Source of the DNA: Owenia fusiformis
Taxonomy: Eukaryota; Annelida; Polychaeta; Sabellida; Oweniidae
DNA: 64,000 bases
NCBI GenBank assembly: GCA_903813345.2
Contig: CAIIXF020000006.1
Span: 30,112,024 to 30,176,023, forward strand
Direction: 5' to 3'
In this document: in pieces, positions 1 through 64,000 of the stretch
Layout: every line of letters begins with the position of its first letter
Numbering within the stretch: position 1 is the stretch's first letter
Translations under genes and position numbers: made by a program
Notes under the pieces: model-generated
Databases searched by the model: none
The model's input: only the letters and a program-made list of their open reading frames with translations
Told to the model about the DNA's origin: nothing

Positions 1-654
1 ATGTTAAATTTGGTATTACTTCTATATATGGGCAAGACCATGTGGTAAAATCATTTTCTTATGTGTTACTTTCCCCAGCTTTAATCCACTTGAAAATATG
101 CTGTGTTACTTTTTATAGCATTTAATTGTACTATACTGGGGGAGATGCTTCGCCGAATGAGGTTACTTCATCTTGGGGCTATTTCAACAATGTGGTTATT
201 TCAACATTGGCTTATAACTCCAATTATTTACACAGTCCTCCATGTTTGTTTTATAAAAATTTTAAAAAGAAATCGAAATCTCCAATGGGCAAGATCATAA
301 TCCAAGATAGTCGGCCCTGGAAATTTGAATTATCGGCCTTGGTCGAAATAAGCCCATATGGCAAAGTTTGACGCCTCTCCCCTACCTGAATTGAAGTGTT
401 ATAATGTTTATTTTTGCGAAGTAATAAAATGCTTCTTCAAATTGATAATTTTATACATAGAATTTCAATGCGATAGTACTGACAGACTGACTTAGTTATA
501 GATGGTCAGTATGACCGATACAGACTACAGTATTGATTATGATGTCATTCTTTTTGTTCGATCTGTTCCTTAAGATCTTATTTGGTTTATTTCAAAATAA
601 CATTTAAATCAACCAGTTCAAGAACCGCCTCGATGCACATTGGTATCACCATCC
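1..654. other. Left-edge non-coding stretch
   Basis: No convincing exon, RNA gene or repeat structure is visible here. It probably lies in the intron that follows the minus-strand exon ending at 1244. Short open frames in this stretch have no splice context and look random. Confidence 0.4.
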
Positions 655-1078
655 TTTAAGGACAGGGTGCATGTTGGGAGATTTTCTGCATTCCTCAATT
701 GAGTCACATGTTATTTTTCAAACATGAATAACTCCTTCCCCACATTGTCTACATCTTCCAAGTTTGCACAAAGAGTGCACTTCTGTGCCTAGAAAAGCCT
801 TGTGAGAAGGTTTGTTTTGTAAAATGTATAGAAAATGAGAAAATTCAGAGAAAAAAATTTCTGAAAATTTTCTGATTTTTTTCACTGAATTTTCTTGTTT
901 TTTATACACTTTATCAAAACATTCTTCTCACAAGTCCTTTCTAGGCACATAAGTGCACTCTTTGTGCAAAACTGGAAGATATAGACAATGAAGGGAAGGA
1001 GTGATTCTTGTTTGAAAAATAACATGTGACTCAATTGAGGAATACAGAAAATATCCCATCATGCACCCTGACCTTAAA
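655..1078. mobile_element. Foldback MITE-like element, ~424 bp
   Basis: The ends are long inverted repeats of roughly 100 bp. The left arm (655 to about 790) reads TTTAAGGACAGGGTGCATG and includes CTCAATTGAGTCACATG. The right arm (about 940 to 1078) is its reverse complement with a few mismatches. A second inner pair (AGTGCACTTCTGTGCCTAG against CTAGGCACATAAGTGCACT) continues the stem. No transposase is present. The superfamily is unclear because no target duplication stands out. Confidence 0.8.
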
Positions 1079-1243
1079 ATTCAACTACGAAATTGCTGGT
1101 GTACAAGTAGCCCCCAAGCTACGTTAGTTTCAAAAAGTATCAGAACTGTCATACAGGCAATGTCTGCCTAGGACGGAAAATTACTTATAAACTTATAAAT
1201 TAGCCTACACTGTTGCAAATTAGAAATTCATGTCGCTACTTAC

Positions 1244-1471
1244 AGGATCAAAAGCGGGAGATGAAACATTATCTGTGCCAATATATGTGTCCCACAATTG
1301 TTCGCCACCAAAGTTAGAACCACTGGATTGCCCATTTGTGAGAATATCTCCATCTTTTTCCCACAAATGTGAGCTATTTGGCGGAATTTTATTTTCTTGA
1401 TTTTTTTCAGAAAATCGATGGGCAAAGAGATGATCCTTTAGCGATTCTATAATATCCTGGGTAGAATACAT
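1244..1471 (-). CDS. First coding exon of an unrecognised gene (partial, runs off left edge)
   Basis: The exon encodes 76 residues from an ATG at 1471 and stops at a consensus donor, GATCCT|GTAAGT. The sequence just upstream (CTTTTAG|GATG) looks like a 3' splice site, so a non-coding exon may precede it. The peptide begins MYSTQDIIESLKDHLF and is polar, rich in Asn, Ser and acidic residues, with no membrane segment or signal peptide. I do not recognise the family. Remaining exons would lie left of position 1; none is seen in 1-1243. The evidence is the open frame, a strong donor and a promoter-like region immediately upstream. An accidental open frame is possible. Confidence 0.5.
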
Positions 1472-1549
1472 CCTAAAAGTTAATATATTTTATAGCATCA
1501 ATACATATTGCTTTTATTTTTGTAAATATCCAGCCATAGTTTTTTACGA

Positions 1550-1916
1550 TGGTGGCGAAATAAGCGAAAGTTTAGTCGAAAAACTGTTACGGCCATTTGT
1601 TTACAACAATGGCGGATCTTCTGGACACCCCAAATTAATTTTCATCGATATACTTATTTGCAGTATGTTATTCTTACGATGGACAAAATTGTATTTAATA
1701 TAAAACATATTGAAATATCATATTTAACTTCATAAAAATATCTCGTTCAACATTTTTATATTATATGTTTTAAAGTTCCCTACGAAAAAAATATCTGGTG
1801 ATATTCACTTCCTTTGCTGAGTTGTAAATTTTACAGTTTGCAGGGTTGTTTTGCTTTCAAAGCATCCATCCTAAAAGTGTCGCTATTCTAACTTGTCAAG
1901 ATCCGGACCTGGTAAG
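1550..1916 (+). promoter_or_regulatory. Putative bidirectional promoter and non-coding first exon of ABHD14
   Basis: Between the minus-strand ATG at 1471 and the plus-strand gene there is an ACAATGGCGGATC motif (about 1606), which matches the YY1 site often found at transcription starts. Further right is a strong donor, GGTAAG|GTAAGT, with the exon ending at 1916. An acceptor TTTCAG lies at 3988, 71 bases before the ABHD14 start codon. The simplest reading is a non-coding exon ending at 1916 spliced to 3989. This is inference from motifs only. Confidence 0.35.
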
Positions 1917-2081
1917 GTAAGTGTTTATTCGTTCCAAGAGGCTACTCTTGAAATGATTGCCAGCTCGAGGTATTTGAATGAACAGCCTACTCAGAGAGCA
2001 GGAGATTGTTGTGTTGGGAACTCACTACTGTACTCAGAGTCCTGTGGGCGGGGGGGGGTCTTTTCAGGACAATTCTATCTA

Positions 2082-2190
2082 AGTCACAGGTGTTCTCTGG
2101 GTAAAGTGTGAAATCCCCTGCAAATACATAATGATGCAGATATTTTCAGGGGATTTCGCACTCTTGTTACCCAGAGAACACCTGTGATCT
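2082..2190. repeat. Perfect-looking hairpin (short foldback)
   Basis: The left arm (2082-2120, containing ACAGGTGTTCTCTGGGTAA) and the right arm (2147-2190, its reverse complement with small gaps) flank a ~26-base loop. It is probably a small MITE remnant; it has no coding capacity. A run of nine or more Gs lies just upstream at about 2050. Confidence 0.75.
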
Positions 2191-2232
2191 GAGCTGCCAG
2201 AAGATGACAGCTTCTGCTTAGAAAATATGTAA

Positions 2233-2305
2233 GTCTTTATAGCTCAGTCGGTAGAGCATCAGACTTTGGATCCAAGGGTCCTAGGTTCGATTCCCACAAG
2301 GGTAT
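2233..2305 (+). pseudogene. tRNA-Lys-like sequence, probably a SINE head
   Basis: A near-perfect A box (TAGCTCAGTCGGTAGAGC) and B box (GGTTCGATTCC) are spaced as in a tRNA, and the D stem GCTC/GAGC is intact. The overall sequence resembles tRNA-Lys. However, the anticodon stem, the T stem and the acceptor stem each contain mismatches, and the loop would read TTG rather than TTT. It is therefore best read as a tRNA-derived SINE head or a dead tRNA copy, not a functional tRNA. A more decayed relative is at 33074-33150. Confidence 0.7.
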
Positions 2306-3161
2306 TGAATTTAGCATACTTTCTTTCAATTTCTTTATCTGGCTTGTTACATCTGGCTTTTCTGTATTTTGAAGTTTGTTTCTTGCAGTGTTAAGAATCG
2401 GTAGAGGTAAGAAATATGTGCATGACTAGCGACAATAGATTTCGAAATGAAATAATAATAAATAAGTTCCCCTGTGTTATCTACTGACCTACATGTATCC
2501 ACATCGTTGATGTATGTATTTATAGAGACGAAGGCCACAGAAACTTTTATAAGCAGATAAAAGCTTCTTCCTGGAAAAATAGATCTGTCACTTTTGACTT
2601 ATTCCACTGAATGCTGTATGTTATATTGTCATTTTCTTGTGCTGCTTGGTATGTTGAAGTAGCAACTTAAGAAATCTGCATGAATTTGGAGAACTGCATC
2701 TTCAGAGAAAATATTTCAACTTACTCGTTGTGATGTACCTCTGATCTCAGGGCTCCAGAATCCCAAATATTTCCTTCTAGCCAAATTTATTGTTTCATAT
2801 TATTATTTTTATAGAAGCTAGGAGTATTGAATTCTGGAGTTCTGTGTTCAGAGGATGGAAATGGATGTCAATTGTCATATTAGAGAACTATCAATATATG
2901 TTCACTCAAAGAAAATACAATCCATTTAACATATAATGTGAACTATTTGCTAGTTTTCCTTTATATTCCCCTAGATAAGTTGCATACCTTATTAAGGCTT
3001 ACATGTTGAATTAAACGCTCATGCCCTGCTACGTGCTACCCCATTTTGTTCTTTACTCACTTTGTACCTTCTTGATAGATATGCATGTACTGTGCAAGAC
3101 CAAGTGGATTCATAAGTGTCTTCTTCTGTTAACTCCCACCCATTGTGGAAACCATAATGAG

Positions 3162-3613
3162 TAGAGGTGTCATGGGTCAGATATTCTTCGGGTCGAGTCG
3201 TGCAGAAAAAAGGTGTGCAGTTCGGGTAATTTTGGGTTGGGTCAGAAGAAAACAGAAAAATGAGTTTAATACAAGCAACTGAAACAACTGGGTGAATACA
3301 CAGCACATAATAAGACATTTAAGCCTGACTTACTGCATATTATGCTTTGAAAAGTGATAGAAACTAATAGCATTACATAAATCATTAGAGAAGAACCAAA
3401 AATTATTTTCTGTTCGCAATTTATACATATACAAGAAATAGGCCAGCTAGAAGTTTTTATATTTTTTTGCTGGGAATATAAAGCATTTTACGATAATTTA
3501 AGATATGACTGAGTGTTCTGACCTGACCTGGTATTGGTAAGTAGTTGTTCATGACCCAACCCGAGCCTTCCGACGCAAGATTGGGTTGACTTCGGGCCGG
3601 TGTGACACCTCTA
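3162..3613. mobile_element. hAT-type MITE, 452 bp
   Basis: The ends are TAGAGGTGTCA and TGACACCTCTA, and the arms are G/C-rich with GGGTTGGGTC-like stretches that pair internally. The flanking 8-bp repeats are ATAATGAG (3154-3161) and ATGATGAG (3614-3621), identical at seven of eight positions. That is the target-duplication length expected of hAT transposition. No transposase frame is present. The better-preserved relative at 55099-55455 shares the same termini. Confidence 0.85.
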
Positions 3614-4059
3614 ATGATGAGACACAATGCATGCACAGAGAACAAGCAAGAGTGGTTGAAACAAGATTTCAAATTAATGAGGCAACCATGCAGCACTGCT
3701 TTGCAACCATATCCATATGGAGCATCTCTCTGCCTCTGTTCCAATTTCTGTACTTGCTCTTTTCCTCTTGAACTCTGTTAATCCAAGATTTCACCTTTTT
3801 ATGAAATATTTCTGATATTGTTTATCACTATTCTACTTGGTCTAAAAACCTGGGGAATCAAGCAGTACAGATTATATTATATTTTTCTTATGTCTTAACC
3901 ATACCTTTTTACTTTGCGATGCTTCGTCCAGCATGTTTGCTTTATGAATTTATTTAGAACAAGCAGTAAAGAGCTTTTTTCATTTCAGAGCTTTTGTATC
4001 ATATTAATACGCACGCAAACAACACATTGATGTGAGCAACAGTGATGTCATTGTAGTCA

Positions 4060-7000
4060 ATGGCAATGGGAATACAATGGAATAAACCACTTGTTCTTGG
4101 AACAAGTCTTGTTGGACTCCTGTTCTTTACATACGTATCATACTCCCTTCTTACTAGGAGATCTGAGCCTACCCATCAGCTGAAAATGTTCAAAACTTGG
4201 AAGCGCCGCGAAACAAGGTCCCTTCCGGAGGATATTGAAGCGAAATCAGAAAAAGTTGATGTGAAAGTAAAGGAGCGAACATTCACATATCAATCTCAGG
4301 TAGGTAGATACTCATAGCAAGTTTACATCACAATGTATAAACATTTATGAAGTATTAGGAAGATATCTCTGATCTGAATGGCTCTCTGTCAATCAGAGAG
4401 CACTTACCTTTAAAGCATGTTAATGGTGAATCAAATGTTTGTCTATTTGTTTGTTTTTTTGTTTGTTTATTCATTTTTTTCTGGCAACATATGACCATCA
4501 GCAATATCAATTTAAATAAGTCGTTTTATTGTTGAAGTTCAACTGATATACACTGTCCTCGGTGTCTTGTATATGCTGTAGTACGAGGGGTGATCCAAAA
4601 GTCTTGGACGCCCTGCTCTAACTTTGCTATTTTCTAATATAATTACATGAAACTTTCAGATAATAAAGATCAACATCTTAACAACTTTGTGTATAAGTTT
4701 TAAATAATATATTTTAGCTACTTTTCTAGATAGTTTTTAATAGCGGGTCCCTGCCACCCGGAACGGTATTTGAATATAGCAAATCACGTCACAACTGTTA
4801 TAATGTGGCAAATACTTTAGGTGCAGGTGCAGAACCTAACACCAGTCATGATATGAGAAATTTCTGATTTTCAATCTGAGTGTCATCTGCCATCATCATC
4901 TTCACATATCAAGACCTACTTTTCAACGAATTTTCCACGAATTTGAACACATTTTTCATACCGCTTTACCAATGAATGGAAGACATTTATGAAACCGCCA
5001 TTGCTTATGTGATACAAATGCTGCTGGAGTGCCACTCTAAACCTCATCCAATGAGCAAAAAACATTTTCTTTCAACCTTTCTTCTTTCAACTTTGAGAAA
5101 AGGAGGACAATCACACAGAGCCATAAGACTGTATTGTGCATATGGTAGCTGCTCAAGGTCAATAATAGTGAGAATATATCGTAGTATACTTTGTTCCACT
5201 TTGATTTCTTTCATGTTCTCCATTTCAGCAGTCATCTTTGAGCAAAAGTGATACCAGAATGAGGGTTCCTTGACTGATGTCATTTTCTTAGAATTAAACA
5301 TATACAACCATTGTCAAATATGACATGATAATTAAAGCACACTTAATTGATTGCCTGATAACAAAGAAAGTAAACTAACATGGTTTAACATTCAAAATTC
5401 AAAGAAAGATAGTGGTCAAGACTTGCGAAACAAGTGAAATGGCGGTAACATTTAAGGCTGAAAGTTGTCATGTGCGAATACCGTTCCGGGTGGCAGGGTC
5501 CCTATCTTAAAAACTACCTAGAAAACTATATCAAATAAATAATTTCTCCATGAAATTAACACACAAAGTAGTTAGGTTGTTGGTCTTTATTATTGGAAAG
5601 TTTAAAGTAATTTTATCAAAAACCAACAAAATTAGAGCAGGGCGTCCAAGACTTTTGGATCACCCCTCGTATGACTATATTCAAAGAAATTCTTTTATGA
5701 AAAAAATATTCCTATTATAAGACTAAAACCACAATGTAATTATATTTAGGAGGTGAAGTTACACTATTTAGAGGCCAGCCCAGCAAGTGAGCCCAAGCTC
5801 CATATTCTCCTGCTCCATGGAGCTGCCTTCTCCTCCAAGAATTGGGAGGAAATCAAAACTTTACATCTGATTGCTGCAATGGGCCACCTTGCCATTGCTA
5901 TAGATCTACCAGGTTAGTTACTTCTCTCACCCTTCTTAACTCATTGACCAAACTCTGTTGGTAAGGAATGAAATGAAAAGGAATGCAGAGTAGAGTGGGA
6001 GTTCCTAGATTCTAACTCTCTCTCTCTCACTATCCTTTATGTTTGCAATTACATAGTGTATCATATGCATAATAACGATCATACAGGGTGACACACAATT
6101 TTGATTTTTGTGTTGATAGAGTATTTAATTGAAAAAACATTGGTTTGCTTATATGTTATTTTTATATTGAGAGTGTTTCATCAAGATATGCTCTCACATG
6201 AAATCATCCAAAAATGTTCAAATATACAGTTGGGATTCCTATCTTAGTCTTTATTTGAGTCATTTCTGGATTGCTTTCACACATATTTTCAATCATAGGC
6301 CAGGCCTATAGCATATCTAGACAGATTTCCTAACTTACATTTTTGAGTGGTTTGGAGTCAGAGCATGCATCCACAGAAAACAAGATATATCAAAATTTCT
6401 TCATAATTGAGAAAGTTTTCTTAAACTAGAGGGTGTAAAGATATTTCATGTCAACCTGTTTATAATGTATCAATAAAGAAAAGGAAGAAAACAACTATTT
6501 TTTACAGAGCTTGTACAATTGTGGTCAAGCCAATAATGTGTAAACTTAGGCTTGTTTTTCCATGTTACTTGTATGAAAGATTGTACATTACCTATGCCTA
6601 TGGAAATAAAATAACCTTAAAAAAAATCGTGGTTTGTTCAAATTTTTAATACTAATGTCTGGTATAATGCATGGCCAGAGAAAAATTTGGAAGATCTTGT
6701 AAATTTCTTGTAAATTTTTTTGCAGGTGCCAGTAAAAGCAAAACTAAAGGAATCAAAATATCTGATCGGGCAGATTTCTTGGACACAGTCATCAAACAAC
6801 TGGACATTAAAAAGCCAATCATTGTGAGTCCTTCCATGAGTGGAGGTTACAGCTTGCCATTCATAATGGGTAGCAACTCAGAGACATGTACAGATCGAGC
6901 CCTTGGATTCATACCTGTAGCCCCCGTAGGAACAGATAACTATAAACCTGTTCAGTACAACAGATGCCAAGTAAGTATGAATAATTCAAGACTATGATTT

Positions 7001-7989
7001 TTGATGGATATGGTTTTTATTCACCCATGGTTATTACATGTACATTAGAAATAATAGAAAACGCGATTTGATATATCCGGTATCCAAAAGTGGACAAAAC
7101 ATATCAGAAATTGTTTACTTAACTCTCCACTCTGTAAGTGATAGTAATATTGTTAGATTTGAAAGAAAGAGACTTTTATAGATAAAATCTATTAAAATCA
7201 ATATTTTAATCAATTTTTTGTAAAAAAATGTTCTTGCTCATGCTAAACGTCAATTATTGGTCATTTCATATTTAGCAGTATTTGTGATATTATCATGTCT
7301 GAGTTTTTATATGACAATGCATAAGCATAAGCATAAAACATCATCGATTGAAATATAAAACTTGCAAATTTTAAGATTATAATAACTTGTACTGCAATGA
7401 TCCTGTGCTAATTTGAATTTCTTGCTGTTATTGAAATACTAGAATAGTAGTTGGATTTGCTGGGATTGGTGGATTTCAACTGATCCATCAAAAAATTAAT
7501 TAAAAATTAAAAACTACACATCTCATGCTAAGTTTGAAACAACACCTTTGAGGAATGATAATCATTCCAGAGAGTCCAGGACTTAAATCCTTAAATGTAC
7601 TAATTAGGACCGAAATTCAGTTTTTGATGCATGTTGTATGCATTTTTGCTATTACTGAAATAATATTTTATAGTTGCCATAGTTACAATCCCTAGTTTTC
7701 CAATGATTTTGTTTCAATATTGATTTCATTAATGTCAAACAAAATCTGTGTTCTTAGCAATAGGCTAATTGTATTTAATAATTTTCAGTTGCCAACTATG
7801 ATTGTATATGGAGACCAAGATTCTGGATTAGGACTCACTTCACTTGGAAACCTACGCAATCTGCCAAACAGTGAGATATTCCCCATAAAAGGAGGTAGTC
7901 ACCCATGCTACCTGGATGAGCCGGAATACTGGAACAAATTGGTGTACAATTTTCTACTGGAGATTGAAAGTGATCAAAATTCCAAATAG
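4060..7989 (+). CDS. ABHD14: ABHD14-type alpha/beta hydrolase
   Basis: Four coding exons join in phase: 4060-4299, 5750-5912, 6726-6970 and 7789-7989, giving 282 aa with a stop at 7987-7989. Residues 10-32 form one hydrophobic segment near the N-terminus, as in membrane-anchored ABHD14A, whereas ABHD14B is soluble. The fold is marked by LLLHGAAF (about 100-107, oxyanion side), IDLPG (131-135), the family's SPSMSG nucleophile elbow (Ser171 as likely nucleophile), YGDQD (Asp225/Asp227) and GGSHPCY (His254), so the Ser-Asp-His triad is complete. All splice sites are GT-AG. The start was chosen because it gives the membrane segment and follows an acceptor at 3988. The substrate cannot be deduced; the ABHD14B paralogue is reported to act on acetylated lysine, and that function should not be transferred without testing. 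Confidence 0.93.
4584..5669 (-). mobile_element. Internally deleted mariner element with transposase relic
   Basis: The terminal inverted repeats start CGAGGGGTGATCCAAAAGTC and are flanked by TA (4582-4583 and 5670-5671), the mariner target duplication. The arms extend inward for about 190 bp and include a GGACCCTGCCACCCGGAACG-like block present in both orientations. Between them, on the minus strand from about 5300 to 4925, is a frameshifted relic of a mariner transposase C-terminus: a degraded PYSPDLAPCD-type motif (seen as AQYSLMALCD) followed by the KRYEKC...FVEK tail. It sits in ABHD14 intron 1 and cannot encode an active transposase. Confidence 0.88.
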
Positions 7990-9955
7990 GGGACTGAAAA
8001 AAAAAAATTAGGATTTTCCACTTAAAACTTTCTGCTATGGTATTTATATTTGGAAAAGTATTTGTAATTTTAAATGTCATGCAAGAAGATGAAATCTTAC
8101 CAATTATTTTTGAATACGAAACTAGATCTAGAATATGGATTAAGATTTTAAGCAATAATAGATGGCAGTGAGAAGGATGGGTTAAACATTTGCTCTAACT
8201 GTATCAAGAATTGATATCAGTGATTTTAAATGAACTTTATATTTTTTTAATTTCATGTACTTATTCACCCATCTACTGTAAAACATGTTCATTTTAATCA
8301 TATTTTCGATAAATTAAGCCAATGTCTGATTCTAATTTTACCATTGCGATCAATGGACAAAAAATACTGAAACTGTGATTTTGTTCTCATGCAGAACACT
8401 GAATTTGTGAAAACCATGCATGCATTGAATGTGCTTTACAGTATTTGGAATGAGTTCTATTAATTGGAGAGAAGTTACTCTGATAGCAGAACAAATAAGA
8501 AGAAAAAAAACAATGAACATTTCATGAACATTTTTGCTCAATTTTTTAAAATGTTTCTATTGTTTTATATTACCACTAAAATTGGCATCTGTAACTATTG
8601 TTACACTTTTCAGAATGATGACATTTTGTCAAGTATACGAATTGTGTATCTACTTTTGTTGGTAATATTATTATATGCTTTTGATACAGTCAGTTACTGT
8701 CTTTCAGAAAAAGTGAAGAATGTATCAAGAAGTGCAAATGTGATAAAGTCAGTGAATGCAAATGAGCAAAGTATTTTTTTATATGATTGTATATATTGGA
8801 ATTTTATTATAAAAGGGTGCCAATGATTATATATATAACTTGATGGGAATTGGGTTTATAATAATAAGCAATACTATAATGTAAATATTTCAACTTCTTT
8901 TTGCCTCTAAAAAGAGTTTGAAACCAGAGAATTTTTCATTTTTGCCAGTTTTTGGATATTTGCATCTAAAACACAATGTTTGATATTTGATTTCATAAGA
9001 ATAGTAAACATAGACCCATTACATACATTTTAACAAATAATTTGTGAAGATTGGATAAAAATTGCCAAAATTCTGTGACAGATCATTCTGTCGCTCTGGT
9101 TTCAAAATGGATTTTATTTGTGACAGATATATTCGTCATTCTGGGTATTCAAGAGGTTAAAGTACAGTGGTATGTCAAATACAGCTTTATACACAGCGCC
9201 AAGAATTGAGGGAATTTCTCTATTCATTTATATGGAGAAATAATTGAAGTGGTCTCTGTTCTTTGCAGAACACTAAAATGCAGTTGCATACTGGGAAAAA
9301 TTCTATATGGATTATAAATAAATGTGATATGGAATATCATAAAATTGTTTGATTTTCTAGATTACTCTCCATACCAAGATGTATCAAAGTATGATGTATC
9401 AATGAGTAAGAATCCTTTCTCAAACAGAAAATGGTCTTGGTTTTCTCAATAACATATTATATTTAAACTTGTAATTTTATTTCTGAGTGAATTTAATTTT
9501 ATGTCACCACCAGAATTTGTGACATATTGTTAGTCACCAACTTATTTGTGGATGGTTTTCGGTGGTTGATGTTCAGTGGTCTGTGTCAGTAACAAATGGC
9601 AGGTAGTGACATTTTGCATGTAAATGCCTTGTTTCAGAAATACCATACAGCTGTTGATGTGTTTAACAAGGAATAAAAGCTTGACATTTTCTATGTGAGA
9701 AATGCACTACAATAGGATGTAATTTACAATTAGGCAGTTTTGAGAATTAAGTGCACGTAAACATATTCCACATTAAGCTGCCAGTCTAGAGTGCTTAATC
9801 TATATTAGTGAAAATTGGCACATCCTTTTTTATTGTAGGATATCATTAGGCACTTTGCACCAGTTTTTTTCTTTCCTGGATAAAATATGCAATCCGGATT
9901 TTGACACTGTACTTGACATCTTAATTGCATCTTAATTACTCATTCGTTATTAAAG
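7990..9955. other. ABHD14 3' flank and intergenic DNA
   Basis: This AT-rich stretch probably includes the ABHD14 3' untranslated region, with AATAAA hexamers near 9306 and 9671 as candidate poly(A) signals. An open frame from 8464 to 8826 encodes a Lys- and Phe-rich low-complexity peptide without splice or homology support, and I do not call it a gene. Confidence 0.45.
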
Positions 9956-10105
9956 AATAAATAATGATAGGCCATTCAATATGGTCACGGTGAAATTCAG
10001 CACCAGTTGGACAGAATGTCGGACAAAGTGTCAACCAAAAGTGGGTGCATTTGTTCTGACAGAGTGTAGAATTTCATCATATTGCATGGCCTATCATTAT
10101 TTATC
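9956..10105. repeat. Palindromic MITE-like hairpin, ~150 bp
   Basis: The arms ATAAATAATGATAGGCCATT (left) and its reverse complement (right end, to about 10105) enclose a ~70-base centre containing AGCACCAGTTGGACAGAATG. No target duplication is clear. It is non-coding. Confidence 0.75.
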
Positions 10106-10124
10106 CTATGCCAAGAAGAGTTTT

Positions 10125-10452
10125 AGATAAGTTGGTAAGATATATCCTGTATCCTGATTTTGAGGTTTCCATATCCTGAACTTCCATATCTCCCGCTCCA
10201 GGGCATATCTTCCCGCTTCGAAAAAATTTTTGAAAAAATAAGAAAAAATTGAAAAAAAGAAAAAATGTGAAAAATGTGAAAAAAGAAAAAATTGAAAAAA
10301 GAAAAAAAAATTGAAAAAAAATTTGAAAAATTGAAAAAATTAGAAAATGTGAAAAAATTGAAAAAAGAAAAAATACGGTCCCTCAGGTAGATATGCATAT
10401 CTCCCTCTGGATAAACCCCATATCCAAAACCTCCCAGTACATAACCCTTATT
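10125..10452. repeat. Dispersed repeat with GAAAAATT core, ending CAGTACATAACCCTT
   Basis: A purine-rich core of degenerate GAAAAAATTG repeats (10220-10378) is flanked by blocks containing CCCGCTCC and CATATC. The right end CAGTACATAACCCTT recurs at about 18529-18543 and, inverted, at about 24828-24842. The three are therefore one family in different states of decay. A similar GAAAAATTT core appears at 48180-48320. Confidence 0.65.
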
Positions 10453-10545
10453 TATTCCGATTCAAACATGAAATAATGAAAACATTGTTCAAAGAATTGG
10501 GTATTGAGGTCAATGAAATAACCAACCTTGCTGTTATCTTTGCCA
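10453..10545 (+). repeat. Dispersed repeat, copy 1 (partner at 13846)
   Basis: About 95 bases starting TTATTCCGATTCAAACATGA are nearly identical to 13847-13945, with about a dozen differences. The function is unknown. The copies are in the same orientation, 3.4 kb apart, on either side of the 49-bp minisatellite. Confidence 0.75.
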
Positions 10546-10954
10546 TTCCCTGATGTGACATCTCAATATAACACAATACATGTACATAGATTCACTGAAG
10601 CAGATCGAATAAATGCACAGTCGTGCATGTATGGAGACTTCGAGAACTGCTATGCTGCATTCTGATTGGTTGAGAAAGTTTAGAGAATGGTCATGTTCGA
10701 ATGATAGATAATTAGCCAAATGAAATCATCCACATCTAGTGTTTTATTCAATTTTAAATGTTTATGAATATTTTGAGTGTAGCATGTCCAGAAATATGCT
10801 TTACTTGGTTCAATGTGAATCCAATTGACACAGCTGTGTTTTATGTTGCATAAATCTGGACATATATCAATGAGATGAATATCAGCTTGGAATTTATAAC
10901 AGAAGTTTTAATTCACATTTGAATATATTTGAAGGAAAATATCTCAATAGACTA

Positions 10955-11125
10955 GATGCAAGTAGATATAAACTTGATTTACTTCATTAAATATTCAAAA
11001 TTCAGTCAAAGTGATGTCATATTTGTAATTTAAAAAAGTAAAAGTACATCTAGAAATATGGTTTCGAAAATTGTTTATCAACTTTGAAAATTTAGTTTTT
11101 TGGGAAAATGTGACTTTTACATTTT
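10955..11125 (+). repeat. Dispersed repeat, copy 1 (partner at 50470)
   Basis: This stretch shares blocks such as AAAATTCAGTCAAA, GATGTCATATTTG, TATCAACTTTGAAAATT-like and AAAATGTGACTT in the same order with 50470-50620. It is a diverged interspersed repeat. The following open frame to 11306 is compositionally protein-like (acidic, ADIDAIIDRVET) but has no clear exon partners. Confidence 0.6.
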
Positions 11126-11548
11126 TTCACTATCCAGTCAAGTTCCGCAGGGAGACAGTCAGACAGAGGATGCTGACATTGATGCTATAATTGATAGAGT
11201 AGAAACTATTCACCAGTTACTTGCAATCTGTATACTGTATTCCAACACTGAAGTATCATTTTGGGAAAAATTGGATACCTGTGTTCATGAAATACAATAT
11301 TCATGAGATTCACAAATTGCCAACCTGAATCTGTGTGTTTCAATATTTACTTCTCAATACCTAATTTGTCAAGGTTTCCAATATAATTATACTCTTAAAG
11401 TGTATTGATGATAGTTAATAACTATTGATATTTATTAACATATCATTGGACCTCATTTTCAGTTCAATTGAAAACAATGTCTAAACATATATTTTCTCTA
11501 AAATAATGCTTGATCCCTGTCATAAGTCCATTTTTCAAAAAGGTGAGG

Positions 11549-12475
11549 CATGCCGCCTCACCTGCACAATGCCTGGCTACACACATGCAATGATTGTGCT
11601 GCCGCCTCACCTGCACAATGGCTGGCTACACACATGCTATGATTGTGCTGCCGCCTCACCTGCACAATGCCTGGCTACACACATGCTATGATTGTGCTGC
11701 CGCCTCACCTGCACAATGCCTGGCTACACACATGCTATGATTGTGCTGCAGCCTCACCTGCACAATGCTTGGCGCTACACACATGCTATGATTGTGCTGC
11801 CGCCTCACCTGCACAATGCCTGGCTACACACATGCTATGATTGTGCTGCCGTCTCACCTGCACAATGCCTGGCTACACACATGCTATGATTGTGTACCCT
11901 GCGTGCAGAGTCTAGTTAAACTACACTCTGCCTAGTAGAGACCATATTACAGTTTAGTAGCCCCGCCCACACGACGGGTACAGGTGACAGTTTGAGTAAT
12001 AAATCACTTCTGACCTATGCACTGACCTTTCTTCCACCATTCAGCGAGCTTGAAGAAACACACGCCAAATGCGTTCTAATTAAATATGCGCATGTCATTG
12101 GTCAATTCCGGGCTCAACGATGACGTCAGAAGGAATGACCATATATAGGACGTCGGTCAAATTTGGCCGACGAACACTGATTGGCGCGGCGAGTTCACAG
12201 GTTTATTTTAGTTTCAAAGAGTGAAGACGAAGCTCTCTTTTAAGAAGTGAAGTCAAACGAATGCAAAGGGTAATGATTGTGCTGCCGCCTCACCTGCAGA
12301 ATGCCTGGCTACACACATGCTATGATTGTGCTGCCTCCTCACCTGCAGAATGCCTGGCTACACGCATGCTATGATTGTGCTGCCGCCTCACCTGCAAAAT
12401 GCCTGGCTACACACATGCTATGATTGTGCTGCCGCCTCACCTGCACAATGCCTGGCTACACACATGCTACAATTG
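11549..12475. repeat. 49-bp minisatellite, ~11 copies, split by an insertion
   Basis: The unit contains GCCGCCTCACCTGCACAATG and continues to CATGCTATGATTGTGCT. There are about seven copies at 11549-11894 and four at 12273-12475, separated by the 378-bp insertion. Each unit read on the minus strand contains GTGCAG|GTGAGG, a consensus 5' splice site. No exon is proven next to it, so whether that motif is used is unknown. Open frames across the array on the plus strand are a by-product of the repeats. Confidence 0.9.
11895..12272. mobile_element. 378-bp insertion with promoter-like features inside the minisatellite
   Basis: The insertion interrupts a 49-bp repeat unit and is bounded by 9-bp direct repeats ATGATTGTG (11886-11894 and 12273-12281). 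It has short inverted ends TACCCT/AGGGTA. Inside are a CRE-like TGACGTCA (12121-12128) followed by TATATAG (12142-12148), a reverse CCAAT-like ATTGGT and CG-rich sequence downstream. A 50-bp relative of its left end lies inverted at 30911-30958. A 9-bp duplication suits a Mutator-like non-autonomous element; the promoter layout would suit a solo LTR. I cannot decide between them. Confidence 0.75.
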
Positions 12476-12479
12476 TGCC

Positions 12480-13294
12480 TTTCACTTGGTTAAGAACCAC
12501 AATTTCAATTCCAATTAATACGTGATAATTGTACAAATTGGTATAACATTACAATAATTTTTACAAATGAGATTGGATGTAGCTAATCATAAATAATTCG
12601 GTTGAGAATATAATGTTGATTGATGATAATATTGCTTTTATTTCAATATAATTTAGAATCATAAAAATGTAAGTGCAGAATTAGGAGGCTTTTAGGGGAC
12701 AAGGTCAATAAACTGTAGAATAGTTATTGAAATAATATTTTGCAATTTGGATGAGATAAAGTCAAATTAACATCCTTATATGGTCATACTGTGAGCAATA
12801 TATAATGTGATTTATAATTTTGGAGGAATTATGGGCAATAATAACCTTATATGGTCATAATATTAAGCTGACCAAAACTATAAATGAATTAGAAACAAAA
12901 CTTAGATATATCATCAATGGTGAGATTTGAAAAGGGTTTTATCTTATCCTCTTTTTCTTGTCCTTTTCGTCTTTTTTTAGAATTATTGTTGAATTACCAG
13001 GATGAGCATCAATTTAGTGTTTGTATGTACCATCTAGTGTCTAGTATGAACTATAACAGATTATTACCACCTTGCCGGGCTAGTTCTAGGGGTTTTATTG
13101 CTAGTTTAGAAGGCATTCATTTTTTTACTTTATTGACCTGAGCAATATGTGACGTAATAGTGGTGGTCCATATTGCCGGTCAAGAATGCAATTAACGACC
13201 GGCAATTTTCCCGGGAAATTAGATATCGTTCAGTGCGTAAGATTTTCTTGCTGTTTCAGTCCTGGTCACTAATGGTGGTAATAATACTAATAAC
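12480..13294. other. Intergenic stretch without recognised features
   Basis: This is AT-rich sequence with scattered short repeats (TTATATGGTCATA occurs twice, at about 12778 and 12848). I see no splice-supported coding segment. Confidence 0.4.
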
Positions 13295-13383
13295 ATCATT
13301 TCTGCGGGCAATATAGTGAAATATTGGACCTTGGGGCTATGGCCCTCGATTCAATATTTCACTATATTGCCCATCGAAATGAT
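13295..13383. repeat. Hairpin, 34-bp arms
   Basis: The left arm, containing GGGCAATATAGTGAAATATT, and the right arm, containing AATATTTCACTATATTGCCC, pair around a loop of about 22 bases rich in G and C. It is a small foldback, presumably a MITE remnant. Confidence 0.85.
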
Positions 13384-13845
13384 AAGGAATACTAACAATA
13401 AAATTTTAAATCAGGTATTTAATTGTATATATGTATTTATATTTCAAAATTACAAAATTGATGTTAATGTTGACATTCAATAGCATGCAAGTACATGTAG
13501 TTGCTATACAAATAGGTTTTGTCAATGGATTGTATAAGACTCCTGTGATCTGAACCTACAATCTACAGGGTGTGCAAAAAGATGTTATCATTATCGCAGG
13601 CCACAGGAATTTTATTAACTTCCAGATTATAAACTCCACTAGTTTATGGGGCCATTTATATCTACAGACCTAACATTTATCATGGGATAGATTTTCAGAT
13701 TAATTTTCTGGATGATTTGTTGGTGAATTTTTGGAGGGTATTTTTATAAAGATTTATTAAGATGAAGATCAGATTGAATCTCCAAATATTAACACGCCTA
13801 AAAAATCAAGTTTTTATTTGGAAAAATTCAATTGAATGGCATTTC

Positions 13846-13946
13846 ATTATTTATTCCGATTCAAACATGAAATAATGAAAACATTGTTCAGAGAATTCGG
13901 GATTGAGGTCCATGAAATAACGAAACTTGCTGTTATTTTCGCCTTT
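13846..13946 (+). repeat. Dispersed repeat, copy 2 (partner at 10453)
   Basis: The sequence matches 10453-10545 over about 95 bases in the same orientation. The open frame 13836-14018 across it is not supported by any splice signal. Confidence 0.75.
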
Positions 13947-14528
13947 TATTTGAAAACACTTTTACTTTTGGCTAATTTGGTGATTTCAAAAATTCACCAA
14001 TTAACATCTTCAGCATGATTTAAGAATAAGTCCTGGCTAGTATTAAATTGAAGTCAATAACAATCTCAAATTATTCTAGTTATTTGTTAAGCTAGATAGC
14101 ATTAAAATTATCCAATTTACAAACTTATCTTCAGTATTGTTTGTACATGAGTTCAATACGTGTTTTACACCATATGTTGAATGGATTTACAAACAAACAA
14201 AAGTTTAATAAATTATAAAGATTCAAACCATTGGAAATTTATAATAATATTCTATTGCTCTATTATTCTATCGTTTGAGGAGTTCAAAGATGCCATCATT
14301 TTGGCAAATGAAATATGAACAGGATCATCATACGAAAGGATAAAACACAAGCTTTTTACAAACACAGTCCAAATGTTAATGTGGCTTTTATGATGAATGT
14401 AAATTGTATACTTGAATCATATTTGTATGTACATAATTAAGTTAATTCTCAGAAATAATTACAAAATTCACCCCTGCCTTTTGACTGTTTTGATACCTGT
14501 ATTTTAGCTACTATGTAAAGAAATCTGT
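13947..14528. other. 3' flank of the minus-strand secreted-protein gene
   Basis: This lies immediately downstream of the stop codon at 14529 on the minus strand. It should contain the 3' untranslated region: minus-strand AATAAA reads as TTTATT on the plus strand, but no single site stands out. No other feature is seen. Confidence 0.4.
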
Positions 14529-17500
14529 TCAAAGTTCAGATTTCACATTTTCGACAATGTCTCTGCCACGACACTTCTTAGGGTCTTCTATACTGAGAAT
14601 GTTTATAAACTTTGTCAGTTGTAGGTTCAATCCAGAAAAGTATTCCGCAAATTTCTCGTCGCATCTTTTAAGTCCTGAAAAAGTATGTTTTGAATGTTTT
14701 ATATCTTCAGTATTAAGTTTTTGCATCTACATTGATAAAAGGATTGATGGGCTTTTTGGCTTTGCCCTTCTCATTTTTTCTTATTTAAACCAGATCTAAT
14801 TTATATCACAGGTAACACTGAAGTAAAATTCATGAAATTTGAAATCTAAAACTGTGTTGGTGATTTGAAGCTGAACCTTTAATCTTACAATGGTATTCTT
14901 GTTGATATACATGTAGGATAGATGCAAAAGTCTTACCTCTAACAGTTCCCATGGCAATATTGCTCAGGAAGGTTGCCATGGAAATCTTAATGGGGAAATG
15001 TCCATGTACAAGTCATCCTTTTAACAGTTGCTATGGTAATCAAACAGGGGAAAGGTAGATAGATGCCCATGACTCTTACCTTTAGTGGTTGCCAAGGTAA
15101 TCATTTCTCATGGTAATCTCACTGGGGAAGGGCAATTGCACATGTCTTACATTTAACTGTTGTCACGGTAATTTAGTTGGGGAAGGGTGCACAAGCCTTA
15201 CCTTTTGTGGTTGCCATGGTAATGTAATGGCAGATGCATGTCTTCCCTTTATAGGTTGTTCTGGTATTCCCATTGGGGAGGTTAGATGCACAAGCCTTAC
15301 CTTTTGTGGTTGCCATGGTAACTAATGGAAGATGCATGTCTTCCCTTTATAGGTTGTTCTGGTATTCCCATTGGGGAGGTTAGATGCACAAGCCTTACCT
15401 TTTGTGGTTGCCATGGTAACTAATGGCAGATGCATGTCTTCCCTTTATAGGTTGTTCTGGTATTCCCATTGGGGAGGTTAGATGCACATGTCTTACCTTT
15501 TGCTGTTTTCCTGTCAAGTTTATTAAGATGTTGGCAAAAGTCATTAATTGAATTGCCATCTAGGTCATCCAGTTCAATCATTACAGACTGTTCTTGACCT
15601 CTGGAGAAAACATCAAATAGACAGCCTTTACTCTCTTCCTCCACTGCAACAGAAGTAAAATTATTTTGGATTATAATAGAATTTAGTTACTTAAAGGATA
15701 CATTCATTATCATTATGATAAATAGGTTGAACTTGTTCTTAACATGCTTTGAATAAAGACTTTATCTGGGTTGCAATATATTGTGATCAGTTTGTTTATT
15801 TTCTACAGATTGAAACATAAAAAAATTGATTAAATTGAATAAAATATGAGCCAATAACTTACACTGGTCCAAATGTAGCATCAATTCACTGGGGTAGAAC
15901 TCTACAACAGTAAACATGTGAAATTAAAGTCATTTTTGTCATGTATTGCTATTTGTAAGCAGTTTGATCGGCCAATTTAAATAAAAGTATGGCAATTTGA
16001 AAATTTATTAATTCATTAAAATATGAACAACAAATCGAATTATTGTATTGAACCTAGTCCAAATATCAGGAAGTATGATGTATTAGGTAAAAGACCATGT
16101 GCAGTATGGCAAGTGATTATAGACGGTCATATCTTTTACCTTAAGTACTTTCTGGGCATAAATACAGTGGTTTCTATCAAATATATTTAGTATATAGATG
16201 TATATGTTTTCTTTCAAGTGAAGTATCCAAGATGATAAAAATATCAATCGATCAATTCGAAAAATTATGAATAGGGACCCAACAGATGTCAACATTTTTT
16301 CAAAATATTGAACCTATTTACTCAAAAGAGGATCTCCTTTTTCTGATTTTATTGCATGAAAAGATTATTCAACAAGGGGTCTAAAACATCTTCAAAAATA
16401 GAATGGTATTGAAAGTCTAGTTTTGAAGATATCAATTTTCGATGACCAAAATTATGCTGAAAACAATGGATTGCATGAGTTTTCCCGATGGAAAAATATC
16501 ATGGGATATGTGTTTTTTAACTTTAAAGCATTTCAATACCCACCCTCTTAGTAATTGTTAATATTACGTCGAGGAGATTTTTGATGTGTTTAAATTGAGA
16601 AAAACAAGATCCTCTTCTTAGAAAATAACCCTAACATTTTTTAAAGAGTGCCAAGGTGGGGCCCTAATCCATAATTTTTCAAAGAGTCGGATTGATATTT
16701 TACTATCATTGGGACTTCACTTGAAAGAAAACATATTGTTTTAATGAAAAACACTGTATTTATGGCCAGAAAGCACATGGACCTTTAAAAACGAGATTAA
16801 TGGGAGAGCTTTCCTTTAAGGGAGAGGTACAAAGATACAGGTACAATATATGCACAGGGTAACACATATCTAAATGCCACTGGGAGAAGTCAAAAGTGTT
16901 CAGTATGCAATGTTCACATATACAGGGTGACAAAAAAAAATGCCACTCACATAATGTTAAGTTATGCAACATTATTTGGGTGGCATTTTTGTATCACCCT
17001 GTATTGTTTTTGACATGGGAAGCACTGAGAGAATAAAATTGAAACAAAAATGAGAAGTTCAAATCAAGAAGTGTTTTGATTAAAGTGTTAAAGTGATCAA
17101 AAATGTGGTCCTCCTCCTATCTTCTTCACCAATCAACACCAAAGAGCCCCAAAGTAGATACAGGAGATCAAGATTAAAGAGGTCTGTATATACACTGGTT
17201 TTAATATATGTAGCTACCGTCTGGTATGGCCATGTTAAGCTTCTCCAAACTCAGGTTTGGGCACATGAAGAGGTCCTTTCTGAAGAGAAGGGGAACATGT
17301 GCTAGTAATGTCTCCAGCTTCAGAAGGTTCTTGATTTCACCTTCACACTCTGAGCCCATCTCTGCTATGCAGTCCATACTTTTCTGAAATATATAATGCA
17401 GTATAGCATACATCAAAACTTCAGAATTATAGTGGCACCTGGTTCATCACTTGGATTCATTTAAACACAACTGTAATTTATCTATTTAACCATGCTTACA

Positions 17501-20500
17501 GTTCATTCCTCCCACAGTGACCAGTGAGCATACCTATGATCCCTATTTTAATCCCTAATATTTTAACAAGGAGCATGCATAGGATATAGAGTACTTCCCA
17601 CTATTTGTGGTTCCTGTCTATTTCAAAGGATAAGAAGAATGTTGATGGGCACTGAATGGATCCTTTGGGGGATTGAGAATAAAATGCCCAACAAAAAATG
17701 GTCTTTTTGTGTTCCTGTTGCAACACTGCAGAAAATTTACACATAAACAGAATAGTTAATACTTCTAGATATTCTAATTGAGAAATCAAATACCTGGATG
17801 CCCTCACATAGTCCCAGAGTTTGAGTGTTCTTGACGAAGCCTACTAAACATTTCTCTGCCGAACCAGCAGCACACACAGTATCCACTACAATAAATACAA
17901 AAATTTAAGTATGTCCAAAACAATAAAATTAAAGTATATCCATGACAATAAAATTAAAGTATATCCACCACAATAAAATACAAAATTAAAGTATATTGAC
18001 CATGTCCACTGACAAAGAAATACAAAATTAAAGTAAAACTACAATAAATTAAAGTATTTAAATTATTCCACCACAATAAAATACAAAATAATGTATATCT
18101 ACTACAATAAAGTACAAAATTAAAGTGTATTTCATACTTGAGTGGGTTTGGGGTAGATATCACCCGGGAATATATATCATATCTGAGGAGCGGGCAGGAT
18201 ATATTGTATATGTCCCGCTCTAGGCCAAATGCGGGCAGATATAATATATCCATCCCACTCCCGGGAATTTTTTCAAAAGTTTAAGAGTTTAAAAATTTTC
18301 AAAAAAGTTTAAATGTTACAATTCTATTGTATTTAACTGAAGTAATATTATGAAAATGTTAAATATGAATTGTGCTTTTACAGTATAGGCCTATCTTGTC
18401 ATTTGAAAAAGGTGGTAAAGGTTATATCTACCCCAAACCCACTCAAGTATGAGATACACCAGTTATGTACGGTCGGTTTTGGATACAGGGTTTATCCCAA
18501 GGGACATATGTGTATCTCACGAGGGAACGCAGTACATAACCCTTATATATCCACTACAATAAAACACAATGTAAAGGATATCCACTACAACAAACGTTTA
18601 GTATATCCACCATATATATTACAATAAAATACAAAACTAAAGAATATCCACTACAATAAAGTACAAATTAAAGTATATCCATTTTGCAAAGTCAATATTT
18701 TAACCTGTGTAAGTACCTACTTGACTATTCATTAATGATACTATTTATTGTGTTTCACTAACCGCCAACTTGAAATTATGAAATTGATGAGGGTAATCAA
18801 TTTCACTCCTCATAGGTTAACATAATCGACCCCGGACACGACCCGAGTTCATTCACCCACAATTCATTATGAGCTTAAATAATTTTCAAACATTGAATTG
18901 TACATTATCACTAAACAGAATGAAAGGTTTTTGTAACCTGTGTCCAGATCTGAAGATTGTGTTTACGTGAGACTAGCGATTGAAAGGTCCCTGTGTAAAA
19001 GAAATTATGGTCCCCTGGGGATTATGGTCCCCTTTCTACAAGGCCCTTACTGGCCCTGATTGTGGAGGTTACGATAATGAGGGAAAGATAAATATAAATC
19101 AATGGAAAGTAGGACCATAATCTGATAGGACCTCCTACCCGTTTACACCGGGTTCGACTTCCACATTGTGCAAATGTTGTACAAACAAGTACATATTCTT
19201 GATGAAGAAAAGTGATAATTTAGCAAGACGCTTCTTTTAAAGCACAGACCGTCTTTCTAATATTAGAGAGAGGACTTGTTCTCGGGTTGTCATTTCAAAA
19301 ATATTCTTATTCCATCAAGGATAGGCTAAAACCCTCGTCCCCTAGTATGTGCAACTAGAAACGTCACTGCCATTCATTCATTATCATTGTCTCCTGGGAA
19401 CGTGCTTGGTTTCAAAGCTTGCTTAATATTAGGTTTTCAAACCTAAATATTGAGTATTAAAATAATTATTTTAGATACATGAGTTCCTTCTTTGAAAGAG
19501 GTAGACTAGTTGTCTGGTTACTAGTCTTAATTTTATATTTTGGATCCCTGACGGTGTTATTTGTATTGAAAAAGTCAAAATATAGAGAAGTTCAGGGCGC
19601 CAGGCTAGAAACTTCTGAAATGGTAAAATGTTCAGAAAATACTAGGCTCTACTGTAACTAATACCAGACTTGCCAATTGAAATACAATATATTCTTTAGT
19701 AAATGCATGTTAAACTACCAATTATTATAGTAGACAGGTATTAATTGCAACCTTTTTTAAACAAATTCGATTTCTAAACATGAAAAGCAATGGCATGTCT
19801 CAAAAATGTATGAGAATTGTTGCCTAGTATTTGATCCATTTAAAACATTACGCCCATTTTGATCAAAATCCAATTGCGTTTTTTATTCAACCGGAGTCAA
19901 ATAGATCGGGACGACACAGACAGCATATAATCAAAAATAACACAAAACCATTGACATGAAGAATATGAGAGAAATCCAATATCATTGCATATGATATTTG
20001 TTTGATTTTAAAAAAGGAGTAAATACGAGCAACGAATAATTAAGGACATTTAAGGAACATGTCACAAGAAAGATACGAAATCACTAAAAGAACATATTTC
20101 AATGAAACTTTTTTTGCAAGGGTCAAGTCGGCCAAGCATCAATTTCAATCGGTCTCATTTTGACAATCATTGACAAACATTCAATAGAATAGTTGCGGTG
20201 ATCGGTTATATAATTGAATGCAGTTACGTGGCATAGCGTGTTCTGATTGGCTGAAATTGGATACACCTTGCCTTAGTATGTGTGAATTTTGTTTTCGAGT
20301 ATTTAAAAGTCGAGCATTACAAATACACGGATATTAATAAAATATGTTGTTATTGAAAGCATATCATGAATATTCTGTCTATTGATTACACAAGTTCCAA
20401 AACAAATAATATCCTGTTTTCTCTATTATTTTTCATCTCCTGCTTAACTGTTTCTGTAACTTGGAAATTCTAGAATCTTATATTCCTAAAATACTAGCTT

Positions 20501-22200
20501 ACTAATAAGCTTACATGTGATAGTAGGCCTGCCAATTGAAATACAATTTATTCTGTTGACCTCCAATGACTCTCGATGTTGTTATTCAATTTTTTTTATA
20601 AATGCCCATTGAATGTTTTTCTTTATGTCTTATATTCTATCATGTCAAATGTATTGTGTTAATCCCTTTTCTTAGTAAATCAAGCAATCATGAAATAAAA
20701 ATTGCTTAAAAGTCAATGCTCTGTTAGTGATTAAGCCTACTGACGTAAATATCGGGGGATACTGCTTTAAGCAAGCTGACATAGGGCTGCTCCTGCGGGA
20801 GTCAGTGTCACAAAGAGGTTATATATAATAGGGGTTGTATTGTAATATGCCAAAGGAAACCCCTGAGACAACGACTTGACATAATTTAAAAACCAAGCCA
20901 AATACCCACTGAGTACCGAAACGTGCTATTCACAACAGTGTGAATGACTAAGTTTTGCGTCGCTTCTTTACATTTCAATTTATTTTGATGCAAAATGCCA
21001 ATAACGAATGGAATAAATTATATTTATTCATTTATTACAATATATGGCACAGTCTGATATACTAATAGTATCTTACCAACCTCCTATATTACATCAATTT
21101 ACACTTGCAGCAATATAATAATGAACAAGTTATGAATATTTGGATTTAAATCACATAAGTTGCATGATTAAAGAAGCTTACCTGGTGTGTTTTTAAACTG
21201 ATATTGTGCAACGCTCTGAGCCTAAAAAAAATCATTCACTCTTTATTTGTCAGTGTTTCCATTTAAGAAATTCATCAGCTATCTTTGAAATTACAATTTT
21301 TATTATGTTAAGCTAAAAGCAGTGAACAGAAACTATCAAGTTTTTCTCTGAGTAAAACATTGGAACTTATAAATCGTGTAGGTAAATGAAAACATCGTAG
21401 ATCAATTCGAATGCTGTTTAAACAGTGCTTCTTCTATTTTACAAAGTGTATAATAAATGCTTCATGTATTATATACTATAATAAAACCCCTATAAAGTCA
21501 CCAAAACCCTTTTTACATTATTTGCTAAAACTGCCAAACATGTATCAAATGGTGGGTTGGAACCAATAGATTGAAGTGTACAAAATTATAAATAGTCTAA
21601 TGAATAATATCAATTTCCAACTTTTTTGTCTTTCAAATCATTGAGAATAAAAAATAAAATGTTTTCTTAAAGGATGTATATAACTATTTTCTTAAGCTTT
21701 AATAATAATCAATAATCATAAACAATAAACTGTGGATACTTTTTCTTGCATCACTGATTGGAGCAAACGTTATTTCGCTCTACCACTATTATTTTGTTTT
21801 ACTTTTTTGTCTTATATGTGTTGTAATTAAATATAATTCATCTCCAAATATTGTTGGGAAATGCATAAAAAATATGATAGTTAGATAGAAACTGACGTTC
21901 TTATAAAAGTATCGACCTATGAAATAAGTTTTCTTATGATATCAATAGTTTAAGTTTAGTTTAATATAGTTTATTTTTGTGTCACAAGCAATAATATTAA
22001 AATACATTTAAAACACTTTTTATAAAAACATTGCTTCTAGCCGATGCCGGCTTATGAGACACCAAGTTAATACATAAAAATACATACAAATAAAATTTCC
22101 AAACTTATTTCTGGGTTGTTTGTATACACGAAAATGTAGAGATACTTACCGAATGGTGTATGAGAAATATGTATACAATTCCGACCTTAAGGCAATCCAT
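14529..22200 (-). CDS. Unrecognised secreted Cys-containing protein, 7 exons, 226 aa
   Basis: Seven exons join in consistent phase on the minus strand: 22200-22150, 21221-21182, 17885-17794, 17383-17218, 15901-15863, 15643-15497 and 14674-14529. All have GT-AG borders and most have GTAAG-type donors. The first exon encodes a hydrophobic leader (MDCLKVGIVYIFLIHHS) fitting a signal peptide. The mature part has two comparable halves. The first has spaced cysteines (CAAGSAEKC...LCEGIQKSMDC...EC). The second (EEESKGC...DFCQHLNKLD...LKRCDEKF...KKC) repeats the plan, suggesting an internally duplicated extracellular helical domain. I do not recognise the family. The last residues are VENVKSEL. Two exon junctions are embedded in minisatellites (see findings). 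The short exons 2 (40 nt) and 5 (39 nt) rest on phase and splice consensus only. Confidence 0.72.
14925..15500. repeat. ~98-bp minisatellite carrying the exon-6 donor site
   Basis: At least three well-preserved ~98-bp units (from about 15189, 15288 and 15386) precede the true exon end at 15497. More decayed units reach back to about 14930. Each unit contains, on the minus strand, CAAAAG|GTAAG followed by GCATCTAACCTCCCC-like sequence, which is the exon-6 splice donor with its intron flank. The array fills most of intron 6 of the secreted-protein gene. Confidence 0.85.
16923..17001. mobile_element. 79-bp mini-MITE (Tc1/mariner type)
   Basis: The ends are CAGGGTGACAAAAA and TTTTTGTATCACCCTG, extended by TGCCACTCA / TGGGTGGCA. 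The element is flanked by TA on both sides (16921-16922 and 17002-17003). It is a nearly all-TIR foldback of 79 bases located in intron 4 of the secreted-protein gene. Confidence 0.85.
17886..18680. repeat. ~32-bp minisatellite carrying the exon-3 acceptor, split by a foldback insertion
   Basis: The plus-strand unit is about GTATATCCACTACAATAAA followed by ATACAAAATTAAA. On the minus strand it reads TTTATTGTAG|TGGATA, the same as the 3' splice site and first bases of exon 3 of the secreted-protein gene. Degenerate copies occupy 17886-18130 and 18545-18680. A foldback element with arms at 18126-18162 and 18421-18459 (GTGGGTTTGGGGTAGATAT and its complement) sits between the two blocks. Confidence 0.8.
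18126..18545. mobile_element. Foldback element inserted in the 32-bp array
   Basis: The inverted arms (18126-18162 and 18421-18459) share CATACTTGAGTGGGTTTGGG or its complement. The inner part has CCCGCTC / GAGCGGGC palindromic blocks. The tail ends CAGTACATAACCCTT, the terminal motif also seen at 10438-10452 and inverted at 24828. It is probably a non-autonomous DNA element that landed in the minisatellite. The exact borders are uncertain. Confidence 0.65.
21241..21323 (+). repeat. 83-bp direct repeat, copy 1
   Basis: These 83 bases (starting CTTTATTTGTCAGTGTTTCC) recur apparently without mismatch at 23490-23572. This copy lies just upstream of exon 2 (minus strand) of the secreted-protein gene, inside intron 1. 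The identity suggests a recent duplication or conversion. Confidence 0.9.
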
Positions 22201-23489
22201 AGTTATAGAGTTTTCAGTTTCTATGTCACTATGTTGACTTGAATATATCTTTAATAGCAAAACCAACTTCTATTTATACTCCAGTCATGTGGTGAGCTCT
22301 TTATTAGGAGGCCCTACCAGTGATCGCCGCTTTTGTAGAGAATATGTAAATTGTATGAATTTATTCATTTTCTCTTCGTGGGTAACATTTTCAATAAATG
22401 TACAACTGTTTCGGTTGGAATATTTGACAATTTTCTATCATGTGCTTATGGTGACTTACATCAAGTATTCAGTTATAATAGTTGCATATAGTAGAACAGA
22501 ATAAACATAAATACTAATTTCAAAGTTACATCCTTGTACTTTGAATATTTGAGGGGGGATGTTACAATGTTACAGTGTTACAATATATGTGTAATGTAAA
22601 AAAAAACTATCAAATTCAAATCGAATCAATCTAATTCTATTTAAATCATCATCAAAACATTAATAGCCTAGCACCAATAAAGATTAAACGTCCGTTCGAC
22701 CAACTAAGTGATGGAAACATGTACGACACGGGGCTTCCGCAAAATTACAATTTTTGTTCCAGTTGAACTTATATTGAACATTTCCAAATCTAAAGCATTT
22801 TAGTAGTAGAATAGCCTCATAAACTGACATAATGATAAATGTTAATATAACTTGACATTTCATTCACATATTATACGTACTTATAACACAATAATTGATA
22901 TTAGGAAATGGATTTGATTTGGCATCCAATCTTGATAAAATATAGGTTTCAACCTTTTTAATACCATATATTATCAATCTCCTCTTCATTTGGAAACGTT
23001 AGTATTTTGAACCTACCACTGTCATAGGGCAAGAGCAAAGAAAAAATGTATGTAAAAGACTAGTTTGACCCAAAATCGGTCCAAAATCTGAAAGAAGCAC
23101 GTATGTACATTCAATTGACTGAAAAACGGTTATTAATGAATGAAAATATTTATATGCAGTCTGCACTGAATTGACTGGACGATCACTTAAGTGTGACACA
23201 TTATTCACGCCCATGTCAACGAGTGAGAAACACAATCCCAATAAGCCATTCCAAGTCATTGGTTTTTGGCAATATTTATGTTTAAATTATACAAAAATAG
23301 AATATTTATCTTTATTATGTTGTATGTTATTTATAGATGTTAATCTTATTGTAATAGGTAGTTTATTACTCGATTTTGGAGGATAGAATCCTACGGACAC
23401 AAGTCGATATTCGACCCTGACCTTGATGATATCTACATTGAAAATGTCCTCAATGTTTTTATTTTCTTGAACTTATATTTTGATCACTT

Positions 23490-23572
23490 CTTTATTTGTC
23501 AGTGTTTCCATTTAAGAAATTCATCAGCTATCTTTGAAATTACAATTTTTATTATGTTAAGCTAAAAGCAGT
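23490..23572 (+). repeat. 83-bp direct repeat, copy 2
   Basis: It is identical by eye to 21241-21323 and in the same orientation. It is flanked by unrelated sequence, except that CACT precedes both copies closely. Confidence 0.9.
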
Positions 23573-24278
23573 GATTTTTGTTTGGAAATGAGACCGAAAA
23601 TCGCGATTCAAATTCTGAATTAAACATTGTTGGACATGACGAATGAACTACCAAAAATGTGTACAAATCGACAAGATCATGACGTTATCTAGTAATAATC
23701 ATATTAGGATTATAAAATAAAAGTAACCCTGTTTATACATGCCAAGCATGGTTGGTGAAAACTAAGGAATAGATATCGAAATGTATTCAGATCTTTAATG
23801 ATACATGCATTTTGGGGCAAACATCATTCCCGTGAAAATAAAAGTTATGGTCAGTAAAAAATTAACATTAGCTTTCAAAAATATTTAGTTATCATAATTA
23901 TATTATAATCAGCATATCTTATCTCATATATGTAAAACGTGTTACAAGGAATCTTAAATAAATCTGAAATCAGAAATTTGCCTATTTGGACAAACGCCCA
24001 GTGGCTGTCACTTGCTACTTGTAGGATATAGCCTTTCCCAATGGCCATGATATAGTAGGACTAGGGACATCTTGAAGTCTAGTGGCATACAATCATTGTG
24101 GGATCTGCACCCAGTACCATCCCTTGAAATAGTCAGTCTCTCACAAGATTTAGATAAAAAGCTACTCTGGAAATTCCGGATGAATTTAACAACAAATTAC
24201 AAATCGAATTAAAGAGCATTGTTACATTTTATACATATAAACAATAACTGGAAAAAGACTTGGTAAAATAATGCATAT

Positions 24279-24311
24279 GCGCCAAAGTTTCAAACTTTTA
24301 AATTTCGCGCC
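24279..24311 (+). promoter_or_regulatory. Pair of E2F-like sites upstream of STKLD1
   Basis: GCGCCAAA (24279-24286, inverse of TTTGGCGC) and TTTCGCGCC (24303-24311) both match the E2F consensus TTTSGCGC. They lie 64-96 bases before the STKLD1 start codon, in a locally CG-richer stretch. The spacing suggests a core promoter just upstream of a short 5' leader. The motif match is seen in the sequence; cell-cycle or ciliary-type control would be inference. Confidence 0.5.
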
Positions 24312-24374
24312 ACGAAGTTTGAATAGAGTTGAATTGTGGGAAGGATTTGAAAACGAGGCGTTGCCAACTACAGG

Positions 24375-27300
24375 ATGGAAAAAATTGAAGGATATGAGGT
24401 AAAATTCAATCACTGTTTTAAGCATTAAACATAAGAATATTGGTATTTAAAAGATATTAGCACCGAGATGAATATAACATTATCCTAAGTATCCAATTGT
24501 TTTAACTTTTCAGGTTAAGAAACGACTGGGAAAAGGAGCCCAAGGATCGGTATTTCTTGTCGAACACGAAAATGCAAAAAATGGAGAAAAATTTGTGCTG
24601 AAAAAGGTACAGTTTAGTTTACTACTGCTAGAACTCTCCATTTATTTACTGTGAAACCGATTTCTTTGTCTTACCTTGTTTAGATCTTTAGTGGAAGGTC
24701 TCGTCGGGTTAGGAAAACTCCTCGAAAATGAGATCTGTTGCAAAAATAAACTTGACAATTTATCAAATTTTCTAAAATTGTAGACAGTAGAGCCAATGGC
24801 TATAGACTCTAGAGTAGAGCTCTAACTAAGGGTTATGTACTGGGAGGTCCTGAATCTAGATTAGATTTTATCCCATAAGAAATAATTGTGTATTTCTCAA
24901 GAGACTTCTTGGTTTTATGGGAGATGTACATATTTCCCGAGGGATAAACCCTACGATCCAAAACCAACTGTACATACATTGTAACAGATGTGTTCCATCA
25001 CCTACTGAGGTTCTAGGTACATTCTACCTTCTAACTAGATTCCAGAAATTTTAAAGGTGCAGATAGATACATGCAATATCATTGTAGGAATAAATAATAT
25101 TTTTAACTCAATACATTCCTCGCAATATTTGTCTTTTTGTATAGTCTAGGATGAAGAAAAGAGTCCTATGTTTAGTTCAATCCCCTATTGTATAGGTTAA
25201 TACCAATTTTTGCAAGAATATTACCCCACGCAAGACCATCCCCTGTATAGGTCCTGTAGTGTCCAATGTACTTTCAGGTTGAGTGCAATGATGAGAGCGA
25301 AGCCAACAAAGCATTTAAAGAGGTATGTTGTACTATAATTATATTATATTATGTACAAATTATGTATGTCTATACTCATTGTACTGGAGTATATCCAAAG
25401 TGTGATATTTTATCAAGTTTCTGAACATCCTCCTTATATATTTATTCACTCAACTACCTTTGTGAGACTAGAGGGGAAGAGAAAAGGAGGGAACACAGGG
25501 GCTTGATCCAAGACTGTCCTATATCAGTTCATATGATTAAGGTTTTACATCAGTCCATGAGACTGTCAGAGATTGTTATGTATTTGGTTCACCCCTCATT
25601 GGCTCACATAGAGAGCTTATGGGATTGACTAGGTATTCGTCTGTTCGTCCATTGATCCATCCGTCTTTATAACAAAATTGATGGACTTCCCTCAGAGGCT
25701 ATTATTATTTTCATCATTTTTACCAAGAAAAATGTCGATTTGTATCCAAATATTTTATTTGATAATTATAGTAACATCCTGTTACTGAAATTCTAGTCAG
25801 TCACGTGAAATATATCTAGCAGCTCTAATAATCCTCCCTTCAGCAACAAGGACGTTAATTGGCTATAACACAATGCAACCAAGACGTTTTGAAATTCACC
25901 AGATAATGTCATGGTTGCTGAAGTGAGGAATTCTCACTCTAGTATTGGAGCTGCATTATATAAATCAATCCACACTCAGATCCAGGATTTTATGATAGAG
26001 ACGGCGCTAATATTTCCCAAAAATGCGCGAGAATGAATGTCAGGCATACGCTATAGGGGGGAGGGGGAGGTGGTTGCACCCGGAAATTTTGGAAAAATAG
26101 ATTGCAATTTGGGGCAATCTGAGCATTTTCCCACATTTAATTGATGAATGACTTCATGAAGAAAGGCTTCTGTTTGAGACAAGTTTTTTATATTTATTTT
26201 CTGAATTTTTCTGAGAAATTCTAACACTATGACAGGTATATTGTTGTATTTTATCGGATTTTTGAATGAAAACATTTCAGGGGGTCTCACCCCATAGATC
26301 CGCTAGTGCAACCTCCTTTTGGTGAACATTTCAGGGGGTCGCACCCCCTAGATCCGCTAGTGCAACCTCCTTTTGGTGAACATTTCAGGGGGTCGCACCC
26401 CCTAGATCCGCTAGTGCAACCTCCTTTTGGTGAACATTTCAGGGGGTCACACCCCCTAGATCCGCTAGTGCAACCTCCTTTTGGTGAACATTTCAGGGGG
26501 TCCCACCCCCTAGATCCGCTAGTGCAACCTCCTTTTGGTGAACATTTCAGGGGGTCGCACCCCTTAGATCCGCTAGTGCAACCTCCTTTTGGTGAAAATG
26601 ATGAAAATAAATATTTCTTCCAACAGGAGTACATCCATTTTGTACCAGGGGTTGCTGTATATGTAGCATATGTTTTTTGAAGATTTCAAAGCTCTGGGAA
26701 TTACTGTTTTTGGTGTTTACTAGAAATATCTTATCATGTGATGAGGTGATTTGAGATTCAAAGAATAAAAATGAGTGAATTGTCCCAAATAATAGAATGG
26801 ATACTTTTATATAGAATCAAATGAGAATAAACTTCCAAGAATCAAATGAAATTAAACTTATCCTTACTTCCCTTTGAGCTTTATATAGATACTGAAAAGA
26901 AATAATAGACAAATACAAACAATCAAAGATAGATTAAAATATCTTATACTGTAAAGAACAACTAAAGATTTGAGATTTTGATTTCATGCCTTTTATATCA
27001 TATTAAAATAATTGATAAGAGTCTCAAAAATCAAATTTCTAAGAAAAAGTGCCAATTTGATTGCTCCTTTTGTATGATAACTAAAGAGCCATATTCCTGG
27101 AACTCTCATACAGTATAGTTGTTTAAGTTGTAATCTATTTAATCACAATGAACAGTGGTCATTAATTATTAACGAGAAAGGTATAAAAGGGATTATATCA
27201 GGATATATGGTAACATTGTAAATAATTGTTTCAGGATTCCGATTTCACTATAGAATAACCACACATTTTCCAATGTTCGACCAAAAAGTGACCAAATATT

Positions 27301-30300
27301 ATATTTGAACGTGGCATTTTGTAGCTATGCAAGTGAAAATGCTCCAAAAATGGCCTATTGAAAGCTAGCTATATTTTTGAGACATCCCAATGTATAAGAG
27401 TTAGATTTCATTAACTAAGCTAGATTAAAACAATGGCCAAAGTTCAGGAGAGATATCTTAAGTGTTACATGGAGACCCCACTTAACCCTCAAGTGCTAGT
27501 TGATTAGTTGCAATAAAGTCACATTATACTTCCTTCTATAGGGAGGGAGCTATACATTTGGATAGGGTTTAGATGTGTACTTTTGGCTCGCAGGTTGATC
27601 CTGGAAAACAACTGTAACACATTTCATTTTATGCAAATTCTTCGTCCTATTTAAATGCCATTGAGGAAAACAAAATATATTTCGAAAGGCTGGGCATATT
27701 GATGCAAAAACACTGTGTTTTAAGTGAATGAAGAAGATATTTTCATGTCATGGTAGAATGGTTTAAAATCCTAATATTTTGATTGGATGTTGGAATAACA
27801 TTTCCTACAAAATTATTTTTCGACTTTTTTGGGAAATGCAAGAACTACCATTAATTGTTTGTGAGTAGGGAGAGAAAAGAAGAATAAATTATTCATAGAA
27901 TACACAGGCATACTCGAGTAGATTGATACATTATATCTTATCGGGTCAAACATGTTTTATCTGTGTTTATCTGTCTTTGATACCATTGCATAAATGTCAA
28001 TGTTTTCATTCTATTTACTGTTCAAATAATGTAAAGCAGACTAACATTTTAGGATCTTTTTGTATCTGATAAATGGGCCGATACAGTTGTTATACTGGAG
28101 AATTTGAAGGGTGGGGCACGGTTAGATTGGCCAATAGGAAGTACATTGGGCCCCCAAAAGAATTTGAGAAATTTTTTTTGCACATAAAAGGCCCCCACCC
28201 AATTTTAAAACTGGGCCATTTTTGAGGAAATGGCCCCAATTGAGATTTTTTCAATATCTTTTTGCGTGCCCCCCCCCTTCCTTTGCTAGCTTAGAATCCA
28301 GGTCCTCTCATGGTAAATAGCATGGGCAGAAATGGAACATTTACAGTATTTAGAGTTTGACACTCTGCAACATATGTTGGACCACTAGGAAGTTCAATAA
28401 AATGATAAATACAATAATAATTTGTGCGTTTCAATTTGCAAACAAAGTATGTAAACTCACCAACTGGATACCTGGAAAACACTTTCCATATTAATCAAAA
28501 AGCACCCAGACTGATATGACGTTAAGTAAATACGGGTAATACTATGAATTACTTCATTCTTGATTGTGTCTGTCGTATCAATGTTTGTTCATACCATGGT
28601 AGAAGGTTATGTAGCTATTTCATGAGTTATGCCAAAATATATTTGCACATCAATATATTTCAAGTTCAAGGAAACAATTCTGTGAAGTCAAAATGAGGTT
28701 TTGCTTTTATAGTATTTATAGCATTTTCTGTATTTGATATTTTATAGATCATACGGGCAAAATCACCAAAATAAAGTGTATATCAATTACAGGGTGGTCA
28801 AAATAAACAGAAACCCTGCATTTTCCTCATATCTTTGTCATTTTAGGAAATTACTCCCTAATAAATAAAAACATTTATGCATCATTCAATTTCTTAGAAA
28901 CCCACCATATTTCATGACTATCAGACTGATCACAATGTTACAGCACTTTGAACAACATGCACCCCAGGTGTGGCCATCATCTTGATGTAGGCAAACCTGC
29001 ACAAGTTATCAATAACCCAACTGCATTCCTCAGCAGGTATGGCCAGAATGACACGGATGATCTCCCTTATGAGGTCTGCAATTATCCTGAGGTCATTCTG
29101 GTGCACTATATCTTTGTCGTATCCCCACAGGTAGAAATTAGGTAGGGACATTGTTGATGATTTGTGCAGGTTTGCCTACAGCGCAATAGTAGCCACTAGA
29201 GAATGTTGTACAAAGCGCTGTAACATTATGACTGTCAGTCTGATGGTCATGGAATATTGTAGGATGGTAGGAAATTGAATGATGTAGAATACGCCAAATT
29301 TTAGGGAGTAATTCCCTAAAATGACAAAGATATGAGAAAATAATCTATAAAATAGGGCCAAAGTTTCCATTTTGACCACCCTGTACTTTAGTACATTTGT
29401 ATCCCACCATGCTGTTTAAAACCTGTTGTGCTTTATGCTCATGATGATTGTTGTTAGAATATTTTAACATATTGGTTTAATATATTTTAGTATATTGGTC
29501 TTTGATTAAGGTCTTTTCATTTCAATGTAATTTAAATCTCTCAAAAATGTTTTGCTAGATAAAGTAACATGAGACCAGGACAGTTGTAGCTTATAAAAAC
29601 AATTGTACATGCTTTTGGATATACTATATATAGTGATCTCCCCAGCATTAAAGCAAGTAGGCACAGCACCCACCCGAGATTTTGAAAATAAGCTTGCACC
29701 CATCTGAAAATCCATTTGGACTCTATGAAAATGAGAAAAATCATGGAAAATGGGCATATTTTGACCAATTTTGGTCTGAATTGTGAAAATGAGAATTTTG
29801 CACCCACTTGAGAAAAGATTCTGTGGAGATCACTGCTATAACTGACAGTTAAGGCCCCACCCCCTTATAGCTGCCCTGCCTACTTCACAAATATCAAATA
29901 ACATGGACGAATGACTAACGCTTCCAAGAAATTGAACATAGAATATAACAAATAAAACAATGATAAAATGCATCTTCATTCTTCATTCAATTCAATACTT
30001 GTATATGTGACAAGAAAATACCATAACTATATAGATGTATGTACTTCTTATTGTAAGTTGGCATTTAACGCTTAACAGTGCACACAAGTTTAATCAATCC
30101 CCTCAAACTTGTACTTTGTAATTAACAAATGTTACACACCACCTGCATTGATGATCTCATTAATGTCAGTAGGATTGATAGTTTGAGAGATTTCATGAAT
30201 ATTTCATTGACAAAGTTCAGATTGCAAAATATACTGATTAACATGTCACTCAATACTTTTATACTCCAAAAACAATTATTTTGCACTAAGTCCTATTTAC

Positions 30301-33300
30301 AATTCCAAATTAAAACATGTAATAATCAAGTGGTAAAGCTTATTATACAGTACTGTACTAGACTGGACTGTATTGTACTGGACTGGACTGGACTGGGTTA
30401 CACTACACTACACTACACTACACTACACTACACTACACTACATGACACTATATTATACATGTATTTCAAATCAAAAAGGTAATAAGACAGATGTTAAAAT
30501 AAAAATATTTCAAATCAAAATGCTGGTAATAAGACATATGTGAAAGTTAAAATATTTAATTTCACAATGCTGGTAATAAAATGTATGTTAATTTTAAGAT
30601 ATTTCAAATCAAAATGCTGGTAATAAGACATATGTTAAGGTTGAAATAGTTTAGAATAGATGGATAATACGACGTAATAAGACGTATGTGAATGTTAAAA
30701 TATTTCAAATCAAAATGCTGGTAATAAGACATATGTTAAGGTTGAAATGGATGTTGACCCATTGAGAAGTGATTTTGTTTGTCCAACATCATTTGAAACT
30801 GTATTAGTATCTTCAACTATTTTTGGTGTGAAAAGTATTGGTTATAGTATTTGTATTGTATTGTAAGAATTGTAATGGCATCATTATGAATGAAATTTCT
30901 ATTGGTCTATACTAGGCAGAGGGTAGTTTATAACTAGACTCTGCAAGCAGGGTACAAAATGATTTTATCCTATAGAGACTTTTAAAAATAAGTTTGCAAG
31001 TAATAGATTATGGATATTGCTTTTTGGGACCTTGCGGAATTAGTTCACGAAAATCTTAACAGAAAATATTCCCCCCTCATTTCTTAAGTTACTTTAAATG
31101 TTTGTGTTACAGGCCATGGCCTTACAAGAGCTGAAACACCCTTACATATGTGGCTACAAAGAATTCTTTGTAACATGGGACAAAAAGGTATGTAAATATA
31201 TGTATACATACTAGGATTATCCTTACAATGGTGCATAGCACTTAAGTCTGTGACATATGTATACAGGGAGGGGTGCTTGTGTTATGGACCCCCTGTATTT
31301 TAATTTATTTTTTATTTAAAATAGTAGAAACCACTTAAGTTTGTTAAATTTCAGTGATGAGATACATAATTCCCACATTTATTTTCTTTAGGAATCGGCC
31401 ATGTTTGTTTGTATTGTGATGGATCACTATGCCAATGGTGATCTCGATAAGGTCCTTAAACAGAAGCGAGCCAAGAAGGAGCCCATCGAGGAACTGATCA
31501 TTAAGAAATGGCTAGGACAAATGGTTGAAGCATTGGTGTTTGTACATAAGAAAAAAGTCATACACAGGTATGTATTTATTCGATTTACTTTGGAATATTC
31601 AAACGGCATTGATCTTCAATTCATAAAATATAATTCTGACTTCAGGCCTTCAGTATGAGGGTCAGAATAATCATACAGCTAGTCCCTGGTCTTCAATTTT
31701 AAGGCGGCCAGTTTTGATTTTTAGGTACTGTATTGTTCACAGTGTGCTATGTTTTTTTCATATAGGGATCTCAAGCCAAGTAATATATTCATGAAGGATG
31801 ACCTTGGTATTTCATTGGGAGACTTTGGTGTAGCAACCATTATGGGAGATGCTAGGACCAAGACGAGGACTACTGTAGGTAAGCCACACAGCAAACACAT
31901 TTTACTTCCAAGTTATTTGTAAAACAGATACCTATTTTGACAAGATGGATGGATGCCCTTGTAGGGTAATTGTTGTCTTTTAGAGGGATGATTTGGAAAA
32001 ATGAACAATGACAGGGAATATTTTAAAAGAAATGATTTTCTACTTATAGAGAGAAAAAACTTTATTTCTCAAAAATAAGAAAAAAAGGCATGACCATGTT
32101 GTGAGTGGATGACCACCAGGCACATTATTTGCAAGGGCCTAAGATTATTCTTGAGAAAAATGTGTTTAAGACTGAACTGTGTTACCATAGCAACATTTTA
32201 TTCTCTTGTTTTATTATTAAATAACTTATCAGGGTCTATGAACTGGATGGCGCCAGAAGTCCTCGAACGTCCATATGACGAGCGATCCGATGTCTGGTCT
32301 GCGGGCTGTATCACACTAGAGACTGCGACGTGTGGAATATTGGACTCCCAGCAGCAAAGTGGTCTTCTGTTCGAGATAAAAAATAACCCACAACCCCTCG
32401 AGGAAACTTTAGAGAAGATTACACAGGCTGGATACTCACAGGATTTGGCCTCAGTTATCCGCACTATGCTTCGAAGGAACTTTAAACAAAGGCCAACTGC
32501 AAAGTAAGAACTGGATAACAATAAAGTATGCCAAGAAGTTGAAATTGAAGAATAATTTTAAATCAAAGTTTGTAATCCAATTGAGAATTGGACAGTATAA
32601 TCCATGGGGTTCATAATATTACATGTTCACGTACGTGTTCTTTTTAAAACATGTAGCTTAACTGTTCTCATAATACTTTCAGGGACCTCCTAGATTTGCC
32701 TTATATTAAAGATTGTCTTACACTTATAAAGTCAGAACTGGCAGAGAGGCAACCAAGAATTGGGTCTTCAATTCCTAAAAGTAAGTTGATTTACTTTTTT
32801 AAGTGCCTTAGCACTCTTAGTTCTAGTTATGTCTTGTTTATACATAATTTGATTCTAAAATCAATCTGTGTGTCTGTGTGGGTTGGATCTGTTAATGTCA
32901 AAGTTAACATTTTAATGTCACTACCAGAAGTAGTGTGATATTGTTATGGTCTCTTGTTAAATGGTTGTCACTACATTTGCCAGAAAGGCATGCAGAATTA
33001 AGGGGTCCAGGGTGGAAAATGGTCATATAAGACATGACTGCAATTTTCCATTATGCAATGTGTATGTTGAAAAGCCAGTGCCTTATAACTCAGTGATAGA
33101 GCATTTGTCTGTTAGCAAGGGTCATGGATTTGATTCTCATAGGAGTGAAAAGACTTTCACATTATCCCCTCTTACAGAAATTCTGTGTTTTCAATATAAA
33201 ATGTCAATCTATTTTTTAGAACCAGTTCCAAAAGGCAATGGCACTGACGCTGTTATCAAATACCTCCAAGAAAATGGTCCAAACGAGGTCAGTGTCCAGA

Positions 33301-36300
33301 GTGCTTTGGAGTATCTTGTTGAAATCACCAAGGAAGAAGGGACTGTCATCAGTAAAGATGGGAAGAAAACTATAACAAAAGCCATGAGAGATCACATAAA
33401 ATGTGTGGAAGTACAAATAGCAGGGTGTAACATTATAAATAACCTTATAGTCACAGGTAACCAAAAACAATTTACTGAAATACTTTTTAAGGTAGATCCC
33501 CAATGTGACAAAAATTTAATGCAATTTTCATGATTTTTATGTGGGTATCTAAACATGCATAAATTAAAACAAACCTCAAAAACTGAAAAGAAATCTTTTA
33601 TACTCAATAGAGAGTGACATAGTAGTTATAATGTAGTGTACAAATCTCACCATTGTCTCACTTGACAACAAATATAATCACTGTATGTACAGAGATCGCC
33701 TAATATTAAAAGTGGGTGATCAAAGACTCGACAAGATGCGCAAAATCCAAAATGTCGGAGGAAAGGTATGTTTGTTTGTCTTCTCTTTACCAGTTTAAAG
33801 TCATTCTACCTACAGATGGTATTCCATATGCTGTATAAGAGACTCAAGATTCATTTGGTAACAGGATTCAGTGATTAAATCAACCGAAATACCTGAACTG
33901 AGTTGATAAAAGAAGCAAAATCAAAAACCCGTCGAACGAAAATGTATTTTTCACAAAATTTTCTGTTTTTAGATTGCCAAAACCACAAAACCAATATCAT
34001 CTATGGTTAATATACATAAAACTTAACATTACATGCATATCAGACGTTCCAACTCCCCTTCAGTATCGAGTAAGGAGGATGTTATAAAAAAAATTATGAT
34101 CAGCCAAGTGAGTGATTTTACCATGTGGATTCTAATGATATGTTCTTTGCATTTCAGAGTGGTTGGATTTACATGTTTCTATTGTCCTTCACTACGAACT
34201 GTTAAATTTCAAAGCATTATAAATCAACTTATAGAACACCATGAAGATGAAGATGAGAAAGATTATTGAAAATAGAGGCAAATTAAGAATGACAACAAGA
34301 ACTATGAGCTTGACAAGTAAAGATTTGGTTTTAATTACAAATCAAACAAATCTTTAATGTACATATGACCAAAGCCTAAACTGGAACTTTTCCTCAGTCC
34401 CATCCACATAACGTTGTCTAGAATAACATACTAGTAGTATTTATTTCACACTTTGTTTCTCTAAAAACGCCTACTGGGCGTTTATTTTGCATTCGATTAC
34501 ATACAATTCCAATATTTTCAAGCTAATCACCTATACTATAGTTGAAAATTGATCAATAAATCTTCTGAATATTGAACTATAGAGCAGCTTTCCCCTATAC
34601 CTATTATTTACATATGACCCAAGTTAGCCACTTCGTGGTGAAACTGGGAACTGACTACTGGCATTTACTGAAGGTCATTACATTTTTATATAACTTATTG
34701 ATACCTTGCTGTCAAAGAATGATTTAACTCCCCAATGAAATAGATAGTGTACAATTCAGATTTAATAAGTTTATTATGAGACCCCATGTCCATAACAACC
34801 ACAATCATGAGAATGGGTGATACAGTGACATACATTTCATTTATGATTTATTCAATTCTTGCATTACAATTCGACAATCGTCTTGGATGCCAAGGTGTAA
34901 AGTTTTCATACCTTGGAATGAAAGGGCAAAATAAATGGACTGAAATGTGACTTTAAAAACTGTTCCATTTATAAGGTGTTACGCTTCAAGCGGTTTTTCT
35001 CTTAGCAGTGTACAGTGTACATATCGTATTGTATTCAAATAAAGACAGAATAACAAAATATACGCATACAGTGACCATTTAATCGAATGAATCAATGAAC
35101 GGTGATGTACATGTTTATTCTAATTTGGACATACATTTTGCATGAAACCCCATTTTTCTTCTCTTTAAAGCATATAGTTATGGGTGTATGATCTGCTGAA
35201 ACTCACGCTATTGGCTGGTCCATTCATTTCTGTGTTAAAATATTTATTCCATGTTATTTAAGAGGAAACGTGAACTTTATCATGGTCAAATGAAAGCCCA
35301 GGTCCCTACCTAAGTATAAAAAATTAGACTGAGTAAAAATCTTCTCTTGTTTTTGATATTTTAAAGCTTTTTAAATAAAACAGCACATATTATATCGCAT
35401 TAATATCTTTACATCGTAAAATCGATCACATATACGAAAAATGGTCTAAGTAATATATGTTTTTCAAAGCATATGGGTGTTCTTGTGCCTACAAAACCTT
35501 ATTGAATCACCAGTAGTGTGTAATATAAACACAAATAAATCTTTTAAAAATAACCGTTACACGATATTTGAATTTTGCGCATCTTGTCGAGTCTTTGATC
35601 ACCCACTTTTAATACTAGGCGATCTCTGTACATACAGTGATAATCATATGTAAAACCAAAGAAAAATGAAGATTTAGATAATCATCAAAATTAAAAAAAG
35701 AAGAATTTGCCAGAGGTGGGAGTGGTGATGCCATGAAATGCACTTTAACAAGAAATGATGGGATGACAATTTTTCTGGTTAGAACCATGGGTTAAGTTTA
35801 TTATATTTATATTTCCAGCTGAGCAGGATGATATTCTATACACAAATGAGATCATCCCAGTTATCCCCCTAGCCATGAAGTCCCACTCAGGCTCTTCCCA
35901 GCTCCAACAGTCCGCTTGTGCGGCTCTCATGGCCCTTTCAGCTGATGGTGAGAGAAACTTACAAAATCAATACACTTTTCTATTTTCTCGTCATTGCTTT
36001 ACATGTAGATTTCAAATAAGATATAAAATATTTAGATATTCAGTTGCGCAGAAAAAACATTTAGGTGTGTCTTATCAGACTGTGCGTCTCAAGTTTATGT
36101 AAATGTGTTGGTCACGTGAACATTTCAATTTTGTGAAGGGTTTTTAAGTTGAGAATATTCCATCTTGAAGCACATTTTGAATAATATAATCAGTTGACAG
36201 GTAAAGTTCTTACTTTTTGTATGTTATACTCGTATGTTAGCTTTTGCAGATTGATAAGTTAAGAACCATAATATTTATAAGCAAACACTTTGAGACGTAA

Positions 36301-39300
36301 AACGATTGAGTCAAAATTTTTTCGGTAATTTATCATGTTTTGAGGTGTTTGAGGTAAATTTAAAGATAAAAACATTTGATTTTTACAACTTTATTTTGAG
36401 TAAAAAAATAAGTATATATTGAAAAACGAAATATCTTGATGGGCGATAATTGGTTTAATTGCAAATTGCATGTGACATTTTCTCGCTAAAAAACTGATAT
36501 AATACCTTAAAAACAGGTTCAATTCTACAAATAAGGCATACTAACCAAGCAGAAGCTGTCTGGTTTTGATTGTATAACATCAAAGTGGCCTGAATTATGA
36601 TATAAATCACCCATTTTAGGTTCTTTACCCCTTGTTATTGTTGTATTGTTACAGAGGGTGCAGCTGAAGTAATAGGTAATGTGGGGGGTGTACAGGATGT
36701 ACTTAGTGCCATGAGGACGTTCCCAAGGAATTCAGAACTCTGCGCTACATGTTGCAACGCCATCTGGAGTCTCTCAGTCACAGGTGAAGTATTTTCATAG
36801 TTATTTTATCATTTTTTGAATGTATTCTGCCTGATATTGAATCTACACCAAGGTTTGGTACATATACATTTCAAATGAACAATGCTTTGTTTTATGTGCA
36901 AAACCTTCAATAAAATAAGTTAACCATCAAATCCCCCTTGACATATTAAGCATTAAGAAATAGTTTTACACCAAAAAGTGTGGTTTAATCTACTTATGAA
37001 TGGCGGATGAATACACTGAGGGCTGGTAGTTATCTGATATTTCCATTTTATAATTTTGGTTTCTAATTTCAGAGGGTAATGCTAAGATAGTGACAGAAGA
37101 GAAGGGCCTTCAAGATGTATGCAATGCAATGTCCAACCACAGTGACAATGGTGATCTAATAGAAGCTGCCGCAGCTGCCTTACTCTCCCTCTCTATGGAA
37201 GGTAAGCTCCTTAGCTTGATGCATGCAAACAGAATCAATCAATCAATTCATTGAACTCCTAACATAAGCCCCTGTAAAGCCAAGCTTCAAATCAGAATCT
37301 GAGTCAAATATATGCTCTTTTTGTAGCATTTCTCTGATGTCTCGCATTGCTCTTCGGGAGAATGCAGTTGGTGCAATGCCACCCCCCTTTTTCCAAAGGT
37401 TACCTTTTTTCTTCCTAAAAGTCACCAGATTGCAGGAATAAGGTCAAGTTTTGACAGCTTCACTCTCTTAGTTACTTAGGATCTGCAATTCAAACCTCCA
37501 TTTTGAAAACATGCATGCAGACATGTCTTCTCTCCCTCTCTTATGATACATGTATTTGGTATTCTAGATGACAACATGGAGCTAGTAAGTGACCTAGACT
37601 GTGTTGGGTTACTGATTGCTGGTATTGAGGCACATATACTGGATATTTATAAATGTTCTATATTTGTTATTCTAGATGCCAACATGGAGCTAGTGAGTGA
37701 CCTAGACTGTGTTGGGTTACTGATTGCTGGTATTGAGGCACATATACTGGATATTTATAAATGTTCTATATTTGTTATTCTAGATGACAACATGGAGCTA
37801 GTAAGTGACCTAGACTGTGTTGGGTTACTGATTGCTGGTATTGAGGCACATATACTGGATATTTATAAATGTTCTATATTTGTTATTTCTAGATGACAAC
37901 ATGGAGCTAGTGAGTGACCTAGACTGTGTTGGGTTACTGATTGCTGGTATTGAGGCACATATAGGGGATATTTATAAATGTTTTATATTTGTTATTTCTA
38001 GATGACAACATGGAGCTAGTGAGTGACCTAGACTGTGTTGGGTTACTGATTGCTGGTATTGAGGCACATATACTGGATATTTATAAATGTTCTATATTTG
38101 TTATTTCTAGATGACAACATGCAGCTAGTGAGTTACCTAGACTGTGTTGGGTTACTGATTGCTGGTATTGAGGCACATATACTGGATATTTATAAATGTT
38201 CTATATTTGTTATTTCTAGATGACAACATGGAGCTAGTGAGTGACCTAGACTGTGTTGGGTTACTGATTGCTGGTATTGAGGCACGTACATATACTGGAT
38301 ATTTATAAATGTTCTATATTTGTTATTCTAGATGACAACATGGAGCTAGTGAGTGACCTAGACTGTGTTGGTTTACTGATTGCTGATATTGAGGCACATA
38401 TAGGGGATATTTATAAATGTTCTATATTTGTTATTTCTAGATGACAACATGGAGCTAGTGAGTGACCTAGACTGTGTTGGGTTACTGATTGCTGGTATTG
38501 GGGCACATATAGGGGATATTCATAAATGTTTTATATTTGTTATTCTAGATGACAACATGGAGCTAGTGAGTGACCTAGACTGTGTTGGGTTACTGATTGC
38601 TGGTATTGAGGCACGTACATATACTGGATATTTATAAATGTTCTATATTTGTTATTCTAGATGACAACATGGCGCTAGTGAGTGACCTAGACTGTGTTGG
38701 GTTACTGATTGCTTGTATTGGGGCACATATAGGGGATATTTATAAATGTTTTATATTTGTTATTCTAGATGACAACATGGAGCTAGTGAGTGACCTAGAC
38801 TGTGTTGGGTTACTGATTGCTGGTATTGAGGCACATATACTGGATATTTATAAATGTTTTATATATGTTATTCTAGATGGCACATGGAGCTAGTGAGTGA
38901 CCTAGACTGTGTTGGGTTACTGATTGCTGGTATTGAGGCACGTACATATACTGGATATTTATAAATGTTCTATATTTGTTATTCTAGATGACAACATGGA
39001 GCTAGTGAGTGACCTAGACTGTGTTGGGTTACTGATTGCTGGTATTGGGGCACATATAGGGGATATTTATAAATGTTTTATATTTGTTATTCTAGATGAC
39101 AACATGGAGCTAGTGAGTGACCTAGACTGTGTTGGGTTACTGATTGCTGGTATTGAGGCACATATACTGGATATTTATAAATGTTCTATATTTGTTATTT
39201 CTAGATGACAACATGGAGCTAGTGAGTGACCTAGGCTGTGTTGGGTTACTGATTGCTGGTATTGAGGCACATATACTGGATATTTATAAATGTTGTATAT

Positions 39301-42300
39301 TTGTTATTTCTAGATGCCAACATGGAGCTAGTGAGTGACCTAGACTGTGTTGGGTTACTGATTGCTGGTATTGAGGCACATATACTGGATCTTTATAAAT
39401 GTTCTATATTTGTTATTCTAGATGACAACATGGAGCTAGTGAGTGACCTAGACTGTGTTGGGTTACTGATTGCTGGTATTGAGGCACATATACTGGATAT
39501 TTATAAATGTTGTATATTTGTTATTTCTAGATGACAACATGGAGCTAGTGAGTGACCTAGACTGTGTTGGGTTACTGATTGCTGGTATTGAGGCACATAT
39601 ACTGGATATTTATAAATGTTGTATATTTGTTATTTCTAGATGACAACATGGAGCTAGTGAGTGACCTAGACTGTGTTGGGTTACTGATTGCTGGTATTGA
39701 GGCACATATACTGGATCTTTATAAATGTTCTATATTTGTTATTCTAGATGACAACATGGAGCTAGTGAGTGACCTAGACTGTGTTGGGTTACTGATTGCT
39801 GGTATTGAGGCACATATACTGGATATTTATAAATGTTCTATATTTGTTATTTCTAGATGACAACATGGAGCTAGTGAGTGACCTAGACTGTGTTGGGTTA
39901 CTGATTGCTGGTATTGAGGCACATATAGGGGATATTTATAAATGTTCTATATTTGTTATTTCTAGATGACAACATGGAGCTAGTGAGTGACCTAGACTGT
40001 GTTGGGTTACTGATTGCTGGTATTGAGGCACATATACTGGATATTTATAAATGTTCTATACATGTATTTGTTATTCTAGATGACAACATTGAACTAGTGA
40101 GTGACCTAGACTGTGTTGGGTTACTGATTGCTGGTATTGAGGCACATATACTGGATATTTATAAATGTTCTATATTTGTTATTTCTAGATGACAACATGG
40201 AGCTAGTGAGTGACCTAGACTGTGTTGGTTACTGATTGCTGGTATTGAGGCACATATACTGGATATTTATAAATGTTCTATATTTGTTATTCTAGATGAC
40301 AACATGGAGCTAGTGAGTGACCTAGACTGTGTTGGGTTACTGATTGCTGGTATTGAGGCACATATAGGGGATATTTAAAAATGTTCTATATTTGTTATTC
40401 TAGATGACAACATGGACCTAGTGAGTGACCTAGACTGTGTTGGGTTACTGATTGCTGGTATTGAGGCACATATAGGGGATATTTATAAATGTTCTATATT
40501 TGTTATTCTAGATGACAACATGGAGCTAGTGAGTGACCTAGACTGTGTTGGGTTACTGATTGCTGGTATTGAGGCACATATAGGGGATATTTATAAATGT
40601 TCTATATTTGTTATTCTAGATGACAACATGGAGCTAGTGAGTGACCTAGACTGTGTTGGGTTACTGATTGCTGGTATTGAGGCACATATAGGGGATATTT
40701 ATAAATGTTCTATATTTGTTATTCTAGATGACAACATGGAGCTAGTGAGTGACCTAGACTGTGTTGGGTTACTGATTGCTGGTATTGAGGCACATATAGG
40801 GGATGCAAAGGTTGTCAAGAATGCATGTATGGCACTAGCTAGTCTCGTAGAACCTGATGGTATGTACTAAGTATACAGTAATATGTTTTAAGGAAAACTG
40901 AAATTTAATGAGATCTGCATTTCTTTTGATTTATTGTATTATATCATCATTTTAAAACAATGATTTTCAAAATAGTGTTTTATACATTATTAATTTCAAA
41001 GAAGTTGTATTTTTCTGTAAACATGTAAAACTTCAAATTCTGATTTCTGATTGTAATTAGTGGTGTATGTGACATACATGTAGATTTAGCTAGAGTCAAA
41101 TTAGACTGGACATTGCCCCAATAGTTAATAACAAGATGCTCCAATTTTCAATGATTTTCATCACAACATTATAATTTCAGAGGAGAGTGCGTTCAAAGTG
41201 CTCAGCAACAATGAAGTGTCAGGAATTCCAATTGTTATGAAGGCATACGAGTCTCACAAAGATAACGCAGAAGTTGTAGAAAATATTTGTACATTATTTA
41301 TGGAACTTGTAGAATATGGTAAGTACTGCTTCAATGTGTAATATATAATCTACAGTAAAACCTGTGTATATTGAACATTTTTTGCCAAGGAAAACCTGTT
41401 CAATGTTGGTAGGTGTTCACTACAGAGGGTGATTCTTTATACAGAAGTCAATAGAGTATGTGTGGAGGAAGGATGTCCACTGGTTTACTAGAGAGAGGTG
41501 TTCACTAAGACAGGTTTTACTGTATTAATCCTTATTTGGTCTCATAAGAATTTGTTATTGATGTAAACTATAACAGACTAAAGCAATTTATATTAGGACA
41601 TTATTGTATTTGTTTCTATAGAAAAATGTGTTTTCATATTGCACATAATTTACTCATAGAAAGCATAAAGACAGATGAGGTATACAAACATTTTATTGTT
41701 TATTTTACCAGATGATATATGTAAAGATTTGATATCTTACAATGTACCAAAGATGCTGAAAGAAATTCGTAAAATGTTTATAAAAAATGAGGTGAGAAGA
41801 CGTGGTTATGGTGGCTTTATTTAAGTATTTAAAGTAGTTATATGCTATAAAACGCATTTATTCATTCTCTGAAAACAAAGAGGATGAACGTGTTTTATTT
41901 TACACATTTTGGCGTTATGTTGTTTTTTGATGTTTTTATGAAAGATGCATGGGGTAGATTACAGTTCTTCTACTTAATTCGGTGCTACTTATTTTGGCGG
42001 ATTCGCTGTTTTGAAAATTTGGCAACTGCTTAATTTGGCGAACTTGCAATATTGCAATGTATATACAACGATTGAATTATGAAATATTTAATTTGGTGGA
42101 CTTCAACAATTTAGAAGTACAGTATATGTACGAAGGTGAAATGAAAACATGAAAAGCAACATACATATCCAAAAAGTGCTTTTTATATTGCTTATACCAT
42201 CATAATGCTTTTGGAAATACTGAAATGAATGATAGGATTGCATTTACGGAAATGATAAATGCAATTGCACCATTTCTTTCACATGTATGGCTGCCTTAAA

Positions 42301-44913
42301 TTGATCTACAAATACTCGTATAAAGATTGTGATTGAGAAAATTCAGTTGTCTTTAATAGACTTTGCAAAATGTTTTGAATTATGACTAATGGAATTTTGG
42401 AATGATTATTCACAATATTTTGCAAGTATAAGACTTAATCCAAAAGTGCCATGCTGATTATACCGCCCCCCCCCCCGTCCTGCATTCAGTGCATTCATTC
42501 ATACTGTGCCATATTTTCTGTTTGTATTGACCCATTATTTAAATATACAGGGTGTCAAAAAACAACGGCACCCCCCTCTACAGCAAAATGTACTTAATGT
42601 TACATAGTGTGTCATATCCCATTTTAAAGACAATTTAATTCTGGAGTTACTTGAGAAATTTCAGCTTTGTATGATATGATTTTACAGATTTACAGCCTGT
42701 GTTAGTAGGTGGTACGGCCACCACTTGCTGCTTGAAAAGCAGCTAATCTGGATGAATATGATTTCAATGAAGATTCGAAAAAAGGTTCAGCATTGCGTAA
42801 TCGTTTAAGCATTTTCCGCATATTCTTCAGAAATACATCCTTACTGTGTCCATTTTCAAAAGGCCCCCTATCCATCAGTTCTCCTACCCTGTCTTTCACA
42901 ACTGAACACATACGCTCAGGGTAGTTGAGATCTGGGCTATTCCCTACATATTCATCATTTCCAAGATTTGATCTTAAACCAGTAAAAAAGTAGCAAACAA
43001 AGTACTGAAGTAGCAAACTTCGAAACAATGTAGCTTTTTTAATTAAAAGTTTTATTAAATGAAATTTGATGAGTAACTCCAGAATTAAATTATCTTTCAA
43101 ATGAGATATGACACGCCATGTAACATTGAGGAATTTTTGCTATGGAGGGGGGTGCCGTTGTTTTTTGACACCCTGTATGTATGTCTATCCAATGTCCTTG
43201 CGCTATGTCTTTACCATGCCTAGTATCCCAACTTGTCAGCTTATCAGCCAAATCCACCTCTATTTCTTTGCTTATGCATGTAGCTTGCTTGTTTTTGGCC
43301 TTTTAGAGGATATAGCCGATGACATGGCACATCTAGGTGTTGGGAGTGATCTTCTCTCAGATGTACATAAACGATATAAAGATAATAGGGTAAGACTGGG
43401 ATAGGATTCATTCCCATGGATTATCATACATCTGTGTTGTGTTTGAGCTTTTACTTGCACTATAGTAGTTGTATATAACCTTAACCTTTTTGGCCAGACC
43501 AAATGTATGTGGTCTTACTAACCACTATAGTATTTAAAATGCATAGGAACATACATTTGTGGACTACATCATCCACATTCTACTTTATATGTTGTATAGA
43601 GCACCTTGTTTTTATAAACATAATCCTAACAAAGTATGTTATAATGACATTTTACTAATAGCAGAGAAGATGAGCTCAACCACAGGAAAACTCATCAAGT
43701 GTTGTAAAACAAAAACTCAGGGCTCATCCTAAAATTACATTTTTTTGAAAAACTGACCTTAGAGCATTTATGATTAGGTTCCCTTTGGCTTTGATCACTT
43801 GTCCTTTTAAATGCAAATCAGGCTGTTTTATATGTTAATATGGCTGCAATGGAAATCATTGAGCACATCCAGACAGAATTGGAGAATGAGAGTTAATTCC
43901 AAAGTCTGTTGTGATTGGACCCATCAGGGTTAAGGTTGTTTACTTCCTTCCTAATCCTAGCTAACATCTCTGCTTTAAATGTCATCAGTGTTTCAAATCA
44001 CATAGTTTACAGTAAAACCTGTCTAAGTGGAACACTTTTGGTTCCTCTCAAAAGTGTTCCACTTGTAAAGGATCATTTAACATTAAGTCAATTGGTCTTG
44101 GGACTGAAAAGTGTTCCACTTACAGTGGTGTTCCACTTCGAGATGTGTTCCACTTTACAGGTTTCACTGTACCTCAGAAAGTACTGAATGGACAGCATGT
44201 AATCTGTTATTTCATGTGTTGTTTTTAACTAGGCCACACTAAAACATAAATATTTTACTATGTTTAACACTTGTGCATGTATGTTCTTATAAAATCATTT
44301 AAAAAATTAGTAAATGTTTTATCCATTTTTTGTAATAAATAGTATAGTCTATATTTTCTTTTTTGATTCATGTATAGAATTACAAAGATAAGAAAACAAT
44401 GTAGTACATGTACTTCCAAATAATTTAAATAGTCCTCATTCATGTTATTTGACATAGATTAAATGCATTTTTAATGTAACATGTTCATGAATGATGGCTT
44501 TCAGAGTGTTTCCAAATACAAACTGGGGTAACTGTTATGAAAATAAATCAAGTGATAATGACTCTCAGGGGTTTTCAAAATTAGAGCACATTATTTCAGT
44601 GACCAAGGCAATAGGGAGAAATATATTAATTATTAAAGCAAAATCTAATAGAAAATCTAAATGTTATGAAAACTCTGAGACCAACATACATCAAACCCTT
44701 GAGTTAATGTTAGTCTTAGGTAAACTACAGTATAACTAAAATCATCATAACAGTTACCCCACTGGCCACTGTGTACAGTTGTTTAATAGCATGTTGGGAT
44801 ACTTTCAGGATGTCATGGCACCTTGTGAAGCTGCCCTCACAAAGTTAGGAGGCGGCAAAGCTAGCAACAGACCGACATCTGCTAGAAATCGGCCAAAAAG
44901 TGTTGCAAAATAA
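24375..44913 (+). CDS. STKLD1: Serine/threonine kinase-like domain protein with ARM repeats (STKLD1 orthologue)
   Basis: Seventeen exons join in phase to 684 aa, close to my recollection of the vertebrate length (about 680): 24375-24398, 24514-24606, 25278-25322, 31113-31187, 31392-31567, 31766-31878, 32233-32503, 32683-32780, 33220-33456, 35819-35947, 36655-36783, 37073-37201, 40728-40859, 41181-41318, 41712-41791, 43309-43389 and 44809-44913. The kinase domain shows the glycine loop GKGAQG (14-19), Lys38 in FVLKK, HRDLKPSN (137-144), DFG (157-159) and MAPE (181-184), so every catalytic element is present. Exons 10, 11 and 12 are each exactly 129 nt (43 aa), one ARM-like repeat per exon; exon 13 is 132 nt. 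The C-terminal part (AFKVLS...AEVVEN...LKEI) matches STKLD1 rather than NEK kinases. The exon-13 acceptor lies in a 30-copy minisatellite. The second AGAG was chosen as the acceptor of exon 16 to keep frame. The cellular role of the family is poorly known. Confidence 0.93.
24826..24975. repeat. Dispersed repeat starting AAGGGTTATGTACTG
   Basis: This is the inverted relative of the repeats ending CAGTACATAACCCTT at 10452 and 18543. It lies in STKLD1 intron 2. Internally it has TTTATCCCATAAGAAAT-like and GGTTTTATGGGAGATG blocks that could pair imperfectly. Confidence 0.6.
25975..26290 (-). repeat. Interspersed repeat, copy A (inverted relative at 53800)
   Basis: On the minus strand this encodes [16 protein letters not shown]. 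The plus strand of 53785-54090 encodes [16 protein letters not shown] in an otherwise diverged background. Non-coding flanks also match (CTGGATC, ATATTTCCCAAAAATG-like, ATTCTCGCGC/ATTCTCACAC). It is a transposon-like family of unknown class, here in STKLD1 intron 3, directly before the 54-bp array. Confidence 0.65.
26270..26600. repeat. 54-bp minisatellite, 6 copies
   Basis: The unit contains AGATCCGCTAGTGCAACCTC and CTTTTGGTGAACATTTCAGG. Because 54 is a multiple of three, both strands stay open (PPFGEHFRGSHPLDPLVQ on plus, SPKGGCTSGSRGCDPLKC on minus). Neither is likely to be a protein. The units differ by single bases only, so the array is young. It starts at the edge of the interspersed repeat at 25975-26290. 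Confidence 0.9.
26600..28789. other. STKLD1 intron 3, middle part
   Basis: Mostly AT-rich intron without clear structure. It has a C-rich run at about 28269 and several G/C-poor stretches. No exon with splice support was found between 25323 and 31112. Confidence 0.4.
28790..29383 (-). mobile_element. Tc1/mariner-type element with transposase C-terminus relic
   Basis: The ends CAGGGTGGTCAAAAT and ATTTTGACCACCCTG are flanked by TA (28788-28789 and 29384-29385). The arms are over 150 bp and include ATATCTTTGTCATTTTAGG and its complement. On the minus strand near 29151-28930, a peptide reads FYLWGYDKDIVHQ, then a helical stretch (DLIREIIRVILAIPAEE) and GVHVV. This matches the DFFLWGYLK...GGH tail of DDE transposases of this superfamily. 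The catalytic core is deleted, so the element is non-autonomous. Confidence 0.85.
30355..30450. repeat. Microsatellite (GGACT)n / (CACTA)n
   Basis: About four GACTG units are followed by about ten CACTA units. It lies in STKLD1 intron 3. Confidence 0.95.
30470..30750. repeat. ~57-bp degenerate tandem repeat, ~5 copies
   Basis: The unit is approximately AAAATATTTCAAATCAAAATG followed by CTGGTAATAAGACATATGTTAAGGTT. One copy is disrupted around 30655. It is intronic, with no evident function. Confidence 0.8.
30911..30958 (-). mobile_element. Fragment related to the 378-bp insertion at 11895
   Basis: Read on the minus strand it starts TGTACCCTGCTTGCAGAGTC and continues with ACTACCCTCTGCCTAGTAT. 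It parallels 11893-11942 over about 50 bases with few changes. The similarity then ends, so this is a truncated or diverged copy. Confidence 0.7.
33074..33150 (+). pseudogene. Decayed tRNA-like sequence
   Basis: ATAACTCAGTGATAGAGC and GGATTTGATTCTC occupy the A- and B-box positions at tRNA spacing. It resembles the better copy at 2233-2305 but is more diverged. It lies in STKLD1 intron 8, 70 bases before exon 9, and is probably a SINE head. Confidence 0.5.
33654..35640. mobile_element. ~2-kb element with 75-bp terminal inverted repeats starting CACTG
   Basis: Near-perfect inverted termini begin CACTGTATGTACAGAGATCG and continue through GTGGGTGATCAAAGACTCGA to GATGCGCAAAAT. They lie at about 33654-33735 and, inverted, about 35567-35640. 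The bases ATAAT lie directly outside both ends. CACTG termini point to the CACTA/Mirage/Chapaev group. Inside, 34033-34269 contains two splice-like segments (SPSVSSKEDVIKKIMISQ|GTGAGT, then TTTCAG before a ...LIEHHEDEDEKDY stop) that may be a transposon-borne gene fragment. No transposase was recognised. The element lies in STKLD1 intron 9. Confidence 0.8.
37537..40800 (+). repeat. 108/109-bp minisatellite, ~30 copies, spanning the STKLD1 exon-13 acceptor
   Basis: Each unit holds about 36 bases of intron end (ATATTTGTTATTCTAG) and the first 72 or so bases of exon 13 (GATGACAACATGGAGCTAGT onward). Copies start at 37568, 37676, 37784 and so on to 40728, about 30 in all; only the last continues into unique exon sequence (GGGGATGCAAAGGTTG). 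Units of 108 bp keep frame; others have an extra T (TATTTCTAG) and shift it. A few have a CGTACA insertion, and about half read ACTGGATATTT where others read AGGGGATATTT. Frames along the array repeat ELVSDLDCVGLLIAGIEAHI. Confidence 0.97.
41353..41522. mobile_element. 170-bp MITE, CAGTAAAACCTG termini
   Basis: The ends CAGTAAAACCTGTGTATATT and CAGGTTTTACTG are inverted and flanked by TA. Inside are GTTCACTA / TGTTCAAT-type blocks. It lies in STKLD1 intron 14. The same terminal motif bounds 44010-44169. Confidence 0.8.
42548..43175 (-). mobile_element. Tc1/mariner-type element with in-frame transposase C-terminus
   Basis: The termini CAGGGTGTCAAAAAACAACG and its complement are flanked by TA (42546-42547 and 43176-43177). 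A minus-strand frame to 42702 contains NSPDLNYPERMCSVVKDRV, matching the SPDLNPIE motif that holds the third acidic residue of DD34D/E transposases. It continues with ELMDRGPFENGHSKD and ends AASGGRTTY. Only the C-terminal third remains. The element lies in STKLD1 intron 15. Confidence 0.88.
44010..44169. mobile_element. 160-bp MITE, CAGTAAAACCTG termini
   Basis: The ends CAGTAAAACCTGTCTAAGTG and CAGGTTTCACTG are inverted and flanked by TA (44008-44009 and 44170-44171). Internally AAGTGTTCCACTT occurs several times in both orientations. It lies in STKLD1 intron 16. Confidence 0.8.
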
Positions 44914-45430
44914 GAAATAATAGTCAAAAGCATTATTGGAAGGAAGATGGAAATAATTAATGATAAATTACAATGAAATTCTCAAAGAAACAAAAAGGGT
45001 TTAACTGTTGAATTACAAAAATTCAGATCAGATTGTTGGTGGAAGGAAATTATGAATCACTTGAGAGAAAAATATCACGGTGTGTGTGTTTAAATGGAAA
45101 AAAACAGGCTAAACAATGGAATTACATACATGCTTGTAGTCAGGACTTTAAATTATACAGAATTGCTTCAAAAGGTCACTGATAACCACAATGGCCATTT
45201 TCATCATTCGGTGTAAACATTAGGATTTCAATGTTTAGTGATGGGATAGGCCTGTTTGAGAAAAGTATATACCCCTTATCAGATTAAAGATGAAAATATG
45301 GTATCTTAAACTCAACAAAATTATTCTGAGCAGTGGTCATGTGTTTGTGCATATGAAGTCCAGTAATCATGTACAGTGGACATATCTCTTTTCTTTTGAT
45401 TATTCCGTGCATATTTATTGAAATACTGAA

Positions 45431-45530
45431 GGTGCCAATAAAAGCAAATAAGACCAATCCAATAAAAGCAAATAAGACCAATCCAATAAAAGCAAATAAG
45501 ACCAATCCAATAAAAGCATATAAGACCAAT
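45431..45530 (+). terminator. 24-bp tandem repeat carrying AATAAA, STKLD1 3' flank
   Basis: Four 24-bp units (CAATAAAAGCAAATAAGACC plus four bases) place AATAAA at 45437, 45461, 45485 and 45509. The array lies 520-600 bases beyond the STKLD1 stop codon, a plausible 3' untranslated length. Another AATAAA followed by a GT-rich stretch is at about 46195. Which site is used cannot be told from sequence. Confidence 0.6.
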
Positions 45531-45539
45531 TCAATTCCA

Positions 45540-47985
45540 CCTATTGGATATTAGTCACGCTAACCGTGTCCAGGCAGAAACAGGATATAGGTATACATAA
45601 TTTCAAAAAGATTCTTTCAATTTTATTTATAACTATTTCTGCCTGCAAAATCTAGCCAATATGGACCCTCGTTTCTTTGGTTGACCAAACAAATTCAGCA
45701 TTTATCGGAAATGTCTATTTTGCTGAATTTTTGAACTGAGCATAAATCTGTCATAATAGAATTGTCAAATAACTATTGCTTAAATTGATCTTGCCAGGTT
45801 CAATCAGATAATTGATCCAGTTCGAGTCCGTCCACATGTTTTACAATATATTTATATAAAACCATCTTATGCATGTTTTGTAACATAAGTATATGTTTGT
45901 ATGATCCGAATGCAGGCAGGCATATTTAGTGTCATACTGCATTCATTTAATACAGATTTTGTATTGTCTCTCTGTTAATTTTACAAATCGATGATATCTT
46001 ATTTACTAATACTTTATTCCATATATTTTAAAAAGTTTACAAGTCCGTCCAATGTTATTATAATGATATTTAGATACATGTATGGCTGTGTCGATTCAGG
46101 GTGAAACATTATTTTATGAATTTTTAATAATGATACAAACAATTTATTAAAGATTATTATTCTTTAAATGTATATAAATTATATATAATTTGTAAATAAA
46201 ACAATGCAATATGAAATACGAGTAGTGCTGTTTATTTATTTATTCAATGCTTGGACTTGGATCAATATATAATCCATACTCAAATCCAGAGATTTGAAGG
46301 ACTTATACTAACATATTAAAGAAACATTATCCATATGTATTACATTTCTTTTTATTCTTCCAGATAACATAATAGACAATAATATTAGTTAAGGACACAC
46401 TTAAAAAGTGTATTATGACAATTTGAAGTCCAAATCTTTTGCACTCCTGGTAATGGCCAGTATATGCATATTTTTGTAAATTTGCAAAATAAATACAAAA
46501 ATATTAAATAAAACCTGAAGTGCATTACAATTTTTAGAAACTGCAAAATCAGTGAATTTATTAATACTTTTTATTTATACTTTTTTTTGAATTCCTTGGA
46601 GTACATTATTACACTGCATTTAATCTATGCTACATAGCTGAATTGATTAACAATTGCACTTGATGATACCCATCAAAGAAAAGACATAACTATCTAAAAT
46701 ATCAATCTGTATATAAATAATCATTTAAAAACATAGTAATACTGTAATAAATGATGTCCTCTCTTTCCATAGTTCATTGAAGACTGCATTTCCTCCAAAG
46801 TCTGTCATAAACAAGAGGGAGGGGGTGGTCTAGTAGTGGCACATGTGTATAATTTAGTGCAAAACTTTTGATACTATCAAAAGTCCATCTTAATCAATAA
46901 CAAGCTCAGTAGGTCTAAACTCAAAATTCTTACAACTTAAATTAGTAGTTTTAAGTAACAAGTGACAAGCATTTTCTACGACTAATATTTATCAATGAAA
47001 CATATTTTCATGTGGCAATATCCATATCTGTGCCATATATATTCAATTCAATATTCAACCATAGAAACTTGAATACTATTAAACCTATCAAAGGTCACCC
47101 ATTAAACCATCGTTTTACACAAGTAACACTATTTACAATCTAATGTACATTTCACTCTATATACACATTGTACTTAAAATTAACATTATATACACTCTAA
47201 TATATTACTATTAAGTAACAATATGTACATTCTAAATATACAAATTCAGAATTATACTTTTAGCTGTTTTGTAAAGGGATACATAATACATACATGTAAG
47301 AATCAAGAAGGTGACCATACTATAAATGTGGGACCAATATAAACAGGCGTGTCTATGCAGCTGTAAAATACTTTTTAAATGTGAAATTGTTGATAAATAA
47401 TAATAATACAGATCAATAAGTAAAGCTAATTTTGCTCCATAACTTTTATTTTGCAAAATGTATAGCCCACATTTGCACAGGGTTAGCATAACACATTCCA
47501 CTAATCACCCTATCCTAAAATATGGCTATTAGATATGTTGATATTTGGCACTGTAGTAGTTGGTGTGTATTATGCTACTGCTCCTTTGCAAGTTAGAGCT
47601 GTGTATGTTACAAAATAAAAGTTAGCCTTACTTATTGAACAACCTGTACTGTGCATAATGTTGAGGTTTGAAATTTGGATAAATAAATACCCTTTAATAG
47701 CTTGAACCCTCGAAGAAACAATAACTTTTAATTGCTTTGAATTTTTGAAAAAAATACACCCTTCAAAAGTTTGAATATTCTGACTTGGTAATATAATGTA
47801 AATAAACAATAAGACATTTTTATAATTTTATATACGATATTAGATCAGGGGAGACTTACCCCAGAGTTCAAAGATGACATGCGCTTATAATGTAAACCTG
47901 TATTGAGATGACCTACACCTCTGATTGGTCCAAATCGATAAACAAAAATGGCGGATTCAAATATTATGTTGATTCCTGGCGTATT
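45540..47985. other. Intergenic stretch between STKLD1 and PLCL
   Basis: Very AT-rich. A minus-strand CCAATCAG with CCGCCATTTT nearby (47925-47960), and a donor-like GGG|GTAAGT at about 47860, could mark an unannotated minus-strand transcript start. No coding continuation was found. Otherwise nothing is recognised. Confidence 0.35.
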
Positions 47986-47986
47986 A

Positions 47987-48500
47987 TAGGAATATCCTAT
48001 GGTTTTGAAAAAATATCATTTATATCCATGAATGGATATTGATATCTTCATGAGTGAGCGCAGCGAATGAGTGAAGATATTTGTATCCATGAGTGGATAT
48101 AATTGATATTTTTGAAAAACCATAGGATTGTCCGTTTATCCCATGGAAAATCATCATCAGCGAAAAAAGTTGAAAAATATAATTTGAGAAAAATTTTGAA
48201 AAAATGAAAAAAAATTGAAAAAAATGTGAAAAAATGTTGAAATTATTTTTGAAATTTTGAATTTTTTTGAAATATTTTTGAAAATAATTAAAAAATGTAA
48301 AAAAAATTTGAAAAATTCGAAACCATCGAATATCACTTTTCAAACCATCGAATATCACTTTCTAAGACGTGATATTCGATACTTTAAAAGTGATATTCGA
48401 TGGTTTGTGAATTTTTTGCTAAAATATGATATCTTGATCCACATTTCAAATATATCTTCATGTGATATTCGATCTATATCCTTGCAACCATGGGATAATA
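47987..48500. repeat. Cluster of palindromes around a GAAAAATTT-rich core
   Basis: Palindrome 1 (about 47995-48127) pairs CCTATGGTTTTGAAAAA...ATATCC with its complement around TGAGCGCAGCGAATGA. An A-rich core (48180-48320) of GAAAAATTT-like units follows. Palindrome 2 (about 48318-48406) is built from AAACCATCGAATATCACTTT in both orientations. The layout recalls the GAAAA-core repeat at 10125-10452. Confidence 0.75.
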
Positions 48501-48814
48501 ACCAATATCATAGCTTGGTTTTTTACATCAAGATAAAGAAAGATGTCAGGAGTATGCTAACTTCAATTAAAACATCACGATGACGCGTTATATTTGAAAA
48601 CTAACTGGTGAGAATTTGCACAAACGAAGGTGGTACGCAAGAGACGTAACATGTCAGTCATCGCTAAAGCTCTGAGGCTTTTCCCCTCTTATATTAGATA
48701 TTCAAAAAGAGGTAGCAAATCTATGTACACAAACATCAACTTAAAAATTTGGTCTGTCACATTTACAGAGCATACATGTAACCATGGTAACGAATTATTT
48801 CTGTTTCTCACATG

Positions 48815-49440
48815 TAGGGTCCTATGTATATAATACTTCATGTAAGGTCCATATTATTATCTTTATTTATGAAATATAGACCCTGTAGGGCTAGGCACAA
48901 ACGTTTTCTGTACCCCGAGCGACAGAAGGGAGTCAGGGGTTCGAAAGCTTTTGTGCCTAGCCCTAAGGGGTGTATTCGACGATATTACCCCTACTATGAG
49001 GTCTATATTACGATTTGAACTTGAAAACTCACCAAAATAATTCAGATATCCATTATGGTCCACCATTACCACGGCCCGCCGTTATGACATCACACATTAC
49101 TCGTATTACCAGGGTTATTGTTTGCGAATATACCCCGGGTGAAATGTTGACATTGTTCACAGTTTATAGAAGGCGTGAATACAGTCATGTTCGAACATAC
49201 AATACTTCATGTAGGGTCCTTTTTGTTATATAATACTTCATGTAAAGTCCTTATTATTATACAATACTTTATGTAGGGTCCTATTCATTGTACAATACAT
49301 AATGTAGAGTCCTATATACATGTATCATACATTACTTAATTTAAGGTCCTATTTATTATACAATACTTATGTTAGGTCCTATTTATTATACAATTAATGT
49401 AAGGTCCTATATATTATACAATACTTCATTTATCACAGGA
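48815..49440. repeat. ~45-bp tandem repeat interrupted by a hairpin-bearing insert
   Basis: Units read approximately TATACAATACTTCATGTAGG followed by GTCCTATTTATTA. One copy is at 48818-48850 and about five at 49195-49440. The ~340-bp interruption contains GGGCTAGGCACAAACG and its complement CTTTTGTGCCTAGCCC as a hairpin, and a CG-rich block near 49070. The insert may be a DNA element. A minus-strand segment (49063 down to 49033, VDHNGYLNYF, ending at G|GTGAGT) inside it could be an exon but is unsupported. Confidence 0.6.
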
Positions 49441-51255
49441 ACAAACTTGATATAAATCTAAAGCAAGGCATTAACATGACAAAATGTAACTACTGGTTGT
49501 AATAATTATAACACATAGCAATGCCAATTGCCAATCGTTGATGCCAATTGCCAATCATTGATGCCAATCGTTGATGCCAATTGCCAACACTGATGCCTTA
49601 AGTCACAGAATCACTTTTTGTAGCGACTTTATTCATGGTTCATTACTGTACACTGATGGCCAGCTACTATGTTCCACCAATCAAAATACAGATACCTGTA
49701 AGTTCTATGTTATAAGTTATCAGCTACATGTATGTATAGTTAACACTCTATTAAAATTTAATAATAAGAGTAAAATTATAATAATAATATAAATGATTTA
49801 CAGACACATACATTGGTCTCTGGGAACGTTTCTTGGATTATTTGTACTTTGAGAAACGATCCCCTGGCATCAAAAATTTAGATCTAAATTATGACTTGGA
49901 TTATGTTAACAGTGTACATTGTACATGTTTATATACATGTACATATTGTACATGTTCATATACATTTTATTGCAGCTTAAACATTAAGCATATTTCCATT
50001 TAAACTAAAAGATTGCATACATAAACTTTTGTTTCTAGATATGTAAATATTACACCGAATCCATACAATTAACAACAACCCAAATGTCAGCTTTGTCTTA
50101 AATCTTAGAATTCTTATTCCACAATTTTTTATATTTCAAATGGTTCACAATGGTTTGTTCCTAATAGCACTTCATGTCACATACTGTAAATTGGTTTAAC
50201 ATGGTGCTATTTGATTTGGGATTTAAAATTTTCTAAACAGAATAATAAATTTGGCATTTCTTTGATTAGAATGGATAGGCAAGATGCTTGGGAATACTTC
50301 TTTCATATATTCAAAAATTGAGAGTGGTGAGAAATGTGTTGCAATATTTTCTTTAATATATGGCACCACATCAATCAATCAGAATACTGAGATTCTAGCA
50401 ATGACTTTTTAATATAGGATACTACTACCATTGTTTACAGGTTATTGATGGGAATATCCCAGATGCGAGTAGAAATAATCTTGATTTATGTCATCAAAAA
50501 TTCAGTCAAACTGATGTCATATTTGGAATCCACATGTAAAATTACATTTAGAAATGTGGTTTTGAAAAGAGTTAATCAACTTTGAAAATTGAATTCTCTT
50601 TGAAAATGTGACTTCTAGGTCAGGGAGATTACCCATAGACCCCATGTTGTAAAACCACAAAAAGTGAAATATCTTTTCTTGTGTTTGGCAGATAATATTT
50701 TCTTTTACTGGACATATTTTAATTTGTATAACTATCAGATGAACTAAAACTGATGAATATTCAAGTTTAAGGGAATTTTGTAATACACTGCCATGTTAAT
50801 TCCCCGAATCAGCCACCTGACGGCGAAACTGGTAACTGCCTACTCGCATCTGAGTAATTAGCGTCTTATGAAGACTTAGCTATTTTCACCAGGTCATGTG
50901 AAATTGTTCTTGCGGTTGGATTTCTATTCCCAACAAATAAAGAGTGAGGGAGTTCCTTAAATAGATAATTAAAACAAGCATCAAATTAACCAGTTTACAG
51001 TAGTCAAGAGCCACACCTGATATTTTCACAATATATATATATTTTCATAACACCCAAACTATGAAATTATGACCTATTAAACACACTTACATTATCAACA
51101 TCAGATATAACTGTAAAGTAGAACGCCTCTATAAGTGAAACACCTCCATATAAAACACTTTTTAAAGTCCTGTTACCCATTTATTTAATGTAAAAAGAAC
51201 TCCTTCAAGTTGAATAATTCCTAAGTGAACTTTACTGTATTTTATGACTATGAGG
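49441..51255. other. PLCL 3' flank and intergenic DNA
   Basis: Contains a small CCAATTGCCAATC(A/G)TTGATG tandem (about 49522-49590), a dispersed-repeat copy at 50470-50620, and a block (about 50805-50850, GCCACCTGACGGCGAAACTG) related to 34627-34665. A TTTATT at about 51180 could be the minus-strand AATAAA for PLCL. No gene is seen. Confidence 0.5.
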
Positions 51256-54200
51256 TCATAGCTCTGTATTGTTGTGTTTTGTCTCAGTTTGTGGTTGTGC
51301 CTCTGGGGAGATTATACCATTCTGTTGGTGCTGCGAGTCCATACTCCCCACATCTTCCTCATTATTAATTGCCTTTTCTAAATCTGGTGTAGACTTTTTG
51401 GGACTGTCAGTTGTTTTGGTTGGTGAGGTCATTTTTTGGACATAGGCACCTGAAGGTGCATTTGAATTTGGGACTGCATCAGATTGCTTTAGCATTGCAT
51501 TGTTATCCACATTTTCCGTTTTTGTATTATTTGCGTTTATTTTAGTACCCGAATCACCTTGTTTTGCAGAGTCTGAAATAGCTGTATCAGTCTCCTTACC
51601 GTCAACATTATTGCTGTCTTTCTGGATATCTGCCTCATCTGTGTCATTTTCACTATTTGCACTTATACTAGTTGCACTGTTTGATTTTGAGTCATCCTTT
51701 ATAGGTGACTGTGTATCTGCACTTTGTTGGGATTTCCTTCTGAGCTCTGAGCTATCAGTTGGATTTGAAACACTTGAACCACAAGAGTCTGTTCTTTGAT
51801 GGACTGGTGGTGTTTGTTGTTCTTGGCTGTTTAGAGACTTTGTTTCCGGAGACTGAGAATCCACAGTCTTGTCATCGGGGGACTTAGTTTCTACAGTTTT
51901 AGATTCTAGAGTCTTAGTGTCTAGAGAGCTAGTATGTTCGGGCCATTTAGGGCCATCAACTCCAGGAAGGAAGAGTTCAATGTCTTCCTGGGGGGTGTCA
52001 GGTGTCACTGGACTTTCAGGGGGTGACTGGTTAACGTTTATCAAATTGCCATTCTTCACAAGACCAGTTGATATACATGCATCATGGACCTGGAAAATAG
52101 TTGATTATTTAAATCACGTATTTATTTTTAAACGAGATGCAGTGACTGAGAAATGATATGTACATGTTTAGTGGCATTTTGTTTTATAGCAATATAAGGG
52201 ACTGATGCCTTGAATTTCAACAAAATATAGTGCTTCATGGTGGTAACATAAAAACAGACATTTTTGTCAAAAATTGTAGTAAATTTCTATCACTTTCTAT
52301 AACCCAATCAAGTATCCATATCATGTTATATTATTCCTGGCCACCCTGTACCTGAGTCATATACTCCTGGCATTCATTCTTGGCCTGTAGCAGCAAATCA
52401 GCCTGTCCTTTCAACACACGGATGTTCCAAGCAAAGTTCTCATGGGCCTGAAGAAAAAAACATGCATACATTTAAAATGTTGGTTTCATGAACCACATAG
52501 TCAACAAACTAGTCCAGTAAGGAGACATGAAAAGTAAAATTAGAGATAGAACATCATTTCCTAAATAGGTTAACATCATAGGGCATAGGAAGAAGTTGTT
52601 TCAACGCAATAACAAGGCCTTCAGGGGGAACAGTATGGCCTTGCAATTCCAAATAAATATATACAAGTAATGTATTTCTAATATGTGGAGTGTTTACTGC
52701 ATTACCAAGAGGAGCAAAATTCAAATATACTATAGTACTAAAGATACTATATACTTTAATACTATAGTATCAAACAAAATTGTCATCCTTGAGTTAAAAT
52801 ATGCAGAATTCTATTTAAAGTCCCCGTCTAAAGTTTGAAAATATTTTTTTATCATTCATTTACTATTTGCCAGGACTTAAAAAGTGATTTTAGAGATTTT
52901 TGAACAAAAACTTTTTTTTGAAAAAAAAGTTGTGAGCATTTCATTTCTCAAATATTCAAATTTCCCGCCATTTTTCAAAAAAAGTTGAAATTTCTTAATC
53001 ATCAAATATTTCTTAATGCATTTCAAAAAAGATTATATTTTTAACACCAATGCAAAGATTGAACAAAAGACACACTATTTCAATAATAAAATGTCATATT
53101 TAATGGGCCACTTCAATGTTTTAGCTTATCAAAAATATTTTGAAACATTAGTGATGTCACTAAGGTAACAAAAACTTTTTGAAAAAAATTGAATTTTTTT
53201 TTTCGATGTCAATCTTTTCTAATTATGCTAGACTTTCATAAAAAACCAATGTTGATTGTCTAACCAGGTTAAAAGGAAGAATAAATTATGTTTTAGATAT
53301 CATTGTACCATTGGTTTCTATGAGAACTAAAATTTTGAAATGCATTTTTCTCAGAACCATTTTCATGCACTGACAAGTTCATTTCTCGCTTGTTTATCAA
53401 CCGATTTTCTTAATTTTTTCGGCAAAAAACATGGGAGGATGTATGCTATGCATTGGTATGAATTGTGGCTAATTAGAAGATATGAGTGACCTCTTAAAGT
53501 TGGTTTTAAATAAATTTACAAATTTTGGAACAAAAAGTCTATCAAAAAACACTTTTTGAAATTAAAAAAAAAAGTTTCACATATCACACTTTGATAACAT
53601 TGGGTAAGACTACAATATAAGCCAAAGTGGTTTAAACTTTACATGGGGCCTTTAAAAGAAAGAAATACAATAAAATCCAGTGCAATTACTCAAGTGTATT
53701 ATATCTTTAGTTACTTTAGAAGTATGTTTAAATGTAAAATTACTTCCATTTGCACAATAACATCTATATATTTTAACTATATAGTTGGTAGATGCACAAG
53801 TGAGGTGTAGGGGGTGGCAGATTTCAAAAACCGATGAAATACCTGTTATGGGTGTCAGAATTTTTCATAAAATTTATGCAGAAAATAAACCAAAAATTGT
53901 CTCAAATAAAAAGAAGTCTTTTCATGAAGTTATTCATATTTTAAATGTGGGAAAATGTTCAGATTGCCCTTAATTGCACTCTATTTTCAAAATTTTTCAG
54001 GTGCACCACCCATAGCATATGCTCGACATTCATTCTCACACATTTTTGGGATATATAAATGCCCTCTCTAGCGCAAAACCCTGGATCCACATGTGCGATG
54101 TGTAATAATAATGGTATAGTTGGTAGATGTGTAATAATGGTATAGTTAACTGCAGTGCAAAAATTATGAAAGTATGACGGAGGAATTATACACAGTACAT

Positions 54201-57200
54201 GTACACTATTCAGTAAATAGAGATTACACAAGAAATATTATCACAGATTTCTATGATCAAAACAATCTGATTGGTTGGTAGTATCACACACCACATCATG
54301 GGTATGAATCGGGAGCACATAGCATGGAAAAAAAGCCATAGTACATACCTGGGGCCTGTTTCTAGAAAAATCAAAAATTACGATTGGAAATGAGGAATCG
54401 TGACATTTCAACCATTGCCCAAAAGGCAACCAGTTACCATTCCCAAGGGTGGGAATGGAAATGCAACTGTTTGAACCCTGCACAGAAATTGTGTTCTGAT
54501 GTGGGAGATAAGGAGCATTTTGTAGAGTTTCGTTAATTTTCAAGTTAAAAAATTAACATTATAGATCCTTGTCCTGGCATGTTTTTTTTATCTGCAAAGC
54601 TTTTTAAATAAACAGATGTCATGTACTTATAAAGCTCTTAAATAAGATTCTAAAACCAATGTACAGACTACCCAGAACAAGCAGGTGATGAAGCATGGCT
54701 AACTTATTTCTTATTTTTAGATGGGCATTTTCAAGAGATAAGTAAATCAATCAATTCCTTGCCTTGTTTGGATTATCAAGTAAACAATTTAATAAAATTC
54801 AACATTTCTTGACCATGAAGTTAATTTGTGAGCAATTGTGATGTTTCAAGGTTGTTTAGAGTCAGATTAAAATGATTTTAGTTTTGTTATTGTTAAATAA
54901 AAATATCACGAAAAGACAGATTTCACAACCTTGATGTCAAAAATAATTGTGAAATGTTCACTGATTTGGACAAACTTTAGATATGAATATATTTTAGCTT
55001 AAAAGTGTTTCTCCAGTATATACTTGTATACCAGTAGTTATGTAGTTATAGATGAAGATATATAATGTGAGGGTGTATAAAGAAAGTGCACACATTACTA
55101 GAGGTGTCACGGATACCCGATTTTGTTCCGGTCCACGGAATTATGCCCTCGGAACGGAACACGGAAAAAAAATTAAGAATTTCGGTTCGGTTCCGGAACA
55201 AGAACATTTTACCCTTTCACAACTTCTGGCCCTTGAATCTCCACAAAACAGCATTTTTCTTTCAATATTTTGTATCAAAAGAGGTTCATTCTTTTTACTC
55301 CTCTTTGAAGAGTTTTGAAGAGCTTTTCGCTACCAAATAGACCTAGATGATCAGATTATTTTAATCTAATACACGCAGTCACTCTGTTCCGAACCGTTCT
55401 GAAGCAAAATGTTCGGAACCGAACTGTTCCTATTTTTTGTTCCGTGACATCTCTACACATTACACTAAACAGGAATTAGCTTGTGGAAAGCAACACAAAC
55501 CTCATTCTCAAAGTTGGCCCAGCATATAAACTAAATGAAAAGTTGCATATACAATATAAAATGTACAATAAATAAAGTTAAACTAAATCTACAGTATTAT
55601 AGATTTTCTATAAGCATGCAATATAAAAGCGAGGGGTTAAACTATAAAGAATCCTCTCATACATACAATTGTATATATTGCTACATTAAACATTTTACAA
55701 CATATGCTACACTATAAAGCATGCAATGAAAGAAATAAAAACATGCATTGGTCTCAGAACAGAGAAACATTGAACTTTTAAAAAAACAGAGAAACTTTTG
55801 ATTAGTTAAAGCCTTTACCTTGACTATTTTCTTGCCTTTCAGACCAGCATTTTGACATAAATTATTGAGGTCCTCATGCCATTCTAATCCCTGCTGTTGA
55901 CATTCGATCAACTACAAGAAAAGAACATTTAAAATGTTTTGTTTTTGATGTTCAACATTATAAAGCTAATGTACAAAAATCAAGTCAAGTCAGATATGTC
56001 TGAGTCAAAATGTACCAAAGTCAAGTTCAAGATATGTCAGTGTTGTGTTCAAGAGTCGAATCCAGGTGTCAAAGCCAAGTATTTCAAAGTCAAGTCCAAG
56101 GTATTTCAAGTCAATATCTGGGTGTTTCAAAGTCAAGTTGTGTTATAGTTAAGTTTAACATGTGACGCAATAATTCAACTGAGGACATTGTCTGGTGATA
56201 TTTACAATGAACCAGAGAGTGATTCCCTCTTATAAGTCAAAATTTTAAACTACATGTATAATCTGTTTATAGTCTGTTTTTATAAATTAAAACAAATGAT
56301 ATTACTCAAAATGTTATGCAAATTAAGCCTCACCTTCTCATGTAGAGCATCGGCTTTCTGTATGAGGTCCTTACAGCCAATTATCAGGGACTCATAGGCT
56401 ACCATGCCCCGTCTTATGATCTCTGGAACAGAGCCCTCTATGTCCAACCAGGGGTACTAAAAATGAGAAATTCCCTGATTTTAAAGGCATGTCAATTTTA
56501 TTGAGTAACAGCAGTTGGACATGTTGCAAAAGGTAATAAGGAAAAGTTATAATATAAGTATTATATGAGAGTTCAATTGCCCTTTTATTATCCAATAAGG
56601 ATTTTATTTCTTAGACAACGCACTTGTGTACAAAAAACTGGTATAAATACACACAAAGTATGAATAATTACAGTCCAAGAAGCGCTGCAGTATTTTTATG
56701 AATAATTAAGTATATCCTTGAACTATATCAAACTCTACCCAACACAAATATAATTTTATAGACTATAGAAGAAGTATTTATAAAATAAAAAAAATGAACC
56801 TAATAATTACCTTCATAAAGGGAATTTTTTTAATATTTTATTATTAATACAGTATAAACAAAATGTAATTGTTTTGTATTATCCTTGAATTATATTAGGC
56901 TATAAAAGAACTATTAATGAAACTATCAAACATTTTAATATCTGATACATCATCATGAACTTTATCATACTAATAAATGGAAAAGTTCAATATCTTATCA
57001 TTCACACAAACCCAATGTGTCTCTGTTTTTTTGTATTTTTAGCATATCTGTATATTTTATACATGTACATTCTGTATTCTTCTTATCATAATATATCTAT
57101 GAACTTTAAACACAATACATGGTCTTAAATTATGCAATACAATGAGTGTGAATAATCTTTTAAATAAATTGCATCAATATTGAACAACACCATTATGTAC

Positions 57201-60200
57201 CTCATCAGTTTCTCGTAGACGCAGAGTTGGTTTCTCTTGTGAATTATGTACCCTGGTAGAGAGTATACGCATACACTGCTTTAGGTTTGTGTTGGTAGCT
57301 AGACCACATTGTTCTTTGAAGAACGCCAGCGCTATCTGAACGTGGTCTCTCAAGTCAGTGGAGTCTCGAAGTGGCTGCACAGCAGTCTACAAGTATAGGG
57401 TGTTCCATTGAACTTTATTTGATGGGATAATAAGATCATGTGTCTCAATGGGGTGGTTCCCTCAGAGGAGTGAAGTATATTCCTTGGTTTGTAGACCCTC
57501 AGTTTTTTTTTATATTTCAGGGGCCCCATATTATCTAAGTCCATATTTCATTTTTATCTCTCTATGCAAGATTTTTAATCCTTTATATTTCATACTTAAG
57601 TGACCCCCTTTTGTAGCTGTTTGTTCTGTTGTATAGGGTAACTACAATCAAATAAAAGACTGCAATTACTCACCTTAAATGTCTCATCTATACATTTGAC
57701 ACCAACTATTTTGACATTAGTGTAATCTCTGGATTTCTTGTGCTTCTTAGAAGTTGAGCCACCCTTCTTGGCTTTCTGAAAACAGAATGAACAAATTGTG
57801 TTTACAGTTTTTGCGATAATTTGTTTGCTTTTCCTGTCAAGTAAAAATGTTTGAATAATCTGTAATTTACTTATAACTTTAAAAATTGACAAGGGTTGTC
57901 TTCCCGTGGAAATTCTGACCTTCAAACCTTGAATTCAGTAATGTGAAAGAGAAGTGATTTTTGAAGTGATGCTTTTTTATCTCATTTGTATTATCAAGAG
58001 ATGATTATACAAAGCAGCTTCTCAATGCTGGTAAACCTTGTGAATTCTGTAGCTTCAACATATAACACATAGTGGGGAGGTTCTGTTATAGATTAGCATG
58101 AACCATACTTACACCACTGCCATATTTACTGCTGATTGCTATATGTACAAAGAGTGTAGTGTTCTCTAAGGGTTCCCCTGTATAAGACATCAGCTGTATA
58201 TGCCTGTATCCTGCAACACAAGATATAGTCCCTGTGATTACACAAAAAATATTCCATGTGATTGCACAAAGAAAATAGTTCCCGAGATAACACAATAAAG
58301 TAGTCCCTGAGATAACAAAAGAAAACAATCCCTGTGATTACATAAGAAAGTAGTTCTTGAGATGACACAATGAGAAAAATTTCTCTAATATTAGATACAT
58401 ATAGTAATTGATGATAACTGAATACTGCCACAGAAATGGGATTACAAAAAATGAAATAATTTACTTACGCCTTGCCAACTCAAAGATGAGTGTGACCTTT
58501 GTCAATAACAACTGTCTATAAAGAAAACCAGTTTTTGATCTCATTCAATATTGAACTCACCTGTTTGCATACATGTGAAAGGTATGGTATATTGCCCTAT
58601 AAACTCACCTGTTTGCATACATCTGAAAGGTATGGTATATTGCCCTATAAACTCACCTGTTTGCATACATGTGAATGGTATGGTATATTGACCAATAAAC
58701 TCACCTGTTTGCATACATGTGAATGGTATGGTATATTGCCCTATAAACTCACCTGTTTGCATACATGTGAATGGTATGGTATATTGCCCTATAAACTCAC
58801 CTGTTTGCATACATATTGTGAATGGTATGGTATATTGCCCTATAAACTCACCTGTTTGCATACATGTGAATGGTATGGTATATTGCCCTATAAACTCACC
58901 TGTTTGCATACATGTGAAAGGTATGGTATATTGCCCTATAAACTCATCCCCAATGAACTCATCATCAAGAACACAGAATCGAACCAGGGCCAGCTCAGGT
59001 AGGTTAACTTGGAACTCAAAACTTTCATCATAGATTGGGTTATATCCTGAAAATTTTAATGTATTAGCTATTATTACAATAAGAGTGGTCAGATTCTTAA
59101 GTATTTTGATATTACACTTAGAAATTTTGAATTATCTTGCACTCTGCCACTTTGTTGCCCCCTTTCACTTATTCCCCCCATTCCAACTCATGAGCCATAA
59201 TACAGGTTGGGTTGCTAGAATTAGAGTTTTCAAAAATAATGACTGAATGATATACAGTGTGCTTTCAGCATATGTGCCTATGCCTATGTACCATAATTCC
59301 AATCATGTACAAGTTCTCTTTAAAACGGGAATATGAATATCTGTATGATCTCACCATTATTTGGCACAGTTTTAGTTCTTTCTTCGGCACAGTCTGCTGG
59401 TATACCAAACAAGTCTATGCTGACATAAGGATCTGTTACGTCACCTTTAGCACTGCTGCCCTTTGGCTTTGGGAACTGTTGACCACTGATCACCTGTGGG
59501 TAAGGAAGAAAAGTATATATTGGCAAATGATCCTGCTGGTCATGCTATTATTTAGAGAAGAGTGGAATTGAATAGAATCTGCAATAAATTACTAAGTAAA
59601 ATAAGGTGTATTCTAAACATATACTTAAATATATAAACCTTATGGACCATCCATTTTTGTAAAGTTTAAGAAACACACAATGGATATGTTATAGTTAGAT
59701 ACGGGATTGGACTTTAAATTACCAATAGGCCTACTTGAAATGAAATGGCAATGACTACGTAAATTGTTTAGCATTTTGATTTTTAATCCCCTATTTGGTA
59801 TCTGAATCACTTTGCGTGGTATTTCTTCCTAAATGACAATATCTCTCAACTTATAAGTAATATATACATGTAACTGATAATTGAACATTTGCTGAAGCAG
59901 CATCTATGAACTAGATTGAATTGATACAATACCATTAAACTCATTCATATGCATAAATAATAAATGTAACGTGATAAAATTTATTCTGTGTATGTATAAT
60001 TATGAGATCATCAGCCAGATTCATTGATGTTTACAGAAATTAGAGCACTTTTGATCTAAATATACCCTGTATACCTTAATTTGCAATATTTGCGGTGAGA
60101 CGCCAGGTATGATGTCTCTTGTATTGGCACTGAAGTAAGCAATCTCCTCTCTCATAATAGCAGGTTTCAGAACATAACCGCAGCGGCCATTTTGTCTGAA

Positions 60201-61846
60201 TCTGCCATCATTTAGGTCCATCATAAGCCCTGCAGTCTGATAGTTAAGGGACACTAATAAAAGAAGAAATCACAAAACATTAAATATTGTATTTGATCAA
60301 GGGATCAACATTTTAATTTTTACTTATCATAATAATGACATATCAATTAGGCAACATAAGGCAACTGGGAATCAGTCACTTCAAAGGAAAAACATTGTAC
60401 ATGAAGAGACAAGTGGACATTCAGTTTTACTCAGTTGATGATATCTTTGAACTTGTAACATGTTATATTCTATGCTTTGCCATCTTAAGGTGCTTCTTTA
60501 CCTGGAATTTTCGTTAAACAATTGCTTGTATGCTATATCATGGAGCCACCTATGGCCAGTGAACAACTACCTTAACCCTCACCTAGTTGGCAGCCACAGT
60601 TCCAGAGGTCTTGTGGGTTAAAGTTACTTGAGTCTACCCTGATACCATTGGGGTACACCCTGGACAGGTACCTCTTATTGTGACTGACAAACTCCTCTGG
60701 ATGTGCAACAGCTAGCCTTATAGCTGTAGATTCACTAAATGAGCACAATTCATTGCACTTTTCTGAAAAACATTATTAAAATCAATTATGTGATGGTCTC
60801 CTCATCTGAGCAATTCATTATTGCACTTTTCTGAAAAACATTATTAAAAACAATTATGTGATGGTCTCCTCATCTGAGCAATTCATTGCACTTTTATGAA
60901 AAACATTATTAAAATCAATTATGTGATGGTCTCCTAATCTGAGCAATTCATTATTGCACTTTTCTGAAAACATTATTAAAAACAATTATGTGATGGTCTC
61001 CTAATAATCTGAGCAATTCATTGCACTTTTCTGAAAAACATTACCAAGAACAATTATGTGATGGTCTCCTAATCTGAGTAATTCATTATTGCACTTTTCT
61101 GAAAAACATTATTAAAAACAATAATGTGATGGTCTCCTAATAATCTGAACAATTCATTGCACTTTTCTGAAAAACATTATCAAGAACAATTATGTGATGG
61201 TCTCCTAATCTGAGCAATTCATTATTGCACTTTTCTGAAAAACATTATCAAAATCAATTATGTGATGGTCTCCTAATAATCTGAGCAATTCATTGCACTT
61301 TTCTGAAAAACATTATTAAAAACAATTATGTGATGGTCTCCTAATCTGAGCAATTCATTGCACTCAAATTATTACGTGACATTATATGTGATGACCTGAT
61401 CTCTCGTTATTTATCAAATGTTTATGTGGAGCATAAAAAGTACAATGTAGTGATCAACTCAAAATTGAAAATATTGGTCGACAAACCAGATTTAGGCTCC
61501 TTTGGTTGCTGACTGGGTCTTACTGAAACTATTGAAGCTAATGGAAATTGACTTTTTCAACTTTATCACACACCATATTGGCCCAAGAATATACATGATA
61601 AGGAATGTTCTTTTAAAGTAATTGGCGAAATTCACATTGCAAAGTTAGTTGGCCCATTTGAAGCCAGAATGGAAATAATCGGATTTGATGCCCATTAAAG
61701 ATGTGGGCCTATGTGAAATCACCTAGAATACATTACAACTTACGGTTTTGAGCTGATATGTGAAAATCCTCAAATCTCACTGATTTGCAATAGTTGACTA
61801 TATCTGAAAGAGGCCTCACCATACGGATCTTCCTTGTAGAACCCTC
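51256..61846 (-). CDS. PLCL: Phospholipase C-like protein (PLCL/PRIP), 3' part: Y domain, C2 domain, C-terminal region
   Basis: Twelve exons join in phase on the minus strand: 61846-61820, 60762-60583, 60253-60075, 59493-59355, 59046-58900, 58210-58113, 57775-57674, 57386-57201, 56456-56334, 55911-55819, 52447-52352 and 52089-51256 (stop). The 5' part lies beyond 64000. The second and third exons encode the PLC Y box ([40 protein letters not shown]). The next three encode the C2 domain ([10 protein letters not shown]...DPYV...[14 protein letters not shown]...TLFVHI). The following exons ([11 protein letters not shown]...[27 protein letters not shown]) are characteristic of PLCL rather than PLC-beta, -gamma or -delta. 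The tail of about 277 aa is acidic, Ser/Thr-rich and probably disordered, longer than in vertebrate PRIPs. Family members bind inositol phosphates and phosphatases and lack PLC activity; the X domain that would prove inactivity is outside the window. Confidence 0.93.
53785..54095 (+). repeat. Interspersed repeat, copy B (inverted relative at 25975)
   Basis: Encodes [16 protein letters not shown] on the plus strand, then TCTATTTTCAAAATTTTTCA and GGTGCACCACCCATAGCAT, matching the complement of 26035-26180. It lies in PLCL's last long intron. The same peptide has survived while the surrounding bases diverged. Confidence 0.65.
55099..55455. mobile_element. hAT-type MITE with perfect 8-bp target duplication
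   Basis: The termini TAGAGGTGTCACGGA and TCCGTGACATCTCTA are inverted, with one mismatch. The flanking 8-bp direct repeats CACATTAC (55091-55098 and 55456-55463) are identical. Internal GGTTCGGTTCCGGAAC-type palindromes make most of it self-complementary. It has no transposase. It lies in a PLCL intron and is the same terminal family as 3162-3613. Confidence 0.93.
58211..58400. repeat. ~36-bp degenerate array abutting the acceptor of PLCL exon 58210-58113
   Basis: On the minus strand the units read like TTGTGTTATCTCAG|GGACTA or TTGTGTAATCACAG|GGACTA. They lead into the true acceptor CTTGTGTTGCAG|GATACA. About five units are visible, most retaining CAG|GGA. Confidence 0.65.
58545..58915. repeat. 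48-bp minisatellite, 8 copies, carrying the PLCL C2-exon donor
   Basis: The minus-strand unit ends ATGTATGCAAACAG|GTGAGTTTATAGG. Donor borders fall at 58900, 58852, 58801, 58753, 58705, 58657, 58609 and 58561, spaced 48 bp apart with one spacing of 51. The whole array is open in the PLCL frame, repeating [16 protein letters not shown]. The other strand is open too because the unit is a multiple of three. Confidence 0.96.
60745..61370. repeat. 64/68-bp minisatellite, ~9 copies, carrying the PLCL Y-domain exon acceptor
   Basis: The plus-strand unit contains AATTCATTGCACTTTTCTGA and AAAACATTATTAAAAACAA, then TTATGTGATGGTCTCCTAATCTG. On the minus strand this is TTTTTCAG|AAAAGTGCAATGAATT, the 3' splice site and first bases of exon 60762-60583. 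One copy (near 60890, TTATGAAAA) has lost the AG; the others keep it. Confidence 0.93.
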
Positions 61847-62600
61847 CTGAAACATACAAAGATAAACTTATGAGAGATTGTTCTGCTGTTAGTCAATATA
61901 TGGCATACATTAAGGTGGAAGCAGTATGTGACATCAGTTTAAAAGGTGAAATATAATATGATAGTATAGCCCCGAAATCTAATTAATCCACCTTGAAGAG
62001 AAAAGACTAGATAACAGCAACACCAAGACGTAGCAAATCCCCTCACACAGCCACAGCTGCCATTTTTGGAAATTATTTCCTGTAAGCCAAATTTCCATTA
62101 AACAAGGTTTAGTACATGTTTGTGGTTATAAGATGAATTATGCAATTTGAGCATTATTAATCAAATACAAAGATGTTTTCTTATTTTCTCTCAATGTATT
62201 TAATCAAATCTAATTTCATCATGTATATGCAAATAGTCAGTTAAAATTCATTTTGTTTTTGTTTCATTTTGTTTCATTCGTCTATTGTAAGTTGTATTTT
62301 TTAATTTGTGTTTTAAACTGTAAATGACAAGTCTGTTATTCTCTTTACTAGCAATTTAAATGAACTGTTGTGAATATTATTGGTGACTTCTATTGAAATT
62401 TCATATTGAAATGGGCAATAAAACTATAGCTACTTTTTTATTCATACAATTACATGTATATTGCTCATTAATAAAATCTAGAAATCAAGATTGGAGGCAA
62501 TCTTATGGAGGCTTTCATAGGTCTTTTTGACTTTTTATAAGGACTTAATGAATGGTCAAATCACATATCAAAGGTCAGATTACAAAATTAGTTAGTACTT
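61847..62600. other. PLCL intron, no recognised features
   Basis: AT-rich intron upstream of exon 61846-61820. No additional exon with a phase-compatible border was found up to the end of the window. Confidence 0.4.
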
Positions 62601-62639
62601 AGTTGTTTACTAGCGGTTGGTTCCCAAGTCAGTTACGAA

Positions 62640-64000
62640 AATAATAAACAAGACACACAGTGATAAATATCGCACTTTGAAGAGCAAACTGGCCACCATG
62701 CAATTTACCCAGCATGGCCAAAACCTAATCAGACCGTGGCACTAGTCTACTCTTCCATCTGCAAACATTTCAAGTTGACAAGGTTAGCGGTTTTCCTGCA
62801 ATTTTGATGACAAGAATTTATTTGTAGTCTTGAACTTTGGGAAAATTTAGATAACATTGTTTGTGACCTAATTTGATGACCTTCGACCTTGAAAATTTCA
62901 CTTTTTCAGACCTAAGTAGGTCTTTTGTAATTAGCTGACCTAAATTTAAATCCAAAATATCAATTTAGAAAATCAAATTTTTTACCTTTTCAAGGCCACT
63001 GAAGGTCAACAAAAGGTCAAATCTGAAATCTAAGGTCAGATTTGAACTTCTGAGAACTTGTAGATATTTTTAAAAAAAAATTTGGTCAATTTGGAGCAAG
63101 TTGAAAAATTCAAAATGGCCGCCAAATTGAAAAATTCAAAATGGCCACCATGTAATTCAGCAGCATACCCAAAACCTAATCAGATCTTGGCAATAGTCTG
63201 TTCTTGCATCTGTAAAAATTTCAAGTTGAACGGATAAGTGGTTTTCCTGGAATTTTGATGACAAGATTTGTTGAAAAATTCAAAATGGCCACCACGTAGT
63301 TTACCCAGCATGCCCTTAACCTAATCAGATCTTGGCACTAGTCTGCTATTGCATGTGTAAAAATTTCAAGTTGAACAGGCTAGTGGTTTTCTTGGAATTT
63401 TGATGACAAGAATTAATTTGTAGTCTCAAACTTTGAGAAACTTGGATAACATCATTTGTGACCTAGTTTAATGACCTTGACTTTCGACCTTTAAAATTTC
63501 ACTTTTTCAGACCTCAGTAGGTGTTTTGTAGTTAAGCTGACCTAAATTTAAATCCAAAATATCAATTCAGAAAATCAACTTTTTTGACCTCTTCAAGGTC
63601 ACTGAAGGTGAATGAAAGGTCAAATCTGAAATCTAAGGTCAGATTTGAACTTCTGAGAACTTGTAGATGTTTTTAAAAAAAAATTTGGTCAATTTGGAGC
63701 AAGTTGAAAAATTCAAAATGGCCGCCAAATTAAAAAATTCAAAATGGCCACCATGTAATTCAGCCAGCATACCCAAAACCTAATCAGATCTTGGCAATAG
63801 TCTGTTCTTGCATCTGTAAAAATTTCAAGTTGAACGGATAAGTGGTTTTCCTGGAATTTTGATGACAAGATTTGTTGAAAAATTCAAAATGGCCACCACG
63901 TAGTTTACCCAGCATGCCCTTAACCTAATCAGATCTTGGCACTAGTCTGCTATTGCATGTGTAAAAATTTCAAGTTGAACAGGTTAGTGGTTTTCTTGGA
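62640..64000. repeat. ~602-bp higher-order tandem repeat (runs off right edge)
   Basis: Blocks such as AAAATTCAAAATGGCCGCC (63105, again at about 63707) and GGCCACCACGTAGTTTACCC (about 63287, again at about 63889) recur about 602 bases apart. Each long unit has internal half-units built on AAAATGGCCACCA, TAATCAGATCTTGG and TTTTGATGACAAGA. A partial, more diverged unit starts near 62690. GACCTTGACTTTCGACCTTT-type runs are also present. Confidence 0.85.

Follow-up and report, generated by a model that had tools for sequence, protein, structure and literature searches.

Tandem arrays spanning exon-intron borders recur in genes of the annelid Owenia fusiformis and resemble the mirage minisatellites of amphioxus

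The analysed window is a 64,000-nucleotide stretch of the Owenia fusiformis genome (contig CAIIXF020000006.1, positions 30,112,024 to 30,176,023) in which three genes carry tandem arrays at their exon borders: a phospholipase (PLC) gene, a kinase/ARM gene and a secreted-protein-like gene (Table 1). The PLC exon models are backed by Pfam matches to PI-PLC-Y and C2 and by a match to PLC-delta1 (E 4e-48), whose alignment with the exons, joined at the exon-side site, contains no insert. The kinase gene has a Pkinase match, and its joined exons have an ARM-type Pfam match. No Pfam family was matched by the secreted-protein-like gene, and its exon models rest on open frames and splice signals.

Table 1. 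Arrays and adjoining exons in the window (positions of the window).
Feature	Positions	Strand	Unit	Relation to splice site	Support
Secreted-protein-like array	15188-15502	-	98 bp x 3.2 (97%)	5' splice site AAAAG/GTAAG	
Secreted-protein-like exon	15497-15653	-		Terminates at exon-side copy of 98-bp array	Open frame, splice signals
Secreted-protein-like exon	17794-17885	-		Begins at 3' site of array 17878-18681	Open frame, splice signals
Secreted-protein-like 3'-site array	17878-18681 (TRF 17900-18130 and 18546-18681)	-	25-32 bp, diverged	3' splice site	
Kinase/ARM array	37553-40798	+	~30 units, mostly 108/109 bp	3' splice site	
Kinase/ARM real exon	40728-40859	+		Fed by last (exon-side) copy of array	Sequence, ARM-type Pfam match
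Diverged PLC array	58215-58370	-	25 bp, 72% match	Adjoins 3' site 58211/58210, junction outside	
PLC array A	58554-58946	-	48 bp x 8	5' splice site ACAG/GTGAGT in 8/8 units	
PLC C2-domain exon	58900-59046	-		Ends where first 5' site of array A stands	Pfam C2, E 1.9e-11
PLC PI-PLC-Y exon	60583-60762	-		Begins at last 3' site of array B	Pfam PI-PLC-Y, E 2.7e-21
PLC array B	60752-61359	-	9 units, 65-68 bp	3' splice site CAG/AAAAGTGCAAT in 8/9	

The units combine exonic and intronic sequence in different proportions. In the kinase/ARM array, about 31 nt of intron end with a CTAG 3' splice site are followed by 77 nt of exon start, and the 98-bp unit, diverged copies of which extend back to about 14925 (span 14925-15502), contains only about 6 exon bases. 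A 6-bp microhomology (TGAGTT) is found between exon and 5' site in the PLC 48-bp array. Units within arrays vary by substitutions and indels, and several arrays mix unit lengths. Divergence in the window arrays seems greater at the far ends than next to the exon.

A preliminary description of this window had proposed that at least five, probably six, arrays overlap exon borders, every unit containing the splice site. Five do; the remaining candidate, PLC 58215-58370, terminates 4 bp inside the intron and leaves the junction outside. The splice site is present in all units of the PLC 48-bp array, as claimed, CAT replaces CAG in one copy of array B, and several inner units of 17878-18681 have lost the AG. 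In this diverged array, which is interrupted by an inserted stretch, the exon-side 3' site reads TTATTGTAG/TGGATA-like; the TRF array 17900-18130 begins 14 bp short of the exon, and the exon-side stretch aligns to it across the junction with a score equalled in 0 of 500 shuffles. A 36-bp unit mentioned in the same description was not found among the window arrays. With a TRF score of at least 200 and a period of at least 20, the junction lies inside 4 of 11 window arrays.

The chance test was placed on other loci, because the window had been selected for looking striking. We used a sample rather than the whole genome: 35 loci (15 myosin, 20 kinesin), selected before their sequence was read and comprising 186,243 bases with 357 modelled junctions. 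The myosin loci represent 15 of 19 gene clusters, four of them covering part of the gene only and one (L017) having only two matches; of about 38 kinesin clusters, the 20 that had three or more matches and spanned no more than 10 kb were taken. A further kinesin gene (L053, C2:23266359-23279778), with an array already visible in its match rows that proved to lie at a 3' site, falls outside the span rule and hence outside the test. An exon-start repeat of about 166 bp in L032, missed by TRF, was left uncounted, L038 6644-6697 was excluded, being a sub-array, and L041 6334-6591, which begins at intron base 1, was scored as lacking a junction. The exon search missed an estimated 34 motor-domain exons, and six exons entered the models afterwards on account of an array lying on them, which favours the finding.

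Comparison with random placement had been set beforehand as the test that could overturn the preliminary description; a version of it on these independent loci did not do so. Of the 24 arrays with a score of at least 200, 14 contain a splice junction, with 4.35 expected, and none of 400,000 simulations reached 14. At a score of at least 80 the figures are 15 of 41 and 5.19 (P 5e-6). The excess is seen in myosins (6/10 vs 1.5 expected) and kinesins (8/14 vs 2.8) separately and with the two richest loci removed (8/16 vs 1.9). L038 6496 overlaps its junction by only 4 bases, and its removal gives P 1e-5; inflating the expectation 1.2- to 2-fold gives binomial P values of 1e-4 to 0.02. Eight of the 15 sampled junction arrays lie at 5' sites and seven at 3' sites. 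A junction minisatellite thus occupies 14 to 15 of the 357 sampled motor-gene junctions (about 4%), and the pooled coverage at a score of at least 200 is 3.9% of junctions vs 0.8% of all noncoding bases.

Array coverage is maximal at the junction on both sides (3.3-3.5%, vs 0.2-0.6% at 120-499 bp into introns) and several-fold above that at 60-499 bp of intron. Deeper in introns, from 500 bp onwards, coverage is 1.9-2.2%, mostly from long units of repeat-element type, and the contrast of the junction peak is therefore with the nearer introns. These profiles bear on the proposal that neutral tolerance suffices, duplication being uniform and arrays that cross one border being harmless and retained as often as intronic ones. 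Such a duplication leaves an intact exon-side site, ten of the 24 strong arrays lack a junction, and the far introns are appreciably covered, all in keeping with the proposal. However, tolerance alone predicts junction coverage no higher than in introns and is therefore insufficient; the excess of junction arrays disfavours it as well, and we regard it as quite improbable. The preliminary description had offered tolerance of redundant sites and preferential duplication as alternatives: tolerance appears necessary without being sufficient, and preferential duplication near exon edges would be the better reading.

Arrays at 5' sites were also sought in the whole genome by repeated splice motifs. 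Three copies of CAGGTGAGT at short spacing occur at 141 places and the same pattern in reverse at 12, the motif on its own being found 4855 vs 1602 times; for three copies of AAGGTAAGT the numbers are 92 vs 62, and for the motif on its own 7130 vs 11815. The normalised excess is about 3.9-fold and 2.5-fold, respectively; no P value is claimed, because places within an array are non-independent and arrays in the control were uncounted. Among the matches listed of the 141 places there are seven CAGGTGAGT arrays, four at an exon-like frame and three not. For AAGGTAAGT, 13 flanks from the 92 places (one C8 region contributed two and had a third group that was left out) gave eight at an exon-like frame, four not, and one array (L055) that overruns the fetched flank. 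Twelve of the 20 motif arrays thus adjoin an exon-like open frame, seven with protein matches (e.g. SMC4, INTS9, FANCI); at the other eight no exon was seen or the array overruns the flank. In three of the twelve (L048, L052 and L058, the last being the weakest) the exon ends at least one unit before the first perfect motif.

Since tandem arrays are hard to assemble, and the secreted-protein-like gene is without homology support, a spurious origin through misassembly or mistaken exon models has to be considered. The substitutions and indels between units speak against it, as do exons that match myosin, kinesin, PLC, SMC4, INTS9 and FANCI and junctions that are canonical, and we consider it extremely unlikely. 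Introner-like elements are known suppliers of splice sites, and a single dispersed element inserting at splice sites could in principle produce the pattern. The unit sequences are local to each gene: no cross-match was found among 20 junction units, and the one unit searched against the whole genome, of 98 bp, had no match beyond its own array and that array's diverged copies. On the units compared, an origin from a dispersed element is practically excluded, in agreement with the preliminary description, which had held the arrays to be unrelated in sequence.

Unit length is divisible by three in 9 of 31 arrays, matching chance, so that adding a copy would in most cases break the frame; no frame selection on unit lengths is seen. 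This argues against the idea that multiple splice sites are favoured as a splicing aid or a source of isoforms, as do the mixed lengths within several arrays, and conserved motor and SMC4 exons would be unlikely to tolerate extra units. The PLC 48-bp units (16 amino acids each) and runs of 108-bp units in the kinase/ARM array are open in frame, as a selected function would have it; we judge such a function very unlikely overall. Because these units are open, inner copies of the two arrays may see some use in splicing.

The intronic part of the unit, with breakpoints measured by hand, is at least 24 nt in all nine measured 3'-site arrays vs 8 of the 19 at 5' sites (Fisher P 0.004, with a post hoc cut-off; Mann-Whitney P 0.02). 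The figures omit five unmeasurable arrays: L027b and L041a at 3' sites, cut by locus ends, and L033, L058 and L059 at 5' sites. A longer intronic part at 3' sites is expected if the exon-side copy brings its own branch point, whereas GTRAGT suffices at 5' sites. With regard to GC-rich DNA as the only driver, the GC content of junction units (0.38) is close to that of non-junction units (0.36-0.38), with introns at 0.33 and exons at 0.42.

The median match within junction arrays is 96%, vs 85.5-87.5% in the others, and this lower divergence counts against mere long persistence. It would also follow if arrays formed everywhere and a selected exon-side copy re-seeded those at junctions while intronic ones decayed. 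The more diverged far ends in the window fit such anchored homogenisation, as do the amphioxus globin arrays, where cluster boundaries are excluded from homogenisation according to an excerpt of PMC3087553. However, the identity difference fades to non-significance (P 0.07-0.11) without five dispersed-element arrays, and decayed junction arrays, which this explanation makes rare, do exist (17900-18130; L033). We consider it unlikely, if the most serious competitor to duplication at exon edges.

The anatomy of the arrays, their recurrence and their excess in the sampled loci relative to random placement are in our view best explained, with good though incomplete confidence, as mirage-type minisatellites that arose by duplication across one border, later expanded and homogenised, with the exon-side copy being spliced. 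We hypothesize that a tandem duplication spans one exon-intron border, copying the entire splice signal together with some of the exon and a short intronic segment, and that the pair would then expand and homogenise into a minisatellite. Since only one border is crossed, a complete splice site would be kept in the copy beside the exon body; exon definition would join the normal exon, leaving the remaining copies as intronic decoys and preserving the gene product. Most likely the exon-side copy is used and the others are decoys, since unit lengths bear no relation to the reading frame and the alignment of the PLC protein shows no insertion. Duplications probably begin preferentially in exons or at their edges and survive where they cross one border, which would account for the junction excess. 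More tentatively, and at somewhat less than even chances, splice junctions may be hot spots of tandem duplication in the Owenia lineage. If so, extrapolation would put redundant splice-site arrays, which splicing must ignore, in thousands of genes, and new exon/intron borders would be in steady supply well outside chordates. Each array is in any case a natural experiment with up to about 30 competing splice sites, making splice-site choice, decoy avoidance and border evolution testable, and gene models and RNA alignments at junction arrays may be wrong.

The likeness to amphioxus drawn in the preliminary description holds for the arrays as mirage minisatellites, and fails for the host. Its Hox cluster encodes proteins that we take to be of Lox5 and Lox2/Lox4 type, which makes it a lophotrochozoan and rules out a cephalochordate; this concerns distribution, not structure. 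Searching for COX1 to establish the species gave no match. Structurally, the unit contains the border in 5 window and 15 sampled arrays, 5' and 3' borders are both represented, and unit sequence is local to the gene, as in mirages.

Mirages were reportedly first described by Canestro in 2002. Excerpts of later papers place them in Adh3 and the globins BflGb6 and BflGb9 (PMC3087553) and in PGBD5 and TnC (PMC3902484), with evidence of instability, RT-PCR data and regular splicing reported as undisturbed. As far as these excerpts go, amphioxus and Owenia share tandem units spanning exon-intron borders at both 5' and 3' sites, locus-specific unit lengths, and AG/GT signals in many, not all, units. 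The human CBS gene has a 31-bp VNTR (c.1444_1467+7, 16-21 repeats; excerpt of PMC2630376). Judged by its coordinates, the unit comprises 24 bases of exon and 7 of intron, so that a stretch with the 5' splice site recurs in each copy much as in the PLC 48-bp array, though at a single human locus. CBS 844ins68 duplicates the intron 7/exon 8 junction, and the extra stretch is removed by choosing one of two sites (same excerpt); it consists of two copies only, whereas the Owenia loci are arrays. Redundant splice signals likewise derive from tandem duplication when introns are gained in this way (Rogers, 1989; Gao and Lynch, 2009, as cited in the excerpt of PMC3087553), the difference being that intron gain creates a new intron inside an exon, whereas in Owenia an existing border is multiplied. 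Among the matches listed in a literature search for annelids and exon-boundary repeats there was no such report, which does not imply absence in print. In the excerpted amphioxus work, mirages were described case by case, in a handful of cephalochordate genes; the Owenia arrays place them in many genes of a lophotrochozoan, with an excess over random placement measured at both kinds of splice site. Mirages outside chordates would either be of greater age or have been reinvented more often than the amphioxus reports suggest.

As judged from the sequence, an exon-intron border lies inside five tandem arrays of the window, which holds 51 Tandem Repeats Finder rows. The preliminary description had counted at least five, probably six such arrays, with a splice site in every unit. 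Its sixth, in the PLC gene, falls short of the border, and splice sites have been lost from individual units in two of the five, the 65-68 bp PLC array and the 25-32 bp array of the secreted-protein-like gene. The identity of the PLC exons is firm (Pfam PI-PLC-Y and C2; PLC-delta1 match, E 4e-48), and the kinase gene has a Pkinase match and ARM-type matches. The secreted-protein-like gene matched no Pfam family; at its 17900 array, the match to the array was confirmed across the exon junction.

Arrays and nearby features (window coordinates unless a locus, L, outside the window or a contig, C, is named)
Feature	Position	Unit	Observation
Kinase/ARM gene array		108/109 bp	contains 3' site (sequence reading)
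PLC gene array 1		48 bp	contains 5' site (sequence reading)
PLC gene array 2		65-68 bp, not in frame	3' site; CAG in 8/9 copies
Secreted-protein-like gene array 1		98 bp	contains 5' site (sequence reading)
Secreted-protein-like gene array 2	17900	25-32 bp, diverged	3' site; AG lost in several units
PLC array	58215-58370		border not contained; stops 4 bp before
Stretch with inverted ends (GAGTGGGTTTGGGGTAGATAT)	18140-18545		interrupts the diverged 25-32 bp array, leaving two parts; likely a small mobile element
Two arrays of one unit	11551-11894, 12273-12478	49 bp	380 bp apart; 5' splice-like GCAGGTGAGG on - strand; no exon identified
Open-frame array	26271-26596	54 bp x 6	frame open on both strands; no gene assigned
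Myosin intron	L020 1990-3789		5'-site array (x7) at one end, 3'-site array (x12) at other
Kinesin gene array	L053	~159 bp	3' site (sequence reading)
Repeat in myosin locus	L018 5797-5951	33 bp	by eye Tyr/Ser-rich coding-like, strand opposite to myosin gene; possibly a nested gene
Dispersed element	L026, L028, L038		GGTGTTTGGTGTCTGTAACAAATGGCAGG-like sequence in several introns, in places tandemly duplicated
Muscle-myosin-like gene	G000:C9:37986009-37994334, - strand		one myosin-head exon (profile positions ~18-84) present ~12 times as separate copies; these may form a large mutually exclusive exon cluster

Because the window itself had been noticed for being striking, test loci were taken outside it: 15 myosin-head and 20 kinesin-motor loci, chosen by Pfam match positions before their sequence was seen. 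Exon models, built by tblastn among the genes and splice-signal scoring and then corrected by eye at arrays, gave a sample of 186,243 bases with 199 exons and 357 junctions. In the null model, one unit stood for each array and was assigned a random position within that array's own locus. This comparison with random placement, a sample-based version of the genome-wide one that the preliminary description had proposed, revealed an excess at junctions: among arrays with score at least 200 and period at least 20 in the 35 loci, 14/24 contain a junction versus 4.35 expected, a count reached in 0 of 400,000 simulations. With score at least 80 the figures are 15/41 versus 5.19 (P 5e-6). The excess is present in the myosin loci alone (6/10 versus 1.5 expected, P 4e-4), in the kinesin loci alone (8/14 versus 2.8, P 1e-3) and without the two richest loci (8/16 versus 1.9, P 1e-4); at least one junction array occurs in 10/35 loci. 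The exon search missed ~34 motor-domain exons, and six were added later where an array overlay them, a bias favouring the excess; raising the expectation 1.2, 1.5 or 2-fold gives binomial P of 1e-4, 1e-3 and 0.02.

Neutral tolerance of arrays would give no coverage peak at the junction. However, coverage by collapsed units (score at least 200, test loci) is 3.5% in exon bases within 30 of the junction and 3.3% over the 30 intron bases nearest to it, falling to 1.5% at 30-59, 0.7% at 60-119, 0.24% at 120-249 and 0.57% at 250-499 intron bases; the 1.9% beyond 500 comes mostly from long units of repeat-element type. The median match is 96% in junction arrays versus 85.5 or 87.5% in others (P 0.01-0.03; P 0.07-0.11 without five dispersed-element arrays). 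This lower divergence speaks against mere longer persistence. It is compatible with arrays that often form anew, and equally with homogenisation for which a constrained exon-side copy, the unit adjoining the body of the exon, serves as the anchor. We favour a model in which duplication would start preferentially at exon edges and arrays crossing one border would survive.

The units are locus-specific in sequence, as had been proposed in arguing against one dispersed element: there are no cross-hits among 20, so each array probably originated locally. Breakpoint microhomology, obtained for 4 of 23 arrays tried, those with both ends extending cleanly, is 0-6 bp (L014, 0; L012, 1; L022, 2; PLC 48-bp array, 6, where the shared TGAGTT belongs to the 5' site itself). 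Unit length (commonest spacing) is divisible by three in 9/31 arrays, so for most genes a frameshift would follow if copies were included; to avoid this, conserved genes would have to splice at the exon-side copy. When the PLC exons are joined at that copy, the PLC-delta1 match runs through the junction with no insert. The intronic part of the unit is at least 24 nt in 9/9 measured 3'-site arrays (chance 0.015 if the border lay anywhere in the unit) versus 8/19 5'-site arrays (Fisher P 0.004, Mann-Whitney P 0.02), with lengths measured by hand, a post hoc cut-off and five arrays unmeasurable. This is consistent with the exon-side copy having to supply a branch point of its own at 3' sites, GTRAGT alone being enough at 5' sites. 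The L020 intron allows 84 pairings (7 x 12), one of which gives the normal junction.

The genome was searched for three close copies of a 5' splice motif, and the upstream flank of 20 arrays was read. An exon-like open frame ends at 12/20: in 9 the exon runs up to the first motif, and in 3 it stops one or more units before that motif. In 7/20 the flank showed no exon, and in one the array extends beyond the flank that was read. Seven of the 12 have protein support (SMC4, E 5e-22; INTS9, 7e-17; FANCI, 1e-15; NCS-1, 2e-10; UGDH, 1.5e-10; Ig domain, 1.7e-6; SFT2, 2.2e-6), and the other five were assigned by open frame. Three open-frame arrays lie in what we take to be DIP2, ABCC and HVCN1, labels that received no support from protein matching (ABCC and HVCN1 against Pfam only).

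The assembly comprises 498 Mb in 525 contigs, twelve of which (C1-C12, 32-62 Mb each) hold ~478 Mb together. One protein of the Hox cluster on C1 has KLTGP after the homeodomain and is presumably Lox5, and we take another to be of Lox2/Lox4 type; because of these proteins, the host is a lophotrochozoan, not amphioxus. No report of mirages, the amphioxus name for such arrays, outside cephalochordates was found among the matches listed in the literature covered. In the amphioxus reports, mirages have tandem units across 5' and 3' exon-intron borders, keep regular splicing and are unstable in length (PMC3087553; PMC3902484). The likeness raised in the preliminary description holds for structure, the units here likewise spanning borders on both sides. 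The human CBS 31-bp VNTR (c.1444_1467+7) repeats a stretch with the 5' site in like manner (PMC2630376). To these cases the present analysis adds a non-chordate host, many genes and a count of junction arrays above that expected if arrays were placed at random.
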